64,000 bases of DNA. Origin: Jiella marina. GTDB taxonomy: Bacteria; Pseudomonadota; Alphaproteobacteria; Rhizobiales; Rhizobiaceae. Positions 1-64,000 of the stretch are shown here, piece by piece. The notes beneath the pieces are model-generated. The model was not told where the DNA came from and ran no database searches. It saw nothing but the letters and a program-made list of their open reading frames with translations. The translations under genes and the position numbers were made by a program. Location of the stretch: assembly GCF_024359545.1 (NCBI RefSeq), contig NZ_JAKQZG010000001.1, forward strand, positions 310,001 through 374,000. The letters run 5' to 3'. Each line of letters opens with the position of its first letter. Positions within the stretch are counted from its first letter, which is position 1.

Positions 1-1
1 C

Positions 2-1000
2 TTCCTGCTCAAGAACTACTATCCGCTCGACACGGCCTCTGGCGGCCATGGCGTGATGATGATCTGGCGCAATCCGTATTTCGATCCGGTGCGAGAGAAA
101 CAGCCGGTCAATCGATCCAATCCCGACATGGTCCGTGTCGTCACCGTCCAGATGGAAGCCAAGCGCATCGCAAAGCCTGACGACTTCTATCATGGCGTCG
201 AATATTTCGTGGAAGTCGCCTCGGAATATGACGCCGACTTCGTCGTCTTTCCGGAGCTCTTCACCCTGATGCTCCTCTCCTGCGAGCCCGAGGAACTCAA
301 GCCCGACGCGGCGATCCGGCGGCTGACCGAACACACGCCGGAATTCGTCGAGCGCATGACCCAGATGGCGATCCGCCGCAACATCAACATCATCGGCGGC
401 AGCCACGCCACAGAGACGGACGATGGCGACATTCAGAATGTCGGCTATGCCTTCCTCCGCGACGGCTCGGTCCATGCGCGCGAGAAGATCCATCCGACGC
501 CGAACGAACGCACCTACTGGCAGATCAAGGGCGGCGACCCGATCGACGTGATCGAGACCGACTGCGGCCCGATCGGCATCATGATCTGCTACGATTCCGA
601 ATTTCCCGAGATCGGCCGCCGGCTGGCTGATCAGGGCGCGCGCATCCTGTTCGTGCCCTTCAACACCGATACGCGCCACGGCTATCTGCGCGTACGCTAT
701 TGCTGCCAGGCCCGCGCCATCGAGAATCAGTGCTATGTCGTGACCTCAGGCATGACCGGCAATCTCGGCAATGTCGACAATCTCGACATCGAATACGCCC
801 AGTCCGGCATCTTCACCCCGTGCGACTTCCCCTTCGCCCGCGACGGCATCGCCGCAGAAACGTCGGAGAATGTCGAGATGGTCACGGTCGCCGACCTCAA
901 CCTGTCGACACTGGCCTGGGCGCGCTATGAAGGCTCCGTCCGCAACTTCCGGGATCGGCGACTGGATCTTTATCGCACGCGTTGGTCGGATGGGGGGTGA
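2..1000 (+). CDS. GNAT-carbon-nitrogen hydrolase fusion, 3' part
   Basis: The reading frame is open from base 2, so the gene starts outside the window. The first ~25 residues (FLLKNYYPLDTASGGHGV) look like the end of a GNAT acetyltransferase domain, as in known GNAT-nitrilase two-domain proteins. The rest is a nitrilase-superfamily hydrolase with the Glu-Lys-Cys triad visible: Glu in FPELFT, Lys in REKIHPTPNE and Cys in MICYDSEFPE. Such enzymes cleave C-N bonds in amides or nitriles. The substrate cannot be told from sequence. An ATG at 53 is internal and should not be taken as the start. Family assignment is firm; the fusion rests on the short upstream stretch. Confidence 0.85.
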   Translation, partial: FLLKNYYPLDTASGGHGVMMIWRNPYFDPVREKQPVNRSNPDMVRVVTVQMEAKRIAKPDDFYHGVEYFVEVASEYDADFVVFPELFTLMLLSCEPEELKPDAAIRRLTEHTPEFVERMTQMAIRRNINIIGGSHATETDDGDIQNVGYAFLRDGSVHAREKIHPTPNERTYWQIKGGDPIDVIETDCGPIGIMICYDSEFPEIGRRLADQGARILFVPFNTDTRHGYLRVRYCCQARAIENQCYVVTSGMTGNLGNVDNLDIEYAQSGIFTPCDFPFARDGIAAETSENVEMVTVADLNLSTLAWARYEGSVRNFRDRRLDLYRTRWSDGG

Positions 1001-1059
1001 TGCCAAGAAGGGATCGGCCAAACAACGCACCGACGGATGAGTCGCAGGAAGGTTGAATC

Positions 1060-1587
1060 GTGCACTACTCACAAGTCGCACAGAGATACATCCAACAGTA
1101 CGCCTGCTTGCATGAAGAAAAGAAGGCCTACGGGACAAGTTCCGAGCAGCAGCTTGGATATATCCAGAGAACGGTCTGCGGCTTCAATGATATAGACACG
1201 ATACTGGATTACGGCTGCGGCAGATCGCGGCTTGTGGACTGGCTGGCGAAGCTCCACGACGCCACTCCGTTCCGCTTCGACCCGGCAATTACAGAATTTG
1301 CTGCTCGTCCCAATCGTCGATTCGATCTGGTGCTCAATACGGATGTCCTCGAACATATTCCAGAAACCGACATCAGCGCCGTCTTGGCGGATATCTCACA
1401 CTTCTCCCCGCGGGCGTTCGTCAACATTTCCATTGTCGAGGCAGTTCAAATCTTGCCAAACGGAGAAAATGCTCATTGCACCGTGCGCCCGAAGGAGTGG
1501 TGGAGCAAAGAACTACTAAAACACTATTCAAAGATCAGGGAAGTCAAGAGCTACCGCCCCACGACGGTCTCCGTTGTGACATGGTAA
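1060..1587 (+). CDS. class I SAM-dependent methyltransferase-like protein
   Basis: 175 aa with a GTG start 7 bases after a CAGGAAGG ribosome site. The SAM-binding motif I is clear (ILDYGCGRSRLVDWL, about residues 47-61), and an acidic post-motif DLVLNTDVLEHIP fits a class I methyltransferase. The protein is short for the family and has no identifiable substrate domain. Its stop overlaps the ATG of the following glycosyltransferase-like gene (ATGGTAA), so the two were probably translated together, perhaps in glycan modification. Base composition is visibly less GC-rich than in the flanking genes, which suggests lateral acquisition. Confidence 0.72.
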   Translation: MHYSQVAQRYIQQYACLHEEKKAYGTSSEQQLGYIQRTVCGFNDIDTILDYGCGRSRLVDWLAKLHDATPFRFDPAITEFAARPNRRFDLVLNTDVLEHIPETDISAVLADISHFSPRAFVNISIVEAVQILPNGENAHCTVRPKEWWSKELLKHYSKIREVKSYRPTTVSVVTW

Positions 1588-2131
1588 TAGCCGGTGGTCG
1601 AGAGTTGGCCGAATTAAGTGATCTGGTGCGAAACAAGTCTGTAGCACTGATTGGAAATTCGGCGTCCTATCGTGAATTTCCCGAAAATTTAGAAAGACAC
1701 GAAATCATTGTTCGGATAAACCGTGGCGCGGAACATATGATTCACGCCGGTTTTTCAGATCTGCGCACCGACATACTAGTATCGGGTATCCTCGATCCGA
1801 CCTGCTGCAATCGTCGCAGAATGTTGCCTGGATGTCACCGAAGGGGCGAGACGAAATCCCGTCGGAAATCGCGAAGACTCTGTTTTTTTATCCAACCGAC
1901 TCTTGGGAGCGTTTGAGAGCAGAAATTGGATCGCGACCCTCAACCGGCTGCATGGGAATCGATCTCTTCTCCAATCTAGTGGCCGACGGTGCGCTTTGGC
2001 TCTACGGGTTCGATTTCTGGCGCTCCCCCACCTCCTACACCGACCGAAACAGACCCGGACCGCACGATCCTGTAGCCGAACAGAGGTTCGCGCAATCTCG
2101 CATTCCAAGGCACCGGCTAGTGCTGCCGTAA
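1581..2131 (+). pseudogene. frameshifted GT29 (sialyltransferase-like) glycosyltransferase
   Basis: The first frame starts at ATG 1581 and encodes SVALIGNSASYREF and HEIIVRINRG, the N-terminal nucleotide-sugar-binding signature of GT29-like proteins. At about 1796-1800 the homology jumps to another frame. That frame continues with DLLQSSQNVAWMSPKGRDEI and then GCMGIDLFSNL, LWLYGFDFWRSPTSYTD and PGPHDP, the conserved C-terminal half. A one-base change near CTCGATCCGACC would rejoin the halves. It is either a real pseudogene or an assembly error. The downstream end (stop at 2131) may also be disturbed. It lies in the same less GC-rich islet as the overlapping methyltransferase. Confidence 0.7.
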
Positions 2132-2220
2132 TTCAGTCTGCACTTGTTCGCTGGAGCCCATATCCAAGGTTCGGCGAACGCTCCGCCCAAACCTGATTCG
2201 CGACACTTCTGAAAAGACGC

Positions 2221-2580
2221 CTACGACGCCGCGCTCTTCTCGTCCGTCTCTTCCTCGACGATCGTCACCGGACAAGGCACGCCCTCGCGCTCGCATTTAC
2301 GCTGATAGGTGTAGGCCCAGAACGCCGGATTGCGGCCGATCTCCTCGAGCCGCGCGATCAGTCCTTCGATGAAGGCGCGCTTCTGGTCAGGGCCGCCATT
2401 GTGGGGGAAGGATTCCTTCTCCGCCTTAGTCATCGAGCAGCCGATGCAGCGGCCCTTGCGCTTGTACTTGCAAACGTCGATGCAGGGCGAAGGAGCGCTC
2501 GCCCAGATTTCGTCTTCGGTCAAACCGTTCGCTCCAAGTGAAATGCTCGGCTTACGACAGCGAAGCCTGCTCTGCGGCAA
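2221..2580 (-). CDS. DUF1289 domain-containing protein
   Basis: Small cysteine-rich protein with the DUF1289 pattern PCIDVCKYKRKGRCIGC followed by a helical Glu/Arg-rich tail. The four cysteines suggest metal or Fe-S binding, but the function of the family is unknown. The ATG at 2580 gives 119 aa and overlaps the end of rirA by 29 bases, without a good ribosome site. A TTG at 2523 preceded by GGAG (8 bases) would give 100 aa without overlap and keeps the whole domain, so the start is unresolved. It lies directly downstream of rirA and is probably cotranscribed. Confidence 0.8.
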   Translation of the reverse strand: MPQSRLRCRKPSISLGANGLTEDEIWASAPSPCIDVCKYKRKGRCIGCSMTKAEKESFPHNGGPDQKRAFIEGLIARLEEIGRNPAFWAYTYQRKCEREGVPCPVTIVEEETDEKSAAS

Positions 2581-3013
2581 GGGGAATGCCGAGGGTCCGG
2601 GACAGGAAAGGACGATTCTCGACGAGATCGGCGATCGAGAAGCGTCCGAGCGTCGACAGGAAGGCTTCGAGCGCCTGCCGCAGCGCCGAGTTCAGTTCGC
2701 AATTGACGACGAGGGGGCAATCCGTGTTGCCGCCGTCGAAACACTCCGCCATGGCGAAATTCTCTTCCATCAGCTCGACCACCTCACGGAGCGAAATCGC
2801 CTCCGCGGGCCGTCCGAGCCGGATACCGCCATTGCGGCCGCGCACCGTCTCCACGAAGCCCGCGCCGACGAGCGGCTGCAGGATCTTGAACATGAACGGT
2901 TCCGGCGCGGCGTAGGAGCGTGCCACGTCGCCGAGCCGGCTCAGCCGGCCGGGATTGGCGGCGAGATACATCAGGATTCGGATTGCATAGTTCGTCTGGC
3001 GCGTGAGGCGCAT
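2552..3013 (-). CDS. rirA: Rrf2-family iron-responsive regulator RirA
   Basis: 153 aa Rrf2 protein beginning MRLTRQTNYAIRILMY, the characteristic start of rhizobial RirA. It has a winged helix-turn-helix with the wing TVRGRNGGIRLG. The three Fe-S ligands have the Rrf2 spacing C-x7-C-x5-C (ECFDGGNTDCPLVVNC, about residues 91-105). RirA represses iron uptake genes in iron-replete rhizobia through its Fe-S cluster. The close match to RirA rather than IscR or NsrR supports placement in Hyphomicrobiales. Transcribed leftwards into the DUF1289 gene. Confidence 0.9.
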   Translation of the reverse strand: MRLTRQTNYAIRILMYLAANPGRLSRLGDVARSYAAPEPFMFKILQPLVGAGFVETVRGRNGGIRLGRPAEAISLREVVELMEENFAMAECFDGGNTDCPLVVNCELNSALRQALEAFLSTLGRFSIADLVENRPFLSRTLGIPLAAEQASLS

Positions 3014-3077
3014 ATCGGAAAAGACCCTCCCTTCGAGCGTGGCTCGGGCCGCGGCTTGTCGACTCCAATTAAGGGTT

Positions 3078-3094
3078 TTTTAGAGCGATTAAAA
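3078..3094. promoter_or_regulatory. AT-rich inverted repeat upstream of rirA (possible Irr/ICE-like site)
   Basis: TTTTA-N7-TAAAA lies 65 bases upstream of the rirA start in an otherwise GC-rich stretch. It loosely resembles the Irr-binding ICE motif (TTTAGAA-like half sites), and Irr is known to control rirA in some rhizobia. The match is imperfect and the function is inferred. Confidence 0.3.
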
Positions 3095-3264
3095 GGTGAC
3101 CTGCGACATTCGGTTTGAAGAATCGGTCGAACGCGGCCCGGGCCATGGCCGGCAGCCGGTTTTTCGCGCGTTGCGGAGATCAGGTCACTGCGTACTGTCG
3201 AGATCGGTTGCGCTGGCTGGTATTCCTCAGCCAACGCGACATGACGATCTCGAGGACCAACGCC

Positions 3265-4332
3265 ATGGACATCTTCTTTTCTAGCGAGCAGCTGGCGCAT
3301 CGGCCGACCCAATATGGCGTCCATGGCCGGCTCGTGCGGCCCTTGGAAAATCCCGACCGGGCCGAGACCCTGATGGCAAGCCTGACAGAGCGCGGCCTTG
3401 TCGTGCGAAAGCCCGCTCCCTTTGAGCGCCGCGTCATCGAGCGCGTTCATCCAGTGCGTTATCTGGACTTTCTCGAGACCGCCTTCGAGCGATTTCAGGC
3501 GCTTCCCAATGCCGGTCCCGAGGCGCTTCCGAACGTCCATCCCTATTTCGCCGGCGCGCCTCGCCGCGGCATGGGCGATCTGCCAGGTGGCCGCCGGGAA
3601 CCGCCACGCACGCAAGGGATCATCGGGCAGACCGGCTGGTATATCGGCGATCTGTCCTGCGCGATGACGGCGGGAACCGCAGAAGCGGTTTTCGCTTCAG
3701 CGGCGAGTGCGACCGCGGCGGCGCAAGCGGTTCGCGACGGCGCGCCTTCGGCCTATGCGCTCTGTCGCCCACCCGGGCATCACGCCTATGCGGACCGGGC
3801 ATCCGGCTTCTGCTTTCTCAACAACGCCGCCATAGCGGCTGAAATCCTGCGGGAGCGCTACGGCAAGGTCGCGATTCTCGACTTCGACACCCATCACGGG
3901 GACGGCACCCAGACGATCTTCTATGGGCGCGATGACGTCTTTTTCGGCTCCACACACACCGATCCTTCCGCCTACTATCCGCACTATCTCGGCTATGCGG
4001 ACGAGACCGGCATCGACTCTGGAGAAGGTTGCAATCGCAATTTCCCGCTCGACCCCAGCGTCGGGGATACAGAGTTCATCGACGCTGTCGAGAGACTGAT
4101 CGACGAAGCTGGCCGATTCGGCGCCGAGGCCCTGGTGATCTCGGCGGGGTGGGACGCCCATCGGGACGATCCGCTGTCGAAGCTCGATGTCACGAGCGTG
4201 GCCTATCCGAGGCTTGGTAAGCTCTTCGGCCAGATGAAGCTTCCGACCGTCATCGTCCAGGAAGGCGGCTATTCGCTGGCCGCCGTTTCTGAGGCGGCCC
4301 CTGCCTTCCTTGAAGCCTTTATGCGGGCGTGA
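3265..4332 (+). CDS. histone deacetylase / acetylpolyamine amidohydrolase family protein
   Basis: 355 aa from ATG 3265, which is preceded by GAGGA at 9 bases; an upstream ATG at 3241 is possible. The arginase/deacetylase fold motifs are intact: RPPGHHAYADRASGFCFLNN (charge-relay His pair), LDFDTHHGDGTQ (Zn ligands Asp and His) and SAGWDAHRDDPL (second Zn Asp). Bacterial members hydrolyse acetylated amines such as acetylpolyamines or acetyl-lysine. No signal peptide, so it is cytoplasmic. It is divergent from rirA and its neighbours do not point to a substrate. Confidence 0.88.
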   Translation: MDIFFSSEQLAHRPTQYGVHGRLVRPLENPDRAETLMASLTERGLVVRKPAPFERRVIERVHPVRYLDFLETAFERFQALPNAGPEALPNVHPYFAGAPRRGMGDLPGGRREPPRTQGIIGQTGWYIGDLSCAMTAGTAEAVFASAASATAAAQAVRDGAPSAYALCRPPGHHAYADRASGFCFLNNAAIAAEILRERYGKVAILDFDTHHGDGTQTIFYGRDDVFFGSTHTDPSAYYPHYLGYADETGIDSGEGCNRNFPLDPSVGDTEFIDAVERLIDEAGRFGAEALVISAGWDAHRDDPLSKLDVTSVAYPRLGKLFGQMKLPTVIVQEGGYSLAAVSEAAPAFLEAFMRA

Positions 4333-4393
4333 CAGCGAGCCAGACGCCCTGCCCTACCGTCGCGTTCAAGCGCGATGGCGGGGCGAGTTCGCG

Positions 4394-4753
4394 TCAGTAG
4401 CGAAAGGAAATCACCGGGCAGCCCCGCTGACGGGCAAAACGCACGACGGCACGGTGCCCATGCTTGCGTCCGGCGACGACGACGGCACGGTGGTTGACGC
4501 GGCGAACATGCGCGCGGTGGAGGCCGAAACGATGACGAGCCTTGCGCACGGCATGGCGCGGCGAGCAACCGCGGCGCTCCCAGTGACCATGACGGCGGTG
4601 ATGACGATGGCCGACGAGTTGGACGTCGACGCCGCCCGATCCGATCGAAACGGAGGCGTTGAGACCGCCTGCGGATGCGGCGGTCGGCGCGGCGACGCCG
4701 GCCGCACCGAGGGCAGCGACGACGCAGAGGGTCTTGGCGAGTTGCTTGAACAT
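4394..4753 (-). CDS. small secreted His/Arg-rich protein, function unknown
   Basis: 119 aa with a clear Sec signal peptide (about residues 1-28, ending AASAGG), then a strongly basic stretch rich in His and Arg (HRHHRRHGHWERRG). It has only two cysteines after the signal and no recognisable domain. Small basic exported proteins of this kind are common in rhizobial genomes but are uncharacterised. The His-rich part could bind metal or heme; that is inference only. It is a single gene, convergent with the deacetylase gene and upstream-facing towards ctaA. Confidence 0.7.
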   Translation of the reverse strand: MFKQLAKTLCVVAALGAAGVAAPTAASAGGLNASVSIGSGGVDVQLVGHRHHRRHGHWERRGCSPRHAVRKARHRFGLHRAHVRRVNHRAVVVAGRKHGHRAVVRFARQRGCPVISFRY

Positions 4754-4864
4754 GATCGTTCTCCGTATGGCGTGGCCTGGTCTTCGGCGTGTTCCTCATT
4801 GCCGATGATCAGACGATGCCAGTGCGTGGGTGAACCACGCCGGAAGCGATCGTTCATGTCGTGT

Positions 4865-5956
4865 TCAGTCGCGTGCAGCCTGCGAAATTATCGGATACTC
4901 ACCCTTCAGGGCGCGGGCATGGAACACCGCCAGCGCCAGCACCACGAGCCCACCCGCCTGATGCATCAGCGCCCAGCCGATCGGGACGGCCAGGAGAAGC
5001 GTGGTGATGCCGATTGCCGCCTGCACCGTAACGGCGGCGCATAGCAGCAAAGCCCCCTGCCGGAAACGCTCCGAAACGCCCTTTCGCCACAAAAGCACCG
5101 CGTGCAGGAGGACAGCGGCGAACAGCACGTAAGCGCCCGTACGGTGCACGAACTGCACGGTCATGACGTTTTCGAAGAAGTTCCGCCAGGCCGGTTCCAT
5201 GACGAGAAGGCCGCCCGGCACGAGGGTTCCGTCCATGAGCGGCCAAGTGTTGAAGGTCAGGCCAGCGTTGAGCCCGGCGACCAGGCCGCCCAGATAGATC
5301 TGGACAAGCGCCAGAACCATGATCAGCTGGCCGGATCGGATGGTACTTCGTGCCGGTCGCTCCTGGGTCTTTCGCGGGGCGAGCCCACTCGCCACCCACA
5401 GGGTCGCGGCGAAGATGATGCAGGCGATCGTCAGGTGCGTCGCGAGCCTGTACTGGCTGACATCGGTGCGCTCCACGAGACCCGACGCGACCATCCACCA
5501 GCCGATTGCCCCCTGCACCCCGCCGAGCGCGAGGATGCCGACGAGCCGCGGCTTCAGGAACGGCTCCAGCCGTCCGGTCAGCCAGAAGAAGGCCAGCGGC
5601 AGCGCGAAGACGAAACCCACGCCGCGCGCGAGCAGCCGATGCGCCCACTCCCACCAGTAGATCGTCTTGAATTCGTCGAGGCTCATGCCGCGATTGATCT
5701 GCTGATATTGCGGGATCTGGCGATAAAGGTCGAATTCCTCCTGCCACTCGCCCGCCGAGAGAGGCGGGATCACGCCGTGGATCGGTTTCCACTCGGTGAT
5801 CGAAAGACCCGACTCGGTCAGTCGCGTCGCGCCGCCCACGAGGACAAGCGCGAACAGCACGACCGCGACGGCATAGAGCCAGCCGCGGATGGCCAATCGG
5901 TCGCGCGCGCGCGCGGTTGCGGAGCGGGGCTCGAGGCTATAGGCAAGTGTGCTCAT
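4865..5956 (-). CDS. ctaA: heme A synthase (COX15/CtaA)
   Basis: 363 aa membrane protein with about eight hydrophobic segments. Alphaproteobacterial CtaA signatures are present: [20 protein letters not shown] near the N-terminus, [14 protein letters not shown] (heme-ligand His) and [13 protein letters not shown] with the later [10 protein letters not shown] His. It oxidises the C8 methyl of heme O to give heme A for aa3-type cytochrome oxidase. An in-frame ATG 21 bases upstream (5977) is possible; ATG 5956 ([10 protein letters not shown]) seems the better start. It is divergent from the DUF2842 gene. Confidence 0.92.
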
Positions 5957-6138
5957 GGGGCACGGCTTTGCACCCAAATCCGCGCGCGATCAAGCGGATC
6001 GATCGCCGCACATGGGGTGGCGGAGCGCAGTCAGAAAGCACAGTGTTCCCGGGCACGCCTCGCATGAAACACTGATGCCGCCACCGAGACCCTTTCTTCG
6101 GGGCCGCCCGGTTGCCGCATCGAAGACGGAACATCGCC

Positions 6139-6348
6139 ATGCCGGTCAGGCTGAAAAAACTCATCGGGACGTTCGTGCTGCTCGCCCTGGTCATCGTCTA
6201 CGCGGTTTTCGCGACGGCCTTCGCTTCGCTCTATCTCGCCGAGTCGAGCGGCTGGATCCACCTTCTCTATTTTCTGACGACCGGCGTCCTCTGGGTGGTG
6301 CCGGCCATGTTCCTGATCAAGTGGATGGAAGCCGTCCCGCGCCGATAG
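6139..6348 (+). CDS. DUF2842 domain-containing small membrane protein
   Basis: 69 aa with two predicted transmembrane helices and a basic N-terminus (MPVRLKKLIG). The pattern (short loop ESSGWIH between helices, then FLIKWMEAVPRR) matches DUF2842, a family restricted mostly to Alphaproteobacteria. ATG 6139 follows GACGGA. Function is unknown; its position divergent from ctaA is compatible with a role at the respiratory membrane, but this is not shown. Confidence 0.8.
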   Translation: MPVRLKKLIGTFVLLALVIVYAVFATAFASLYLAESSGWIHLLYFLTTGVLWVVPAMFLIKWMEAVPRR

Positions 6349-6355
6349 GCGTCCC

Positions 6356-7144
6356 TCAGGCGGGACTGTCGCGGCGGATCGTCGGCATGAAGACGATGTC
6401 CTCGATCCCGAGGCTGCGCACGTCTTCTGCGACATCCATCATCGCGTCGTCGAGATGGGGCAAGCCCGCGATCACGACCGCCGTCGTCTCGTCCAGGATC
6501 GCCGGCAGGCGGATGACGTCGTACGGATCCGACTCGATGATCGTGTAGTCATAGGCCTTGGAAAAGGCCTCCAACATCTGATCGAGATGCTGAAGCGCCG
6601 CCTCGTCGGCAGTCGACAGATCGAAGCCGGCCGACGGCACGAGATGCGTGTTGGTGTAGTGATCGCGATGGATGATCTCGGCAAGATTGGCCGAGCCGGC
6701 CAGGAAGTCGGCATAACCGAGGCAGTCGGGCGACAGGCTCAACCGACGGGACACGCTGTCGTCCGGGGTCAGGTCGATGACGACCGTGGCATGCCCCGCG
6801 CCGACCAGCCGGCGCGCCAGTTCGACACCGCCAAAGCTGCCCGCGGCGCGATGCGCCGAGAGAACCACGAGACGCACGATCGGACTGTTCTGCACCGCCT
6901 GGGCGAGTTCGAACGACGTCGCGATTTGCTCCTTTGCCGCACCATCCTCGTCAGCCTCGGCCTCGGCGGAACGGTCGTTTTTCGCCGATTCGGTGTGGTG
7001 CTGAAGCTTCGGGTCGGGAGCCGGTCCATCGTCCTGCATGTCGACGGGCGCGGCGGCTTCGGCGGTTCTTTCGCTGATCATGGCAAATCCCCGGCAGGCG
7101 CCAATGACTGGGTCGGCCTGGTCCTGGAACCCCCTCGCCTTCAT
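6356..7144 (-). CDS. ExoP/CpsD-like ATPase-domain protein lacking the P-loop
   Basis: 262 aa from 7144 or about 241 aa from ATG 7081. After an acidic, low-complexity N-terminus, the region from about residue 85 has the order of a MinD-like polysaccharide co-polymerase ATPase: beta strand, helix ELARRL, VVIDLTPDD (Walker A'-like), GYADFLAGSANLAEII and then YDYTIIESDP (Walker B-like). The site that should be GEGKST reads SAHRAAGSFGGVEL, so no Walker A lysine is present. There is no tyrosine-rich tail and no membrane helix. It is divergent from a Wza-like gene, so a regulatory or degenerate partner in exopolysaccharide export is likely. Confidence 0.65.
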   Translation of the reverse strand: MKARGFQDQADPVIGACRGFAMISERTAEAAAPVDMQDDGPAPDPKLQHHTESAKNDRSAEAEADEDGAAKEQIATSFELAQAVQNSPIVRLVVLSAHRAAGSFGGVELARRLVGAGHATVVIDLTPDDSVSRRLSLSPDCLGYADFLAGSANLAEIIHRDHYTNTHLVPSAGFDLSTADEAALQHLDQMLEAFSKAYDYTIIESDPYDVIRLPAILDETTAVVIAGLPHLDDAMMDVAEDVRSLGIEDIVFMPTIRRDSPA

Positions 7145-7361
7145 GGCGGAGGTAATTCCGTTCGAATTCGAGACCGATGCCGGATTGGCGCATCTTCTTG
7201 TCCCGAACCATGGACGCGATCGGTAACGGTCCGGTTAAACGGCTGCGTTTCCAGCAAAGATCAGCGATATTTACCGATGGTTAACCCTAACCAAATCATA
7301 ATGCCGTCAGCGATCTTGGGGCGGGACGGTCCGCGGTGGTCGCCGGATCGGGCGAAGACGG
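7145..7361. promoter_or_regulatory. divergent promoter region of polysaccharide export genes
   Basis: 217 bases between two divergently read genes. The part at 7265-7300 is AT-rich and contains GGTTA-N4-TAACC (7279-7292), a short inverted repeat next to T-A steps. It could be an operator, but no known motif is matched. Confidence 0.3.
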
Positions 7362-7925
7362 ATGATCAAGACAAAGCTGGCAACTCTTTCTTGCGCGATG
7401 CTTCTTCTGCTCCCCGGATGCGCTTCTTACGAGCCGGCGCCGGACGGATTTCACGCCGTCTTGAACCAGCCCTACCACCTCGACAGCGGCGACGTCCTCA
7501 AGCTGATCGTCTTCGGAGACGACGGCCTCACCGGCAGTTATCCGGTGGACAAAGCCGGCTATGTCGCGGTTCCTCTCGTCGGTGACGTCCCCGCCCGCGG
7601 ACGCACGGCCGATCAGCTCGAGGTCGAACTCGCCGACCGGTTCCGCGACGGCTATCTGAACGACCCGGACGTCACGGTTCAGGTGGAGCGGTATCGCCCC
7701 TTCTTCATCATGGGTGAAGTCACCACCGGCGGCCAGTACAGCTATGTGCCCGGAATGACGGTGCAGAAGGCCGTCGCGATCGCCGGCGGCTATACCGCGC
7801 GGGCCGAGCAGTCGAGCGTCGACATCACCCGGCAGATCGGAGACCAGGTCATCACGGGCCGGGTGCAGGCCTCCGACCCGCTGCTGCCGGGGGACACGGT
7901 CTACGTCCGCGAACGCTGGTTCTGA
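7362..7925 (+). CDS. polysaccharide export lipoprotein (Wza/OtnA-like)
   Basis: 187 aa with a lipoprotein signal peptide and lipobox LLPGCA (acylated Cys about residue 20). The poly_export domain follows (YHLDSGDVLKLIVFG, then DKAGYVAVPLVGDV and LNDPDVTVQVERYRP). A single SLBB-like segment ends it (FFIMGEVTTGGQYSYVPGMT ... DPLLPGDTVYVRERWF). It would form the outer-membrane/periplasmic channel part of exopolysaccharide or capsule export. It is short compared with full Wza and resembles the single-SLBB rhizobial proteins. Partner genes nearby are the ATPase-like gene and a sugar nucleotide dehydrogenase. Confidence 0.88.
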   Translation: MIKTKLATLSCAMLLLLPGCASYEPAPDGFHAVLNQPYHLDSGDVLKLIVFGDDGLTGSYPVDKAGYVAVPLVGDVPARGRTADQLEVELADRFRDGYLNDPDVTVQVERYRPFFIMGEVTTGGQYSYVPGMTVQKAVAIAGGYTARAEQSSVDITRQIGDQVITGRVQASDPLLPGDTVYVRERWF

Positions 7926-7931
7926 GACCGA

Positions 7932-9299
7932 TCAGGCGCGGACGACCCGCTCTCTGAGCTCAGGTGAAAGCGACCGCGTCGCGCCACGACTGTCGACAAC
8001 CAGCGGAACTTTGCGAACCAGTTCTTCCAAATCCACACCGTCATGGTCGGTGGCGATCAATGCAGCATCGAAAGTCTCGAGGGTTTCACTGTTCCATTCG
8101 ATGGAGCGGCGCCCGGCGAGCGGACCATGCTTTCGTGTCTGCCGCACGACCGGCGCGTAAGTATCGTAATACTCGACCGTTGCCCCCTTGGATTCGAGCA
8201 ATTCCCACAGCACCAGCGACGGGCTCTCGCGCATGTCGTCGACATTCTTCTTGTAAGCGAGACCGACCAGAAGGATGCGGGCGCCGCGGATCGGCTTGCC
8301 GAGGCGGTCGGACATGGCCTCCACCAGCCGGGCGACGACCCATTCCGGCATGCCCGAATTGATCTCACCCGCCAGCTCGATAAAGCGTGTGTGAACGCCG
8401 AATTCGCGCGCCTTCCAGGTCAGATAGAACGGATCGACCGGGATGCAGTGGCCCCCGATTCCCGGCCCCGGATAGAACGGCATAAATCCGAATGGCTTGG
8501 TCTTCGCCGCATCGATCACCTCGAAGGCGTCGATTCCCATCCGGTCGAAGATCACCTTCAACTCGTTGACCAGCGCGATGTTCACGGCGCGGAAGATGTT
8601 CTCGGTGAGCTTCACGGCCTCGGCCGTGCGCATCGTCGGCACACGGACCACACGGCTCGTCACCGTGGCATAAAGCGCTTGCGCCATGTCGCCCGCCGGC
8701 TCGCAATCGGCGCCCACCACCTTGGGGATCGTGTTGGTGTCGAAATCCGGATTGCCGGGATCCTCGCGCTCCGGAGAATAGGCAATGGCGAAATCACGTC
8801 CCGCCGCAAGGCCCGAGCCGCGCTCAAGGATCGACGCGAGCAAGTCTTCCGAGGTCATCGGATAGGTCGTCGATTCCAGCGTCACCAGCTGCCCCCGGCG
8901 CAGATGCGGGGCGATGGCCTCGGCGGTCCGTTCCACGAAGCTCATGTCCGGATCGCGGTACTGGGTGAGTGGTGTGGGGACGCAGATGATGATCGCGTCG
9001 ACCTCGCCGAGTTGATCGAAATCGGTCGTGAACCGCGCCCGCATCGAGGCGGCAAGGGCCGCAACGCGACCATCGGGAATATGGTGGATGTAGGTTCGCC
9101 CCGCTTCCAGCGCCTCGATCTTCGCCGGGTCGATGTCGAAGCCGATCGTGCGAAAACCGCTTTGATGAAAAGCCAGAAGCAGCGGCAGGCCGACATAGCC
9201 GAGGCCGATGATCCCGACCACGGCCTCACGCGAGTCCACGCGGCGAACGAATTGCGAGGCGGCCTCGGCAAGTGGATGAATGTTCTGATCCGGCATCAA
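7932..9299 (-). CDS. UDP-N-acetylglucosamine/UDP-sugar 6-dehydrogenase (WbpA/TviB type)
   Basis: 455 aa with all three UDPG/MGDP-dehydrogenase domains. NAD-binding GIIGLGYVGLPLLLAF is at about residues 29-44. The central domain has ENIFRAVNIALVNELKVI, and the catalytic-cysteine motif is PFYPGPGIGGHCIPVDPFYL. The C-terminal domain carries ILLVGLAYKKNVDDMRESPS. The GPGIGGHCIP form and length fit UDP-GlcNAc/UDP-GalNAc dehydrogenases of the WbpA group. It supplies UDP-uronic acid precursors for surface polysaccharide. It lies tail-to-tail with the Wza-like gene, 6 bases apart. The exact sugar cannot be decided. Confidence 0.88.
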   Translation of the reverse strand: MMPDQNIHPLAEAASQFVRRVDSREAVVGIIGLGYVGLPLLLAFHQSGFRTIGFDIDPAKIEALEAGRTYIHHIPDGRVAALAASMRARFTTDFDQLGEVDAIIICVPTPLTQYRDPDMSFVERTAEAIAPHLRRGQLVTLESTTYPMTSEDLLASILERGSGLAAGRDFAIAYSPEREDPGNPDFDTNTIPKVVGADCEPAGDMAQALYATVTSRVVRVPTMRTAEAVKLTENIFRAVNIALVNELKVIFDRMGIDAFEVIDAAKTKPFGFMPFYPGPGIGGHCIPVDPFYLTWKAREFGVHTRFIELAGEINSGMPEWVVARLVEAMSDRLGKPIRGARILLVGLAYKKNVDDMRESPSLVLWELLESKGATVEYYDTYAPVVRQTRKHGPLAGRRSIEWNSETLETFDAALIATDHDGVDLEELVRKVPLVVDSRGATRSLSPELRERVVRA

Positions 9300-9609
9300 T
9301 TATCTCTCTGACGCAAGCGAAGTCGACTGGTTAGCGGAAATTGGAGTGCGTACGAACAGAGCCTAGCCGCCGTCGAGATTCGATGGATTTGAAGTCATCG
9401 ACAGGACTTATCGGAGTGCCATGACTTTTGCATGGGACTCTCGCAGGCACGGAGAGGCGGGCCTTTCGGCGCACTGAGCCGTTCATCGCCGTCTTGAGAT
9501 CGGAGGACGTCCGGCGACGCGATGGTTCACGACCCTACCCGCACCGCCATGGGTCAGAGGCTTCTCCCTTAAATTGCCGCCGCCTCCGAACGTGCAGCGA
9601 GATCTGCAA
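9300..9609. other. intergenic stretch without recognised gene
   Basis: 310 bases upstream of the nucleotide-sugar dehydrogenase and downstream of the phosphodiesterase gene. It should contain the dehydrogenase promoter, but I see no coding sequence, strong hairpin or repeat. Confidence 0.5.
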
Positions 9610-10389
9610 TCAGGAAGACGCAAACGCTTCGGCCGACTGATCCAGGAAATCGTGGAAATGCACGACCACCCCGGCGCTGTCGGCGAAGATGACGGCATAG
9701 GCGGGCGGCTCGTGACTGGTGACGAAGCGGTCTTCGAACACGAGGGCCGTCTGCTGGTTGGTACCGCGCAACGCGCTGAAGGAGAGGCCGCGCCAGTTGC
9801 CGCTCACCGGCCGATGGACGTGGCCGGCGAAGATATGACGCACGTTCCCGGCCTCGCGGGCAATCTGCGCGAACGCCTCTGAATTGCCGAGGCGCACGCC
9901 ATCGAGAGCCGGCATGTGGAGCCTGAACGGCGGGTGATGGGCGAAGACATAGGCGCCCTTTTCGCCTGCCCCTTCGAGTTGCGTTTCCAGCCAGGCGAGT
10001 CGTGCTTCGCAAAGCTCACCTTCGACCGCCCCTTCCTTGAGCGTGTCGAGAAGCACCAGCATCCCATCGGCCAGGTCGACGCTCTTCTGGACGAAGCCCT
10101 CTTCAAACATTCTCTCCCCGAAAACCGCGCGGAACGTGTCGCGCCGGTCGTGATTGCCCAGCATCAGGTGAACGGGCGACGTGAGTTCGGCAATTCGTTC
10201 GGCCAAAGCCTCATAGGCTGCCGGCTCGCCGTCATGGGTGAGATCGCCACTGATGACGATGGCGTCAGCGTCGGCGTGGTGCCGTTCGACATCGGCAAGG
10301 CAAGCTTCGAGCCGCGCCAGGGGATCGAGGCCGAACAGGGTCTCACCGGGCGTGACGAGGTGAAGGTCGGTGATCTGAATCAGCTTCAT
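9610..10389 (-). CDS. class III metallophosphodiesterase (CpdA/GpdQ-like)
   Basis: 259 aa calcineurin-like phosphoesterase. The metal-binding motifs are complete: QITDLHL (D-x-H) at the start, ISGDLTHDG (GD), MLGNHDRR (GNHD), FAHHPPF and the final FAGHVHRPV (GHxH). Length and motif spacing match CpdA/GpdQ enzymes that cleave cyclic nucleotides or glycerophosphodiesters. It is the last gene of a minus-strand ABC importer operon with a LacI regulator. This suggests the imported compound is a phosphodiester or similar, rather than a housekeeping cAMP role; that is inference. Confidence 0.85.
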   Translation of the reverse strand: MKLIQITDLHLVTPGETLFGLDPLARLEACLADVERHHADADAIVISGDLTHDGEPAAYEALAERIAELTSPVHLMLGNHDRRDTFRAVFGERMFEEGFVQKSVDLADGMLVLLDTLKEGAVEGELCEARLAWLETQLEGAGEKGAYVFAHHPPFRLHMPALDGVRLGNSEAFAQIAREAGNVRHIFAGHVHRPVSGNWRGLSFSALRGTNQQTALVFEDRFVTSHEPPAYAVIFADSAGVVVHFHDFLDQSAEAFASS

Positions 10390-10419
10390 GGGAGCCTTCG
10401 CATTTCCGTTCGCTCCGGT

Positions 10420-11439
10420 TCAGCCGGTCGCACCTTCTACGAAACCGAGGTGCAGGCGTTCGAGAACCGGATCGGCGGCCGGGTTTGCCTGACGCCGGTC
10501 GAGAAGCTCGATGGCCTTAGCCGCGACCTTCGCCGGGTCCTGGAAGAAGGTCGTCAGCCGATAGGCGCCGTGCGCCGCTTCCGGCAGGCCGTCGAAACCA
10601 ATGACCGTCATGTCGTCGGGAACCTGCCGACCGGCGGCGAAGCGAGCGTGATCGACGATCCCCATTGCCAGAAGATCGTTGACGCAGAACACCCCATCCG
10701 GTGGAGTCGCCTCCCCGAACAGAACCTGCGCAGCCTCTTCGCCTCCGACATAATTGGCGTCAGCGCCCCGCGCGACGCGGGCCTTGAAGCCGAGCCGTTC
10801 GGTCGCGGCGAGGAAGGCCCGCTCGCGTTCGACGATCGTCTCGGTGGCGATCCGCGCCCCGACCAGGGCGATGTGTTTCGCGCCCCGCGATACCAGGCGC
10901 TCGGCTGCCAGCGAGGCAGCGGAGATGTTGTCGGGGAGGACGCTGTCGGTACCCGGCTCGGACCGCCCAATCAGCACCAGCGGCGCTCCGGTTCGACGAG
11001 CTCCTTCCAGGATCGTCTTCGGTGGCGAACCGGACAGGACGATGGTCGCCTCCGGCCGGTAGCCGAGAAGCATGTTCTGGGTGGTCTGCATTTCCTCAGG
11101 CGTGTCGCCGGTGTTCAGGAGCACCGGCAGGCTACCTCTCGCAATGAGTTTTTTCGAAAGCGCCGCAACGAGATGGCCCCGAAAGCCGACTTCCGGCCGC
11201 GTCGCGATGATGCCCACGAGCCGGCTCTGGCGGGCGAGCAACCCTCTCGCCAGATCGTTCACCTGATAGCCCAGCTCCTCGGCGGCCTTCATCACCAGTT
11301 CGCGGGTCTCGCGGCCGATGCTGGCCCCCGGCGTGAAGGCGCGCGAAACTGCCGACCGGGAGACGCCGGCGCGATCCGCCACCTGCTGGGCGCTGACATG
11401 GTTCTGACCGGGGATCGGCCGTTTCGGCTTGTCCGCCAT
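10420..11439 (-). CDS. LacI-family transcriptional regulator
   Basis: 339 aa. The N-terminal helix-turn-helix reads VSAQQVADRAGVSRSAVSRA with the hinge helix GYQVNDLARGL, followed by a periplasmic-binding-protein-like effector domain (LVGIIATRPEVG ... DGVFCVNDLLAMGI ... MTVIGFDG). Start chosen at ATG 11439 (MADKPKRP); the longer open frame upstream runs antiframe through the permease gene. It sits between the permease genes and the phosphodiesterase in one operon, so it most likely controls this importer. Confidence 0.9.
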   Translation of the reverse strand: MADKPKRPIPGQNHVSAQQVADRAGVSRSAVSRAFTPGASIGRETRELVMKAAEELGYQVNDLARGLLARQSRLVGIIATRPEVGFRGHLVAALSKKLIARGSLPVLLNTGDTPEEMQTTQNMLLGYRPEATIVLSGSPPKTILEGARRTGAPLVLIGRSEPGTDSVLPDNISAASLAAERLVSRGAKHIALVGARIATETIVERERAFLAATERLGFKARVARGADANYVGGEEAAQVLFGEATPPDGVFCVNDLLAMGIVDHARFAAGRQVPDDMTVIGFDGLPEAAHGAYRLTTFFQDPAKVAAKAIELLDRRQANPAADPVLERLHLGFVEGATG

Positions 11440-11447
11440 CGCGCCCC

Positions 11448-12305
11448 CTAATGCCCTATGCGCGATAGGACATCGGCGCGCAGGAAGCGCTCGACGACGA
11501 GCATGAAGAAGATCGACGGGATCAAAAGCAGGAGCGCAGTGATCGAGGCGATCTGGTAGTTGCCGCCGGCCCCGGCCGTGTAGAGCAAGAGCGGTAGTGT
11601 CTGCACGTCCGGCGCACCGACAAAATAGGCCCCTGTGAACTCGTCCAGCGATTCCAGGAAGACAAAGATGCCGCTGGCCATCAGGCCCGGCAAGGCGAGC
11701 GGCAGCGTCACGTCGAAGAAGGCCCGGAACGGCCCTGCCCCCATCGACCGCGCGGCTTCTTCGAGCTCGGCATCGACCGCGGCGAAAGAAGCGGTGGCGA
11801 TCCAGACGGCAAAGACGAGGCCGTGGGTCACGTGCACGAGGACGACGCCGGCGATCGTCCCGTTCAGCCCGACATCGTAAAAGAAACGCGCGATGTTGAC
11901 GTAGACGGGCAGATTGGGAAACGCCTGCGGGATCAGGAAGACGAGCAGGATCAGCCCCCGCGCCGGCAGTTTCAAGCGACCGAGCGCGTAGCCTGCCGGA
12001 ATGGCGAGAGCCAGCGAGCCGATCACCGCCAGAAGCGCGATGAAGACGCTGGTGAAGAGCGATTCCCAGGCAACGCCCCGCGGCGAGAACACCTTGGCCC
12101 AATAGCTGAAGCCGTATTCGAGCGGCAGCGTGTGGGGGAAGTACCAGCGCTCGGCGACCGTCCAGAGGAGAAGGTTGGCGAGCGGGCCGAAGATCGCGAA
12201 GGCGACGAGGCCGAGAACGATCGCGCGCGGCAGCCACTTCAGATCGAAGGGCAGCCGCAAGCGCTTTCCGGCAGCGCGCCCATCCTGCATCGAGAGCGCG
12301 CTCAT
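11448..12305 (-). CDS. ABC transporter permease (MetI-like, PotC/UgpE type)
   Basis: 285 aa with about six transmembrane helices and the inner-membrane EAA loop AELEEAARSMGAGPFRAFF before a proline-rich segment. It forms the channel with the permease encoded just upstream; the two genes overlap by 4 bases. The LacI gene follows after 8 bases. The family is that of spermidine/putrescine, iron, phosphonate and related importers, so the substrate is not predictable from this subunit. Confidence 0.88.
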   Translation of the reverse strand: MSALSMQDGRAAGKRLRLPFDLKWLPRAIVLGLVAFAIFGPLANLLLWTVAERWYFPHTLPLEYGFSYWAKVFSPRGVAWESLFTSVFIALLAVIGSLALAIPAGYALGRLKLPARGLILLVFLIPQAFPNLPVYVNIARFFYDVGLNGTIAGVVLVHVTHGLVFAVWIATASFAAVDAELEEAARSMGAGPFRAFFDVTLPLALPGLMASGIFVFLESLDEFTGAYFVGAPDVQTLPLLLYTAGAGGNYQIASITALLLLIPSIFFMLVVERFLRADVLSRIGH

Positions 12306-13126
12306 CGCGCCTTCTCCTTGAGGTTATGGCTGAGATAGAAGATCGCTACCGCCATGGTCATGATGAGCGAGATCATGCCAAGCGCGTTGGCAACGCCATA
12401 GTCGCCATAGGCATTGATGCGAAAGGCGATGTCGGCGGTGATCATGGTCGGCGACTGCGCGCTGATCATCAGCGGCACCGACAGGACCGACATCATCGTG
12501 ACGAAGGACAGCACCATGCCGACGAAGAGCGTTGTCCTGACCTGCGGCACGACGATCTCGAACAGGATGCGCAGCCGCGATGCGCCGAGATTGCGCGCCG
12601 CCTCGATCGTGGCCCGGTCGATCGAGGCCATGGCTCCGGCAAGGAGCAGCGTGACGAAGGGGGTCTGCTTCCAGACGAAGGCGATGACGATGCCGCGCCA
12701 GTCGAGAAAGGACATGGTCTGCATGGGCGTCAGGATACCGCCGGCAACCAGCAGATTGTTCATCAGGCCGTTCTTGGCGAGAAAGGTGCGCAGCACCTGC
12801 CCGACCACGATGAACGGAATGAAGAGCGGCCAGCGATAGAGCCAGCGCAGGATCGCGACCGCCTTCGGATTTTCACCGAGGGTCAGATAGCCGGCGATCG
12901 CGACAGAAAAGGCCGCGATGATCAGCGTCGAGGCCGAGACGATCAGCAGCGTATAGAGAATGTCGGTGGTGTAGAGATCGCGAGCCTTGATGAAGTTGTC
13001 GAGCCCGAAGCCCGCTTCCGTCTCGAAGGCGCCCGTCACCGAGGCCAGGAGCGGCATCATGTAAAGCAGGGCGATGGTCGCGATGGCCGGCACTGCTAGA
13101 AGAAGGCCGATCGTCCGTTCACGCAT
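12302..13126 (-). CDS. ABC transporter permease (MetI-like)
   Basis: 274 aa from ATG 13126 (MRERTIGLLL); an in-frame start at 13162 would add 12 residues. It has six hydrophobic segments and the EAA loop ATIEAARNLGASRLRIL that docks on the ATPase. First of the two permeases, between the binding-protein gene (70 bases upstream) and the second permease (4-base overlap). Confidence 0.87.
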   Translation of the reverse strand: MRERTIGLLLAVPAIATIALLYMMPLLASVTGAFETEAGFGLDNFIKARDLYTTDILYTLLIVSASTLIIAAFSVAIAGYLTLGENPKAVAILRWLYRWPLFIPFIVVGQVLRTFLAKNGLMNNLLVAGGILTPMQTMSFLDWRGIVIAFVWKQTPFVTLLLAGAMASIDRATIEAARNLGASRLRILFEIVVPQVRTTLFVGMVLSFVTMMSVLSVPLMISAQSPTMITADIAFRINAYGDYGVANALGMISLIMTMAVAIFYLSHNLKEKAR

Positions 13127-13195
13127 GGTGAGATCATCCCAAGCAGGATCGCCCGGCTGCAAGAGCCGGGCGAGATGTCGACGCGAGCGGGACCG

Positions 13196-14326
13196 TCAGT
13201 TGGCGACGTGACGCTCATAGGCTTCGAGGATCGCGTTGTTGTACGGCGCGATCGGGAAGGGCTTGGCGTAGTTCGCGAGGTCCTCCGGCGTGACGTCCTT
13301 GAACAGCTTGTTCCAGGAAGCCTCGTCGAGTTCGGCCTTCACATGCGTTGCGTCGATGCCCGGATACCAGTTGAAGCGCTTGACGATGCCTTCCGCCTGG
13401 ATCTTCGGCGAGGTGGCAAGTTCGACGAACTTCTCCGCAAGCTCGGGATGCGGTGCGTTCTCCGGGATGACGTAATGCATCGGCTGGCCCGGCATGCCAG
13501 GCTCGGGCAGGAGGAGCTTCATGTCCGGCGGCAGCTTGCCGTCGGCCTGCCAGGAATAGAACATGTCGACCCAGACCGGACCCATGGCGATCTCGCCGCG
13601 GCCGAGCATGTCGAGCGTGCCGGCATTGCCGGGCGTCATGGTGACGTCGGCATTGAAATCCTTGAGACGCTTGAGGGCGCCGTCCCATTCTTTCGCCGCG
13701 CCTTCCTCGAAAGGCCCGTTCATCAGTTGCGTGGCGTCGCCATCGCCGAAAGCGTAGATCCAGCCCATCACGAAGGAAACGCCGGAAGCCCCGCCCTTGA
13801 TGCCGTTGTAGCCGAACTGGCCGGGATGCTCATGCGCCCAGGTCTCGATCTCGGAGTAGCTCTTGGGCGGGTTCTCCACGAGAGCGGGATTGTAGGCGAT
13901 CGCCGTCTGGCTGGAGAACATCGGCATGACGTAACCGTCGACATTCGTGCCGAGAGCCATCTTCGCCTTGTCGCTGGTCACGAGCTCACCGGTGGCGATG
14001 TCGCCGCGATACTGCTTCAGGAAATTCTGTTCGACCATGGGTCCGGCGAATTTCTCGTGGACGACGGCGACATCGGTGTCCCAGGTCTCGTTGCCCGACT
14101 GGGCCTCGAAACGCTCGAGGATCTTCTGCGAACCGGCATCGCCCGGTCCCGTGCCGACGGCCCGCACGGTGTCGCCCGGATTCTCCTTTTCAAAGATCGG
14201 AGCGAGATACTCGTTGATGTAGTCCACCATGTTGGTGTCGCCGGCAGTGACGACGGTGAGTTCCGTCGCGGATGCGGGCGGTATGGCGACCGCCAGGACG
14301 ACCGCTGCACTGAGAAACGTTTTCAT
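13196..14326 (-). CDS. ABC transporter substrate-binding protein (family 1)
   Basis: 376 aa with a Sec signal peptide (MKTFLSAAVVLAVAIPPASA). ATG 14326 is preceded by AGAGGA, so the upstream in-frame ATG (14368) is rejected. The mature protein begins TELTVVTAGDTNMVDYINEY, the fold of family 1 periplasmic binding proteins of polyamine, Fe3+ and sugar-phosphate importers. It delivers the ligand to the downstream permeases. The ligand is unknown; the phosphodiesterase at the operon end hints at a phosphoester. Confidence 0.87.
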   Translation of the reverse strand: MKTFLSAAVVLAVAIPPASATELTVVTAGDTNMVDYINEYLAPIFEKENPGDTVRAVGTGPGDAGSQKILERFEAQSGNETWDTDVAVVHEKFAGPMVEQNFLKQYRGDIATGELVTSDKAKMALGTNVDGYVMPMFSSQTAIAYNPALVENPPKSYSEIETWAHEHPGQFGYNGIKGGASGVSFVMGWIYAFGDGDATQLMNGPFEEGAAKEWDGALKRLKDFNADVTMTPGNAGTLDMLGRGEIAMGPVWVDMFYSWQADGKLPPDMKLLLPEPGMPGQPMHYVIPENAPHPELAEKFVELATSPKIQAEGIVKRFNWYPGIDATHVKAELDEASWNKLFKDVTPEDLANYAKPFPIAPYNNAILEAYERHVAN

Positions 14327-14385
14327 GGCATTTCCTCTGGAGTTTTGATTTCTTTTGTGGGCTTTCATCCCCGCTCCGTTCCGCC

Positions 14386-15531
14386 TCAGGCGGCGACGAG
14401 GCGGGGAACCGGTTCGGCGCCTCTCCCGGGCGCATCGAAGAGAAACAGCGCGGCCGCGGGCACGCGCAGAGTGACGGGGGTTCCGGGCTCGATGGCTGTG
14501 GGCGCGTCCACGGCGACCTTAGCCGCGCCGACCGCGACGACGTGGCGCCAGCAGCCGCCCGGATAGCTCGTCTGCTCGACGGTTCCCAAAAGGGTGAGCG
14601 CGTCTTCATCGCGACTTTCAGCGCCATTGCGGTCCGACGCAGCTGTCGCTGATGCGGGGACGAGTTCGGCGGCTTCCGGCCTGAAGCGCGCCTCGACGCG
14701 ACCCGAGGAAAGACGGCGACCATCGAGCCCGATCATCGCCCGCCGGTTGGACGGCCCCTCGACAATCTCCACACGGTTCCCTTCCACCACTCCGGCGAGA
14801 TCGACGATGTTCTCCGCCCCCATGAAGGCGGCGACGAAAGGCGACATGGGGCGGTTGAAGACCTCGTGCGGCGCGCCCTGTTGAGCGATCATGCCCTTGT
14901 CCAGAATGACGATCCGGTCGGCCATCACCATCGCTTCCTCACGATCATGGGTGACGTGGATCGCGGTGATTCCGAGGCGCTTTTGAAGCGCGCGGATTTC
15001 GTGGCGCACGTTCAGGCGGACGCGGGCATCGAGATTGGACAAGGGCTCGTCGAGGAGGAGAACGTCGGGCTCGACAGCAAGGGCGCGCCCGAGCGCGACG
15101 CGCTGCCGCTGGCCGCCGGACAGTGCGGCGGGCTTGCGGTCTTCGAGCCCCGCAAGGCCGAGCATCCCTGCAATCTCTTCGACCCGGGCATCGATCTCGT
15201 GGCGCGGCTTCCTGGCGAGCTTGAGACCGTAGCCGATGTTCTGGGCGACCGTCATGTGCGGCCAAAGCGCGTAGGACTGAAACACCATCGCCATGTTGCG
15301 CTTGTCGGGCGCGGCAAGCGTGATGTCCCGGCCGGCCAGAGTCAGCGAGCCGGATTGCGGTCGGTTGAAACCGGCGATCGTGCGCAGGAGCGTGGTCTTT
15401 CCGCATCCCGACGAGCCGAGCAGCGCGACGAACTCCCCCCGTTCGATCGAAAGCGACAGCCGGTCGAGAACGGTGTTGCCGCCATAGCCGACGATGACGT
15501 CGGAAACGGCCAGGAACGCGGCAGAAGTCAT
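14386..15531 (-). CDS. ABC transporter ATP-binding protein (PotA/UgpC type)
   Basis: 381 aa. Walker A GSSGCGKTT is at residues 39-47, Q-loop VFQSYALWP near 83-91, signature LSGGQRQRV at 137-145, Walker B VLLLDEP at 157-163 and the switch His in HVTHDREEA. The C-terminal third is a TOBE/OB domain typical of carbohydrate/polyamine importers. First gene of the leftward importer operon; about 270 bases without an obvious gene separate it from the ROK regulator end, so the operon promoter should lie at 15532-15801. Confidence 0.9.
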   Translation of the reverse strand: MTSAAFLAVSDVIVGYGGNTVLDRLSLSIERGEFVALLGSSGCGKTTLLRTIAGFNRPQSGSLTLAGRDITLAAPDKRNMAMVFQSYALWPHMTVAQNIGYGLKLARKPRHEIDARVEEIAGMLGLAGLEDRKPAALSGGQRQRVALGRALAVEPDVLLLDEPLSNLDARVRLNVRHEIRALQKRLGITAIHVTHDREEAMVMADRIVILDKGMIAQQGAPHEVFNRPMSPFVAAFMGAENIVDLAGVVEGNRVEIVEGPSNRRAMIGLDGRRLSSGRVEARFRPEAAELVPASATAASDRNGAESRDEDALTLLGTVEQTSYPGGCWRHVVAVGAAKVAVDAPTAIEPGTPVTLRVPAAALFLFDAPGRGAEPVPRLVAA

Positions 15532-15801
15532 GCGGATGTCCGTACTGCACAGCTGTGCAAAGCACAGCGGAGGATGTCTTCAGGGCTCCCCCTATCAATG
15601 CAAGGATACGGTTATGTGACAAGCTGAAATCATTCCGCTGCCGTTCGCACCATCCCCGGCCGGTATTGTTGTCGAGGCTTTGGTCGAGGGAGGTGCGACC
15701 GCGCAGGATCACGTCGTGACAGCCGGGCAAGTCGACCAGCAAGGAGCGGAAAGCTGGACCAACGGCTGGCTGAGTGCACGGTCGATCGATCATGGCCGCC
15801 G

Positions 15802-17031
15802 TCAGGCCGAAGGGCTTCCTCCCAAACGATTCACGTTTTGAATCGCCGAAAAGCGTGGGTCGAAGCAACGGGCGATGGGCTCCGCGGCAGCGCCAATGGC
15901 GACCATCCAGGGATCGGCGCGCCCCTCCGTCAGGCGTGGAATGGTGCGGTCCGGCCTTTCGGCATGGGATGGGAGCAGCGGCTCCATGCGCGCGCGCAGG
16001 GCTTCGAGCAGCGCGGGCGGAACGGCACCGCCGAAGACGATCGTTTCGGGATCGAGCAAGGTTTCGAGGATCTGCACGACCCATCGGAGCCCCTCGCCCG
16101 CGCTCTGCAGCCATGCATCGGCCGCACCGCCGGCAACGGCCCCGTCGAGGGCGTCGAACAGGTCCGGCCTCGCAGGATCGATGCCAAGCTCGCGGCAGAG
16201 CGCTGCCAGGGATACGCTGTGCTCGATCGGCTCCTGGAGGCCCGGACCAGAAAGGCCCGGTCGGGCCATGCCGATCTCTCCGGCATTCCTGTGACTTCCC
16301 GCATGAATCTCGCCGCGCACGAAGATGGCCGCGCCGAGACCATAGCCGAAATGAAGATAGGCGAAATCGTCGATCCCGCGCGCCGCGCCGGAAAGCTTCT
16401 CGGCAGTGGCTGCGGCTGCGGCGTCGTTCTGGACGGCGACCTCCAGCCCGGTTTCGGCTGCGAGATCGTCCGAGATCGGGTGGCTCTGCCAGGCCGACAT
16501 CATCCAGTGATCGGCGTCTTGGGGGGCCGCCTGCCCGAACGGGCCGGGCATCGCCAGGCCTAGACCGACGATCCGACCGTCGGCTTGCGCATTAAGGTCC
16601 TGGAGCGCACCGCGGATGTCCTTCACGAGTTGCATGACGACGGGCATTCCCGTCTCGGGGCCGCCATTGGGAAGCCGCGCGTCGAGACGCACGCGCTCGC
16701 TGCCCAGAAGATCGACGGCCACCGCCCGGGTGACGTGGCGATCGATCTGCACGCCGATGGCAAAGGCGCCCGCCCCGTTCAGCCGGAAGGGTCTCGCCGG
16801 TTGGCCGCGGGCAATCCGCACCGGCGCGTCGGCGATCACCAGACGCTCCTGTTCGAGATCGGCGATGATGTTGGACACCGTCTGGCCGGTGAGATGCGTC
16901 GCCCGTGCGAGCTGGGCCCGCGACAGCGCTCCGTTCACCCGCAGAGCGTCGATGACGACACGGCGGTTGTGGGCGCTCGCCCCGCCGAGATTTGCCCCCT
17001 GCTTGGCCCTGATTTCAGGCGGAGTGGTCAT
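15802..17031 (-). CDS. ROK-family transcriptional regulator
   Basis: 409 aa from ATG 17031. The N-terminal winged HTH reads LSRAQLARATHLTGQTVSNIIADL. It is followed by a ROK sugar-kinase-like domain with VQNDAAAAATAEKLSGAARG and the GYGLGAAIFVRGEIHAG loop. The canonical zinc-binding cysteine cluster of ROK kinases (CxCGxxGC) is absent, and the corresponding region reads GSHRNAGEIGMARPGLSGPG, so it may sense ligand without the zinc motif. It is divergent from a sugar ABC operon, which it most likely controls. Confidence 0.85.
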   Translation of the reverse strand: MTTPPEIRAKQGANLGGASAHNRRVVIDALRVNGALSRAQLARATHLTGQTVSNIIADLEQERLVIADAPVRIARGQPARPFRLNGAGAFAIGVQIDRHVTRAVAVDLLGSERVRLDARLPNGGPETGMPVVMQLVKDIRGALQDLNAQADGRIVGLGLAMPGPFGQAAPQDADHWMMSAWQSHPISDDLAAETGLEVAVQNDAAAAATAEKLSGAARGIDDFAYLHFGYGLGAAIFVRGEIHAGSHRNAGEIGMARPGLSGPGLQEPIEHSVSLAALCRELGIDPARPDLFDALDGAVAGGAADAWLQSAGEGLRWVVQILETLLDPETIVFGGAVPPALLEALRARMEPLLPSHAERPDRTIPRLTEGRADPWMVAIGAAAEPIARCFDPRFSAIQNVNRLGGSPSA

Positions 17032-17045
17032 CGGTTTTGCACCAG

Positions 17046-17089
17046 TTGACAATGCTGTTCTTTCGCGCAACGATTAATCCAAATTGATT
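17046..17089 (+). promoter_or_regulatory. candidate promoter and operator of the sugar importer operon
   Basis: TTGACA (17046-17051), 17 bases, then AACGAT (17069-17074) would be a moderate sigma-70-type promoter. Directly behind it AATCCAAATTGATT (17076-17089) is an imperfect palindrome in a local AT-rich patch, well placed for repression by the divergent ROK regulator. Assignment is by position and symmetry only. Confidence 0.35.
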
Positions 17090-17171
17090 GAGTTAATTCA
17101 GTACACAGCCACGAACGCCGGTTCAACGTCCCATTTGCCACTTCCACGACCAACCTCAACGGGAGCCTGTC

Positions 17172-18413
17172 ATGCTGTCTCGCCTCGCCTCCACGGCCCT
17201 TGGAGCCGCCACCCTCGCCGCGTCGTTCTCGGCGCCGGCTCATGCCGAAACCACGCTTCGTGCCCTGTTCATGGCCCAGGCCGCCTATAGCGAGGCCGAC
17301 GTTCGCGCCATGACCGAGGGGTTCACCAATGAGAACCCGGACATCAAGGTCGAACTCGAATTCGTCCCCTATGAAGGCCTGCACGACAAGACGGTTCTCG
17401 CACAGGGCTCCGGCGGTGGATACGACGTCGTCCTGTTCGACGTGATCTGGCCGGCCGAATATGCCGCCAACAACATCCTGGTCGACCAGACCGACAAGAT
17501 CACCGACGAAATGAAGGAAGGGGTCCTGCCGGGCGCCTGGACCACCGTGAACTATGACGGCAAGTCCTACGGCATGCCCTGGATCCTCGACACCAAGTAC
17601 CTTTTCTACAACAAGGAAATGCTCGAACAGGCCGGCATCAAGGCACCCCCGAAGACCTGGGAGGAACTGGCGAGCCAGGCCAGGACCATCAAGGAGAAGG
17701 GTCTGCTCGATGAGCCGATCGTGTGGAGCTGGGCGCAGGCCGAAGCCGCCGTCTGCGACTACACGACGATCCTCTCGGCCTATGGCGGTGCCTTCCTGAA
17801 TGACGCGGGCAAGCCCGTCTTCCAGACCGATGGCGGCCTCGAGGCTCTGCAATACATGGCCTCGACCATGGAGAACGGCATCACCAATCCGAACTCGAAG
17901 GAGTATCTGGAAGAGGACGTGCGCCGGGTCTTCCAGAATGGCGAAGCAGCCTTCGCCCTGAACTGGACCTACATGTACAACCTCGCCAACGATCCCGAGG
18001 AGTCGAAGGTCGCCGGCAAGGTCGGCGTCGTGCCCGCCCCCGGCCATGAAGGCACGAGCAAGGTGTCGGCGGTCAACGGCTCCATGGGCCTCGGCGTGAC
18101 GACCACGAGCGAGCATCCGGACGCGGCCTGGGACTACATCACCTACATGACCTCCCAGCCCGTCCAGAACGAATATGCCAAACTGAGCCTTCCGATCTGG
18201 AAGTCCTCCTACGAGGATCCGAAGGTGACGGACGGCCAGGAAGAACTCGTCGAGGCCGCCAAGCAGTCCCTGGCTGCGATGTATCCGCGTCCGACGACGC
18301 CGCGCTATCAGGAGCTATCGCAGGCCCTGCAAATCGCCATCCAGTCGGCGATCCTCGATATGGCGAGCCCTGAGGAAGCCTTGAGCGAAGCCGCCGACAA
18401 CAGCGGCCTTTGA
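17172..18413 (+). CDS. sugar ABC transporter substrate-binding protein
   Basis: 413 aa with a Sec signal peptide ending PAHAE. The mature protein is a family 1 carbohydrate-binding protein: FTNENPDIKVELEFVPYEGL, then KSYGMPWILDTKYLFYNKEM, and the C-terminal PTTPRYQELSQALQIAIQSA segment typical of MalE/ThuE-like proteins. It opens a six-gene operon with two permeases, a SIS isomerase, a PfkB kinase and an ATPase, so the ligand is probably a sugar or amino-sugar derivative that is phosphorylated inside. Confidence 0.9.
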   Translation: MLSRLASTALGAATLAASFSAPAHAETTLRALFMAQAAYSEADVRAMTEGFTNENPDIKVELEFVPYEGLHDKTVLAQGSGGGYDVVLFDVIWPAEYAANNILVDQTDKITDEMKEGVLPGAWTTVNYDGKSYGMPWILDTKYLFYNKEMLEQAGIKAPPKTWEELASQARTIKEKGLLDEPIVWSWAQAEAAVCDYTTILSAYGGAFLNDAGKPVFQTDGGLEALQYMASTMENGITNPNSKEYLEEDVRRVFQNGEAAFALNWTYMYNLANDPEESKVAGKVGVVPAPGHEGTSKVSAVNGSMGLGVTTTSEHPDAAWDYITYMTSQPVQNEYAKLSLPIWKSSYEDPKVTDGQEELVEAAKQSLAAMYPRPTTPRYQELSQALQIAIQSAILDMASPEEALSEAADNSGL

Positions 18414-18445
18414 TCACGGATCTTCCCCGAAAGCGATGAGAAGTC

Positions 18446-18474
18446 CAGGCGCCGCGCATCTCTCGCGGCGCCTG
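18446..18474 (+). promoter_or_regulatory. intercistronic hairpin after the binding-protein gene
   Basis: A perfect 11-bp stem (CAGGCGCCGCG / CGCGGCGCCTG) with a 7-base loop lies 32 bases after the binding-protein stop. No T-run follows. Such hairpins often protect the upstream binding-protein mRNA and lower expression of the permease genes. Confidence 0.6.
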
Positions 18475-18604
18475 TCTTGAACGGCATGCCCGAAGTTGTG
18501 TGCCGACCTGGATCATCTCACCGATCTGGCGTGAGATTGCGATCCCGTTCGTTCGCCTGCCGCCGCCATTTCCGCCGAAGCTCAACCATCTGTCGAGGGC
18601 CGCC

Positions 18605-19486
18605 TTGTCGAGCGCCTGGATCACCACCCGCGCCTGGTTGCTGATGCTCCCGCTGCTGATCGTGATGGTCGCGGTGGTAGGCTGGCCGATGGTGGATACG
18701 GTTCGCCTGTCCTTCACCGATACGCGGCTGGTCGGCACGGGCGGCGAGTTCGTCGGATTTGCCAACTACACCAAGCTTCTGACCAGCCGGGCGTTTCTGG
18801 GCGCCCTGGAGAACACGGCCCTCTTTGCCGTCTTTTCGGTCGCCGCCGAAATGACGCTCGGCGTGCTGGCGGCGCTTCTCCTCGATCAGCAGTTTCGCGG
18901 CCGGGCCTTCGTGCGCGCCCTGATGATCCTGCCCTGGGCCCTGCCGACGGTGGTCAACGCCATGCTCTGGCGGCTCATCTACAATCCCGAATATGGCGCG
19001 CTGAACAGCCTATTGACCCAACTCGGCATCCTCTCGGAGTATCGCTCCTGGCTGGGCGAGCCCGGCGCGGCGCTCTGGGCGATCGTCGCGGCCGATTGCT
19101 GGAAGAACTTTCCGCTGGTGGCGCTGATCGCGCTCGCCGCGCTCCAGGCTGTGCCGCGCGACATCAAGGCCGCCGCGATCGTCGACGACGCCGGCCCTTT
19201 CGCCCGGTTCCGCTTCGTGCTTTGGCCCTATCTCGCCGGGCCGCTGACCATCGCCCTCGTGCTTCGCACGATCGAGGCTTTCAAGGTCTTCGACATCATC
19301 TGGGTGATGACCCGGGGCGGGCCGGTCAATTCCACCCGAACCCTGTCGATCCTGGTCTATCAGGAAGCCTTTTCCTTCCAGCGGGCCGGATCCGGAGCCT
19401 CGCTCGCCCTGATCGTCACGCTGATCGTCACCGTCTTCGCGGCCTTTTACATCGCCATGATGCGGCGCAGCGGATCGAGGGCCTGA
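18605..19486 (+). CDS. sugar ABC transporter permease (MalF/UgpA type)
   Basis: 293 aa from TTG 18605, preceded by GAGGG at 5 bases. The longer frame from GTG 18500 has no ribosome site and adds an atypical proline-rich leader, so TTG is preferred. About six transmembrane helices; the EAA loop reads DIKAAAIVDDAGPFARFRFV. It forms the channel with the next permease, one base downstream. Confidence 0.87.
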   Translation: MSSAWITTRAWLLMLPLLIVMVAVVGWPMVDTVRLSFTDTRLVGTGGEFVGFANYTKLLTSRAFLGALENTALFAVFSVAAEMTLGVLAALLLDQQFRGRAFVRALMILPWALPTVVNAMLWRLIYNPEYGALNSLLTQLGILSEYRSWLGEPGAALWAIVAADCWKNFPLVALIALAALQAVPRDIKAAAIVDDAGPFARFRFVLWPYLAGPLTIALVLRTIEAFKVFDIIWVMTRGGPVNSTRTLSILVYQEAFSFQRAGSGASLALIVTLIVTVFAAFYIAMMRRSGSRA

Positions 19487-19487
19487 G

Positions 19488-20333
19488 ATGGAACGTCGTT
19501 CGCTCGCCGCCAGCATTTTCGTCTACGGCGCCGCACTCGTCATGTCGCTGGTGATCCTCGCGCCGGTGGTCTGGCTCTTCCTGATGAGCATCTCCTCCTC
19601 GGCCGACCTTTCGGCCCGGCCGCTGCACTGGTGGCCGCAGGAGATCGATCTCTCGCGCTACGGCGAACTCGTCTCGCTGGTTTCCAACAGCGCCGGCGAA
19701 GCGTTTCTCGCCTCGCTGCGCAACAGCCTCTTCGTCTCGGGCCTTGCGACCTGCGGCGCGCTTCTCGTCGCCATTCCCTCCGCCTGGGCGGTCTCGCGCA
19801 CGCCGCGGGTGCAGTGGTCGCTCTACGGCGTCATCGCGACCTACATGCTGCCGCCGGTTTCCCTCGCGGTCCCGCTTTACATGGGTCTCGCCCATCTCGG
19901 CCTTCTCAACACGATTACCGGCCTGGCGCTCGTCTACCTGACGATCCTCGCGCCCTTTGCCACCTGGCTCTTGAAGACCGGCTTCGACACGATCCCGCAG
20001 GAGATCGAGAGCGCCGCGATGATCGACGGCGCGCGGCTCGACCAGACCATGCGGCTCGTGACCCTGCCTCTCGCCGCGCCTGTGCTTGCGACGACGGCGC
20101 TGTTCGCTTTCCTCCTGGCCTGGGACGAATTCTTCTATGCCCTGCTGTTCACCGCCGACCAGCGGGCCAAGACCGTGACCGTCGCGATCGCCGATCTCGC
20201 CGGCGGGCGGGTCTCCGACTACGGCCTGATCGCGACCGGCGGCATTCTGGCAGCGCTTCCGCCCGTTCTGATCGGGCTCATCATGCAAAGGGCCGTAATC
20301 TCCGGCCTCACCACCGGTGGAGTAAAAGGATGA
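19488..20333 (+). CDS. sugar ABC transporter permease (MalG type)
   Basis: 281 aa with about six hydrophobic helices and the EAA loop EIESAAMIDGARLDQTMRLV. Typical MalG-like C-terminal segment FAFLLAWDEFFYALLFT. Its TGA overlaps the ATG of the SIS gene (ATGA), indicating translational coupling in the operon. Confidence 0.9.
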   Translation: MERRSLAASIFVYGAALVMSLVILAPVVWLFLMSISSSADLSARPLHWWPQEIDLSRYGELVSLVSNSAGEAFLASLRNSLFVSGLATCGALLVAIPSAWAVSRTPRVQWSLYGVIATYMLPPVSLAVPLYMGLAHLGLLNTITGLALVYLTILAPFATWLLKTGFDTIPQEIESAAMIDGARLDQTMRLVTLPLAAPVLATTALFAFLLAWDEFFYALLFTADQRAKTVTVAIADLAGGRVSDYGLIATGGILAALPPVLIGLIMQRAVISGLTTGGVKG

Positions 20334-21352
20334 CAATTCTAAGCGATCCGAACCGCCCGGAAGGGCTGGTGGCGATCGAGCGCGAGATGGCGCGCCAGAT
20401 GGCGGACGCGCTTCAGTCCTTTCAGGACGCTCGCGACACGGCCGCGACGATTGCGAACTCGCTGCGCAGAACCAACCGACTGGTCATGCTCGGCATGGGC
20501 GGCTCCCACGCCGTCGGGCGGACGCTCGAGCCGTTTTACCGGGCCGCCGGCATCGAGGCTGTCGCCCTGCCCGTCTCCGAACAGCTGGTGTCTCCCCTGC
20601 CCCTCGAAGGCAAAACGGTCTTTCTCACTTCGCAATCCGGTGAAAGCGGCGAGGTCCTTCGCTGGCTGGAGACGACTCCCCGAAGAGAAGACGTCTATGG
20701 TCTCACGCTCGAAGGCAGCTCTAGCCTCGCTGGCGCGGTCACATGCCTTGTCGGCGCCGGGGGCACCGAGCGCGCCTTCGCCGCGACGCGCAGCCTGACG
20801 ATCACCTTCACCCAGCATCTGGCGATCCTCGCGGCGCTCGGATACGATCCGGAACCGGCGCTCGCTGCGCTTCAGACGCCTGCGGACCAGCCGGTCGAGA
20901 CCGCTCTGGAAGCTTTTTCCAGCGTCGATACGATCGTCACCTCCGGCCGCCTCCTGCGAGGGCTCGCCGAGACGATTGCCCTCGGTTTTACCGAACTCAC
21001 CCGCGAGCCGGCCTATGCCCTCGAAGGCGGACAGCTGCGCCACGGGCCGATGGAAATGCTCGGCCCACGGGTCGGCCTCGTCCAGTTCTGCGCCGACGAG
21101 AACTCCGCTGATCTGGTTCGCAGCCTGTCGCGCGCCGCGGCCAAGGCCGGATCGCCGACCGTCGTCTTCGATGCCTCCGGCGGCGAAGCGGTGCCCGGCA
21201 CGGTCACCTTTGATGAATCCGCAGCCGAAGGCATGGCGGCGGTTTTCCGGCTCCTACCCCTTGCCCAGCGTTTCATGGTGATGCATGCGGCGAGGCGCGT
21301 GCCGGATGTCGGCACGCCCCGGCGTTCGAGCAAGATCACCGGGATCGTATGA
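20330..21352 (+). CDS. SIS-domain sugar isomerase (AgaS/GlmS-C type)
   Basis: 340 aa with two SIS domains. Phosphosugar-binding motifs are LGMGGSHAVGRT (about residues 54-65) and LTSQSGESGEVL (99-110). The C-terminal half has LEGGQLRHGPMEML, the Glu-x3-Lys/Arg-His-Gly-Pro signature of GlmS/AgaS aldose-ketose isomerases or deaminases. It probably converts an imported (amino)sugar phosphate. It overlaps the permease and the PfkB gene by 4 bases each. It differs from the three SIS proteins at 28-42 kb, which carry other catalytic-region motifs. Confidence 0.82.
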   Translation: MTILSDPNRPEGLVAIEREMARQMADALQSFQDARDTAATIANSLRRTNRLVMLGMGGSHAVGRTLEPFYRAAGIEAVALPVSEQLVSPLPLEGKTVFLTSQSGESGEVLRWLETTPRREDVYGLTLEGSSSLAGAVTCLVGAGGTERAFAATRSLTITFTQHLAILAALGYDPEPALAALQTPADQPVETALEAFSSVDTIVTSGRLLRGLAETIALGFTELTREPAYALEGGQLRHGPMEMLGPRVGLVQFCADENSADLVRSLSRAAAKAGSPTVVFDASGGEAVPGTVTFDESAAEGMAAVFRLLPLAQRFMVMHAARRVPDVGTPRRSSKITGIV

Positions 21353-22281
21353 CCGCGATGCGTGCCTCCCGCCCTCTCGCCGTCGTAGGCAACGTCAATG
21401 TCGACCTCATCCTCGGCCCCTGTGCGCCCTGGCCTGAGCCGGGCACCGAGGTGATGGTCGAGCACGACGACCTGCGCGTCGGCGGCGCGGCCGGGAACAC
21501 GGCGCTCGCCTGGGCGGCGCTCGGCCAGCCGCACCAGATCTTCGCCAATGTCGGGCGGGATGCATTCGGCGCCTGGTTGAAAGACGGCTTCGGCGAGCGC
21601 GCCAACGGCTGGATCACCGAGGACGCTTCGACCACCCTCTCCGTTGGGATCACCCATCCGAACGGCGAACGGACCTTCCTCACGACCACCGGCCATCTGC
21701 CGCGCCTCTCATGGGCTTCGCTCGAAGGCATGATGGATGGCGAGGCGCTGTCAGGCGGGCTGTTACTCGTCTGCGGGTCGTTTCTCACAAACAGCCTGAC
21801 CGGTGACTATGGCAAGCTCTTCGACTGGGCCGACCGCCACGAAGTGGAGATCGCCCTCGATACCGGCTGGCCGCTCGAAGGCTGGACGCGCGAGGTCCGC
21901 GAAATGGTTCGCGCCTGGCTGCCGCGATGCCGCTATCTGCTTCTGAACGAGGTCGAGACCCGGTCTCTCGCCGAAACCGAGAACGTGGGCGAAGGCCTCG
22001 ACCGCCTTCAGACGCAACTGAAGCTTGGCGGGACGGCCGTCGCCAAGCTTGGCGCGAACGGCGCGATGGCGAAGGCGGCGGAGGGCGAGCCCATTCGGCG
22101 TCCAGCCCCAAAGGTCTCGGTCATCGATACGATCGGCGCCGGAGACGTCTTCAACGCCGGCTTTCTGCTGGGCATTGCGACCGGCCAGGATCTCGCTCGC
22201 GCGGTCGACGGCGGCATCGCGCTCGCTTCCCGAGCCGTTTCCACCGCTCCCCGCCGCTACGAATTTGGAGAGCCGCAATGA
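21349..22281 (+). CDS. PfkB-family carbohydrate kinase
   Basis: 310 aa ribokinase-fold kinase: VVGNVNVDLILGP at the N-terminus, GGAAGNTALAWAALG substrate/lid motif, and the PfkB signature with anion hole and catalytic Asp DTIGAGDVFNAGF near the C-terminus. It would phosphorylate the imported sugar before the SIS isomerase acts. It overlaps both neighbours by 4 bases (ATGA). Confidence 0.88.
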   Translation: MTAMRASRPLAVVGNVNVDLILGPCAPWPEPGTEVMVEHDDLRVGGAAGNTALAWAALGQPHQIFANVGRDAFGAWLKDGFGERANGWITEDASTTLSVGITHPNGERTFLTTTGHLPRLSWASLEGMMDGEALSGGLLLVCGSFLTNSLTGDYGKLFDWADRHEVEIALDTGWPLEGWTREVREMVRAWLPRCRYLLLNEVETRSLAETENVGEGLDRLQTQLKLGGTAVAKLGANGAMAKAAEGEPIRRPAPKVSVIDTIGAGDVFNAGFLLGIATGQDLARAVDGGIALASRAVSTAPRRYEFGEPQ

Positions 22282-23366
22282 GCACGCTCGAAATCGATGC
22301 CGTCACCAAGCGCTTCGGTGCGCTGGAGACGCTGAAGGGGGTCGACATAACCCTCGAGAGCGGCGAATTCCTGGTGCTTTTAGGGCCTTCCGGGTGCGGC
22401 AAGTCGACCTTGCTCAACATCATCGCGGGGCTTCTGGAGCCGAGCGGCGGCGACATCCGCATCGACGGTCGCTCCATGCGCAAGGTCCATCCCAAGAACC
22501 GCGACATCGCGATGGTCTTTCAGTCCTACGCCCTCTATCCGAACCTCTCGGTTGCCAGGAACATCGGCTTCGGTCTGGAGATGCGCAAGGTGCCGAAGGC
22601 CGAGCGGGAGGTTGCGATCCGAAAAGCGGCCGAGATCCTGCAGATCGAGCCGCTTCTCGAACGCAAGCCTGCCGAGCTTTCCGGCGGCCAACGCCAGCGC
22701 GTCGCGATCGGCCGGGCGCTGGTGCGCGACCCGAAGGTGTTCCTGTTCGACGAGCCTCTGTCCAACCTCGACGCCAAGCTGCGCACCGAAATGCGCACGG
22801 AGCTGAAGCGCCTTCACCAGAAGCTGAAGGCGACCATCGTCTACGTGACCCACGACCAGGTCGAGGCGATGACGCTCGCGACCCGCATCGCCGTCATGCG
22901 CGAAGGGCAGGTCGAGCAGATCGGCACACCGCGCGAGATCTACGACAACCCCGCCAGCATCTATGTCGCGGGCTTCATGGGCTCGCCGCCGATGAATCTG
23001 GTCGAAGGCCGCATTTCTGACGATGGAACGCGGTTTCAAGCCGAAGGTGGCGGCTGCGATTTTCCGACACCGGCAAATGCGATCGGCGGTCTGACGCCGG
23101 GCCGGACCGTGATCGCCGGTTTCCGGCCGGAGCAACTCTTCCCCACTCCCCCGGCTGAGGCCAAGGCCGTGACCATGGAGGTCGAGGTTGTGGAGGCCAC
23201 CGGTGCAGAGACCCTGGTGATCGGCCATATCGGCGAACAGACGATCATCGCCAGCGTCAAGCCGGATCAGGCGCCCGAGCCAGGCGAGACGGTTCGCCTG
23301 AACTTTGCACCGGGCAATATCCGCTGGTTCGACCCGGAAAGCGGCCGAGCACTCCCCAACGAGTAA
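22278..23366 (+). CDS. sugar ABC transporter ATP-binding protein (UgpC/MalK type)
   Basis: 362 aa. Walker A GPSGCGKST is at residues 36-44, Q-loop VFQSYALYP, signature LSGGQRQRV at 134-142, Walker B VFLFDEP at 154-160 and switch YVTHDQVEA. The C-terminal TOBE domain contains FMGSPPMNLVEG, diagnostic for the MalK/UgpC/SmoK group of sugar importers. Last gene of the operon; a 250-base gap without recognised features follows, before the convergent AraC-fusion gene. Confidence 0.92.
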   Translation: MSTLEIDAVTKRFGALETLKGVDITLESGEFLVLLGPSGCGKSTLLNIIAGLLEPSGGDIRIDGRSMRKVHPKNRDIAMVFQSYALYPNLSVARNIGFGLEMRKVPKAEREVAIRKAAEILQIEPLLERKPAELSGGQRQRVAIGRALVRDPKVFLFDEPLSNLDAKLRTEMRTELKRLHQKLKATIVYVTHDQVEAMTLATRIAVMREGQVEQIGTPREIYDNPASIYVAGFMGSPPMNLVEGRISDDGTRFQAEGGGCDFPTPANAIGGLTPGRTVIAGFRPEQLFPTPPAEAKAVTMEVEVVEATGAETLVIGHIGEQTIIASVKPDQAPEPGETVRLNFAPGNIRWFDPESGRALPNE

Positions 23367-23616
23367 GGGCAGGGTTCGACGGCGCCATTTTGGACGTCTG
23401 AAAGGTCGCGCATCTGCCGATCGCACTTCACGGCGTGAACGCCTCGCTCAGGGTGCCGGACCCACATTCTTCGGCGAACGCGCCGAGATCGCCAGAATCG
23501 GGATGGCGGGAGGCGACGAACTCGGCAGACCTGCCCTACCGCGCGGCGAATTCTCTGAGGGACAACCCGGGCCACCCCAACTATTGCGGGCGCGGCCTGT
23601 CGACCTTGCCATGGCG

Positions 23617-25989
23617 TCAGGATGAATTCTGTCTCGTCACCCCTTCCCTCCCATCCGCAAAGAGCGCCTTGCGGACCACGGCGTGGACGCCGAAATTGCC
23701 GTCGGCGACTTGCGTCACGGCAAAGTCGACGCCGACCGACATGAGGCTGACCGCTTCGTCTTCCGATAGCGCATAGGCGTCCATCAGGAAGCGCCGCGTC
23801 TGGCGAAAGGCGGAGCGAAGCGCCAGGTCGACGGTCGAGCGGGCGTAAACGTCCGACTGTGCGGTGCGGCCGAATTCCTTCAGATAGTTCGGATGGCTGA
23901 AACTCTGAACAACGAAGGCGTCGGGCGTCTCGATGAGAGGAGCGGCGAGCCCGGCGAGCGCGCCGGCAGCCGGATCGCCCTTCTTGTGGATGCGAATGCG
24001 GATCGTTCCGGTCAGCGAGCATTCGAGACCGGTGCCGTTGACCTCTCCGTCTCCTTGCGAGAAGTGGCCATCGCCAAGGGAAAGCAGCGCACCCTCGACG
24101 GCGACAGGCAGGAACAAACGTGAGCCGGCGCCCATCCGGTGATTGTCGAGATTACCGCCGAAATACGCGGGCGGGATCGTGTCCACGAGGTCGGACTCGC
24201 GGGGCGCGACAGCGACGAAGCCGAAATGCATGCGCGCCGGCACCGACACACCGGCTAGTATGCCCGGCACCTCCTCAATCGAGGCGCGGTCGACCGGAAT
24301 GCCAGGATAATCCATCGTCTCATGAAGAATGCCGTAGGGGTCGCGCTGGGGCCGCCACACATAGGAATAGACTGGCCGCGCGACTTCGGGTCGCGCAAGG
24401 TCGATCTCGTAGATGGTGACGGTCTCGCGTTTGCGGCCTGTCTCCAGCGGATCGTCGTACTGATAGCCCCACCAGGCCGAGACATTGCTCGCGTACGCCT
24501 TTCCGGCATGGTTCGGGTGGCGGGCCGGGCGCGGGGCGATCGAGAGGAATTCGACCTCAAGAACGTCGCCCGGCACCGCGCCTTCCACATGGATCGGGCC
24601 AGTGAGAATGTGGACGCCGAAGCCCTCGCCGGCGCCCCTGCCGAAGATCGAGGCGTTCATCGGACCTGCCCCGCGCCGCTCGACGCCCTTGCCGTCGGCC
24701 GTCCAGGCAAAGACCGCCTCGGCGTCCGGATCGCCCGCGACGAAGCGCTCCCAATCGTCGCAGCCATGCTGGGTCAAGGTGTCGATCGTCACCGCCTCGC
24801 CCGGCCGGACCCGCAGGACAGGCGAGAGCGCGCGGCTGAGAAAGCCCCAATGCACCGTCTCCGGCCACGCCGGCAGATGGTGCAGTCGTTCGGGCGCCGC
24901 CTCGGCCCAGGCCGGGATCGCGGCGCGTCGCATCGCGGCCGTCGGTCTCACCGGGCAGGCGGAGTTCTCGGTCCAGGCCTTGGGCCGCAGCGCCTCGGGT
25001 GGGGCGGAGCCGAGCGGACGTCCCCGCGTCAGGCGCCATTCGGGATGGGGCTTTGCCTGCCGGCGATAGGCGCTCGGCGACACCCCGTTGCGGGCGGCGA
25101 AAGCGCGGGAGAAATGCGCCTGATCGCGAAAGCCCCAACGCCGGGCGATGTCGGCGATCGCCTCCTCGTCGCGGTGGGGATCGGCGAGATCCGCCTCGCA
25201 TCGCGCCAGCCGGCGGTGGCGCAGATAGCCGGAAAAGCTGTCGCCGCCGCTTTCGAACAGCCGCTGGATCGAACGCACCGAAGTGCCCTCCTGATGGGCG
25301 ATGTCGGCGACGCAGAGCCCCGGATCGCCGAGCCGCGCCTCGATCGCGGCTGTGATGCGCCTCAACTGTGCGGCCTGCGAGGCGGTCGCGGCCGCTGCTC
25401 CCGGCTTCGTCTCGGCGATGACCGCGCTCGCGGCAAGCTCGACCAGAGCGTTTTCCAGGCTCGTCAGATCCGCCTGGTCGGGCGCCGTGACATCTGGCCC
25501 CAGCATCCGCATGACCGGTCGGGCCGCCGTCGCCGCGCGGCTCGAACCCAAGACGACCGGAAGCGCCACGGAGGAGCGGCCGAGGCGGGAGGAAAACCGC
25601 CCGGCAGGCAGGAGCAGGAAGATCAGCTCGAAATCGCCCCGCCAGTCTATCGACCATCGGTCGCCCATGTCGAAGACGATCAGATCGCCATCGGAAATCT
25701 CGCTGGCCGATTGAGCGCCGCGCATCCGGCCCCGGCCTGCCAGGACGAGGCAGAGGGCGGAGCCGGCGGAAGCCCTTCGCCCGACCGACAAAAGCCGCTG
25801 CGGGCCGGAGCGCAGGAGGGCGAGCCGCGCGCCGGTTCCAGAGCGGCGGATGGTGATCTCGCCATCGGCGAAGCCTGCCGCTGACAATTCCGCCGCGAGC
25901 GACAGACCCGCGAGCGCATCGGTCCACACGGCCGCGCGGTTGGCAGAGGGAAAGGCGTCGATCCTTATGCGGGCAGCGTCTTCGAGCAT
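23617..25989 (-). CDS. AraC-type regulator fused to acetamidase/formamidase domain
   Basis: 790 aa from ATG 25989, preceded by GGAGAG at 5 bases; an in-frame upstream start (26154) is weaker. Residues ~1-190 form an AraC-type effector domain. Residues ~209-312 are a complete double-HTH AraC DNA-binding domain (CVADIAHQEGTSVRSIQRLF and EAIADIARRWGFRDQAHFSR). Residues ~367-790 are a full-length FmdA/AmdA domain (TVHWGFLSRALSP, GVERRGAGPMN, GVHILTGP, DPYGILHETMDYPG, SVGVDFAVTQVADGNFGVHA). The frame is uninterrupted through the junction. The enzyme part is clearly paralogous to the divergent gene at 26291. It may be a regulator that binds or consumes an amide ligand. Confidence 0.85.
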   Translation of the reverse strand: MLEDAARIRIDAFPSANRAAVWTDALAGLSLAAELSAAGFADGEITIRRSGTGARLALLRSGPQRLLSVGRRASAGSALCLVLAGRGRMRGAQSASEISDGDLIVFDMGDRWSIDWRGDFELIFLLLPAGRFSSRLGRSSVALPVVLGSSRAATAARPVMRMLGPDVTAPDQADLTSLENALVELAASAVIAETKPGAAAATASQAAQLRRITAAIEARLGDPGLCVADIAHQEGTSVRSIQRLFESGGDSFSGYLRHRRLARCEADLADPHRDEEAIADIARRWGFRDQAHFSRAFAARNGVSPSAYRRQAKPHPEWRLTRGRPLGSAPPEALRPKAWTENSACPVRPTAAMRRAAIPAWAEAAPERLHHLPAWPETVHWGFLSRALSPVLRVRPGEAVTIDTLTQHGCDDWERFVAGDPDAEAVFAWTADGKGVERRGAGPMNASIFGRGAGEGFGVHILTGPIHVEGAVPGDVLEVEFLSIAPRPARHPNHAGKAYASNVSAWWGYQYDDPLETGRKRETVTIYEIDLARPEVARPVYSYVWRPQRDPYGILHETMDYPGIPVDRASIEEVPGILAGVSVPARMHFGFVAVAPRESDLVDTIPPAYFGGNLDNHRMGAGSRLFLPVAVEGALLSLGDGHFSQGDGEVNGTGLECSLTGTIRIRIHKKGDPAAGALAGLAAPLIETPDAFVVQSFSHPNYLKEFGRTAQSDVYARSTVDLALRSAFRQTRRFLMDAYALSEDEAVSLMSVGVDFAVTQVADGNFGVHAVVRKALFADGREGVTRQNSS

Positions 25990-26290
25990 GGCTTCTCTCC
26001 AGGCGGAGACATCATCGCACGCGGGCGAGGCTACGACACGCCCTATCGCTTGGCTCCGCGCGAACGAAGTTTTGTCCCCGCGCGACATGCCCTTGCTCCA
26101 GGAACACGACAGCGTCTCGTGGCAAGGCCTGTTTCTCTGCGAGTTCGCCCGCAAGTGCGCCCCGTTGGCCCGGTCGCCTCACCCTTCGTCTGCATATTTC
26201 TTAGGCAAGTATTTCCATTGCCTCTGCGCTCGACAGCACACTAGCCTGACTGCGTTTCAAGCCAAAAACTGCCCAGCCAGGAGGTTTGCC
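25990..26290. promoter_or_regulatory. divergent promoter region of the two acetamidase/formamidase genes
   Basis: 301 bases shared by the AraC-FmdA fusion and the Tat-exported paralogue. Two direct repeats TATTTC (26195-26200 and 26210-26215) sit in an AT-richer patch and could be AraC-type half sites. No coding sequence is seen here. Confidence 0.35.
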
Positions 26291-27739
26291 ATGTGCCGAG
26301 GCGATGACGTTCACTGTCCCGAATTCCATCTCCATCACCGCATGTTCAAGGAGGATCTCGACATCGAGCGGCGCCACTTCCTGAAGTCGAGCTTCGTGGC
26401 GACCGGTGGTGCCGCCGCCTTGGCCGCCGGCGGCCTGTCGCTGGTTACACCGGCGCTTGCCCAGGCGAGTGCCTCGAAGGCTCCGGCCCAGCCAACCTAT
26501 CACTACCTGCCGGCCAATTCCGATACGGTCCATTGGGGCTATTTCTCGAAGACGCTGAAGCCGCAGGTCGAGCTCGATTCCGGTGACATCGTCACCATCG
26601 AGACCCTCACCCATCATGCGGGCGACGATCTGGAGCGCATGGTCGAAGGCGATGACGGCGCCGAGAGCGTCTATCTCTGGACCAAGGACAAGAAGGGCGT
26701 CGAGCGGCGCGGCGCCGGGCCGACGGATCCGGCGGTCTACAAGAAGGGCTCAGGCGAAGGCATGGGCGTCCACATCCTCACCGGCCCTGTCTATGTGCGC
26801 GGCGCCGAGCCCGGAGACATCCTCGAAGTCCGCATTCTCGACTGCAAGCCGCGGCCGTCGGCCAATCCCGCCTATCAGGGCAAGAGCTTCGGCTCCAATG
26901 CGGCGGCGAATTGGGGCTTTCATTACAACGACATGCTGGAGGGCAAGAAGCGCGAAGTCATCACCATCTACGAGGTGGATGCGACCGGTGCGAAGAGCTG
27001 GGCCGAGGCCGTCTACAGCTTCCCCTGGGTGCCGCAGACCGACCCCTATGGCGTGGTTCACGAGACGATCGACTATCCGGGTGTGCCCGTGGACCATTCC
27101 AAGACCACCCGCAACACGGACGTCCTGAAGGGCGTGCGCCTGCCGATCCGCCCGCATTTCGGCACGTTGGGCCTTGCTCCTGCCGAGGCAGATTTCGTCG
27201 ATACCGTTCCGCCGAGCTATACGGGGGGTAACGTCGACAATTGGCGCATCGGCAAGGGCGCAACGATGTACTACCCCGTCTCGGTCGAGGGCGCGCTCCT
27301 TTCTGTCGGCGATCCGCATGCCAGCCAGGGCGACAGCGAGCTCTGCGGCACCGCGATCGAGTGCTCGCTGACCGGCACGTTCCAGCTGATTCTCCACAAG
27401 AAGGCCGATCTCGCCGGCACGCCGCTCGAGGAGCTGGACTATCCGATGCTGGAGACCAAGGACGAGTGGCTCGTACACGGCTTTTCCTACGCCAACTACC
27501 TCGCCGAACTCGGGCCCGAGGCGCAGAGCGCGATCTACTCGAACTCTTCGGTCGACAAGGCGTTACGCGACGTTTTCCGGAAGATACGCCATTTCCTGAT
27601 GACCACCAAGGGCCTTACCGAGGACGAGGCGATCTCGCTGATGTCGATCGGCGTGGACTTCGGCGTGACCCAGGTCGTTGACGGCAATTGGGGCTGCCAT
27701 GCCATCGTGAAGAAGGACATCTTCGCCGGTCGCGCCTGA
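26291..27739 (+). CDS. Tat-exported acetamidase/formamidase family protein
   Basis: 482 aa from ATG 26291, with a perfect AGGAGG 6 bases upstream. After a Cys/His-containing leader it has a twin-arginine signal (RRHFLKSSFVATGGAAALAA, about residues 28-47) ending near PALAQA. The mature part is the complete FmdA_AmdA domain: DTVHWGYFSKTLKPQ, GVERRGAGP, GVHILTGPVYVRG, DPYGVVHETIDYPGVPVD and LMSIGVDFGVTQVVDGNWGCH. The family hydrolyses formamide, acetamide and related small amides. Export as a folded protein suggests periplasmic deamidation. A rho-independent terminator follows. It is divergent from its fused paralogue. Confidence 0.9.
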   Translation: MCRGDDVHCPEFHLHHRMFKEDLDIERRHFLKSSFVATGGAAALAAGGLSLVTPALAQASASKAPAQPTYHYLPANSDTVHWGYFSKTLKPQVELDSGDIVTIETLTHHAGDDLERMVEGDDGAESVYLWTKDKKGVERRGAGPTDPAVYKKGSGEGMGVHILTGPVYVRGAEPGDILEVRILDCKPRPSANPAYQGKSFGSNAAANWGFHYNDMLEGKKREVITIYEVDATGAKSWAEAVYSFPWVPQTDPYGVVHETIDYPGVPVDHSKTTRNTDVLKGVRLPIRPHFGTLGLAPAEADFVDTVPPSYTGGNVDNWRIGKGATMYYPVSVEGALLSVGDPHASQGDSELCGTAIECSLTGTFQLILHKKADLAGTPLEELDYPMLETKDEWLVHGFSYANYLAELGPEAQSAIYSNSSVDKALRDVFRKIRHFLMTTKGLTEDEAISLMSIGVDFGVTQVVDGNWGCHAIVKKDIFAGRA

Positions 27740-28469
27740 TCTACACGACGGAGACACACCGCAATTGCGAGGGATGGGGTCATCCGCGGCCCCATCCTTT
27801 TGCTCTGCTCCTCCCGGCAAAGCAGATGAGCCTGGTTTACGACCGGATCCTTGACCGCCGTTCGCCAAGCCCTCGAACGCGATCGAGATGCACATGACGC
27901 GCGTGGCCATGACGGCCAACCAGACAGCCCGCCTTGTCGTGCCACGTACGCATGGAGGCGTTCAAGAGGCGCCAAGTTTTGCAATCTCTGATTGCATTTT
28001 TCTGAAGGCCCATCAACCGGCAAGGGCTGGCAAGGCAGTCGATCTCTTGTGAGGAAGGGCCGATGTACCACGCCGCGACATGGATACTGCGGCTTGGGAA
28101 ATCGGCCTTTGCCGTAACTATCCGGGAAAGAACACGAATTTCCAGCCGTTGGACCGGTCGCGTTTTTGCCGCCCAATTCTGGACGCTCACCAATTGATCG
28201 CGATGTGCTTATTATCTCGGCAACCGGAGCGCTTGCACAAACCTATGACTTGGTATTACGCTGCAGCTTGCTTCGGAACGTAAAGGACCTTTCGAGCCGA
28301 TGAACGGAACGGCGAACAGCAAGATCTTCAAGACGACGTCGCGGTCCTGCCGCTACTTCGTCGCGATGCTGTCCGCCCGTCGAAGGTCCCTCGCCTGACC
28401 CACTGAACTGTTCGACAGTCCGGCGCCTTCCTGGCCGCCGGAATCCAGTGGTCAGACTTTACGGGTTCC
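27740..28469. other. long intergenic region upstream of the catabolic cluster
   Basis: 730 bases. Apart from the terminator at its left end I find no convincing gene; short open frames here have no ribosome site or recognisable product. The middle part (about 27960-28270) is less GC-rich than its surroundings. It must hold the promoter of the large rightward operon that starts at 28470. Confidence 0.5.
27772..27801 (+). terminator. rho-independent terminator of the exported amidase gene
   Basis: 8-bp stem GGATGGGG / CCCCATCC with a 10-base loop, followed directly by TTTT, 33 bases after the stop codon at 27739. Confidence 0.75.
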
Positions 28470-29660
28470 ATGAACGATCTAGACAATGAGTCCGTTGCAT
28501 CCGGCAACGGTGGCCGGTCATTCGCAAGCCACATCGGGCGGGCGGCCGCTTCGATCGACTGCGCGGCGATTTTCGATGCTGCAGACAAGGTCGCGTCCGA
28601 ACTTCTGTCGCGCCCAGAATTTGCCGGCCGCGACCGATACATCATGGCGGGCTCCGGCGACAGCCTCTTTGCCGCCCGCTCGACGGTCCCCGCAATCAAG
28701 CGGTGGAGCGGGATGGATTTCGAGGTTCTGACTTCGATCGAGTTTTCCCGCTACGAACTTGACTTTGCGCCAGATCGCACGGTCCTGATCGCCGTCTCGA
28801 ATTCCGGAAGCTCGACCCGCACACGCGAGAGCGTCCATTTGGCGAAAGCGTGCGGGATCCCAGCCCTCGGGATCGTCGGCTCGCTGAACGGCCCGCTCGC
28901 CGAAATGGCCGATCTCATTCTGCACCGTCCCGTCGCACTGGGCGAGGACAAGCCCGAATGGGCGCCGCGGCTCTATCTCAACATGATCGAATATGTGGGT
29001 GCGCTGATCGCCATGTACGGCCTGGGGCTGGCGCTCGGCGAGCGAAACGGTCGTCTTTCCGCCGAGGATGCCGCGACGAAGCGCGAAGCCATCACCCGCG
29101 CGGTGGAAGCAATCGGTCACGGCGGCGAGATCGCCGAACCGCTCTGCGACCGACTGCTCGACGAGGCCGGTGATCTCGACACGATCTGGATCATCGGCGC
29201 CGGCCCGAACGCCGGAACGGCCGAATACAGCGCCGCGAAGTTCCACGAGCAGGTGCCGATCAACGGCATTCCCCAGGACCTCGAGGAATGGGCTCATCTG
29301 CAGTATTTCCTGACACTGGAGCTCGACAAGCCGGCGACCGTGCTTGTCCTCGGACCCCAAGGCCGCAGCTTCGACCGGGCCGCCGAAATGCTGACCGGCA
29401 TTAGGAATGCCGGCGGCCGAGGCATTCTCGTCACCAACAGCGGGGACGAGGAGGCAGCCCCTGATGCCGCTCTTCGCATCACCATGCCGCTCGTCGAGGA
29501 CGAGTACCTCACGCCCATCACCTTCCACCTGCCGGCGCAGATCATCGCCATGCATCTCGCCCATCGGCGGGGCGTGGCGCAGACACCGCGCACGCGCCGG
29601 GACGATTACTGGCTCATCAGAAAGGGGGACATGATCACCGATCCCGCAAAGCTTCGCTGA
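28470..29660 (+). CDS. SIS-domain protein, FrlB/GlmS-like (deglycase or isomerase)
   Basis: 396 aa with two SIS domains. Phosphosugar-binding motifs are MAGSGDSLFAARS (about 59-71) and VSNSGSSTRTRESVHLA (109-125). The second domain has HEQVPINGIPQDLEEWAHLQ; the adjacent glutamates (~272-273) sit where FrlB/FraB-type deglycases carry a catalytic Glu. These enzymes split 6-phospho Amadori compounds into sugar phosphate and amine. First gene of a nine-gene operon (SIS, binding protein, SIS, ATPase, two permeases, PfkB, PuuE-like, racemase-like). Activity on a glycosylated amine or amide is inference. Confidence 0.82.
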   Translation: MNDLDNESVASGNGGRSFASHIGRAAASIDCAAIFDAADKVASELLSRPEFAGRDRYIMAGSGDSLFAARSTVPAIKRWSGMDFEVLTSIEFSRYELDFAPDRTVLIAVSNSGSSTRTRESVHLAKACGIPALGIVGSLNGPLAEMADLILHRPVALGEDKPEWAPRLYLNMIEYVGALIAMYGLGLALGERNGRLSAEDAATKREAITRAVEAIGHGGEIAEPLCDRLLDEAGDLDTIWIIGAGPNAGTAEYSAAKFHEQVPINGIPQDLEEWAHLQYFLTLELDKPATVLVLGPQGRSFDRAAEMLTGIRNAGGRGILVTNSGDEEAAPDAALRITMPLVEDEYLTPITFHLPAQIIAMHLAHRRGVAQTPRTRRDDYWLIRKGDMITDPAKLR

Positions 29661-29716
29661 CGCAACGGCTTCGGCGAAGGCCTGATCATTCGAAAGTCCA
29701 AACCAGGAGAATGCAG

Positions 29717-30757
29717 ATGACAATCAACAGACGCACCTTCGGCAAGACGATCCTCGCAGCCGGCGCAGGTCTGGCAATGCCCTCGATCGCCCGCGCGCAG
29801 TCCAAGGAACTCGTCATCATCAGCTATGGCGGTCAGTTGCAGGAGCCGCATCGCTGGCTGGCCGACAAGCTGGAACAGGAAGAATCCGGCCTGACGATCC
29901 GTCTGATTGCGAGCGAGTCCCAGGACATCGTCGCGCAGATCAAGGCCGCACAGGGCTACAGCCCCTACGACGCGATGCCGAACGGCGAGCCGCCGCATCT
30001 CATCGCGATCGACGAAGGCTATATCCAGAAGGCCGATCCCTCGCAGATCCCGAACTACGACAACGTCGTTCCCGGCTTCATCGAGAAGAGCCAAGGCTAC
30101 GGCGTGCCCGCGACCTACTCGCTGATCGGCATCGCCTACAATGAGGAGATGATCGAGACCCCGCCGACGAGCTGGGAAGATCTCTGGAACGAAGAATACA
30201 AGGACATGGTCGGCATCTGCCGCACCTCGTCCAATCTCGGCCTCGGCACGCTTGCGGTGACCGCAAAGATCTTCGGCGGGTCGGAGACCAATCTGGAACC
30301 CGGCTGGGAGAAGCTCCAGGAGCTCAACCCGATCGCGGGTCGCAGCCCGAGCGCTCTGGCGCAGATGCTCGAGCGCGGCGAAGTCGGCATCGCGCCCCTG
30401 TGGAACAACGATGCGGCGGTTGCCGCTCAAAAGGGTTTGCCGATCAAGTTCGTGAAGCCGAACCCCGGCCCTGTGGCGATCCTGTCCTTTATGTCGGCGA
30501 TCACCGGAACGCGCTATCCCGAGCTCGTGAACCAGTGGATGAACGGCGTCATCAGCAAGGAATACCAGCAGATGGCCGCCGCCGCGCCGTATTATTTCGG
30601 CGTCACGGTCGAAGGCGTCGAAGTCCCTGAGGAGGCCAAGCCCTACACCCCGGCCTCGCCGGAGGAAGTCGCCAATCTCCAGACTGTCGAGTGGAAGGAG
30701 ATCGTCAAGGTCCGGCCCCAGCTGGTCGAGCGTTTCGACCGGACCTTCGCGAGCTAG
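29717..30757 (+). CDS. ABC transporter substrate-binding protein, PotD/Fe-type, Tat signal
   Basis: 346 aa from ATG 29717; AGGAG lies 7 bases upstream, while the ATG at 29711 is too close to it. Twin-arginine signal NRRTFGKTILAAGAGLAMP ends at ARAQ. The mature part (SKELVIISYGGQLQEPHRWL) belongs to the family 1/PotD-like group. It sits between two SIS genes and is followed by its own ATPase and permeases. The ligand is presumably the substrate of the operon's kinase and SIS enzymes. Confidence 0.87.
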   Translation: MTINRRTFGKTILAAGAGLAMPSIARAQSKELVIISYGGQLQEPHRWLADKLEQEESGLTIRLIASESQDIVAQIKAAQGYSPYDAMPNGEPPHLIAIDEGYIQKADPSQIPNYDNVVPGFIEKSQGYGVPATYSLIGIAYNEEMIETPPTSWEDLWNEEYKDMVGICRTSSNLGLGTLAVTAKIFGGSETNLEPGWEKLQELNPIAGRSPSALAQMLERGEVGIAPLWNNDAAVAAQKGLPIKFVKPNPGPVAILSFMSAITGTRYPELVNQWMNGVISKEYQQMAAAAPYYFGVTVEGVEVPEEAKPYTPASPEEVANLQTVEWKEIVKVRPQLVERFDRTFAS

Positions 30758-30763
30758 GCCTTC

Positions 30764-31855
30764 ATGACGGACACGGAAGTCATTCCGGAGCCGATGCTTC
30801 AGGACGTGCGGCGCCAGCCGCACGTCCTCCGGGACCTCGCCGGCCGGGTCGGCGAGATCGCGGAGTTTCATGCCGAGCATCTTGCCGGCGGTACGGGCCG
30901 AACAGTCGCCTTCGGCAGCGGCGACGGCTGGTTCGCGGCGCGCAGCGCCACGACTGGGACGTTGCTTGCCGCCAGCGGACTCGAAATCGCCGGCGATGCC
31001 GGACCGGAGATGGGTCCCGGTGACGGTGGGATCGCCATTTCCATGTCGGGCAATGTCGATCGGACCGTCGAAGCGGCCGAACGGCTTCTCGCTAGGGGCG
31101 CCCGCGTGACGGCGCTGACCAATGGTGGCGGCGGACGTCTCGGCGCGCTCGGCCTTCCCTGCTTTGCGCTCCATCTCAGCGATATCGCTCCGTTCCTGTG
31201 CGGCACGTCGAGCTTTCTCACGACCCGCACGGTTCTGGACGCCTTCGCGGCACTCGCTCGCGGCGACGAGCCCGCCCGGATCGCCCGGGTGATCGAAGCG
31301 ACCGCCGACACGATACAAGCCATTCTGCCGCGAGCCGAAGTGCTCGCGACCGAGATCGCCGCCGATCGCGCTACGGCGCCGGCGATCCGTTTCCTGTCCT
31401 GCGGTACGCGGGGGATGGCGATTGCCGACTATGGCGCCGCCAAGCTCGTCGAACTCTGCGCGACGCCGAGCTGGACCGACGATGTCGAGGAATTCGCCCA
31501 TCGCCAGTACTGGACGATGCAGCGGGGCGAGCTGATGACCATGCTGCCGACGACACCGGTGGTCGCCGAGATCGCCTCGGAATCGGCAAAGGCTCTGAAG
31601 GCCATGGACGTGAAGAGCTTGTGGGTCGCGCCGGACGATCTCCCAACCCACGAGGCCGCCTGGTCGCTGACCTACAAGGACAATGGCTGCCATCGCGAGA
31701 GCGTCGCGGCCGTGCCGCTGCAGCTACTCGCCTATCATGTCAGCCTGCAGACGGGCTTCGATCCCAACAGGCGCCTCCACCTGAAACAGGACGAGGTCCG
31801 CTTCAACACGAGCCGACAGCTCACCCGCCGCTCGCTTCTGGGAACCGGCCAATGA
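30764..31855 (+). CDS. divergent SIS-domain protein
   Basis: 363 aa paralogue of the SIS protein at 28470. First-domain motif AFGSGDGWFAARS (about 49-61) is kept. The second Ser-rich phosphate-binding loop, SNSGSSTRT in the paralogue, is replaced by SMSGNVDRT (93-101). The catalytic-region sequence is DDVEEFAHRQYWTM. It could be a partner subunit or have another substrate. ATG 30764 is 6 bases after the binding-protein stop; an 82-base gap precedes the ATPase gene. Confidence 0.75.
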   Translation: MTDTEVIPEPMLQDVRRQPHVLRDLAGRVGEIAEFHAEHLAGGTGRTVAFGSGDGWFAARSATTGTLLAASGLEIAGDAGPEMGPGDGGIAISMSGNVDRTVEAAERLLARGARVTALTNGGGGRLGALGLPCFALHLSDIAPFLCGTSSFLTTRTVLDAFAALARGDEPARIARVIEATADTIQAILPRAEVLATEIAADRATAPAIRFLSCGTRGMAIADYGAAKLVELCATPSWTDDVEEFAHRQYWTMQRGELMTMLPTTPVVAEIASESAKALKAMDVKSLWVAPDDLPTHEAAWSLTYKDNGCHRESVAAVPLQLLAYHVSLQTGFDPNRRLHLKQDEVRFNTSRQLTRRSLLGTGQ

Positions 31856-31937
31856 GGGTGCAAACGAGCCCGACGCATTTCTCCCCGAGGCGCGCTTCAG
31901 GCGCTGGCTTTCGCCGGAACGAAACGGAGGCGGTCAG

Positions 31938-32969
31938 ATGCCGATCGAAGTAGCGGACATCAACAAGCATTTCGGCAAGCTGCACGTGCTTCGCGATTGC
32001 TCGCTGTCGATCCGCGACGGCGAGACGATCACGCTTCTGGGCGCGTCCGGCTGCGGCAAGACCACTCTCCTGCGCTGCATCGCGGGCTTCGAGACGCCCA
32101 GCAGCGGCAAGGTGGTGCTGGGCGGCGAAGACGTGACCCGCCTGCCGCCGAACCAGCGGGGCGTGGGCTTCGTCTTCCAGAACTATGCGCTGTTTCCGCA
32201 CATGACGGTCGCAGAAAACCTCGCCTATGGGCTGAGGGTCCGGCGCGCGGATCGCTCCACGCGCAAGGCCAAGGTCGAGGAGGCGCTGGCCCTGGTCTCG
32301 CTGACGGAGTTCGCCGACCGCTATCCCCAGTCGCTCTCCGGTGGGCAGCAGCAGCGCGTCGCGATCGCCCGCGCGCTCGTTCTCAGACCCAAAGTTCTAC
32401 TTCTCGACGAAGCCTTCAACGCCCTCGACGCCAAGCTGCGCGTGGCGATGCAGATCGAACTGCGCAAGATCGTCAAGCAGGTCGGGATCACCACCATCTG
32501 CGTGACCCACGACCAGACCGAGGCCCTGACGATCAGCGACCGGATCGCGGTGATGTCGAAGGGCCAGATCGATCAGTTCGCAACGCCGACCGAGATCTAC
32601 GATACCCCCACCACCGCCTATGTCGCCGACTTCATCGGCGCGGCGAACGTGCTGCCGGCCGAGCTAGCGGCCAAGCTCCCCTCGCTCGGCGCCAGAGGCT
32701 CGAGGGAAGACCGGATGATCGTCATCCGGCCGGAGAACCTGACGGTGCGCCCGACGAAGGGCAGCGAGCCCCTCGCGGGAACCATCGCCTTCGCCCGCAT
32801 CACCGGGCCCAGCGTCGAATACGAGGTCGAGGCTGCCGAGCGAAAGCTCCGGGTGCTCGTCAGCCGGGCCGATCACGACATGCTGGACATCGGAACGCCG
32901 GTCGCCCTCGACGTAGACAAGGCCGATGCCTGCGTCGCCGTTTCCGGAAGCGTGGAGGGCAGCGCGTAA
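31938..32969 (+). CDS. ABC transporter ATP-binding protein (PotA type)
   Basis: 343 aa. Walker A GASGCGKTT is at 35-43, Q-loop VFQNYALFP, signature LSGGQQQRV at 133-141, and Walker B with VLLLDEAF where DEPF is usual; switch CVTHDQTEA. A TOBE domain follows. Stop TAA overlaps the next ATG by one base. It powers the importer made by the neighbouring binding protein and permeases. Confidence 0.9.
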   Translation: MPIEVADINKHFGKLHVLRDCSLSIRDGETITLLGASGCGKTTLLRCIAGFETPSSGKVVLGGEDVTRLPPNQRGVGFVFQNYALFPHMTVAENLAYGLRVRRADRSTRKAKVEEALALVSLTEFADRYPQSLSGGQQQRVAIARALVLRPKVLLLDEAFNALDAKLRVAMQIELRKIVKQVGITTICVTHDQTEALTISDRIAVMSKGQIDQFATPTEIYDTPTTAYVADFIGAANVLPAELAAKLPSLGARGSREDRMIVIRPENLTVRPTKGSEPLAGTIAFARITGPSVEYEVEAAERKLRVLVSRADHDMLDIGTPVALDVDKADACVAVSGSVEGSA

Positions 32970-33853
32970 TGGCCGCGAGCCTCGTCGACAAGGTCATGAA
33001 GGGCGGCGGCTTCTGGCCCGCGGCTCCGGCTTTCCTCTATCTCGTCGTCTTCTTCATCATGCCGATGGCGGTGCTGTTGGCTTTCGGCTTCGTACCGATC
33101 CAGCGCGGCACCGTCCAGAGTGCCAACTTCACGCTGGAATATCTGTTCGACGTCCTCACCGACGATCTGTTTTGGCGCGTGTGGTGGCGCTCCTTCTATG
33201 TGGGCGTCCTCTCCACCTTCTTCTGCTTCCTCTTCGCCTATCCGCTGGCTTACATCCACACGCTGGTCGGCCGGCGCCTGCAAATGGTGATCCTGATCCT
33301 CACCGTGGCGCCGCTGCTCACGAGTGCGCTTGTGCGCACCTATGCCTGGCTGGTGATCCTCGGGGGCCGGCGCGGCGTCGTCAACGCCGTCCTGATGGAT
33401 CTCGGCCTCGTGTCGCGCCCCTTGCGCATGCTCTATTCCGACTTCGCGGTCATCGTCGGCATGGTGCAGATCCATCTGCCCTTCATGATCCTGCCGCTGA
33501 TCACCGTGCTCTCCTCGCGAGATCGCAAGCTCGAACACGCCTCCCTCGGCCTCGGCGCAAGCCGCGTGCGCACCTTCTTCAGGATCGTGCTCCCCATGAG
33601 CATGCCCGGCATCATCGCCGGCACGACGATCGTCTTCGCCCTGTCTTACACGAATTTCATCATTCCCCAGCTCCTCGGCGGCGGCGGTTACACCACCGTC
33701 GCAGTGCAGGTCTACGAGTTCATCGTCGTGATTCTAGACTGGAACAAGGGGGCGATCCTCGCGCTGCTGCTTCTCGTCAGCTGCTTCCTCTTCGTGCTGA
33801 TGATCACGCTGGCGGGCAACCGCATGATGCGCTGGACGGAGGCCAAGGCCTGA
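32969..33853 (+). CDS. ABC transporter permease (PotB type)
   Basis: 294 aa with about six transmembrane helices; EAA loop KLEHASLGLGASRVRTFFRI. PotB-like segment NFIIPQLLGGGGYTTVAVQV. Coupled by one-base stop/start overlaps to the ATPase before it and the permease after it. Confidence 0.9.
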   Translation: MAASLVDKVMKGGGFWPAAPAFLYLVVFFIMPMAVLLAFGFVPIQRGTVQSANFTLEYLFDVLTDDLFWRVWWRSFYVGVLSTFFCFLFAYPLAYIHTLVGRRLQMVILILTVAPLLTSALVRTYAWLVILGGRRGVVNAVLMDLGLVSRPLRMLYSDFAVIVGMVQIHLPFMILPLITVLSSRDRKLEHASLGLGASRVRTFFRIVLPMSMPGIIAGTTIVFALSYTNFIIPQLLGGGGYTTVAVQVYEFIVVILDWNKGAILALLLLVSCFLFVLMITLAGNRMMRWTEAKA

Positions 33854-34713
33854 TGAGCGAGACCATGACCACCTCCAGGCCCGCCACAGCCGACGTCGCC
33901 GAACGCGGGAACGCCTCGAAGGTGATCGACCGGATCGGCGCCACGATCCTGGCGATCATCGCCGTCTGCACCGTCCTCCTGCTGTCGGTGCCCAGCCTGA
34001 TCGTGATCGCGATCTCCTTCACGGAGACGGCCTATATCGGCTTTCCGCCGCAGGGCTTCACCTTCCAATGGTACGCGGATCTTTTCGCCCGGGACCAGAT
34101 CATCGACGCCGCGGTCACCAGCCTGCAGATCTCGGCCGCGACCACCTGCCTGTCCCTGGCGCTGGCGATCCCGGCGGCCTACGGCCTGGTGCGCGGCCGC
34201 TTCTTCGGCCGGGGCTTCGCGAGCGCCCTCATCGTCGCGCCGCAAATGCTGCCGGGCATGGTGATCGGCGTCGCGACGCTGTTCTTCGGCGCCTATATCG
34301 CCTTCCGGCAGTCGAACCTGATGGTGATCCTGGCGCTCACGGTCTTCTGTCTGCCCTTCGCCGTCCGCATGGTGATGGCGCGGCTGACGCAGCTCGATCC
34401 GGCGCTGGAAGAAGCCTCGCTCTCCATGGGCGCCTCGAAGACCCGCACCTTCTTCGAGATCACCGCGCGCCAGCTCGTCGGAGCGATCATCGCCGGCGGC
34501 GCCTTCGTCGCGATCGAGGCCTTCGACAATCTGACCGTCGCGCTGTTCACCGCCTCGCCGCGCTCGCGGCCCCTGTCGGTCGAACTCTACAATCTCGTCC
34601 AGTTCGACTCGAGCCCGATGGTCGCGGCGTTATCGAGCCTCGAGATCCTCGCCGCCTTCGTGGTGATGATCGTGCTGGCGAAGGCGGTCGGCCTCGACCG
34701 GCTACGAACATGA
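33853..34713 (+). CDS. ABC transporter permease (PotC type)
   Basis: 286 aa with about six hydrophobic helices and EAA loop ALEEASLSMGASKTRTFFEI; segment GAFVAIEAFDNLTVALFTAS fits PotC-like permeases. Start ATG overlaps the previous stop (TGATG). The PfkB gene follows after 13 bases, so transport and catabolism are one transcript. Confidence 0.9.
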   Translation: MSETMTTSRPATADVAERGNASKVIDRIGATILAIIAVCTVLLLSVPSLIVIAISFTETAYIGFPPQGFTFQWYADLFARDQIIDAAVTSLQISAATTCLSLALAIPAAYGLVRGRFFGRGFASALIVAPQMLPGMVIGVATLFFGAYIAFRQSNLMVILALTVFCLPFAVRMVMARLTQLDPALEEASLSMGASKTRTFFEITARQLVGAIIAGGAFVAIEAFDNLTVALFTASPRSRPLSVELYNLVQFDSSPMVAALSSLEILAAFVVMIVLAKAVGLDRLRT

Positions 34714-34726
34714 CGGCGCCGACCCC

Positions 34727-35719
34727 ATGACACCGCCGCGGCTCGTCATCATCGGACAGATCACGGTGGACGACGTCGTCCCGGCCGAGCCCGGCCCGTG
34801 GCAGCGCCAGCTTGGCGGCAATGCGCTCTATGCGGCGGCCGGGGCGCGGCTTGTCCTGCCGGAAGGCGAGATCGGCATCGTCAGCCGGCTCGGCTCCGGC
34901 ATCGACGACGCGATCGAAGGCGATCTGCAGGAGCGCGGATTTCGCACGGCCATCGTCCGAAAAGCCGAGCCGCATCTCGTCGAATGGTTCCTCTACGACC
35001 CCGATGGCGGGCGACGGACGGTCCCGAAGGGCGGCCGGTTTCGCGCGATCCAAGACCCCGAAACCGAACGTGAGACCTATCTGGCCGCGCTCGAAGCGAT
35101 CAGCCCCGCCCCCGAAGACGTCCCGGACACCTGGCGCACGGCACCGGCCTTCCACCTCGCTCCCCAGGTCTGGAAACGCCATGCGGCACATCTCGACGCG
35201 ATCCCGCCCGGCGCGCTGATCACGCTCGACCCTTCTCCCCACTACGCCGGGGAATGGGACTTGGACATGTTTGCAAGGATGGTTCGGGACGGACTGACAT
35301 TCCTGCCGTCAGAACAGGAACTCTGCGGTCTGATCCGCTCTGCCGCCTCGCCAGCCGATGCCCCCTCCGTCGCAAAGAGCCTCGTCCAACGGCTCGGGCA
35401 GCATGCCGTGGTCAAACTCGGCGCCACCGGCGCGCTGTACTGGCAAGACCGCGGTCGTCACGCTCCGCCGGCCACAGCGGCCGTTGCCGATCCGACGGGC
35501 GCGGGTGACGGCTTCTGCGGCGCGTTCGCCGCGGCTCGCGCGCTCGGTTGGGCGCATACGGCTTGCGTCGAAGCGGCGATCGTCGCCGGCGCCATGATGG
35601 TCGAATGCCGCGGCGTCGCGGAGGCGCATGATCTCTCGCGCGCGCAGTTCGAGGATCGCCTCGCAGCGTATCGGGCGCATGGGCGCAGCGAAGACCACCG
35701 GAGCGCCGAACATGCGTGA
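34727..35719 (+). CDS. PfkB-family kinase
   Basis: 330 aa. N-terminal IIGQITVDDVVPAEPG and LGGNALYAAAGARL, and the C-terminal PfkB signature ADPTGAGDGFCGAFAAARAL with the catalytic Asp. It resembles the kinase at 39733 more than the one at 21349 (shared TxDDVV and GGxALYA motifs), so the two are probably paralogues for related substrates. It overlaps the PuuE-like gene by 8 bases. Role inferred: phosphorylation of the imported compound or of the released sugar. Confidence 0.83.
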   Translation: MTPPRLVIIGQITVDDVVPAEPGPWQRQLGGNALYAAAGARLVLPEGEIGIVSRLGSGIDDAIEGDLQERGFRTAIVRKAEPHLVEWFLYDPDGGRRTVPKGGRFRAIQDPETERETYLAALEAISPAPEDVPDTWRTAPAFHLAPQVWKRHAAHLDAIPPGALITLDPSPHYAGEWDLDMFARMVRDGLTFLPSEQELCGLIRSAASPADAPSVAKSLVQRLGQHAVVKLGATGALYWQDRGRHAPPATAAVADPTGAGDGFCGAFAAARALGWAHTACVEAAIVAGAMMVECRGVAEAHDLSRAQFEDRLAAYRAHGRSEDHRSAEHA

Positions 35720-36614
35720 CCTGACGGGCTATGGCGGCCGGCCGCCGCAGATTGTCTGGCCCAATGGTGCCCGGGTCGCCGTGTCGCTGGTGGTCAATTA
35801 CGAAGAGGGCGCGGAACAGCAGGTCAGCGACGGTGACACACGGTCCGAGCCGATGGGCGAGGTCATCAGCGTCGTCGAACCGGGTGTCCGCGACCTCGGC
35901 CAGGAACAGATCTTCGCCTACGGGATGCGCGTCGGCCTGTGGCGCTTCCTCGACACGTTCGACCGGCGCGGCATCGCGGCGACCTTCTTCTGCTGCGGGC
36001 GAGCCGTCGAGCGCACGCCGGAGTTGGCTGCCGAGATCACCCGGCGAGGCCACGAAGCCGCCTGCCACGGCTGGCGGTGGCGCCCGCATTCCGACTATCC
36101 AAGCCGAGAGGCTGAGAGCACCGATCTCGACCGAGCCGTCGGCGCGATCGCGGCCGCAACCGGCGAGCGGCCGGTCGGCTTCTTCTGCCGCGGCAGCGAG
36201 AGCGTCTGGACGCGCGACCTCCTTCAGGAACGCGGTTTCCTCTACACCTCCAACGCCTTCGACGACGATCTGCCCTATCGGGAGGCCGAGCGGCCGGGGC
36301 TTCTGATCGTCCCCTATGCGCTCGACACCAACGACATGAAGTTCTTCCATCCGAACGGCTTCGTGCGGGCGCGCGAAATGGTCGAATATGTCGAGGACGC
36401 GCTCAAGCAGCTCGTCGAGGAAGCGCGCGAAAGCGGTCGCTCGTCGATCCTCAATATCGGCTTTCACCTGCGCATCTGCGGCCGCCCCGCGCGCTTTCGT
36501 GCCGTCGAAGGCATCCTGGATGCGCTCGACCGGCACAAGGACAGAATCTGGATCACACGGCGCGATGCGATTGCCCGGCATTTCGCTGCGCACCACCCGG
36601 ACGACGCGTCATGA
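35712..36614 (+). CDS. PuuE-like polysaccharide-deacetylase family hydrolase
   Basis: 300 aa NodB-fold protein starting MRDLTGYGGRPPQIVWPNGA, then VNYEEGAEQQVSDGDTRSE, the pattern of PuuE, the cofactor-independent allantoinase/urate-catabolism family. The metal-region segment is HEAACHGWRWRPHSDYP. The family opens cyclic ureides such as allantoin. Its genomic partners (kinase, SIS, racemase-like) are not those of urate degradation, so a related ring or amide substrate is likely. Stop overlaps the following ATG by 4 bases. Confidence 0.82.
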   Translation: MRDLTGYGGRPPQIVWPNGARVAVSLVVNYEEGAEQQVSDGDTRSEPMGEVISVVEPGVRDLGQEQIFAYGMRVGLWRFLDTFDRRGIAATFFCCGRAVERTPELAAEITRRGHEAACHGWRWRPHSDYPSREAESTDLDRAVGAIAAATGERPVGFFCRGSESVWTRDLLQERGFLYTSNAFDDDLPYREAERPGLLIVPYALDTNDMKFFHPNGFVRAREMVEYVEDALKQLVEEARESGRSSILNIGFHLRICGRPARFRAVEGILDALDRHKDRIWITRRDAIARHFAAHHPDDAS

Positions 36615-37255
36615 TCAAGCCGGTTCTTCTCATCAATCCGAACAGTTCGGACGAGACGACCCGGCTGATGGTCAGGATCGCCCGTGAAGCCGCATCGACC
36701 ATCACAATACAGGGGGTCACGGCCTCTGAAGCTCCCCCACTGATCACAAACGAAGCCGAACTGGCGATCGCGGCGGTGGCCGTCTGCCAGATCGAAGTTC
36801 CGCCGGTCTATGATGGAGTCATCGTGTCGGCGTTCGGCGATCCCGGCCGAAACGCGCTGGCCAAGCGGCTGGGTGTCCCGGTCCTGGGGATCGCCGAAGC
36901 AAGCATGCGTCTCGCCGCTGAGAACGGTCGGCGCTTCTCCGTCGCGACCACCACGCCCGACCTCGTGCGCGCCATCGAGCGGCGCGCGGCGATCCTCGGC
37001 CATGGCGCGCAGCTCGCGTCTGTCCGGCTGACGGAGGGGCCACTGGAGGCCGTGATGCGTGATCCCTGCCTACTGCACACCGCGCTGGCCAAGGCGGTGA
37101 CCCAAGCGGTCGAGGAGGATGGGGCGGAAGCCGTGATCATCGGCGGTGGTCCGCTGGCGGCGGCGGCCCGCAGCCTCGCCGCCACCTCGCCGGTGCCGTT
37201 GATCGAGCCGATCCCCGCCGCCGTGACCGCGATCGAGAAGGCTTTGAGCCGCTAA
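36611..37255 (+). CDS. Asp/Glu/hydantoin racemase-family protein without catalytic Cys pair
   Basis: 214 aa. The fold is clear (LLINPNSSDETT, VIVSAFGDPG, VLGIAEASM, AVIIGGGPLA). The first catalytic Cys position reads Ala (SAFGDPG, ~74) and the second, normally LGCAG, reads IGGGP (~179). Two-base racemisation is therefore unlikely, and another reaction or a binding role must be considered. Last gene of the rightward operon; it overlaps the convergent gene by 4 bases at the stop codons. Confidence 0.8.
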   Translation: MIKPVLLINPNSSDETTRLMVRIAREAASTITIQGVTASEAPPLITNEAELAIAAVAVCQIEVPPVYDGVIVSAFGDPGRNALAKRLGVPVLGIAEASMRLAAENGRRFSVATTTPDLVRAIERRAAILGHGAQLASVRLTEGPLEAVMRDPCLLHTALAKAVTQAVEEDGAEAVIIGGGPLAAAARSLAATSPVPLIEPIPAAVTAIEKALSR

Positions 37256-38193
37256 CCGGCACCGTTCGACGCGGGTTGCCATTCCGGCAGCCCGATCGCC
37301 TGGCGCCAGTGCCGCGCGATCTGGCCGCGTGTCGCAATCCAGGCCTCGCCCGAGGACGCGATCGTGTCGACCACCTGCTCCAGGGCGTCGATCCGGGCCG
37401 GCCGGCCGATGATGCGCAGATGCAGGCCGATGGAAAGCATGCGCGGCGCCGACTTTCCCTCCCGTCGCAGGCGATCGAAGGCCGCGAGGCAGTAGCGCGT
37501 GAAATCCTCGCCCTGGATAAAGCCGCCGCCCGGCTGAAACCGCATGTCGTTCGTGTCGAACGCATAGGGGAGCACCATGTGACGGTGCCCGTCCAGGTTG
37601 ACGGCATAGGGCATGTCGTCGTCATAGGCGTCGGAATCGTAGAGAAAACCGCCATGCTCGATCAGCAGGCGGCGGGTGTTCTCCGTCGATGCCGAACGCG
37701 TGTGCCACCCGACGGGCGCCACGCCGGCGGCCTCGTTGATCGCCGCATGGGTGCGCGCGATGATCTCCCGCTCCTGGTCGACCGGCATGCCGGCATGGGT
37801 TTCCCAGCGCCAGCCATGGCAGCCGATCTCGTGACCGTTCATGACGGCGTCGCGCAGCAGCCAGGAGAGCCGCTCCGCCGCCCGGCCGCAGGTGGAGAAC
37901 GTCGCAGGGGCGCCATGACGGCCGAGCGCGTCGCGGATCCGCTGGTAGCCGGCACGGGGGCCATAGTCGTAATGGCTGGTCATGCAGGGATCGACCGCGC
38001 CGACCACCTCCTCGCGCGCCTCGTAGACGCTCTCGTTGCGTTCGTCGCCGTCAAGCAGGTTGCGCTCGGCCCCCTCCTCCACATTGACGACGAAGGACAC
38101 GGCGACCGCCGCACCGTTCGGCCAGGAAACCTCGGGAACATCGTCACCATAGCCGCGAAGATTGCGGCCTTCGCCGGGAAAGACGGTGGTCAT
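37252..38193 (-). CDS. PuuE-like polysaccharide-deacetylase family hydrolase
   Basis: 313 aa paralogue of the protein at 35712: LRGYGDDVPEVSWPNGAAVA, VNVEEGAERNLLDGDERNE and HEIGCHGWRWETHAGMP. Typical PuuE-family C-terminus LSIGLHLRIIGRPARI. It is the last gene of a leftward operon (BtpA, SIS, PfkB, amidohydrolase, this gene), sharing one base with the amidohydrolase stop. Ring opening of a cyclic ureide or deacylation is the likely chemistry. Confidence 0.82.
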   Translation of the reverse strand: MTTVFPGEGRNLRGYGDDVPEVSWPNGAAVAVSFVVNVEEGAERNLLDGDERNESVYEAREEVVGAVDPCMTSHYDYGPRAGYQRIRDALGRHGAPATFSTCGRAAERLSWLLRDAVMNGHEIGCHGWRWETHAGMPVDQEREIIARTHAAINEAAGVAPVGWHTRSASTENTRRLLIEHGGFLYDSDAYDDDMPYAVNLDGHRHMVLPYAFDTNDMRFQPGGGFIQGEDFTRYCLAAFDRLRREGKSAPRMLSIGLHLRIIGRPARIDALEQVVDTIASSGEAWIATRGQIARHWRQAIGLPEWQPASNGAG

Positions 38194-39728
38194 CAGCCTT
38201 GATCGTTCATCTTGTAGTGCGGGGAGCGCGGCGGGAGCCGGTAATTGTCGCGATAGAAGGCCTTCACATGGGGCAGGACGGCCGCCGACAACGCCTTGCG
38301 CGCCTGATCCTTGCCCGTGTCGGGTCGGGCGAGTTGCGCCGCGATCTCGGCGAGAACGGCGTCTCGGTCGACCTTGGTGAAGCCCCCGTTCTCATAGACG
38401 ATCTCGCCGGCGATCATCACCGTGCGAACACTCGTCGCCTTCGCCCGCTGCACCAGAACCTCCTCGAAGGCGATGTCGAGGCTCTGATAGGGATAGGTCA
38501 CCGCGTCCCAGTCGAACAGGACGAGATCCGCGTTCGAGCCGGGCGTCAGCCGCCCGATGCTCTCCCCGAACGGCGTCGTCGCAGCGCCGTGCTCCGTCGC
38601 CATGCGCAGAACGTTGGCGGAGGTCGGTGACGGCGCATCGATGCCCGGCTCGCGATGGGCGCGCAGCACCATGCGCATTTCCTGCAGCATGTCGCGATCG
38701 TCGTTGATGCCGGCCTCGTCGATACCGATCGCCACCCGCACGCCCTTCTCCACGAAGCGATTGACCGGCGCGATGCCGCTCTTGAGCCGGAAGTTCGAAC
38801 TGCAATTGTGGCAGAGGCAGACACCCGCCTCGGCGCAGGCCTCGATGTCCGCGCTCGTCACCCAGACACCATGGCCGACAGTCAGGCGCTCGTTCAGAAG
38901 GCCATGATCCGCCAGAACCCGTACGGCGGAGGCGCCCGCCCGCTTGTGGGCGTATTCCTTCTGATAGGCGGTCTCCAGGACATGGACATGCATCGGAGCC
39001 TGATAGCGCTCCGAAAGATCCGCAGCGCGCGCGAGCGCCCGGTCGGAAAGCCAGTGAAGGTTCGATGGTCCCAGCTGGACGGCCAGCCGGTTCTCGTCGC
39101 GGCACTCCTCGAAGAGCGTCTCGAAGACCGCGGCCTGTTCGTCGAGCGTGTTGCCGAATTCGGCGAAATATTCCGCCAGCGCGGGGCGGACATCCTCCGG
39201 CAAACGCTTCAGGAACGCTTGGTCGTCCTCGTAGACCAGCCGGTTCTGATCGCGGAACGCCATCGAGAAGGAAGCGCGCATCCCGATGTCGCGATAGGCT
39301 CCGAGCACCGAACGGGATGCCGCCATCAGCCCGTCATAGCCGCCGGGCGCCCGCGAATGGAGATGCTGGACGGTGGTCACACCGGAGGCGATCATCTCGA
39401 AGGCCGAGTAGAGCGTGTCGAGATAGAGATCGACCGAACGCAGGCCCAGCCGCGTCGCGAACCAGAGTTCCAGCGAGTGATCGAGCGAGCCGAGCTGGAG
39501 CGGCGTGAGACCGACATGATGATGGGCGTTGACGAAGCCCGGCACGACGGCCGTCCGCCCATTGCCGATGCGCTTTGCGTCGGGATAGCGGATTTCGAGC
39601 GACGCCTTATCACCGATTTCCGCGACCTTGCCGTCGACCACCACCAAGGCGGCGTCCCGGTGGAGGATCGGTTCGTCGCCGCGAAAACCTTCGAGGATAT
39701 AAGCCGCCTCGATCAGGGTGGTCGTCAT
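38193..39728 (-). CDS. ATZ/TRZ-type amidohydrolase
   Basis: 511 aa from ATG 39728 (MTTTLIEAAYILEGF). Metal motifs of subtype III amidohydrolases are present: VVPGFVNAHHHVGLTP (HxH), APMHVHVLET (His), TVGHGVWVTSADI (His) and AIGIDEAGINDDRDM (Asp). Enzymes of this group deaminate or hydrolyse N-heterocycles (cytosine, guanine, triazines). It lies 4 bases after the PfkB gene, and the PuuE-like gene starts at its stop, so two ring-acting hydrolases are co-made. Confidence 0.87.
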   Translation of the reverse strand: MTTTLIEAAYILEGFRGDEPILHRDAALVVVDGKVAEIGDKASLEIRYPDAKRIGNGRTAVVPGFVNAHHHVGLTPLQLGSLDHSLELWFATRLGLRSVDLYLDTLYSAFEMIASGVTTVQHLHSRAPGGYDGLMAASRSVLGAYRDIGMRASFSMAFRDQNRLVYEDDQAFLKRLPEDVRPALAEYFAEFGNTLDEQAAVFETLFEECRDENRLAVQLGPSNLHWLSDRALARAADLSERYQAPMHVHVLETAYQKEYAHKRAGASAVRVLADHGLLNERLTVGHGVWVTSADIEACAEAGVCLCHNCSSNFRLKSGIAPVNRFVEKGVRVAIGIDEAGINDDRDMLQEMRMVLRAHREPGIDAPSPTSANVLRMATEHGAATTPFGESIGRLTPGSNADLVLFDWDAVTYPYQSLDIAFEEVLVQRAKATSVRTVMIAGEIVYENGGFTKVDRDAVLAEIAAQLARPDTGKDQARKALSAAVLPHVKAFYRDNYRLPPRSPHYKMNDQG

Positions 39729-39732
39729 GCCG

Positions 39733-40671
39733 TCATCCCTTGCCCCGCTCGTCGCGCCAGCCGTCGAGCCTTGTCCGGAAGTCGTCCGCCGAAGCCTCCA
39801 GAAGCCGGTCGGCCCCATAGCCTTCGACGGCGATGGAAGCCGTGACCGCGCCGGTTCTGGCGGCAGCCTCGACCGCATCGGGGTCGCGCACGAGAGACGC
39901 CATGAAACCGCCGCAGAAACTGTCGCCCGCCCCCGTCGTGTCGATCACCTTCGCGCCAGGCCAGGCCGGCAGGGCGAACTCGGTCTCGCTGCGGCGATCA
40001 TAGACGAAGCACCCCTCGGCACCCAGCTTGATCACGGCGAGCCAGGGCCCGAGGCTCGTGATGTCGCGGGCGGCCTTGCGAACGTCGCGTGTGCGGAACA
40101 GGCGAACGATCTCTTCCTCGCTCGGCATGAAGATGTCGAGGCTCGCGATCATCCGGCGCAGGCGATCCTCATTGCCGGCGATGTAGTCCTCCTGGGGATC
40201 CAGCGCCACGACGGCCCTGGTCTCGCGCCTCAGATACGCGACCAGCTCTTCCTGCGCCGAGAGGGCCATGGCGAGGATCATGTGGGCGTCGGCCGCGAGA
40301 TATGCCTCCGGAACGTCGCGAGGGACCGGCGAAAGCCGCTCGAAATCCGTCTCGCTGGCAAACAGCGTCCATTGCCGCGATCCGTCGGCGCGGTATTCGA
40401 CGCGATTGTGCAGCGTCGGCAGATCGCGTGCCGGCAGATCCCGCGGCGACAACCCGCCTGCTTCCATGCGCCGGGTGGTCTCTTCCGGAAGGTCGTTTCC
40501 GACCGGTGCGATCATCTCCGTTTTGGGCAGGAGAGCGCGCGCGGCCAAGGTCGCGTAGAGCGCGTCGCCGCCGATGCAGCCCGGCCGTTCCGAGCCGTCC
40601 GGCAGCACCACGTCGTCGATTGTCAGATTGCCGTAGCAGACGAGCCTCGGGCTCTGACGTTCAGCCGGCAT
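39733..40671 (-). CDS. PfkB-family kinase
   Basis: 312 aa from ATG 40671, overlapping the SIS gene end by 11 bases. N-terminal LVCYGNLTIDDVVLPDG with CIGGDALYATLAARA, and the PfkB signature DTTGAGDSFCGGFMASL. All catalytic features are present. Paralogous to the kinase at 34727. Together with the SIS protein upstream it reproduces the kinase/deglycase pair of Frl and Fra systems; substrate unknown. Confidence 0.85.
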   Translation of the reverse strand: MPAERQSPRLVCYGNLTIDDVVLPDGSERPGCIGGDALYATLAARALLPKTEMIAPVGNDLPEETTRRMEAGGLSPRDLPARDLPTLHNRVEYRADGSRQWTLFASETDFERLSPVPRDVPEAYLAADAHMILAMALSAQEELVAYLRRETRAVVALDPQEDYIAGNEDRLRRMIASLDIFMPSEEEIVRLFRTRDVRKAARDITSLGPWLAVIKLGAEGCFVYDRRSETEFALPAWPGAKVIDTTGAGDSFCGGFMASLVRDPDAVEAAARTGAVTASIAVEGYGADRLLEASADDFRTRLDGWRDERGKG

Positions 40672-41848
40672 GGGCCGCTTCCGCCAGACGGAATTGCGCA
40701 CTCGCCAAATGGTAGGCGAAGAGCTGCACGGGGACGCTGTAGCAAAGCGCGGACAGAACCTCCGGCACGGCCGGCAAACGCAGGACCGCGTCGGAATGGG
40801 CGTCGAGTTCGCTCTCGTCCCCGGTCACCACGCTGAAGACGCGCCCATTCCAGCTTTTGCCCTGCATCGCGGTGTCCCGCGCCCGCGCCACGGACGGGCC
40901 GGCTGGCGCGATGAGGAAAAGCGGGTCGCCCGGCTTCTGCGAATTGTAATGGTGATACTCCTCCATCGGGATGGCGAGCGCGTGTTCCGCCGTGCACTCC
41001 TTCACCTTCGCGGCGCCGAACATGGCGGCTGCGAAGGTCGGCCCACCGCCCGCGAAGAGGAACATGCGCTTTTTGGCCTCGGTCTCGGCGATCTCCGCGA
41101 TTGCTTCGCTGTGCTCGCGCGTCACCCCGGCCATCTGTTCGGGAGCTGCGTCGAGCGCGGCCTGGAGTTCGTCGGCCCGCTCGGACTTGCCGCGGCCGCG
41201 AGCGATGTGGATCGCCAATTGCGCGAGAAGCGCGATCGCCGCCGTGCTCGCCTGGGTCGGCCAGCCCTTTCGCTCGGCGTGGATGCGGAGCTTGAAGGTG
41301 GATTCCTCCATGATCGGCGAGCCGACCGTGTTGCTGAGGGCGAGTGTTTCGGCGCCCATGGCGCGCGCCATCAGCATCGCTTCCACCGTCCGCGTGGTCG
41401 AACCGCTCGAACTGAGGCTGACGACGAGCGTCTTCGGGCCAATGGCATGGTACTGGTAATAGGCGAGATCCAGCGCCTGGATGGGCTCGCAGGGAATGCC
41501 GAGCAGTTCCTCGAACAGGGAACGGACGGCAACGTGCACGGCGAGTGAATCCCCGCAGCCGGTCATGACGATACGGTCGAAGTCGCCGCTCGCGATCTTG
41601 GCGGCCGCGTCCGCAATCGCCTGCCGTTCGCTCTCGAGTGTCGTCGCGATGGCTTCCGGCTGGCCGTGGATTTCCTCGATCGTGAATTCCACGCGGCGCT
41701 TGCGCTTCTCGTCGGTCGGCGCGTCCGTCGGAAGCTCCTTCATCATCCGCTCTTCCGCATCGTAGAGCTCGGAGATCAGATCCTTTGCGCGCTGATCGAG
41801 GGGGGAACCAGCCGCCAGAAGCGGGGTCGAAAAGCGGGTCGATGGCAT
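40661..41848 (-). CDS. SIS-domain protein, FrlB-like
   Basis: 395 aa. An N-terminal helical extension (about 90 residues) precedes two SIS domains: VMTGCGDSLAVHVAVRS (94-110) and VSLSSSGSTTRTVEAML (143-159). The second half includes LAIPMEEYHHYNSQKPGDPL, where Glu-Glu again falls in the deglycase/isomerase catalytic region. Third FrlB-like protein of the cluster, more complete in phosphate-binding motifs than the one at 30764. Second gene of the leftward operon after the BtpA gene. Confidence 0.83.
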   Translation of the reverse strand: MPSTRFSTPLLAAGSPLDQRAKDLISELYDAEERMMKELPTDAPTDEKRKRRVEFTIEEIHGQPEAIATTLESERQAIADAAAKIASGDFDRIVMTGCGDSLAVHVAVRSLFEELLGIPCEPIQALDLAYYQYHAIGPKTLVVSLSSSGSTTRTVEAMLMARAMGAETLALSNTVGSPIMEESTFKLRIHAERKGWPTQASTAAIALLAQLAIHIARGRGKSERADELQAALDAAPEQMAGVTREHSEAIAEIAETEAKKRMFLFAGGGPTFAAAMFGAAKVKECTAEHALAIPMEEYHHYNSQKPGDPLFLIAPAGPSVARARDTAMQGKSWNGRVFSVVTGDESELDAHSDAVLRLPAVPEVLSALCYSVPVQLFAYHLASAQFRLAEAAHAG

Positions 41849-41899
41849 GGACGATGAAACTCCTGATCTGTATTCGGGCGCGAGATGGTTCGAAGGTGA

Positions 41900-42670
41900 C
41901 TAGCCGGCCGCCTCCACGAATTGGGCAATGCGCCGCGCATCCCAGCGGTTCATGTCCTCATCCGAAGCGCCGGGGCGAACGAGGGCCGTGCTGACCACCA
42001 CCGAATCCACGGCCGACAACGCCTCGCGCACGTTCCCGGCCGTCACGCCACCGCCGAGCACGATCGGCCGCTTCACGCCGGCCTGCCGCGCCGCCGCGAT
42101 CCGCTCAAGCGAATCCTCGAAGGACGAACCGGTGATGACGAGCGCGTCGGCGCCGAGGCCCTCGGCCCAATTCGCCGCCATGTCGTGCGGAACCGGATTG
42201 AGCGGCACGGAAGTGCGGTCATGCACATCGGCGAGAATCCGGATGTCCGAGCGGTCGATCTCCTCCCGATAGCGCGTGGCATCGACGCCGAGAGCGTCCT
42301 TGATCCCTTCGCTGTTTACCGAGGCTCCGGTGAAGACTTTCAGGCGCACGAAATCGGCCCCTGCGGCGTCGGCGATGGCCAGCGGCGAGATCGCATCGTG
42401 GGCCTGCACGATGATGCCCATGAACAGCTCGGGAAATTCCCGGCGAAGGCTGCGCCCCAGCGAGGCCATGCGGGCGATCGTGCGGGGGCTCGCGCTGCCG
42501 CGCTCACGCGTTTCGTCCTGGACCTTGATCGCCGTAATGCCGTTCTTCACGAAGGTCTCGGCGTTCGACAGAAGAAAGTCCTCGTACCAGCTGAGCGGCC
42601 GCGCAGCGCCATATCCGAAAGGCGGCAGCTGCAGCGCACCGATGATCTTCGGCAAAGAGGATTCCGGCAT
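41900..42670 (-). CDS. BtpA/SgcQ family TIM-barrel protein
   Basis: 256 aa from ATG 42670; the longer frame upstream to 42805 lacks family similarity. KIIGALQLPPFGYGAARPLS at the start, ADFVRLKVFTGASVNSEGI, RILADVHDRTSVPL, GADALVITGSSFEDSL and RPIVLGGGVTAGNVREAL follow the BtpA pattern. BtpA was first linked to photosystem I biogenesis in cyanobacteria, but homologues such as SgcQ occur in sugar gene clusters with no proven reaction. It heads the leftward operon with SIS and PfkB genes, so an aldolase, lyase or isomerase step on the sugar moiety is plausible. Confidence 0.82.
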   Translation of the reverse strand: MPESSLPKIIGALQLPPFGYGAARPLSWYEDFLLSNAETFVKNGITAIKVQDETRERGSASPRTIARMASLGRSLRREFPELFMGIIVQAHDAISPLAIADAAGADFVRLKVFTGASVNSEGIKDALGVDATRYREEIDRSDIRILADVHDRTSVPLNPVPHDMAANWAEGLGADALVITGSSFEDSLERIAAARQAGVKRPIVLGGGVTAGNVREALSAVDSVVVSTALVRPGASDEDMNRWDARRIAQFVEAAG

Positions 42671-42939
42671 GAATTGGTCCCGTCGTGTCGAGCAAAGAAG
42701 AAGGACGCGGATCGCGCAAACCGAGGACGACGCGGTGTCGCTGGATGGGACTGCGCTCAAAGAGGTGGGCCTCGACCGGATAGCATGTGTCAGGTTCCTT
42801 GCCAACGAAGCCGGACCGTTGATTGCCTTGGCTCTCTCCCCTCGCTAGGTTCACCGAACAGTCTTCATCGCCGATCGCCATGGCCTTCGGGCCCCGTGCC
42901 TCTTCCCGCCATCGCGACTTGAATTCTTGAGGAAACATC

Positions 42940-44436
42940 ATGTCGGATCTCGTCATCCGCGGCGGCGACGTGCTCCGTTCTGCAGCCTCCCCGACCGCCG
43001 AAACCGGCGATATCCTGATCCGGGATGGCCGCATCGCCGCCGTCGGCCCCGACATTGATGCCTTGGGGTGCGAAATCCTCGACGCGACCGGGCAACTCGT
43101 CATCCCCGGTCTGGTCAATGCGCATCTCCACTCGCCCGGAAACTTCATGCGCGGCACGCTGGACGGCCTGCCGCTCGAAGTCTTCATGCTCTACGAGGTG
43201 CCGCACCAGACGGAGGGTGAAGAAGATCCCCGGCGGGTCCGGCTGCGCACGCTTCTGGGGGCGGCGGAGATGCTGAAGCTCGGCATCACCAGCGTCGCCG
43301 ACGACGTCTTCTTCGTTCCGCTGACCAGCCGTTCCGCCATCGATGCGGTGGCCGGCGCTTATGTCGAGAGCGGCATGCGGGCGACGATCGGGCTCGATCA
43401 GCCGATCGTGGTGGAATACGAGAAATACCCGTTCCTCACCGATCTCCTGCCGGACGACATCAAGCGCCGCATGGAGGACGCGCCGCGGGAAACCGCCGAC
43501 GGCATGCTGGCCCATTACGATCATCTGATCGACACCTGGCACGAGGCCGGCGACGGCCGCATCTCGGCAGCCGTCTCCTGCTCCGCCCCGCAACGGGCGA
43601 CTCCGGCCTATCTGAAAGCACTCTCGGACCTCGCCCGAAGCTACGATCTCCCCTTCTTCTGCCACATCCTGGAATCCAAGCTCCAACGTGTGCTGGGCGA
43701 GGAGAAATACGGCCAATCGCTGGTCCGTTACGTCGACGAACTCGGGATCCTCGACGAGCAGATGCAGGTCATCCATGCGATCTGGGTCGATGAGGACGAC
43801 ATCGCCATTTTGGGTCGCTCCGGCGCCATCGTCGCCCACAACCCGGTCTGCAACATGCGGCTCGGCAGCGGTGTGATGCCGTTCCGCGCGCTGCGGAACG
43901 CCGGTGTCCCGCTCTGCCTTGGAACCGACGAAGCGATCAGCGACGACAGCCACAATCTCTGGGTCGCGATGAAGACCGCGGGCATGATCCATGCTCTGGC
44001 CAATCCGGACTTCGACGCCTGGCCGAAAGCCGAGGAAATCCTGTCTGCGGTCTGGGACGGCGGCGATCGGCTGATGCGCCGGGCGGAGCCGCTCGGTCGC
44101 ATCGAACCGGGCGCTGCCGCCGATCTCGCGATCCTCGACCTCGATGCCCCCGCCTTCCGCCCGCTGCACGACATTCGCCGTCAGCTCGTCCTCTGCGAGA
44201 CCGGTTCCTCGGTGGTCCATACGATCGTCGGCGGCCAGATCGTCATGCGCGACATGCAGCTCACGACGATCGACGAAGGCGCGCTGCTGGAGGAGCTTCG
44301 CGCCCTCGAACCGCAATTGCGGGCGGAGGCCGAGAGCCTGCGCGGTTCCGCCGCCGAGGTCCTGCCCTATTACCGCCGGATGGTGGAAATGGCCGCCGCG
44401 CGCGACGTCGGCTTCACGCGCTGGGTCGGGCGTTGA
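42940..44436 (+). CDS. ATZ/TRZ-type amidohydrolase
   Basis: 498 aa. Metal-binding motifs: VIPGLVNAHLHSPGNFMRG (HxH), LPFFCHILES (His), VIHAIWVDEDDIAIL (His), and LCLGTDEAISDDSHN (Asp). Built like chlorohydrolase/cytosine-deaminase-type enzymes that release ammonia from cyclic amidines or amides. First gene of a three-gene rightward operon with a racemase-like and a deacetylase-like gene; divergent from the BtpA operon with 269 bases between them. Confidence 0.88.
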   Translation: MSDLVIRGGDVLRSAASPTAETGDILIRDGRIAAVGPDIDALGCEILDATGQLVIPGLVNAHLHSPGNFMRGTLDGLPLEVFMLYEVPHQTEGEEDPRRVRLRTLLGAAEMLKLGITSVADDVFFVPLTSRSAIDAVAGAYVESGMRATIGLDQPIVVEYEKYPFLTDLLPDDIKRRMEDAPRETADGMLAHYDHLIDTWHEAGDGRISAAVSCSAPQRATPAYLKALSDLARSYDLPFFCHILESKLQRVLGEEKYGQSLVRYVDELGILDEQMQVIHAIWVDEDDIAILGRSGAIVAHNPVCNMRLGSGVMPFRALRNAGVPLCLGTDEAISDDSHNLWVAMKTAGMIHALANPDFDAWPKAEEILSAVWDGGDRLMRRAEPLGRIEPGAAADLAILDLDAPAFRPLHDIRRQLVLCETGSSVVHTIVGGQIVMRDMQLTTIDEGALLEELRALEPQLRAEAESLRGSAAEVLPYYRRMVEMAAARDVGFTRWVGR

Positions 44437-44456
44437 GCCAACGAGGACGAGACGGC

Positions 44457-45224
44457 ATGCACATCCACATCATCAACCCGAACACCACCGCCGCCTTCAC
44501 CGAGGCGGACCGGCTGGCCGGCTCGGCGGTCGCTGCTCCGCAGACCCGTGTAACGGCCAGCGAGCCGAAAGAGGGCGTCCCCTCCATCGAGAGCCATTTC
44601 GAGGAAGCGGTGGCAACCCTCGGCGTCGTCGAGGAGGTTCGGCGCCACGAGGCGGAGGGCGTGGACGCTTTCGTCATCGCCTGCTTCGGCGACACCGGCC
44701 TGTCGGCCGCCCGCGAAGTGGCCTGCGTTCCGGTCGTCGGCATGACCGAAGCGGCGCTGATGGCTGCGGCCATGGTGGCCCAGAGCTTCTCGATCGTGAC
44801 TTTGCCGGCACGAACCCGCATCCACGCCCACCGGGTGGTTGCCTCCCTCGGCCTCGGGCTCGCCGGTCGATGCCTGCCGATCCGCGCCGTCGACGTTCCC
44901 GTCCTTTACGGCGAAGAGGAGGACGAAGCGGTGCGCCGCGCGATCGCATCCCAAGGTCGCGAAGCGATCGAGAAGGAGGGCGCGGAGGCGATCGTGCTCG
45001 GCTGCGCCGGGATCGGCCATCTGGCCGCCCCGCTCTCGCAGGAGCTCGGCGTGCCCGTCATCGACGGGGTGGCGGTGGCCGTCGGCATGGCCGAGACCCT
45101 GGTGCGCAACGGCCTCGCGACGTCGAAGCGTTCGAGCTTCGCCGCGCCGCCGGACAAGCCGCTGTCGCCGCGCTATCGGTTTCTCGCCGACCCGGCTGAC
45201 GAGACGAACGGGCACCCGCAATGA
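44457..45224 (+). CDS. Asp/Glu/hydantoin racemase family protein (both Cys present)
   Basis: 255 aa from ATG 44457 with GAGGACGAG upstream. HIINPNTTAAFTEAD, FVIACFGDTG (Cys76) and IVLGCAGIGHLA (Cys183) match the two-cysteine active site of hydantoin/allantoin racemases. It could racemise a 5-substituted hydantoin or allantoin-like intermediate. It is the only one of the three paralogues in the cluster with an intact active site. Overlaps the deacetylase-like gene by 4 bases. Confidence 0.87.
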   Translation: MHIHIINPNTTAAFTEADRLAGSAVAAPQTRVTASEPKEGVPSIESHFEEAVATLGVVEEVRRHEAEGVDAFVIACFGDTGLSAAREVACVPVVGMTEAALMAAAMVAQSFSIVTLPARTRIHAHRVVASLGLGLAGRCLPIRAVDVPVLYGEEEDEAVRRAIASQGREAIEKEGAEAIVLGCAGIGHLAAPLSQELGVPVIDGVAVAVGMAETLVRNGLATSKRSSFAAPPDKPLSPRYRFLADPADETNGHPQ

Positions 45225-46099
45225 CCGGGCCCCGTTACGACTATTCGCCGATCACGGCGCCGGCCGCCCGCCCCTGGCCAGGTGGCAAGCGTCTCGCCCT
45301 CTATGTCGCGCTCGGGATCGAGGAATACGCCTTCGGCGAGGGCATGAGCGAGGATTTGTTCCCGGGCGCCCCGAAGCCGGACTACGTCAACACATCCTGG
45401 CGAGACTACGGCAACCGCGTCGGCGCGTTTCGGCTGATCGAGCGGCTCGGCGCGTTCGGCATCCGGCCGACGGTCCTCCTCAACACCGACGTCTACGACA
45501 CCGCGCCCGACCTCATGCGTTTCGCTCGCGACCATGGCGCCGAGATCGTCGGTCACGGGCTGGCCAATTCCGACACGCTGGCCGGCATGGAGCGGACGCA
45601 GGAGCGCGCCTATCTGCAGGCCGTCGCCGACCGGATCGCCAAGGAAGAAGGGCAACCGCCGAAAGGCTGGTCGAGCCCTTGGCTGGCGGAAACGGAGGCG
45701 ACCGTCGATCTCCTCGCGGAATGCGGCTACCGCTATCTGCTCGATCTGCGCATGGACGACCGACCGGTCTGGCTCGAGACCAGCTCATCTCCCCTCCTCA
45801 GCATTCCCTATGCGCTCGAACTGAACGATTCGACGACCATGGTCGAACGCCGCGCCTCGGCTGCGGAGTTCTCGCAGATGATCGTCGACGAGTTCGACGA
45901 GTTGTTTGCAGCCTCAAGCGAGCAGCCGCTGGTGATGTCGATCGTCGTCCATTCCTTCATCTCCGGCGTCCCTTTCCGGCTGAGAGCCCTGAGCCGGGCC
46001 CTGGAGCATATCCAAGCGCACAGCCAAGACGTCTGGTTCGCCACCGCCGGCGGGATCTTCGATCACCTCCGGTGCGAGAGCGCGGAAGCTCTCGGCTGA
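45221..46099 (+). CDS. polysaccharide-deacetylase family protein (divergent)
   Basis: 292 aa NodB-fold protein, more distant from PuuE than the other two: KRLALYVALGIEEYAFGEG, VLLNTDVYDTAPDLMRFA, AEIVGHGLANSDTLAG and PKGWSSPWLAET. The His-Gly-x-x-x-x-Asp segment replaces the HGWRW motif of its paralogues, so metal ligation differs. Probably a hydrolase acting on an acylated or cyclic amide. Ends 26 bases from the convergent racemase-like gene. Confidence 0.78.
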   Translation: MTGPRYDYSPITAPAARPWPGGKRLALYVALGIEEYAFGEGMSEDLFPGAPKPDYVNTSWRDYGNRVGAFRLIERLGAFGIRPTVLLNTDVYDTAPDLMRFARDHGAEIVGHGLANSDTLAGMERTQERAYLQAVADRIAKEEGQPPKGWSSPWLAETEATVDLLAECGYRYLLDLRMDDRPVWLETSSSPLLSIPYALELNDSTTMVERRASAAEFSQMIVDEFDELFAASSEQPLVMSIVVHSFISGVPFRLRALSRALEHIQAHSQDVWFATAGGIFDHLRCESAEALG

Positions 46100-46125
46100 G
46101 GTACCGACGCGGCCATGGCTCAATG

Positions 46126-46878
46126 TCAGACGCGCGCCTCCCGGCCGATCACATCGGCGAGGGGCCGGGGCAGACCGACGGACGATTTCGCAAGCGGTTG
46201 GCTGTGCCGCAGACCGAAACCCTCTCGCGGTGCGATCAGCGTCATCGCCATCGCCTGAGCGACGGCGGCGGTGATCGGGTCAATGACGACGGCCGGCACC
46301 TCCGCCGCAATCTCCTTTGCGAGCCCTGCCAGCGGCGCACCCCCCAGAATGACAACGTCTGCATCGTCCCGTTCGACAGCATGGCGTGCCAGCGCCACGA
46401 GATTTGCTCGCAGCGCGCTCCGGACGCCGTCGACGTCGCGAGGATGATCGGGCGGCGTGCGGACGCTGGCGCAACGGTCCTTCAGGCCGCTGTCGCGCAC
46501 GCAGTCGAGATACCACCGGCGCATCGCGGGGGAAAAGGTCACGACCGAAAACCGCTCGCCCAGCATCGCCGCGCTCATCAGCGCCGCCTCGGCCATGCCG
46601 ACCACCGGAAGCTCGAAGAGTTCCCGCGCGCCGTGCAACCCGGGATCGCCGAAGGCGGCCACGATAACGGCGTCCGCCCCGGATAGATTGTCGGCGATCA
46701 TCTCGAGGACGATGCCGCCAGCGATCTGCGCCTCGGCGCGGCTGGCGATATAGGGAAAGCCGCGATCCGCCGTCAGAGCGACGATCTCGTGCGCCGGACC
46801 GGCAACCTCCCGCGCGATGGCCGCCATCGTGTCGGTCATCGCCGTCGACATGTTCGGGTTCACGAGAAGAAGTCGCAT
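46126..46878 (-). CDS. Asp/Glu/hydantoin racemase-family protein without catalytic Cys pair
   Basis: 250 aa: LLLVNPNMSTAMTDTM, VIVAAFGDPGLHG and VVILGGAPLAGLA. As at 36611, the first Cys is Ala (~75) and the second Gly (~180), while the surrounding residues stay conserved. The replacement of both cysteines with retained fold suggests a distinct subfamily, not decay. Last gene of a leftward operon (binding protein, ATPase, two permeases, amidase, this gene), 48 bases after the amidase. Confidence 0.82.
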   Translation of the reverse strand: MRLLLVNPNMSTAMTDTMAAIAREVAGPAHEIVALTADRGFPYIASRAEAQIAGGIVLEMIADNLSGADAVIVAAFGDPGLHGARELFELPVVGMAEAALMSAAMLGERFSVVTFSPAMRRWYLDCVRDSGLKDRCASVRTPPDHPRDVDGVRSALRANLVALARHAVERDDADVVILGGAPLAGLAKEIAAEVPAVVIDPITAAVAQAMAMTLIAPREGFGLRHSQPLAKSSVGLPRPLADVIGREARV

Positions 46879-46926
46879 GATGGTACCTGTGTCATGAATA
46901 ATGCACCGCCGGACGCCCCAGCGGGA

Positions 46927-48279
46927 TCACTGGAGAAGGTGCTCGAAAGCCGCCGCCGCGCCGAGAACCGTCCGGTCGCGGCCAAAGCCCCCGCCGATCT
47001 GAAGGCCCAGCGGAAGGCCGGTTTCCGAAACCCCGCACGGTATCGAAATGGCCGGCAGCCCGGCGTGATTGAACTGGGCAGTGAAGGCGGCATGATCTCG
47101 GGGAGCCGCCGGAGCGCCGCCGATCGTCTCGGGACCAAGCTGCACCGAAGGCCACGCCGCGCAGGGCGTCGTCGCACTGAGGACGAGGTCGTATTCGTCC
47201 ATGAACGCTCGCATTGTCTCGCGCATCTTCCGCGAAGCTTCGAGCGCATTGGCGACGTCGGCGCCGGAAAGCCGCAAGCCTGCCTCGATCTGCGTACCGA
47301 TGTCGGGATCGAAGTCGTCCGGCGCTGCCTGCCATCTCGTGCCATAAAGCGCGGCGAGCCCGGCCCATTGGAGCGGCATCGCGTCGCCCGGTCCGGCGCC
47401 ATCCGGCCAGGCAGGCGCGGCGTCGGCGATGTCGAAACCCGCGGCGCGGAAGCGCTCCGCAGCCATGGCGAGAGCCGAGATCGAAGACGTGTCCATCTTC
47501 GCATCGAGGCCGAGCGTCGGAGCGAATGCGATCCGCAGGCTCTTCAAATCCTCTGGCGCAGGCAACAGCGCGGCAGCGGTCGGCCCCGAGGAGAGAAGCT
47601 CGAACATCAGTGCCGTGTCGGCGACGTCGCGGGCGATCGGAGCGAGGACCGCAATGTTCCAGAAGGGTTCCGGATAACCTGGACCGTAGGGGATCACGTC
47701 CTGCGAGGGCTTGAAGCCGACGACACCCACATGGGCCGGTGGGCGCCGGCTGGATCCGCCCGCGTCCGTGCCGAGGGCGAGCGGCGCCATGCTCGCGGCA
47801 ACGCCGACGGCCGGGCCGCCCGACGAGCCGCCGGGCGTCAGGTCCGGGTCCATCGGGTGGTGAGTGGTCCCGTGAAGCAGCGAGGTGGTGACACCCTTGC
47901 AGGCGAATTCCGAAGAAGCGCCGATCCCCAGGATGACGGCGCCGGCGGATTTCAGGAGGTAGACAGCCCGCGCGTCCCTTGCAGGAACGGCATCGGCGAA
48001 GAGCCGAGAGCCCTGCGTGATCGGACGTCCCTCGACCCAGACCGTATCCTTGATGATGATCGGCACGCCCGCGAGCGGCAGGGTCTCGCCCGCGCCGATC
48101 TGGGCGTCCACCGCTTTCGCCTCGGCGAGCGTCATTTCGGCATCGAAATGGGTGAGCGCATTCAGCTTCGGCTGCAGGGCGCGAACGCGTTCGATTGCGA
48201 CTTTCGAGATATTGACCGCACTGCTGCGGCCCGATTGAACGTCGGCCGCAATCGCCCTCGCACTCTGGATTTCGCTCAT
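46927..48279 (-). CDS. amidase signature family enzyme
   Basis: 450 aa. Ser-cisSer-Lys triad complete: Lys77 in VPIIIKDTVWVEG, the cis-Ser in TPGGSSGGPAVGVAA (~152-153) and the nucleophile in LGTDAGGSSRRPPAH (~176). The residue after the nucleophile is Ser instead of the usual Ile/Val. It hydrolyses an amide or carbamoyl bond (GatA, AtzF and urea-amidolyase relatives share the fold). Start ATG 48279 overlaps the permease stop by 4 bases, so it is co-made with the importer. Confidence 0.88.
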   Translation of the reverse strand: MSEIQSARAIAADVQSGRSSAVNISKVAIERVRALQPKLNALTHFDAEMTLAEAKAVDAQIGAGETLPLAGVPIIIKDTVWVEGRPITQGSRLFADAVPARDARAVYLLKSAGAVILGIGASSEFACKGVTTSLLHGTTHHPMDPDLTPGGSSGGPAVGVAASMAPLALGTDAGGSSRRPPAHVGVVGFKPSQDVIPYGPGYPEPFWNIAVLAPIARDVADTALMFELLSSGPTAAALLPAPEDLKSLRIAFAPTLGLDAKMDTSSISALAMAAERFRAAGFDIADAAPAWPDGAGPGDAMPLQWAGLAALYGTRWQAAPDDFDPDIGTQIEAGLRLSGADVANALEASRKMRETMRAFMDEYDLVLSATTPCAAWPSVQLGPETIGGAPAAPRDHAAFTAQFNHAGLPAISIPCGVSETGLPLGLQIGGGFGRDRTVLGAAAAFEHLLQ

Positions 48280-49076
48280 CCCTGGATCATCCGGTTCAGC
48301 CCGACCGTACGCGCCCCGATTGCAAGCACGACGATCGCCAGAAGAATGAGCCCTGTGGACATGGCCGCGATCGACGGATCGGGCTGTTCCTCGAGATATT
48401 GGAGCATCTTGATCGGAAGCGTCTTGTTCCACGCGTCGGTCAGGAAGATCGAGATCGGATAATTGTCCATCGAGGCGAGGAAGGCGAAGAGACCGCCGGT
48501 CAGGTAGGCGGGCGCGAGGTTGGGGATCAGCACCTTGGCGATCGCCTTCGGGTAGCTCATGCCGAGGGTTCGGGCCGCGTCGATCATCGAGAAGTCGAAA
48601 CTGCCCATGGCGGCGAGAAGCGTGCGCATGACGAAGGGCAGCGTGATGACGACGTGGGCCAGGAGCAGGCTCCAATAGGCATCGCGCAGGCCGATATCGC
48701 GGAAGAACTGCAGCATGGCAACACCGAGCACGAGACCCGGCATCATCAGCGGGGAGACGACGAAGGTCCCGACACCCGCGCGACCGGGAAACTGCCCTCG
48801 TGCCACTGCGATCGCGGCTGCCGTGCCGAGCGCCAGGCTGATCGCGGTGGAGAGTACGGCGAGGTTCAGCGAGAGGATGACCGCCTCGACGAGCCCGGAT
48901 TTTCGCTGCAGCGCCTCGTACCAGCGCAGCGACCAGTCCGGCGGCGGCAGCGTGTAGACGGGCGAGGCCGAGAAGGAGACCACGACCGTGATCACGATCG
49001 GCAGCATCAGAAAGGCGGCGGTGGCAAGGCCGATCGCCCAGGAGAGCCTCGAGAAGATCTGATCCGTACGGGTCAT
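48276..49076 (-). CDS. ABC transporter permease (PotC type)
   Basis: 266 aa from ATG 49076 (MTRTDQIFSRLS); the open frame upstream of it belongs to another frame of the neighbouring gene. Six hydrophobic helices, EAA-type loop SMIDAARTLGMSYPKAIAKV, and AFLASMDNYPISIFLTDA near the C-terminus. Overlaps both the permease before it and the amidase after it by 4 bases. Confidence 0.88.
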   Translation of the reverse strand: MTRTDQIFSRLSWAIGLATAAFLMLPIVITVVVSFSASPVYTLPPPDWSLRWYEALQRKSGLVEAVILSLNLAVLSTAISLALGTAAAIAVARGQFPGRAGVGTFVVSPLMMPGLVLGVAMLQFFRDIGLRDAYWSLLLAHVVITLPFVMRTLLAAMGSFDFSMIDAARTLGMSYPKAIAKVLIPNLAPAYLTGGLFAFLASMDNYPISIFLTDAWNKTLPIKMLQYLEEQPDPSIAAMSTGLILLAIVVLAIGARTVGLNRMIQG

Positions 49077-49951
49077 TCCTTGGCTCCCAGTCGCGCCGCC
49101 AGAAAACTCGAAGAAAGAACGACGACGATCGCGATGATGAGGAGGATCGCGGAGATGGTCGAACCGAGCTGTTCGTTGCGCAGATAAAGGAAGGAGCGCG
49201 CGATCAGCATCGGCAGGGTCTGCTGCGTCTCGCCGACGATCAGACTCGGGATCACATACATCGAGATCGACATCGAAAAGACGAAGGCCGCGCCTGCAAC
49301 GATGCCCGGCAGTGTCAGCGGCAGGCTCACATTGAAGAAGCGGAATATCGGACCCGCCCCGAGGCTCGCCGCGGCGTGCTGAAGCGCTTCGTCCTGCTGG
49401 CGCAGGACCGCGTAGATCGGCAGCACCATGAAGGGCAGGAAGACGTTTGCCGCGCCGACGACGAGCGCAGTCTCGGTGAAGAGCATGCGGATCGGCGCAT
49501 CGATGAGACCGATGAATTCCATGGTCTGGTTGAGAGCCCCATTCGAGCGGAAGAGGATCGACCAGGCGAACGCCTTGACCACGACGCCAAGCGACATGGG
49601 CAGCACCATCGCCACCAGAAACACCGTGAGCCACACCCCCTTGGCGCGGTTCATCGCGATCGCCGTCGGATAGGCGATGGCCAGCGACAGAAGCGTCGTC
49701 AGGAAAGCGACGCGGAGGGTCCGCAGGAGAACTTCGAGATTGTAGCTTTCGGCGAAGAAGCTCGTATAGGCATCGAGCGTGATCCCCCCGTCTTCGCTCC
49801 TAAAGCTCTGCAGAAGAAGAAGCAGGAGCGGGATCGCATAGAGCACCGCAAGGTAGAGAAGCCCCGGCGCGGCGAGCAGCGCGATCTTGTCGATCGGGGA
49901 TCGGATCGGCCGGGGCGGTGTGCCGGATATGGCGTGGCGAAGCTCGGTCAC
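49073..49951 (-). CDS. ABC transporter permease (PotB type)
   Basis: 292 aa with about six transmembrane helices; EAA loop ALQHAAASLGAGPIFRFFNV and segment MYVIPSLIVGETQQTLPMLI. PotB-like partner of the next permease; overlaps the ATPase gene by 4 bases. Confidence 0.9.
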   Translation of the reverse strand: MTELRHAISGTPPRPIRSPIDKIALLAAPGLLYLAVLYAIPLLLLLLQSFRSEDGGITLDAYTSFFAESYNLEVLLRTLRVAFLTTLLSLAIAYPTAIAMNRAKGVWLTVFLVAMVLPMSLGVVVKAFAWSILFRSNGALNQTMEFIGLIDAPIRMLFTETALVVGAANVFLPFMVLPIYAVLRQQDEALQHAAASLGAGPIFRFFNVSLPLTLPGIVAGAAFVFSMSISMYVIPSLIVGETQQTLPMLIARSFLYLRNEQLGSTISAILLIIAIVVVLSSSFLAARLGAKE

Positions 49952-51093
49952 GCGGCGGCTCCATAGGCGAGCGTGTCCTCGATCGCCCAGTCGAAGACCA
50001 CCTTCTGCCCTCGCGCGAAGCCAGCCTTGATGCCGGGCAGTTCGCAGACCAGCCTGTCCGGTTCGTCGCAGCGCCCGTGGAGCATGGTCTTCGAGCCGAG
50101 GACCATGACGTCCTCCAGAACGACCTCGACGCGGTTTCGCCCGGCTTCCAGCGCCGGCGCCTCGCCGGATGGAAAAGCCCTGACGAGTTCGGGGCGAACA
50201 CCGATGACGGCCCCCTCGCCCTTCCGCAGCGCGATGGGCGTCCGGACCGATCCATGCGATGTGCCGACATCGCAGGCGCCATCAGCCTTCTCCGTCGCCG
50301 TCCCGTTAAGACGCAGCGAGAGACCGACGAAATCCATGACGAAGGGCGTTGCGGGCCGCGCATAGAGTGTCGAGGGATCGGCGAACTGCTCGATCCGCCC
50401 TGCATTCATGACGGCGATGCGGTCGGAAACGCCGAGGGCTTCCTCCTGATCGTGGGTCACGAAGACGGCGGTGATGCCGCTGTCGCGGAGCAATGATTTG
50501 AGCTCGACCTGCATGGTCTCCCGCAGCTTGCGGTCGAGAGCCGAAAAGGGTTCATCGAGGAGCAGGAGGTCCGGCCGGACGACAAGGGCCCGGGCCACGG
50601 CGATCCGCTGCTGCTGCCCGCCGGACAGGCCGGCGATCGGCTTGTCCATATAGCTTTCCATCCGCACCAGGCGCAGTGCATCGCGGACCGGACTCTCGAT
50701 TTCGCTCTTTGCGTGACCCCGCGCCTTCAGACCGAAACCGACATTCTCGCCGACGGTCAGATGAGGAAACAGAGCGTAGTTCTGGAAGACCACCGAGATG
50801 TTGCGCTTGTGGGCCGGCAGATTGGTGATGTTCCGCGGACCCAGAACGATCTCGCCTTCGTCCGCCGGCATCAAGCCGGCGATGATGCGCAGAAGCGTCG
50901 TCTTTCCGCAGCCGGATGGCCCAAGGAGCGAGACGAGTTCGCCCCGGGCCATCCGAAAGTTCATCTCATCCATGACCGTCGTGCCACGGAAGGATTTGCG
51001 CACCATCACCACTTCGAGATAACGCGCATCGCGTGATTCTTCGTTCATATAGGGAACCGCGCTCTCGACGCTCGAAGGGGCAATGGCGCGCAT
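49948..51093 (-). CDS. ABC transporter ATP-binding protein (PotA type)
   Basis: 381 aa. Walker A GPSGCGKTT at 58-66, Q-loop VFQNYALFP, signature LSGGQQQRI, Walker B LLLLDEPF, switch FVTHDQEEA, then a TOBE domain. A later ATG (51048, MNEESRDA) would shorten the N-terminus by 15 residues and may be the true start. The gene begins 4 bases after the binding-protein stop. Confidence 0.9.
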   Translation of the reverse strand: MRAIAPSSVESAVPYMNEESRDARYLEVVMVRKSFRGTTVMDEMNFRMARGELVSLLGPSGCGKTTLLRIIAGLMPADEGEIVLGPRNITNLPAHKRNISVVFQNYALFPHLTVGENVGFGLKARGHAKSEIESPVRDALRLVRMESYMDKPIAGLSGGQQQRIAVARALVVRPDLLLLDEPFSALDRKLRETMQVELKSLLRDSGITAVFVTHDQEEALGVSDRIAVMNAGRIEQFADPSTLYARPATPFVMDFVGLSLRLNGTATEKADGACDVGTSHGSVRTPIALRKGEGAVIGVRPELVRAFPSGEAPALEAGRNRVEVVLEDVMVLGSKTMLHGRCDEPDRLVCELPGIKAGFARGQKVVFDWAIEDTLAYGAAA

Positions 51094-51097
51094 CGGA

Positions 51098-52135
51098 TCA
51101 ACCCGCCATCAGCTTGTCGAAACGTTCGATCCATTCGCGCCGATTGGAGGTGACGAAGGACCAGTCGGGCGAGTGGATCGGCACGCCCGATGGCACGATC
51201 GCGCCGGCATCGACCTTGGTATTGGCGGGAACGGAGGAAGCGAATTCAGCGATCTTCGCCTGCAGATCGGCGCCGAGCATCTCGTTGACATAGGCTTCGG
51301 CGAGTTCGGGATTGGGGCCGCCCTTTACCAGGCAAATGCCGGACGGCATGGCGAAGATGCCCTCGGAAGGCGCAGCGAGATCGACCGGCACGCCTTCGGC
51401 CTTGCGCGGCAGCGTGTAGGAGGAGAAATTACCCGAAAGCATCGTGATCTCACCCTGTTCGAGCAGGTTGAAGGCCTGGCTCATGATCGAATAGGTCGTG
51501 AGGACGTTCGGCTTCAGTTCCTCGAGCTTGGCAAAGGCCGCATCGGTCTCGTACTGGGCTTCGGCGAACGGCTTGCCGGTCGCCAGCATCGCTGCGGCGA
51601 AGAGCGTCCACATGCCTTCGGTGTTCTGGAGCGAGGGGATGATGACCCTGCCCTTGGCCTCTTCCGACCACAGGGCCGACCAGGAATCGACGCCCTCGCG
51701 GGCATTGGTGTTGTAGGCGATTCCCGCCCAGGGCTGAACATAGTTCGCCCACATGCCGTCCATGTGGATGGTGCCGTCACGCAAATTCGCAAGATTGGGC
51801 ACGGCGGACTGGTCCATCGGACGAAGCAACTCCTCCTCGACCGCCTGGATCATCACCGGATCATCCATCTGGACGACGGAGAGATACGGGTTGCTGCGAT
51901 TGGATGCCATCTTCTCGAGATTGACCGAGGATTTGGTGCCCTCGAACAGGATTTCGGCCCCGATCGTCTCGCGCATATGCGGGGCGACGATCTGTTCCAT
52001 CCAAGCGGTGTGGCTCCCCGCACAACCGATCACGAGTTCCTTCGACTGCGCACGAACAATGCCCGGAAGCGCGAGAGTTCCAAGGGCAAGCGCCCCGGTA
52101 CCCTTCAGTAGTGAGCGGCGGGAAATGGGATTCAT
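51098..52135 (-). CDS. ABC transporter substrate-binding protein, PotD/Fe-type, Tat signal
   Basis: 345 aa with a twin-arginine signal SRRSLLKGTGALALGTLALP ending IVRAQ. Mature start SKELVIGCAGSHTAWMEQIV places it in the family 1/PotD-like group, like the protein at 29717. First gene of the leftward importer-amidase operon; divergent from the amidohydrolase at 52370. Binds the substrate processed by amidase and racemase-like protein. Confidence 0.87.
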   Translation of the reverse strand: MNPISRRSLLKGTGALALGTLALPGIVRAQSKELVIGCAGSHTAWMEQIVAPHMRETIGAEILFEGTKSSVNLEKMASNRSNPYLSVVQMDDPVMIQAVEEELLRPMDQSAVPNLANLRDGTIHMDGMWANYVQPWAGIAYNTNAREGVDSWSALWSEEAKGRVIIPSLQNTEGMWTLFAAAMLATGKPFAEAQYETDAAFAKLEELKPNVLTTYSIMSQAFNLLEQGEITMLSGNFSSYTLPRKAEGVPVDLAAPSEGIFAMPSGICLVKGGPNPELAEAYVNEMLGADLQAKIAEFASSVPANTKVDAGAIVPSGVPIHSPDWSFVTSNRREWIERFDKLMAG

Positions 52136-52327
52136 GGTCGATCTCCTCTCAGCTTGATCGAGACATTGTCCAGGTCGGATTGCGTGGAATGATCAAGGGG
52201 CCTTCAGATCGCTTGGCCGCCGGTTGAACTTCACTGAACAGATGGCATTCCATTTGACGAATCTTTTCGAAGCTGGCAAGCCCTGTTTCGAAAATGATCC
52301 GAATTTCTCAGATATTCCATATGTCTA

Positions 52328-52343
52328 ATGACTAATAGGTCAT
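52328..52343. promoter_or_regulatory. candidate GntR operator (ATGAC-N6-GTCAT)
   Basis: Perfect 5-bp inverted repeat with a 6-base AT-rich centre in the divergent promoter region of the importer operon and the amidohydrolase gene. A similar element, ATGGT-N6-GTCAT, is at 46880-46895 just upstream of the racemase-like gene. The GntR regulator at 53773 is the obvious candidate ligand; binding is inferred. Confidence 0.35.
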
Positions 52344-52369
52344 CATGCTTTGCCTAAAGGGAGCGCAAA

Positions 52370-53719
52370 TTGCCCAAGTATTTGGCATACCATATCGTCA
52401 ATGCCCGACTGATCTGTCCGGAAGCCGGATATCGGGCGGGTTGCGACATCGTCATTCGCGATGGGCATATCGCGGACATCCTGCCTGCCGGCAGCCTTCG
52501 AAAGGACGAGCCGGATGTGGAGCGGATCGATGCGCGGGGCGGGATTGTCCAGCCAGGCTTCGTCAACACGCACAATCACTCGCCGCTCACCATCGTGCGC
52601 GGCATGGTCGAGGATCGCGGCTTCGCCCCGGCCTATACGCCGGGCGTGCCCCAGGGACATTGGCTCTCCGAGGACGAGACGCTTGCGCTGGCGCGGCTCG
52701 GCGTCCTTGAACTCTTGTGTGCGGGCTCGACGACTGTCGTCGACTATTACCGCATGCCGCAGGCCCTGGCTCGCGCCGCCGAAGAGATCGGCGTCCGCGC
52801 TCAGGTCGGCGGGCGCGTCATGGACGCTGATACGGCGGCCCTCGCCGAGGGCCGTTTCGTCCACGACCCCGCCCTCGGAGAAGCGACACTCGCCGCGGCC
52901 CTCGATCTGGTCGAAAGCTGGGACGGACGCGGCAACGGGCGCATTTCGACGATCCTCGCGCCCCATGCGCCCGACACTTGCTCGCGCGAGATGTTGACGA
53001 GATTCGCCGAACTCGCCGCCAAAACGGGCAAGCAGGTCCACACCCATTTGGCGCAGTCCGTCATGGAGGTGGAGCAGATCCGGGAAAGAGAGGGAATGAG
53101 CCCCGTCGAATTTCTCGAAGACACGGGGCTGCTCAACGAAGACCTCGTCGCGGCCCACTGCATCTATCTGCCCGACGAAGACATCCAGCGGGCCGGCGGT
53201 GCGGGCATCGCCGTCGCCCATGCACCGATCGGCAACGCCGCCTTTGGCGCGGCGGCGCCCATCGTGGCGTTGAGGGATGCCGGTGCTCGCATCACACTGT
53301 GCACCGACACCAAGTCGGCGGACATGTTCGAGGCGATGCGCTATGCGCTTTCGGCAGCACGCTCTCGTGAAGCTGGAAAGACGGGACGGGCGTCATTGGC
53401 TTTGAATGCGCGGGAAGTCTTTGGCTGGGCAACGTCCGCCGGGGCCAAAGCTCTTAAGGGCCACGGCGCGACCGGCACCCTGAAGGTGGGCGACCCGGCG
53501 GACCTGGTCGTTCTGGACGCCGATGCACCGAACCTAGCCCCCGTCATCGACGGCTTCGGCATCGTCGTCCATTCCGGTAGCGGCGCCAATGTGCGCACGG
53601 TCTTCTGCGACGGAGAATGCCTCCTGCGCGATGGGCGCCCGACCCGCGTCGATGCATCGGAAGTCATCGCCACGGCTCAGGCAGTCGCTGACAGGCTCTG
53701 GGCCCGCGCCGCCGCCTGA
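52370..53719 (+). CDS. ATZ/TRZ-type amidohydrolase
   Basis: 449 aa with a TTG start (MPKYLAYHIVNARL) 7 bases after AGGGAG; no ATG fits the N-terminus. Metal motifs: VQPGFVNTHNHSPLTIVRGM (HxH), KQVHTHLAQSVMEVEQ (His), VAAHCIYLPDEDI (His) and ITLCTDTKSADMFEAM (Asp). Resembles cytosine/guanine-deaminase or triazine-hydrolase types. Third such enzyme in the cluster, transcribed alone and divergent from the importer operon. Confidence 0.87.
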   Translation: MPKYLAYHIVNARLICPEAGYRAGCDIVIRDGHIADILPAGSLRKDEPDVERIDARGGIVQPGFVNTHNHSPLTIVRGMVEDRGFAPAYTPGVPQGHWLSEDETLALARLGVLELLCAGSTTVVDYYRMPQALARAAEEIGVRAQVGGRVMDADTAALAEGRFVHDPALGEATLAAALDLVESWDGRGNGRISTILAPHAPDTCSREMLTRFAELAAKTGKQVHTHLAQSVMEVEQIREREGMSPVEFLEDTGLLNEDLVAAHCIYLPDEDIQRAGGAGIAVAHAPIGNAAFGAAAPIVALRDAGARITLCTDTKSADMFEAMRYALSAARSREAGKTGRASLALNAREVFGWATSAGAKALKGHGATGTLKVGDPADLVVLDADAPNLAPVIDGFGIVVHSGSGANVRTVFCDGECLLRDGRPTRVDASEVIATAQAVADRLWARAAA

Positions 53720-53772
53720 CTGATCGTCGCGAAGAACCTGCGGTCGCATGCAAGGCGCGCCGGAAGACGAGA

Positions 53773-54510
53773 TCAACCGCGCGGCATATCTGCGCCGTAG
53801 CGCTCTTCCAGAACGCGCGAGACGGTTTCGCCGGTATGGGCGAGATGGGTACGCCAGGCCTCGAATGCCGCTGCACCATCCCGGTTGCGAAGGGCATCCA
53901 TCAGCACCTCGTGCTCCTCGACCGACTGCTTCCAGCGCTGGTCGCTCATGATGGCAAGGAATCGGCCGCGGCGCGCTTTCAGCATCAGCCGCCGGTGATT
54001 TTCGGCCAGACGACGATTGCCGCAAGACGCGATCACCAGATCGTGGATCGCGGAATTCGTGTCAAAGTAGGGATCGATATCCCGGTGCCGGAAATGGGTC
54101 TTCATTTCCGCGTGCATTCCTTCAAAACGTGCAAGCAGCGCCGGCGCGATGGTCTCGGCTAGCCGCTGGGCGGCAAGGCCCTCCAGAACGGCGATCACAT
54201 CGAACAGGTTGCGTGCTTCTTCGGAGGAATAGCCCGTGACCTGGGCGCCGCGATTGCGGTTGATCTCGATCAGCCCATCCGCTTCGAGCAGTTTCAATGC
54301 CTCTCGCACCGGCGTGCGCGAGACTTCGAGTTCGGCGGACAGACGGCGCTCGACGATCCGGTCGCCAGGCGCCAGTTGGCCGCGCACGATGCGCTCCCGG
54401 AGGATGTCGGCAACGCGCGCAGCCATCGCGGTGATCGAGATGTCGGCCATGGCAGGAGATTTCGCGGTGGTGGGCATTACCGGTTGGCTGTAATCGAAAG
54501 ACACGGACAA
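53773..54510 (-). CDS. GntR-family regulator (FadR/FCD subfamily)
   Basis: 245 aa (a later Met at 54477 or 54450 may be the real start). N-terminal winged HTH: LRERIVRGQLAPGDRIVERR and ELEVSRTPVREALKLLEADG. The C-terminal all-helical FCD effector domain holds His residues at positions for a metal/carboxylate site (SAIHDLVIASCGN, EHEVLMDALRNRD). Only regulator gene inside the 28-54 kb cluster, so it probably controls at least the adjoining operons in response to a carboxylated metabolite. Confidence 0.88.
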   Translation of the reverse strand: MSVSFDYSQPVMPTTAKSPAMADISITAMAARVADILRERIVRGQLAPGDRIVERRLSAELEVSRTPVREALKLLEADGLIEINRNRGAQVTGYSSEEARNLFDVIAVLEGLAAQRLAETIAPALLARFEGMHAEMKTHFRHRDIDPYFDTNSAIHDLVIASCGNRRLAENHRRLMLKARRGRFLAIMSDQRWKQSVEEHEVLMDALRNRDGAAAFEAWRTHLAHTGETVSRVLEERYGADMPRG

Positions 54511-54787
54511 TTTCCGGATGTCGCGCTTGCAGACGACTCAGCATGTGCCGCATCCGATGCCCACCATATAGCGCCATTCGCAAAATCGGGAGCAGATCAG
54601 CGACGTCTTGCCCGGCGAGCGTGAATCACACGATGGCAGAACTGCCTATCTCAGCCAGATCCGTGCATACGGGCTGACCGCCCGATAGCCGCCCAGATGA
54701 CATGGCGGGAGCAGGACTTCCACCCTGATCTCCCAGCACAAGCTTCCGCGCTCGTCTGGCCTGTAGTCGATGCGATATTGGAAGTGC

Positions 54788-54864
54788 TGGTCGGAGTGGC
54801 AGGATTTGAACCTGCGACCCCCTCGTCCCGAACGAGGTGCGCTACCAGACTGCGCTACACTCCG
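54788..54864 (-). tRNA. tRNA-Pro (anticodon CGG)
   Basis: 77 bases including encoded CCA. On the minus strand: acceptor CGGAGTG, D-loop with GTCTGGTAGCGC, anticodon stem CCTCG/CGAGG with loop TTCGGGA (anticodon CGG), T-arm GCAGGTTCAAATCCTGC, ending CACTCCGACCA. Cloverleaf pairs throughout. Its 3' end faces the catabolic cluster. Confidence 0.95.
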
Positions 54865-54991
54865 TGACCTGCGGCGCGCTTATAGCCACCGTGCCTGCCG
54901 CTCGCAAGCCGGGTCGCGCGAGATTCTGAAGAAAAGAACGCGCTTTCTTTCCAGCCGGTCCTCGCAGCAAGCTCGCTCCGCGTCCGGCGGG

Positions 54992-55408
54992 TCATGCGGC
55001 CCCCTCGCCCGCCTTGCGACAGGCAGCACAGAGCCCCGAGATCTCGATGGTGGCGCTGGCGATTTCGAAGTCCGTGTCGGCGGCCCAGGCGGCAAATCGA
55101 CCTTCGATCGCCGGATCGGAGAACTCCCAGACCCGCGCGCATTTCTGGCAGATGGCGAAGGCCACCCGGTCCGCTGCATCATGCTCATGGGGCGTGGAAC
55201 AGGCGACGAAGGCCTTCAGACTGTCGAGGCGGTGGATGAGTCCGGCCTCCAGCAGCTTGTCGAGCGCCCGATAGACCTGAAGCGGCGCCCGAAAGCCCTC
55301 GTCCTTGAGGCGATCGAGAATCACATAGGCGCTGAGCGGTTCCTCGGCCGTAGTCAGGGTCTCGAGAACGAGGGCCTGATTGCGGGTCAGTCGGTGCGGC
55401 GCGCTCAC
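54992..55408 (-). CDS. zur: zinc uptake regulator Zur (Fur family)
   Basis: 138 aa Fur-family repressor. HTH region PLSAYVILDRLKDEGFRAPL, with VYRALDKLLEAGLIHRL as recognition part. Sensory part has HEHDAADRVAFAICQKC and the C-terminal CAAC pair, giving the structural Zn(Cys)4 site. Third gene of znuC-znuB-zur and overlapping znuB by 4 bases, the usual alphaproteobacterial arrangement in which Zur represses znu genes when zinc is ample. Confidence 0.92.
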   Translation of the reverse strand: MSAPHRLTRNQALVLETLTTAEEPLSAYVILDRLKDEGFRAPLQVYRALDKLLEAGLIHRLDSLKAFVACSTPHEHDAADRVAFAICQKCARVWEFSDPAIEGRFAAWAADTDFEIASATIEISGLCAACRKAGEGAA

Positions 55409-56235
55409 GAGCGATGCTCCAGGCCGGTAGCGGTCTCTTCACTCCTGCGGAAGCTCGGCAACGGAATCAGCGCGAGGACGAAGAGTCCGAGCGCGGCGAC
55501 GACGATGGACGGGCCGGAGGGCGTGTCGAACCCGAGCGAGAGATATAGCCCCCCGACGGCAGCCAGGGCACCGAAGCCCGCGGCCAGACAGGCCATCATT
55601 TCGGGTGTCGCGGCGAAACGCCGGGCCGTGGCCGCGGGGATGATCAGCAGAGCCGTGATCAGCAGGATGCCGATGATCTTCATGGCAATCGCGATCACCA
55701 GCGCCATCAGCAGCATGAAAACGAGGCGGGCACGGCCGGGCGAAAGGCCTTCGGCCGCCGCCAGTTCCTCGTTGACGGTCGCGGCGAGCAAGGGTCGCCA
55801 CAGCATGGCCAGGCCGGCAAGCACGAGCGCGCCTCCGACCCAGATCATGGCCAGGTCGAGCCGGGAGACGGCGAGGATGTCGCCGAACAGATAGCCCAGA
55901 AGATCCACGCGCACGGTGGTCATGAAGGCCAGGAGGACGAGGCCAATCGCGAGCGTCGAATGCGAGAGGATGCCGAGCAGCGAATCCGTCGAAAGAGTGC
56001 CCCGGCGCTGCAACCCGGTCAGAAGCAGCGAAATGACCGCGGCAATCGCGAAGACGCAAAGAAGCAACGGCCATTCCAGGGCCAGCGAGAGGGCGATGCC
56101 CAGAAGCGCCGAATGCGCCATCGTGTCGCCGAAATAGGCCATCCGCCGCCAGATGACGAAACAGCCGAGCGGCCCGGCGACCAAGGCCACACCAACACCG
56201 GCGAGGACGGCGCGAAAAAAGAAGTCGTCAAGCAT
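55405..56235 (-). CDS. znuB: zinc ABC transporter permease ZnuB
   Basis: 276 aa with about eight transmembrane helices from MLDDFFFRAVLAGVG. ABC-3 family motifs: GCFVIWRRMAYFGDTMAHSA and IIGILLITALLIIPAATARR. Start at ATG 56235; the open frame further upstream is another frame of znuC. It overlaps znuC by 8 bases and zur by 4. Forms the inner-membrane zinc channel. Confidence 0.92.
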   Translation of the reverse strand: MLDDFFFRAVLAGVGVALVAGPLGCFVIWRRMAYFGDTMAHSALLGIALSLALEWPLLLCVFAIAAVISLLLTGLQRRGTLSTDSLLGILSHSTLAIGLVLLAFMTTVRVDLLGYLFGDILAVSRLDLAMIWVGGALVLAGLAMLWRPLLAATVNEELAAAEGLSPGRARLVFMLLMALVIAIAMKIIGILLITALLIIPAATARRFAATPEMMACLAAGFGALAAVGGLYLSLGFDTPSGPSIVVAALGLFVLALIPLPSFRRSEETATGLEHRS

Positions 56236-57148
56236 GGTCGTCCTGCCTCTCGCGGTGACCGGCCTGATCCCCATGACGATGCGCGTTGTCCTGTGTGCCG
56301 ACGGGGTGATGGTGATCATCGCCATGGCCGTGATGGCCGTGACCACACGCACCATGCTCGGCGGTCGAGCCGTCGGAATAGGCGATCCGGCCATCGGGCA
56401 GATGGGTGTGATCGTGGTGGTGCCGGTAGACCGCGAGCGACTCCGCCGCCCGTTCCCCGAACAACTGTTTGTAGGCCGGCGATGCGGCAACCGAACTCGG
56501 GGTGCCCTCGCAGCAAACATGGCCGTTGAGACACAGGACGCGGTCGGTCTTCGCCATCACCACATGGAGATCATGGGAGATCAGGAGAATCGCGCAGCCT
56601 TCGGACTCGCGAAGCTCCGAAATCAGCTCGTAGAGTGCGATCTCGCCCGAAAAGTCGACGCCCTGAACCGGCTCGTCCAGAACCAGGAGATTCGGCTTGC
56701 GCAGGATCGCCCGGGCGAGAAGCGCGCGCTGGAACTCGCCGCCCGACAGATCGTGGACCGGCGCCCGCGACAGGTGGCGGATCCCGACCCGGTCCAGGGC
56801 GGCGTCGACCGACCGGCGGTCTGCGCGCGTCGTCAGCGTCATCATCCGGTCGACGCTGAGCGGCAGGGAACGATCGACCGCGAGCTTCTGCGGCACATAG
56901 CCCACGACCAGTTTCCGCGAACGCTCCACCCTGCCCTCGTCGGGTTCGATGATGCCGACCGCCATCTTCGCGGTCGTCGTCTTGCCGGAGCCGTTCGGCC
57001 CGATCAGCGTGAGGATCTCGCCTGGGTGGATGTCGAGATCGATGCCGCGCACCAGCCAGCGCCCGCTGCGCCGGACGCCGGCACTTCGGATGCCGATCAG
57101 CGCTGCCGTCGATTGTTGTCGCATGAAGTCAACCGTGGGGAATTTCAC
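56228..57148 (-). CDS. znuC: zinc ABC transporter ATP-binding protein ZnuC
   Basis: 306 aa from GTG 57148 (GAGGG upstream) or 298 aa from ATG 57124. Walker A GPNGSGKTT at 50-58, signature LSGGEFQRA at 134-142, Walker B LLVLDEP at 154-160, switch LISHDLHVV. After residue ~240 the tail is extremely His-rich (ACGHGHHGHGDDHHHPVG), a feature of ZnuC proteins that may sense or store zinc. Divergent from znuA over Zur sites. Confidence 0.92.
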   Translation of the reverse strand: MKFPTVDFMRQQSTAALIGIRSAGVRRSGRWLVRGIDLDIHPGEILTLIGPNGSGKTTTAKMAVGIIEPDEGRVERSRKLVVGYVPQKLAVDRSLPLSVDRMMTLTTRADRRSVDAALDRVGIRHLSRAPVHDLSGGEFQRALLARAILRKPNLLVLDEPVQGVDFSGEIALYELISELRESEGCAILLISHDLHVVMAKTDRVLCLNGHVCCEGTPSSVAASPAYKQLFGERAAESLAVYRHHHDHTHLPDGRIAYSDGSTAEHGACGHGHHGHGDDHHHPVGTQDNAHRHGDQAGHRERQDDHA

Positions 57149-57170
57149 ATCACCCTCTTGCTATGACATA

Positions 57171-57208
57171 CGTTATAGCATAACGCAAATGATGTAACGA
57201 TATAACAT
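57171..57208. promoter_or_regulatory. two candidate Zur boxes between znuC and znuA
   Basis: CGTTAT-AGC-ATAACG (57171-57185) is a perfect inverted repeat. ATGTAAC-GAT-ATAACAT (57192-57208) is a second, imperfect copy 22 bases further, about two helical turns. Both resemble the GTTATA-type Zur box of alphaproteobacteria and lie in the AT-rich divergent promoter of znuCB-zur and znuA, with zur next door. Confidence 0.8.
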
Positions 57209-57221
57209 TGGAGTCGAAGTG

Positions 57222-58289
57222 ATGGCGATAATTCGATCCGAGAGCCGCTTGCACCATGCTGCGCAAGAGTGCCGCGCCTCCGAGATACCGAGCCGCAAGG
57301 CCTTGGGCGTGGGGCTCGTCCTGGCGCTTCTTTTTGCCGGCGCACCTGCGGCAGCAGCGGACGACGCGCCGGGGGTCGTCGCTTCGATCAAGCCCGTCGC
57401 TTCGCTCGTTTCGGCCGTAATGGACGGCGTCGGCGAGCCGCATCTGATCGTCGAGGGCGCCGCCTCGCCGCATACGGCGGCCCTGAAGCCATCGGACGCC
57501 CAGGCATTGTCGGATGCGCAGGCGATCTTCTGGATCGGCCCCAAGCTCGAGAATTTCCTCGAAAAGCCCATTGCGTCGCTCGGAAGCGGGGCGGAGGTCG
57601 TCGCGCTTTGGGATGCCGACGGTGTCGAAAAGCTGAAGGGACGAACCGGCGGAATGTTCGAGGCGCATGACGCCGAGGGCCATCATGACGAGGATCACGA
57701 TGGCGACCACGACGAGGAGCACGCCGAGGCCGATCACGACGGAGAGCACGGACATCACCACGAGGCCGGCGGGATCAATGAGCACGTCTGGCTTGACCCG
57801 CAGAATGCCATGGCGATGACAAAAGCGATCGCAGCGACTCTGGCAAAAGTCGATCCGGCGCATGCCGACACCTATCGTGCAAACGCCGAGGCCTATGTCG
57901 ATCGGTTGTCGCAACTCGAAGACGACGTTCGCGCACGAATGGCCACGGCCAAGGACGTGAACTTCATCGTGTTTCACGATGCCTACCAGTATTTCGAGCA
58001 TCGATTCGGCATCGAGGCCGCCGGCTCGATCACCATCAACCCCGAACGTGCGCCAGGCGCCGCGCGTCTGACCGAGATTCGCGAAAAACTCGCCACGCTC
58101 GGGGCTGCCTGTGTCTTCTCAGAGCCGGAATTCGAGCCGCGCGTCGTCGATGTCGTCGTCGAAGGGACCAGCGCAAGGACCGGTGTCCTCGATCCTCTGG
58201 GCGCAGATCTGCCGGCGGGCCCCGACCTCTATCCGACCCTGATCAAAAACATCGCCGAGGGTATCGTCTCCTGCGCCGGAGGTCGCTGA
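57222..58289 (+). CDS. znuA: zinc-binding periplasmic protein ZnuA
   Basis: 355 aa from ATG 57222 (GTG 57219 is adjacent; GGAG upstream). An unusually long N-terminus (~28 residues) precedes the hydrophobic signal segment, which ends AAAADDAP. Cluster A-I binding-protein motifs: VVASIKPVASLVSAVMDGVG, SPHTAALKPSDAQAL, HVWLDPQNAMAM and FIVFHDAYQYFE. The central His/Asp-rich loop (~residues 147-182) is typical of ZnuA. Delivers zinc to ZnuB. Terminated by the hairpin at 58344. Confidence 0.92.
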   Translation: MAIIRSESRLHHAAQECRASEIPSRKALGVGLVLALLFAGAPAAAADDAPGVVASIKPVASLVSAVMDGVGEPHLIVEGAASPHTAALKPSDAQALSDAQAIFWIGPKLENFLEKPIASLGSGAEVVALWDADGVEKLKGRTGGMFEAHDAEGHHDEDHDGDHDEEHAEADHDGEHGHHHEAGGINEHVWLDPQNAMAMTKAIAATLAKVDPAHADTYRANAEAYVDRLSQLEDDVRARMATAKDVNFIVFHDAYQYFEHRFGIEAAGSITINPERAPGAARLTEIREKLATLGAACVFSEPEFEPRVVDVVVEGTSARTGVLDPLGADLPAGPDLYPTLIKNIAEGIVSCAGGR

Positions 58290-58343
58290 GGCCGGCGGCA
58301 ACCGTAATCTCTGCACACTCTGCAAGACCACCCGGCACTGTAT

Positions 58344-58377
58344 TGCACCGCGACAAGCATTTGTTGCGGTGCATTTG
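58344..58377 (+). terminator. hairpin terminator after znuA
   Basis: TGCACCGC-G-ACAA, loop GCAT, TTGT-T-GCGGTGCA: a 13-pair stem with one G-T wobble, followed by TTTG, 54 bases after the znuA stop. The T-run is short, so efficiency is uncertain. Confidence 0.65.
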
Positions 58378-58536
58378 TTCGTGCACGCCCACCCGAAGTG
58401 GCTTTTCGTCATTCCAAAGTATTATAGCCCTCGCGTAATTCCTGATAGACGATAAGAATGATCACCAAGTGTGGCCTGTCCGGGAGGAGAATCGGACCAG
58501 CCACACCCCTTTGGCCAACCATCCGGGAGGAGTCGT

Positions 58537-59901
58537 ATGCCAATCGATCCGTCAGCCTGGAGCCGTCGCCGGCTCTTGAAGACCAGCGCAGCCGTCGGGG
58601 CCGGGCTCGCAATGCCCCATGTCCTGATCCGCAGCGCCTGGGCGCAGGACCAGGCCTTCTGCAACAACCCGAGCGGCGACACCGTCACCCTCGGCTTCAA
58701 CGTTCCGCAGTCCGGACCCTATGCGGACGAAGGTGCCGACGAGCTGCGGGCGTTCCAGCTGGCCGTCAAGCATCTCAACGGCGAAGGCGACGGCGGCATG
58801 ATGAACACGCTGCAGCCGTCCAGCCTCAAGGGTAACGGCATCCTGGGCAAGAAGGTCGCCTACGTGACCGGCGACACTCAGACCAAGTCGGACGCCGCCC
58901 GCGCTTCGGCCAAGCGCATGATCGAGGCCGACAAGGCGATCATGATTTCCGGCGGCTCGTCCTCGGGCGTCGCGATCGCCGTGCAATCGCTTTGCCAGGA
59001 CATGGGCGTCATGTTCATGGCGGGCTTGACCCACTCCAACGACACGACCGGCAAGGACAAGCGTCGCTACGGCTTCCGCCACTTCTTCAACGCCTACATG
59101 TCCGGCCAGGCGCTCGGACCGGTGCTGGCTGAAGAATACGGCAAGGATCGCCGCGCCTATCACCTGACCGCCGACTACACCTGGGGCTGGACCCAGGAAG
59201 AATCGATCAAGAACGCAACGGAAGGTCTCGGTTGGGAGACGGTCGAGGCGGTTCGTACTCCGCTCGGCGCGGGCGATTTCTCGCAGTATCTGACGCCGGT
59301 CCTGAATTCGGGCGCCGACGTTCTGATCCTGAACCACTACGGCGGCGACATGGTGAACTCGCTGCGCCAGGCCGTGACCCAGTTCGACATGCGGTCGAAG
59401 CAGGTCGGTGGCAAGGACTTCCAGATTGTCGTGCCGCTGTTCTCCGAACTGATGGCCCAGGGCGCCGGCGAGGCGGTGAAGGGCATTCTCGGCACCGCCA
59501 ACTGGGACTGGAAGCTCGACAACGAAGCCTCCAAGGTCTTCGCCAAGTCGTTCGGCGAGGAATACGGCTCGCCGCCTTCTCAGGCAGCCCACACCTGCTA
59601 CGTCCAGACGCTGCTCTACGCCAACGCGGTCGAGACCGCCGGCACCTTCTATCCGCCGGAAGTCATCAAGGCGCTCGAAGGCTTCGAGTTCGACGGCATG
59701 GGCAACGGTCCGACGCTCTACCGCGCCGAAGACCACCAGTGCTTCAAGGACGTTCTCGTCGTTCGCGGCAAGCAGGAGCCGACCAACCAGTTCGATCTGA
59801 TGGAGATCGTCAAGGTCGTTCCGCGTGACCAGGCCACCTACGATCCGTCGATCTTCGGTGGCGAGCTCGGCCCATACGAGGTCAAGGGCTGCGCAGCCTG
59901 A
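58537..59901 (+). CDS. branched-chain-amino-acid-type ABC substrate-binding protein, Tat signal
   Basis: 454 aa from ATG 58537 with GGGAGGAG just upstream. Twin-arginine signal SRRRLLKTSAAVGAGLAMPH ends at SAWAQDQ. Mature part is a peripla_BP_6 (LivJ/AmiC/UrtA-like) domain: VTLGFNVPQSGPYADEGADE, ISGGSSSGVAIAVQSL, HLTADYTWGWTQEESI and GADVLILNHYGGDMVNSLRQ. It lies 247 bases after znuA and heads the Liv-type importer operon. The ligand is unknown; amides, urea and aromatic acids are all handled by this family. Confidence 0.88.
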   Translation: MPIDPSAWSRRRLLKTSAAVGAGLAMPHVLIRSAWAQDQAFCNNPSGDTVTLGFNVPQSGPYADEGADELRAFQLAVKHLNGEGDGGMMNTLQPSSLKGNGILGKKVAYVTGDTQTKSDAARASAKRMIEADKAIMISGGSSSGVAIAVQSLCQDMGVMFMAGLTHSNDTTGKDKRRYGFRHFFNAYMSGQALGPVLAEEYGKDRRAYHLTADYTWGWTQEESIKNATEGLGWETVEAVRTPLGAGDFSQYLTPVLNSGADVLILNHYGGDMVNSLRQAVTQFDMRSKQVGGKDFQIVVPLFSELMAQGAGEAVKGILGTANWDWKLDNEASKVFAKSFGEEYGSPPSQAAHTCYVQTLLYANAVETAGTFYPPEVIKALEGFEFDGMGNGPTLYRAEDHQCFKDVLVVRGKQEPTNQFDLMEIVKVVPRDQATYDPSIFGGELGPYEVKGCAA

Positions 59902-60083
59902 CGCGATTCGAAATCGACGTGACGGCGGGTGGCGGCAACGCCGCCCGCCAAACCGATATCGCTGCCTGACGCATCACTCTGCTGCCAGGCAGCGCACGTG
60001 ACGCTCTTTCGACAATCAGCTCGGAACTCGGGTTTGTGGGGCTTGGGCCGCGCGAACCTCTTGCAAAGCGGCAAGAAGGCTTC

Positions 60084-61097
60084 ATGGACGCCATCATTCT
60101 TCAAATTCTGAACGGTCTCGACAAGGGTGGCGCCTACGCGCTGATCGCCCTCGGCCTGACCCTGATCTTCGGCACGCTCGGCGTGGTGAACTTCGCCCAC
60201 GGGGCACTGTTCATGCTCGGGGCCTTCTGCGCGGTGACCTTCGCCAAGCTCCTGACCATTTCCGAACGCGTGCGCGACGAGAGCGTGACCTTCTTCGAGG
60301 CCTACAAGGAGGTTCCGTACCTCGAAATCTGGTACGGGGACACCGGCCGGGCGATCGTGGAATGGGCGGTGCCACTGTCGATCATCATGGCGATTCCCGT
60401 CATGCTGCTGATCGGTTTTGCCATGGAGCGCGGGCTGATCCGCTTCTTCTACAAGCGCAGCCACGCCGAACAGATCCTGGTGACGTTCGGTCTCGCCATC
60501 GTGCTTCAGGAGATCGTGAAGCACTTCTTCGGCGCCAATCCGATCCCCCTCACGGCTCCATCCGCCCTCGCCGGCAGCGCCGACATCGGTCAATGGTTCG
60601 GCATGACGAACATCAGCTACCCGATGTGGCGGATCATCTACTTCCTGTTCTCGCTGCTGGTGATCGCAGCGGTCTTTGCCTTCCTGCAACTCACGACCTT
60701 CGGCATGGTGGTACGCGCCGGCATGGCCGATCGCGAGACCGTCGGTCTTCTGGGCATCAATATCGGCCGGAAATTCACGATCGTCTTCGGCATCGCGGCC
60801 GTCGTCGCGGGACTGGCGGGCGTCATGTACACGCCGATCCTCGCACCCAACTACCATCTCGGCATGGACTTCCTGGTCCTGTCCTTCGTCGTCGTGGTGG
60901 TCGGCGGCATGGGCTCGCTGGGAGGGGCGGTCGTCGCCGGCTTCCTGCTCGGCATCCTGCAATCCTTCGCCTCGATGACCGAGGTGAAGGCCATCGTGCC
61001 GGGGATCGACCAGATCATCATCTATCTTGTCGCCGTCGTCGTATTGCTCGTGCGGCCGCGTGGCCTGATGGGCCGCAAAGGTGTCATGGAGGCCTGA
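60084..61097 (+). CDS. branched-chain-amino-acid-type ABC permease (LivH-like)
   Basis: 337 aa from ATG 60084 (AAGAAGG upstream); an in-frame start at 60036 is weaker. LivH pattern at the N-terminus: GLDKGGAYALIALGLTLIFG with GVVNFAHGALFMLGAF, and later VVVVVGGMGSLGGAVVAGFL. A ~40-residue hydrophilic insert follows the second helix (SERVRDESVTFFEAYKEVPY), longer than in classical LivH. The next gene follows after 3 bases. Confidence 0.9.
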   Translation: MDAIILQILNGLDKGGAYALIALGLTLIFGTLGVVNFAHGALFMLGAFCAVTFAKLLTISERVRDESVTFFEAYKEVPYLEIWYGDTGRAIVEWAVPLSIIMAIPVMLLIGFAMERGLIRFFYKRSHAEQILVTFGLAIVLQEIVKHFFGANPIPLTAPSALAGSADIGQWFGMTNISYPMWRIIYFLFSLLVIAAVFAFLQLTTFGMVVRAGMADRETVGLLGINIGRKFTIVFGIAAVVAGLAGVMYTPILAPNYHLGMDFLVLSFVVVVVGGMGSLGGAVVAGFLLGILQSFASMTEVKAIVPGIDQIIIYLVAVVVLLVRPRGLMGRKGVMEA

Positions 61098-61100
61098 CCG

Positions 61101-62303
61101 ATGAGCGAGACCGTCCTTACCTCAGACAAGGCCATGGGCAAGAGCCCGGCTGAGAAAGACCGGAAGAACGCCGGAATGGCCGGCTTCCTGAGTTCCAGCA
61201 ACAGCGACTATCTGATGGCCGCCCTTTTCGCGCTCGCCATCTTCACCATGCCCCTCTGGCTGGCGCCGATCGGCGCCGGCTATCCGGACATCCTTCAGAA
61301 GTTCGCGATCTTCGGGATATTCGCCCTCGGCTTCAACATCCTCTTCGGCTTCTCGGGCTACCTCTCCTTTGGCCATGCGGCGTTTCTCGGCGCCGGCTCC
61401 TACGCCGCCGTCTGGATGTTCAAGCTTCTGTCGATGAACGCCGTGCTCGCGGTCGCCTTCTCGATTGTCATCGCCGGCATCTTCGCGCTCGCCATCGGTT
61501 TCGTCAGCCTGCGGCGGTCGGGCATCTACTTCTCGATCCTGACACTCGCCTTCGCGCAGATGTCGTACAATCTCGCCTATTCGGTCCTGACGCCGATCAC
61601 CAACGGTGAGACGGGCCTGCAGATCTCGCGCACCGACCCACGGGTCCTCGACAACATGTTCCGCGAACCCGGCGCCGCGCTTCCCGTACCGGACTTCTTC
61701 GGGATCGAACTCCAGGGCTGGCCTGGCTTCTATTTCTGCGCCACGCTTCTCGTCCTCGCCTTCTTCCTGACGATGCGGATCAAGAACTCGACCTTCGGCA
61801 TGATGCTCTTCGCCATCAAGTCGAACCAGAACCGCATGGCCTATACGGGCTTCTCGACGCGGCCCTATCTTCTTGCCGCTTTCGTAATCTCGGGGATGTA
61901 TGCAGGGCTCGCCGGCGGCCTTCTCGCCGTGACCGATCCGCTCGCCGGGGCCGACCGCATGCAGTGGACCGCTTCGGGCGAAGTCGTGCTGATGACCATT
62001 CTCGGCGGCGTCGGAACCCTGCTCGGGCCGGTCATCGGCGCCGCGGTGATGAAGTATCTCGAGCAGATCTTCTCCTCCTTCAACGAGGGCGTTCTGCACC
62101 GGGCCTTCGACTTCCTGACGCCGGAACTGCAGGATTTGATGGTGGGGATCACGAGCCCCTTCGTTGGCGAAGGCTGGCATCTGACTCTCGGTCTCATGTT
62201 CATGATCGTGGTCATCTTCCTGCCGGGCGGGATCATGGAAGGACTCCGTCGTATCGCCAGCGCCACGCGGGGTCGGCGCGCCGGCTCCGGCGACGCGAAC
62301 TGA
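61101..62303 (+). CDS. branched-chain-amino-acid-type ABC permease (LivM-like)
   Basis: 400 aa with a ~38-residue polar N-terminus, then about nine hydrophobic segments. LivM motifs: [39 protein letters not shown] and [20 protein letters not shown]. Basic C-terminal tail. Partner of the LivH-like protein in the same operon. Confidence 0.9.
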
Positions 62304-62319
62304 GGGGGACAATATCTCC

Positions 62320-63081
62320 ATGACCAGCCACATTCTCGCGATCAACGGGGTCTCCAAACGCTTCGGCGGCTTGCGTGCCCTGGACGATGTGAACCTCAAC
62401 GTGAAGCAGGGCAGCGTCCACGCGATCATCGGTCCGAACGGCGCCGGCAAGTCGACCCTGCTGAATTGCCTCGTCGGCCGGATCATCCCCGACGAGGGTT
62501 CGGTCGACTTCGACGGCTCGACCCTGCTCGGCCACAAGCCGCACCAGATCAACCAGGCCGGCATCGCCCGCGTCTTTCAGACTCCGGAGACCTTCGGGGA
62601 ACTGACGGTTCTGGAAAACGTCATGATCCCCGCTTTCGCGCGCAAGGACGGGGCCTTCCGCATCAATGCCTGGGGCCGCGCTCGTGAGCGCAAGGTCGTG
62701 CGCGAGGAGGCCGAGCACATCCTCGATGACCTCAATCTCTGGGATCAGCGCAGCCAGCTCGTCAATTCCATGTCGCGCGGCGACAAGCGGCGGCTGGAAT
62801 TGGCCATGTGTCTCGTCCAGCATCCGAAACTCCTGCTTCTCGACGAGCCGACAGCGGGCATGTCCCGCGCTGACACCAACAACACCGTCGACCTTCTGAA
62901 GAAGATCTCGGAGCGCGGGATCACCAAGGTGATCATCGAGCACGACATGCACGTGGTGTTTTCGCTGGCCGAAACCGTCAGCGTCATGGCGCAGGGAACT
63001 GTCATCGCCGAAGGCACGCCGGAAGAGATCAAGTCCAGCCCGAAAGTCCAGGAAGCCTATCTCGGGGGAGCCCATCTATGA
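62320..63081 (+). CDS. branched-chain-amino-acid-type ABC ATPase (LivG-like)
   Basis: 253 aa. Walker A GPNGAGKST at 38-46, VFQTPETFGELTVLENV, Walker B LLLLDEPTAGMSRADT at 171-186, switch IIEHDMHVV. The signature helix reads MSRGDKRRLELAM (151-163) where LSYGxQRxLEIA is usual, a notable but probably functional deviation. Overlaps the LivF-like gene by 4 bases. Confidence 0.9.
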   Translation: MTSHILAINGVSKRFGGLRALDDVNLNVKQGSVHAIIGPNGAGKSTLLNCLVGRIIPDEGSVDFDGSTLLGHKPHQINQAGIARVFQTPETFGELTVLENVMIPAFARKDGAFRINAWGRARERKVVREEAEHILDDLNLWDQRSQLVNSMSRGDKRRLELAMCLVQHPKLLLLDEPTAGMSRADTNNTVDLLKKISERGITKVIIEHDMHVVFSLAETVSVMAQGTVIAEGTPEEIKSSPKVQEAYLGGAHL

Positions 63082-63836
63082 GCGAGACCCTTACCCGTCC
63101 GGCCGAAACGGGCCAGACCCGGACAGGCAGCGATGCCTTCTTTTCGGCGCGGGACATGCACGCCTATTATGGCGAGAGCTACATCGTGCAGGGCGTCTCC
63201 TTCGATATCCGCGAGGGCGAAATACTTGCCCTTCTCGGCCGCAACGGCGCCGGCAAGACCTCGACTCTCCGGACGATCGCGCGGGCCGGTTCGCCGCAAC
63301 TGACCCGTGGCGAAATCTGGCTCGCAGATACGGCACTCCACAAGATGCAGTCCTTCGAAGCCTCGCGCGCCGGCGTTCAGCTCGTTCCCGAGGATCGGCG
63401 AATCATTCCGGGCCTGACCGTGGAAGAGAATCTGAAGCTTGCCCGCATCGAACCGCCGGTGGGGTGGGATCTCGACAAGATCTATGGCCACTTTCCGCGG
63501 CTTGCCGAGCGACGCAACCAGGAAGGCACGACCATGTCCGGCGGCGAGCAGCAGATGCTGGCCGTCGCGCGGGCTCTCGCCCGCGACGTGAAGCTCCTTC
63601 TCCTCGACGAACCCTATGAGGGGCTGGCGCCGGTCATCGTGCAGGAGATCGAGAGGATCCTCGAGGAGATCAAGGAGATCGGGATCACCACCATCCTGGT
63701 CGAGCAGAACGCCATCGCGGCTCTGCATCTCGCCGATCGCGCGATCATTCTCGACATGGGTGAAGTCGTGTTCGACGGCTCGGCGCAGGAGATCATCGAC
63801 AACAAAGAGCTGAGAATGCAGTATCTCGCGGTGTAA
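63078..63836 (+). CDS. branched-chain-amino-acid-type ABC ATPase (LivF-like)
   Basis: 252 aa with a ~22-residue polar extension. AYYGESYIVQGVSFDIREGE, Walker A GRNGAGKTS at 54-62, LVPEDRRIIPGLTVEENL (typical LivF), signature MSGGEQQMLAVARAL at 153-167, Walker B LLLLDEP at 173-179. Last gene of the Liv-type importer operon. Confidence 0.92.
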   Translation: MSETLTRPAETGQTRTGSDAFFSARDMHAYYGESYIVQGVSFDIREGEILALLGRNGAGKTSTLRTIARAGSPQLTRGEIWLADTALHKMQSFEASRAGVQLVPEDRRIIPGLTVEENLKLARIEPPVGWDLDKIYGHFPRLAERRNQEGTTMSGGEQQMLAVARALARDVKLLLLDEPYEGLAPVIVQEIERILEEIKEIGITTILVEQNAIAALHLADRAIILDMGEVVFDGSAQEIIDNKELRMQYLAV

Positions 63837-63931
63837 ACCGCCAACGAAACTGACGGAACTGGCGGCTTGACAGCCAAGATCGCAGGGGGCCTGTGACAGG
63901 ACGAGGTCACGAGCCTCCTGAGGATCAGGGA

Positions 63932-64000
63932 ATGAAGCAGGAAGCCGCAATGCCCGAATCCGGCGAGCAGGTCCGCCGCTTCCGCGGACGGCCGGTCGAG
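63932..64000 (+). CDS. 5' end of an unidentified gene (partial)
   Basis: ATG 63932 opens a frame of 23 codons to the window edge (MKQEAAMPESGEQVRRFRGR...). Basic N-terminus compatible with a DNA-binding protein such as a TetR regulator, but too little is visible to name it. Confidence 0.35.
   Translation, partial: MKQEAAMPESGEQVRRFRGRPVE

Follow-up and report, generated by a model that had tools for sequence, protein, structure and literature searches.

In the Frl and Fra systems a fructosamine kinase works with a SIS deglycase, as a PfkB and SIS pair; Frl is not known to need a BtpA protein. Pseudouridine catabolism combines PsuK, a PfkB-family kinase, with PsuG, a glycosidase: the nucleoside-like compound is phosphorylated and cleaved, and its base is then degraded. 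Among ring-degrading enzymes, hydantoin and allantoin racemases have two catalytic cysteines, and ATZ/TRZ enzymes of the deaminase type carry HxH, HxxE, H and D motifs.

The locus described here lies in a 64,000-nucleotide stretch of Jiella marina DNA (the window) and resembles each of these systems in part. It shares with Frl/Fra the logic of a kinase and a SIS protein beside an importer, but its SIS proteins are GlmS-like, not FrlB-like, and it has BtpA and ring hydrolases, with kinase and SIS genes each occurring more than once. The order of events in pseudouridine breakdown could apply, although SIS and BtpA proteins stand in place of PsuG, whose C-glycosidase family is absent among the Pfam matches of the 25 genes. 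With the PuuE ureide/allantoin pathway it has in common two PuuE-family proteins with the conserved stretches of PuuE (puuA, puuB) and one protein with both racemase cysteines (racB). Unlike that pathway, it adds kinase, SIS and BtpA genes, its PuuE-type proteins score below the allantoinase cut-off, and no uricase or M20 family is found among the Pfam matches of the 25 genes. Plain allantoin catabolism was rejected because of the sub-threshold PuuE scores and the missing uricase family.

Gene content of the locus

Pfam comparison and gene reading confirmed the make-up given in a preliminary description of the locus, apart from the corrections noted below (Table 1). The two PfkB kinases, the BtpA protein, the amidase and the regulator (GntR-FCD) are all present; Polysacc_deac_1 matches three proteins, as expected of three PuuE/NodB-fold hydrolases, and Amidohydro_1 matches the three ATZ/TRZ amidohydrolases, whose active-site motifs differ. 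Among the matches listed, no NCBIfam model was reached at or above its own cut-off by any cluster protein. The genes form separate same-strand blocks. Overlapping operons had been proposed, and 11 of the 24 adjacent gene pairs do overlap (by 1-11 bases in ten of them, by 41 in the other), a count that depends on the starts chosen. Pfam shows two importers with binding protein, ATPase and permeases; the importer 1 permease had been taken for one gene. A single 595-aa permease ORF (32926-34713) was rejected, two overlapping genes being read there.

Table 1. Genes of the Jiella marina locus, with positions in the window.
Gene	Coordinates	Strand	Product and matches
sisA	28470..29660	+	SIS-domain protein, GlmS isomerase-like; Pfam SIS 72 bits, 2 stretches
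sbp1	29711..30757	+	PotD-type solute-binding protein, importer 1; SBP_bac_6/8
sisB	30764..31855	+	divergent SIS protein; SIS 31.5 bits
abc1	31938..32969	+	importer 1 ATPase; ABC_tran + TOBE_2
perm1a	32969..33853	+	importer 1 permease; relatives mostly 50-70% in conserved loci
perm1b	33850..34713	+	importer 1 permease; BPD_transp_1
pfkA	34727..35719	+	PfkB-family kinase; PfkB 67 bits
puuA	35679..36614	+	PuuE-family cyclic amidohydrolase; TIGR03212 279 bits; PuuE structure 3cl6 E 5e-66
racA	36611..37255	+	Asp/Glu racemase-fold protein lacking both racemase cysteines; Asp_Glu_race
puuB	37252..38193	-	PuuE-family cyclic amidohydrolase; TIGR03212 299 bits
atzA	38193..39728	-	ATZ/TRZ amidohydrolase with HxxE; Amidohydro_1 147 bits
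pfkB	39733..40671	-	PfkB-family kinase; PfkB 92 bits; adjoins sisC in relatives
sisC	40661..41848	-	SIS protein, GlmS isomerase-like; SIS 105 bits, 2 stretches; GlmS 1moq E 8e-28
btpA	41900..42670	-	BtpA/SgcQ-family protein, predicted phosphate-binding TIM barrel; BtpA 96.5 bits; model pLDDT 92.9
atzB	42940..44436	+	ATZ/TRZ amidohydrolase with HxxE; Amidohydro_1 131 bits
racB	44457..45224 (ORF start possibly 44433)	+	allantoin/hydantoin-racemase-like, both Cys present; Asp_Glu_race
puuC	45221..46099	+	divergent PuuE/NodB-fold hydrolase; Polysacc_deac_1 28.5 bits; TIGR03212 108 bits
racC	46126..46878	-	Cys-less racemase-fold protein, free-base module; Asp_Glu_race
amiE	46927..48279	-	amidase-signature hydrolase; Amidase 257 bits
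perm2b	48276..49076	-	importer 2 permease; BPD_transp_1 43 bits
perm2a	49073..49951	-	importer 2 permease; 25.4 bits, just below Pfam cut-off 26.4
abc2	49948..51093	-	importer 2 ATPase; ABC_tran + TOBE_2
sbp2	51098..52135	-	importer 2 binding protein
atzC	52370..53719	+	ATZ/TRZ amidohydrolase with HxxQ; Amidohydro_1 155 bits
gntR	53773..54510	-	GntR/FCD regulator, free-base module

Kinase, SIS and BtpA proteins

Both kinases scored well above the Pfam gathering score for PfkB (25.8). The three SIS proteins, mutually 25-30% identical, had been called FrlB-like; the SIS domain is there in all three, but by score each is closer to GlmS than to FrlB. The best of them against the FrlB model (NCBIfam PRK11382, cut-off 430) was sisC, with 27 bits; sisA and sisB had no match to it among those listed. 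The alignment of sisC with the GlmS isomerase domain includes the Glu/His stretch, and a stretch resembling it can be picked out by eye in sisA and sisB.

The btpA product exceeds the Pfam gathering score for its family (30) and lies under the NCBIfam TIGR00259 cut-off (105 against 153.4 bits). It was modelled confidently as a TIM barrel, whose nearest structures are phosphate-binding barrels (thiamin-phosphate synthase, ribulose-P epimerase, TrpA, TrpC and TrpF; TM about 0.5-0.6); the invariant BtpA residues are predicted to sit at strand ends. A sequence search of the PDB found no BtpA relative, the best match being a designed barrel (E 0.005). The protein is distinct from the Brucella TIR protein that shares the name BtpA.

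Ring enzymes and binding proteins

Although puuA and puuB are close to PuuE, all three PuuE-type proteins fall below the TIGR03212 cut-off (424.6). By eye, the HxxE motif is present in atzA and atzB and replaced by HxxQ in atzC; against the 8-oxoguanine deaminase model (NCBIfam PRK08203, cut-off 532) atzA, atzB and atzC scored 168, 209 and 206 bits. Three hydantoin-racemase-family proteins had also been listed. All three match Asp_Glu_race, but both cysteines are absent from racA and racC, in 11/11 and 5/5 aligned members respectively, and retained in all five aligned racB members. Thus, racB alone has the racemase feature; three true racemases were rejected, the two-cysteine mechanism being impossible for racA and racC.

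Plain polyamines had been raised as ligands that would speak against the proposed pathway. sbp1 is PotD-like, yet it reaches only 53 bits against a PotD cut-off of 582, and the positions that we take to be the acidic ligand residues of PotD, in its TDDARE and WMD stretches, are occupied by Ser, Gly and Ser in the aligned sbp1 sequence. Because these positions are neutral, a plain-polyamine ligand appears disfavoured for sbp1, and we rejected plain polyamine import by this protein. That importer 1 serves polyamines, the remainder being polyamine-linked nitrogen scavenging, is barely plausible. sbp2 weakly matches the mannopine-binding protein 5l9s.

Conservation of the sugar and ring genes

The preliminary description had claimed that the kinase, SIS and BtpA genes belong together with the PuuE, ATZ and racemase genes and had named gene-neighbourhood analysis as its test; the claim survives. 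The census was anchored on BtpA and covered 31 distinct loci that carry a BtpA of the same subfamily as the window; 30 of them count as alphaproteobacterial by search or title, and one is from a firmicute. Genes of relatives were called with matched genes as seeds, and partners were counted within 7 kb. A PfkB gene was found in 31/31 loci, SIS in 30, ATZ in 22, PuuE-like in 19 and racemase-family in 17. The 11 ordinary BtpA loci that served as control had no ATZ or racemase-family gene and one PuuE-like gene, and seven of them had no SIS gene. The gene set thus recurs across genera in many related bacteria. Window-type BtpA occurs in only 6 of 296 other genomes of the order; all six also carry relatives of sisC and of atzA, the latter being present in 30 genomes, 24 of them without window-type BtpA. 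btpA was not found in the five congeners sampled.

Two variants could be told apart, one with a PotABCD importer and atzA, puuA, puuB and racA, the other with an Opp-type importer and atzB, puuB, racB and puuC. In L041, L047, L048 and L051, for example, both sets lie in one same-strand run with a single importer. Relatives of sbp1 (42-78% identical) adjoin the PfkB-SIS-BtpA trio in many loci, as sisB relatives adjoin a PfkB kinase gene; the sisA-pfkA pair again precedes atzB in G464/L037, L034, L036 and L039, and atzB relatives (70-77%) are found in 6/23 genomes with the window's BtpA subfamily. In eight loci btpA has a regulator gene next to it, always from one group, whose L033 member is DeoR by Pfam. 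Other loci are reduced: in the stretches read there is no racemase gene at L043 and L046, and neither PuuE nor racemase genes at L042, L050 and G070; in the cut stretches of L044, L045 and L056 the trio stands alone. The Elioraea locus L053 has the trio, a binding protein that resembles PotD and not Bmp, and no PuuE, ATZ or racemase gene in 20.7 kb read. In G231, sisC and pfkB occur without btpA or ring genes, beside genes for a GMC oxidoreductase and a sugar-binding-type protein.

Genes for Bmp/PnrA-like (nucleoside-type) binding proteins often adjoin trio relatives, as in G050, G278, G291 and L056, and G278 also has AtzD/TrzD ring-opening, ureidoglycolate lyase, PuuE-like and DeoC-family genes. 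A pMHb locus of Mesorhizobium huakuii has, by annotation, the same trio in the order kinase-SIS-BtpA with a BMP-family binding-protein gene beside it, but its BtpA belongs to a different subfamily (33% identical), its importer differs, and ATZ, PuuE and racemase genes are absent in the 14.7 kb read. Most of the Bmp cases come from a BtpA subfamily other than the window's.

The second half of the locus

One fixed 26-kb supercluster, as first proposed, does not hold, since the second importer, amiE, racC, atzC, gntR and puuB are found apart from the sugar genes. The congener G586 has gntR (87-88% identical), atzC, sbp2 (92-94%), abc2, amiE, racC and, beside these free-base genes, puuB (88%), with no SIS, PfkB or BtpA gene in 40 kb read; on plasmids, too, second-half genes and puuB have no kinase, SIS or BtpA gene in their vicinity. 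sbp2 relatives (77% identical in Salipiger L069) occur in 12 of the 296 genomes, only two of them among the six with window-type BtpA, and there far from the cluster. On G586 and these counts, one undivided 26-kb pathway was rejected. The split is not absolute, because G067, G561 and L053 have second-half relatives no more than about 20 kb from btpA.

Ring genes without sugar genes nearby stand beside an ABC importer (NMT1-type in G586 and L105, Pfam-checked), often with a carbon-nitrogen hydrolase gene, which suggests that the ring enzymes act after deglycosylation. Such free-base loci, on plasmids and in Hyphomicrobiales, consist of ABC importer, carbon-nitrogen hydrolase and ATZ genes, in cases with PuuE, racemase and amidase genes. 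They share atzA relatives with the window (49-56%), and those of Salipiger and Methylobacterium also PuuE and an sbp2-type importer, but lack SIS, PfkB and BtpA genes in the stretches read. In the atzA tree, sugar-cluster copies group apart from free-base copies, neither being resolved as one clade.

Discussion

The best reading of these data is that a front end, which would import, phosphorylate and deglycosylate a glycoside, is coupled to a back end for the free cyclic-ureide base. Tentatively, and at somewhat less than an even chance, the 28.5-46.1 kb segment would encode the modular catabolism of a nucleoside-like N-glycoside whose base is a cyclic ureide, imide or lactam; from genomic context we infer the substrate class, the order of steps and the deglycosylating role of BtpA and SIS. 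Importer 1 would take up the glycoside, the PfkB kinases would phosphorylate its sugar, and the SIS proteins and BtpA barrel would release or rearrange the sugar phosphate, freeing the base. This would presumably be deaminated by atzA and atzB and opened at its ring or rings by the PuuE-type enzymes, with racB interconverting stereoisomers, amidase-type enzymes taking the final steps, and racA and racC performing some cysteine-free chemistry. The second set (46.1-54.5 kb and puuB), into which the pathway is built, may handle this base once it is free, or a ring compound related to it.

A pathway for N-glycosylated ureides, hydantoins or amides had been suggested by analogy with Amadori compounds. 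Its sugar and ring sets are indeed conserved together; the Frl/Fra analogy is weak. In an Amadori-type deglycation, kinase and SIS deglycase would have as their substrate a fructosamine-like adduct formed by a ring amide or amine, BtpA would handle the sugar phosphate and the ring enzymes would degrade the aglycone. The PfkB and SIS pair, the GlmS-like Glu/His stretch and the weak mannopine-binding match of sbp2 agree with this, but the low FrlB score, the presence of BtpA, and trio relatives near Bmp/PnrA-like, DeoC-family and (one locus, other strand) nucleoside-hydrolase genes make it unlikely. The PnrA-like neighbours strengthen the modified-nucleoside idea also put forward in the preliminary description. 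Oxidised or damaged nucleosides, such as guanidinohydantoin or iminoallantoin glycosides from oxidised guanine, are a long shot as substrate: the base would be set free by the importer, kinase and SIS/BtpA steps, its guanidino or imino group would be converted by an ATZ deaminase to give the ureide (allantoin), and opening of the hydantoin ring would fall to the racemase and the PuuE-type enzymes. If true, this would link DNA and RNA damage products to nitrogen scavenging.

The sugar or aminosugar genes and the ring-nitrogen genes might also form two co-regulated, chemically independent pathways whose substrates come from one source, such as nucleoside or plant-exudate mixtures. Their separate blocks in the window, the atzA genomes without window-type BtpA, and trios without ring genes in L053 and most SIS-bearing ordinary BtpA loci fit such an arrangement; the single-importer runs and the separate grouping of sugar-cluster atzA, though not as one resolved clade, argue against it, and we consider it improbable. 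That common scavenging operons came together by chance in a single strain, with no functional meaning, is very improbable: each family is common by itself, the sampled congeners gave no btpA and most relatives have the 46-54.5 kb half elsewhere or not at all, but the set recurs in 31 loci and contrasts with the 11 controls.

The system had been called undescribed; a search of open-access papers found no description of the combined gene set, returning nothing or papers unrelated by title and abstract start. For SgcQ/BtpA it gave only unrelated or passing mentions, the Brucella TIR namesake included, and no catalytic role for the family; the word guanidinohydantoin was absent among the matches listed. 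PMC4016543, in the part available, concerns a different purine route and mentions no SIS domain, PfkB or racemase.

If the proposed front and back ends are right, the BtpA/SgcQ family would have a role in releasing sugar phosphate from nucleoside-like glycosides, with PfkB and SIS partners, and alphaproteobacteria would have a conserved, patchily distributed pathway for N-glycosylated nitrogen rings, testable with about ten genes. Annotations as 'hydantoin racemase' in such loci call for caution, as proteins of the racA and racC types can be without the racemase cysteines.

Gene content and layout of the cluster

Pfam and NCBIfam matches bore out the gene list of the preliminary description for positions 28,470-54,510, except that importer 1 has two permease genes (perm1a, perm1b) instead of one. 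None of 20 proteins scanned reached an NCBIfam model cut-off among its best 25 models. The genes fall into six same-strand blocks and, as had been proposed, many overlap (11 of 24 neighbouring pairs, with the start codons chosen here). G+C is 0.658-0.671 in blocks 1-3 and, where measured outside them, 0.634-0.642. The source genome (window, G000:C1:310001-374000) measures 5.08 Mb and is 99% complete.

Features of the window and of two further loci
Feature	Position	Strand	Description
Block 1		+	sisA-sbp1-sisB-abc1-perm1a-perm1b-pfkA-puuA-racA
Block 2		-	btpA-sisC-pfkB-atzA-puuB
Block 3		+	atzB-racB-puuC
Block 4		-	sbp2-abc2-perm2a-perm2b-amiE-racC
Block 5		+	atzC
Block 6		-	gntR
racA	36611-37255		cysteine-free racemase fold
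racC	46126-46878		cysteine-free racemase fold
Sugar-type cluster	15802-22281		separate cluster
ROK regulator	15802-17070		sugar-type cluster
Binding protein	17172-18413		sugar-type cluster
Weak SIS match	~20330-21349		sugar-type cluster
Third PfkB kinase	21349-22281		sugar-type cluster
Formamidase-like protein	26342-27739		FmdA/AmdA family
atzC of congener G586	L079 6856-8205		two adjoining pieces
Second BtpA locus of G000	C2 ~49400-57700		L082/L083

Sugar and ring genes recur together around BtpA

The conservation analysis took btpA as its anchor. An evenly drawn sample of 296 further genomes of the order, common to the btpA, sisC, atzA and sbp2 queries, contained a btpA relative at 49-62% identity in 6 genomes, and an ordinary BtpA, of another subfamily (34% match), in 3 more. 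All 6 btpA genomes were among the 8 with sisC relatives (E up to 1e-35) and the 30 with atzA relatives (E up to 1e-130); only 2 were among the 12 with sbp2 relatives (E up to 1e-90). The hypergeometric chance of these overlaps, a rough figure because the genomes are related, is 3e-11 for sisC, 7e-7 for atzA and 0.02 for sbp2. A family-level search of 296 genomes added 4 with btpA; the gene was not found in any of the five congeners in that draw. A scan of genome contigs, which favours near relatives because it was seeded by short patterns from the window's BtpA, gave 24 window-type loci, in Aureimonas, Aurantimonas, Devosia, Skermanella, Ancylobacter, Prosthecomicrobium, Alsobacter, Paracoccus, Roseibium, Cypionkella, Elioraea and others, including one Oscillospiraceae MAG. 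Three genomes, recognized by contigs of identical length, were met twice (G106/L050, G319/L049, G464/L037) and were merged, leaving 31 loci besides the window.

Within 7 kb of btpA, a span clipped in 9 of the 31 loci by the end of the contig or fetched stretch, PfkB genes were present in 31, SIS in 30, ATZ in 22, PuuE-like in 19 and racemase-family genes in 17; over the whole stretches read (5.7-40 kb per locus), ATZ genes occurred in 27. Eleven ordinary BtpA loci searched with the same kind of profiles had PfkB in 9, SIS in 4, PuuE in 1 and neither ATZ nor racemase genes (Fisher p: ATZ 4e-5, racemase 1e-3, PuuE 4e-3). In the two without a PfkB profile match, a PfkB or FGGY kinase is annotated. 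This control was a non-random choice (seven plasmid loci hand-picked from 40 of 153 records, the three 34% matches and the second BtpA of G000) and was counted over entire stretches (12.7-40 kb, four extending past 15 kb), a bias in its favour. The joining of sugar-kinase/SIS genes with ring hydrolases proposed earlier is thus upheld, the two sets recurring together in the 31 loci as compared with the 11 controls.

The sole control with PuuE, in genome G278, further carries genes of the AtzD/TrzD ring-opening and DeoC families and genes for ureidoglycolate lyase and aldehyde dehydrogenase; since its ring genes lie beside a PfkB-SIS-BtpA trio, it represents a further case of the same association. 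Some 26 kb there (L031/L032) hold the AtzD/TrzD hydrolase, a class-V aminotransferase, an amidase, the lyase, PuuE-like and DeoC-family genes and the trio, and perhaps encode a complete nucleoside-to-ureide route. The second BtpA gene of G000 accompanies genes for a PfkB kinase, an importer and proteins of the TenA and phosphotriesterase families; by annotation, plasmids of Roseivivax and Pantoea carry similar loci.

Two main variants were distinguished. The first combines a PotABCD importer with sisB, sisC, kinases, btpA, puuA/puuB, racA and atzA; it includes the loci closest to the window (G021 and Roseibium L038, 46-78% per gene) and forms a single same-strand run with two sbp1 copies and two kinases in Ancylobacter (L047) and Aureimonas (L048/L051). 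The second (G464/L037, L034, L036, L039; atzB 70-77%) has an Opp-type importer with btpA, a DeoR-group regulator, sisB, a kinase and an extra amidohydrolase, then sisA-pfkA, atzB, puuB, racB and puuC. The window carries parts of both. Devosia L035 and Cypionkella L033 have atzB/racB/puuC together with sisB/sisC. Reduced or cut loci were without PuuE and racemase genes (L042, L050, G070), without a racemase gene (L043, L046) or with the trio only (L044, L045, L056). Elioraea L053 shows only the trio in 20.7 kb; another contig of that genome has SIS, PfkB, PuuE and atzB.

The ring genes also occur without the sugar genes

The view of the cluster as one undivided 26-kb unit did not hold. The congener G586 (84% complete) carries gntR, atzC, sbp2, abc2, amiE, racC and puuB with 78-94% identity, and no BLAST match to SIS, PfkB or BtpA was found in 40 kb around them. 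Its racC-puuB interval contains a GntR-like gene, genes for a permease, an ATPase and a binding protein of the NMT1 type, carbon-nitrogen and M20 hydrolases and an atzA relative at 51%, in place of the window's atzB-racB-puuC, btpA, sisC, pfkB and atzA. Furthermore, in the two genomes having both sbp2 and btpA from the order-wide sample, these lie on different contigs or more than 1 Mb apart. A clean split, however, is countered by loci that have genes related to the 46-54.5 kb half no more than about 20 kb from btpA: atzC, racC, amiE and gntR in G067; sbp2, abc2, perm2b and racC in G561; sbp2, perm2b and abc2 in L053.

Of the 24 genomes or second copies with atzA distant from window-type btpA, five loci (L102-L106) were examined, L105 being the additional copy of the sugar-cluster genome G106. 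By BLAST, all five had an ATPase gene close to atzA and no gene of the trio. Pfam verification of NMT1 was limited to G586 and L105, and that of carbon-nitrogen hydrolase to G586 and L104. By annotation, plasmids of Burkholderia, Paraburkholderia, Klebsiella and Methylobacterium carry an importer, a carbon-nitrogen hydrolase and an atzA relative in a row (the Klebsiella importer ATPase, unannotated, was found by BLAST). In Salipiger, importer and atzA relative adjoin sbp2-abc2-permeases-PuuE-amidase-racC and gntR; in Leptolyngbya, genes for a racemase, an amidase and ABC proteins lie nearby. We read the loci lacking the trio as the same ring back end acting on free bases. In a tree of 26 atzA proteins and 2 outgroup rows, copies cluster by context (none of 500 shuffles gave as low a value), with sugar and free-base copies not resolved as one clade each (sugar group whole in 25% of bootstrap trees). 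The G586 atzC reads as pieces of 97 and 348 aa, which points to a disrupted gene or an error in the sequence.

Active-site residues and BtpA model

Of the three presumed hydantoin racemases, racB alone retains both cysteines that are catalytic in allantoin/hydantoin racemases; racA and racC align Ala and Gly at these positions. Among members above 110 bits from the loci gathered by that stage, the replacement is found in 11/11 racA-type and 5/5 racC-type proteins, the window's own included, and both cysteines in 5/5 racB-type proteins. RacA and RacC represent a subgroup within the Asp/Glu racemase fold that lacks these cysteines and has the motif AFGDPG ... G[GA]PLA, conserved in the aligned members; this subgroup probably has another activity. 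The ATZ proteins carry HxxE (atzA, atzB) or HxxQ (atzC).

An AlphaFold model of BtpA (23 sequences; pLDDT 92.9, pTM 0.90) best matched thiamin-phosphate synthase, ribulose-phosphate epimerase, TrpA, TrpC, KDPGal aldolase, HisF and TrpF, with TM of about 0.5-0.6 and many near ties, so that the matches give the fold class and not the reaction. The invariant residues Q51, D52, H91, D92, R109, K111, D148, T180, G181, G206, G207 and S227 lie at, or within 5 residues of, C-terminal strand ends of the model, the placement expected of a live phosphate-binding barrel.

Proposed sugar front end and pathway

A Bmp/PnrA-like binding protein, of a type that binds nucleosides in known cases, adjoins trio relatives in G050, G278, G291 and L056 (Pfam) and in M. 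huakuii (by annotation), and lies 1.8 kb downstream of btpA in L034; on its opposite strand, L056 further carries a nucleoside hydrolase gene. Exceptions are L053, whose trio goes with a PotD-like protein, and G231, whose sisC-pfkB pair goes with one of sugar type. In the latter (L101), sisC-pfkB at 55-60% identity accompany a DeoR regulator, a GMC oxidoreductase and the sugar-binding-type protein, with no btpA in the stretch read. A single regulator group adjoins btpA in 8 loci; its L033 member is DeoR by Pfam, as is a similar gene in L101. DeoR proteins usually respond to phosphorylated sugars. No regulator of this type was called beside the window btpA.

The most likely order of steps would be import, phosphorylation, sugar phosphate release by SIS/BtpA, deamination, ring opening and amide cleavage; deglycosylation would precede ring opening, as suggested by ring genes occurring elsewhere without sugar genes. 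Many loci keep two kinases and two SIS proteins, possibly for two different sugars or for two steps in the same route. Searches confined to open-access papers brought up no description of this gene set among those listed, and one may exist in subscription papers or preprints. The separate sugar-type cluster of the window also contains permease-like genes. The formamidase-like protein has a twin-arginine-like signal at its start, recognized by eye, and scores 72 bits with the FmdA equivalog, far under its cut-off of 500.
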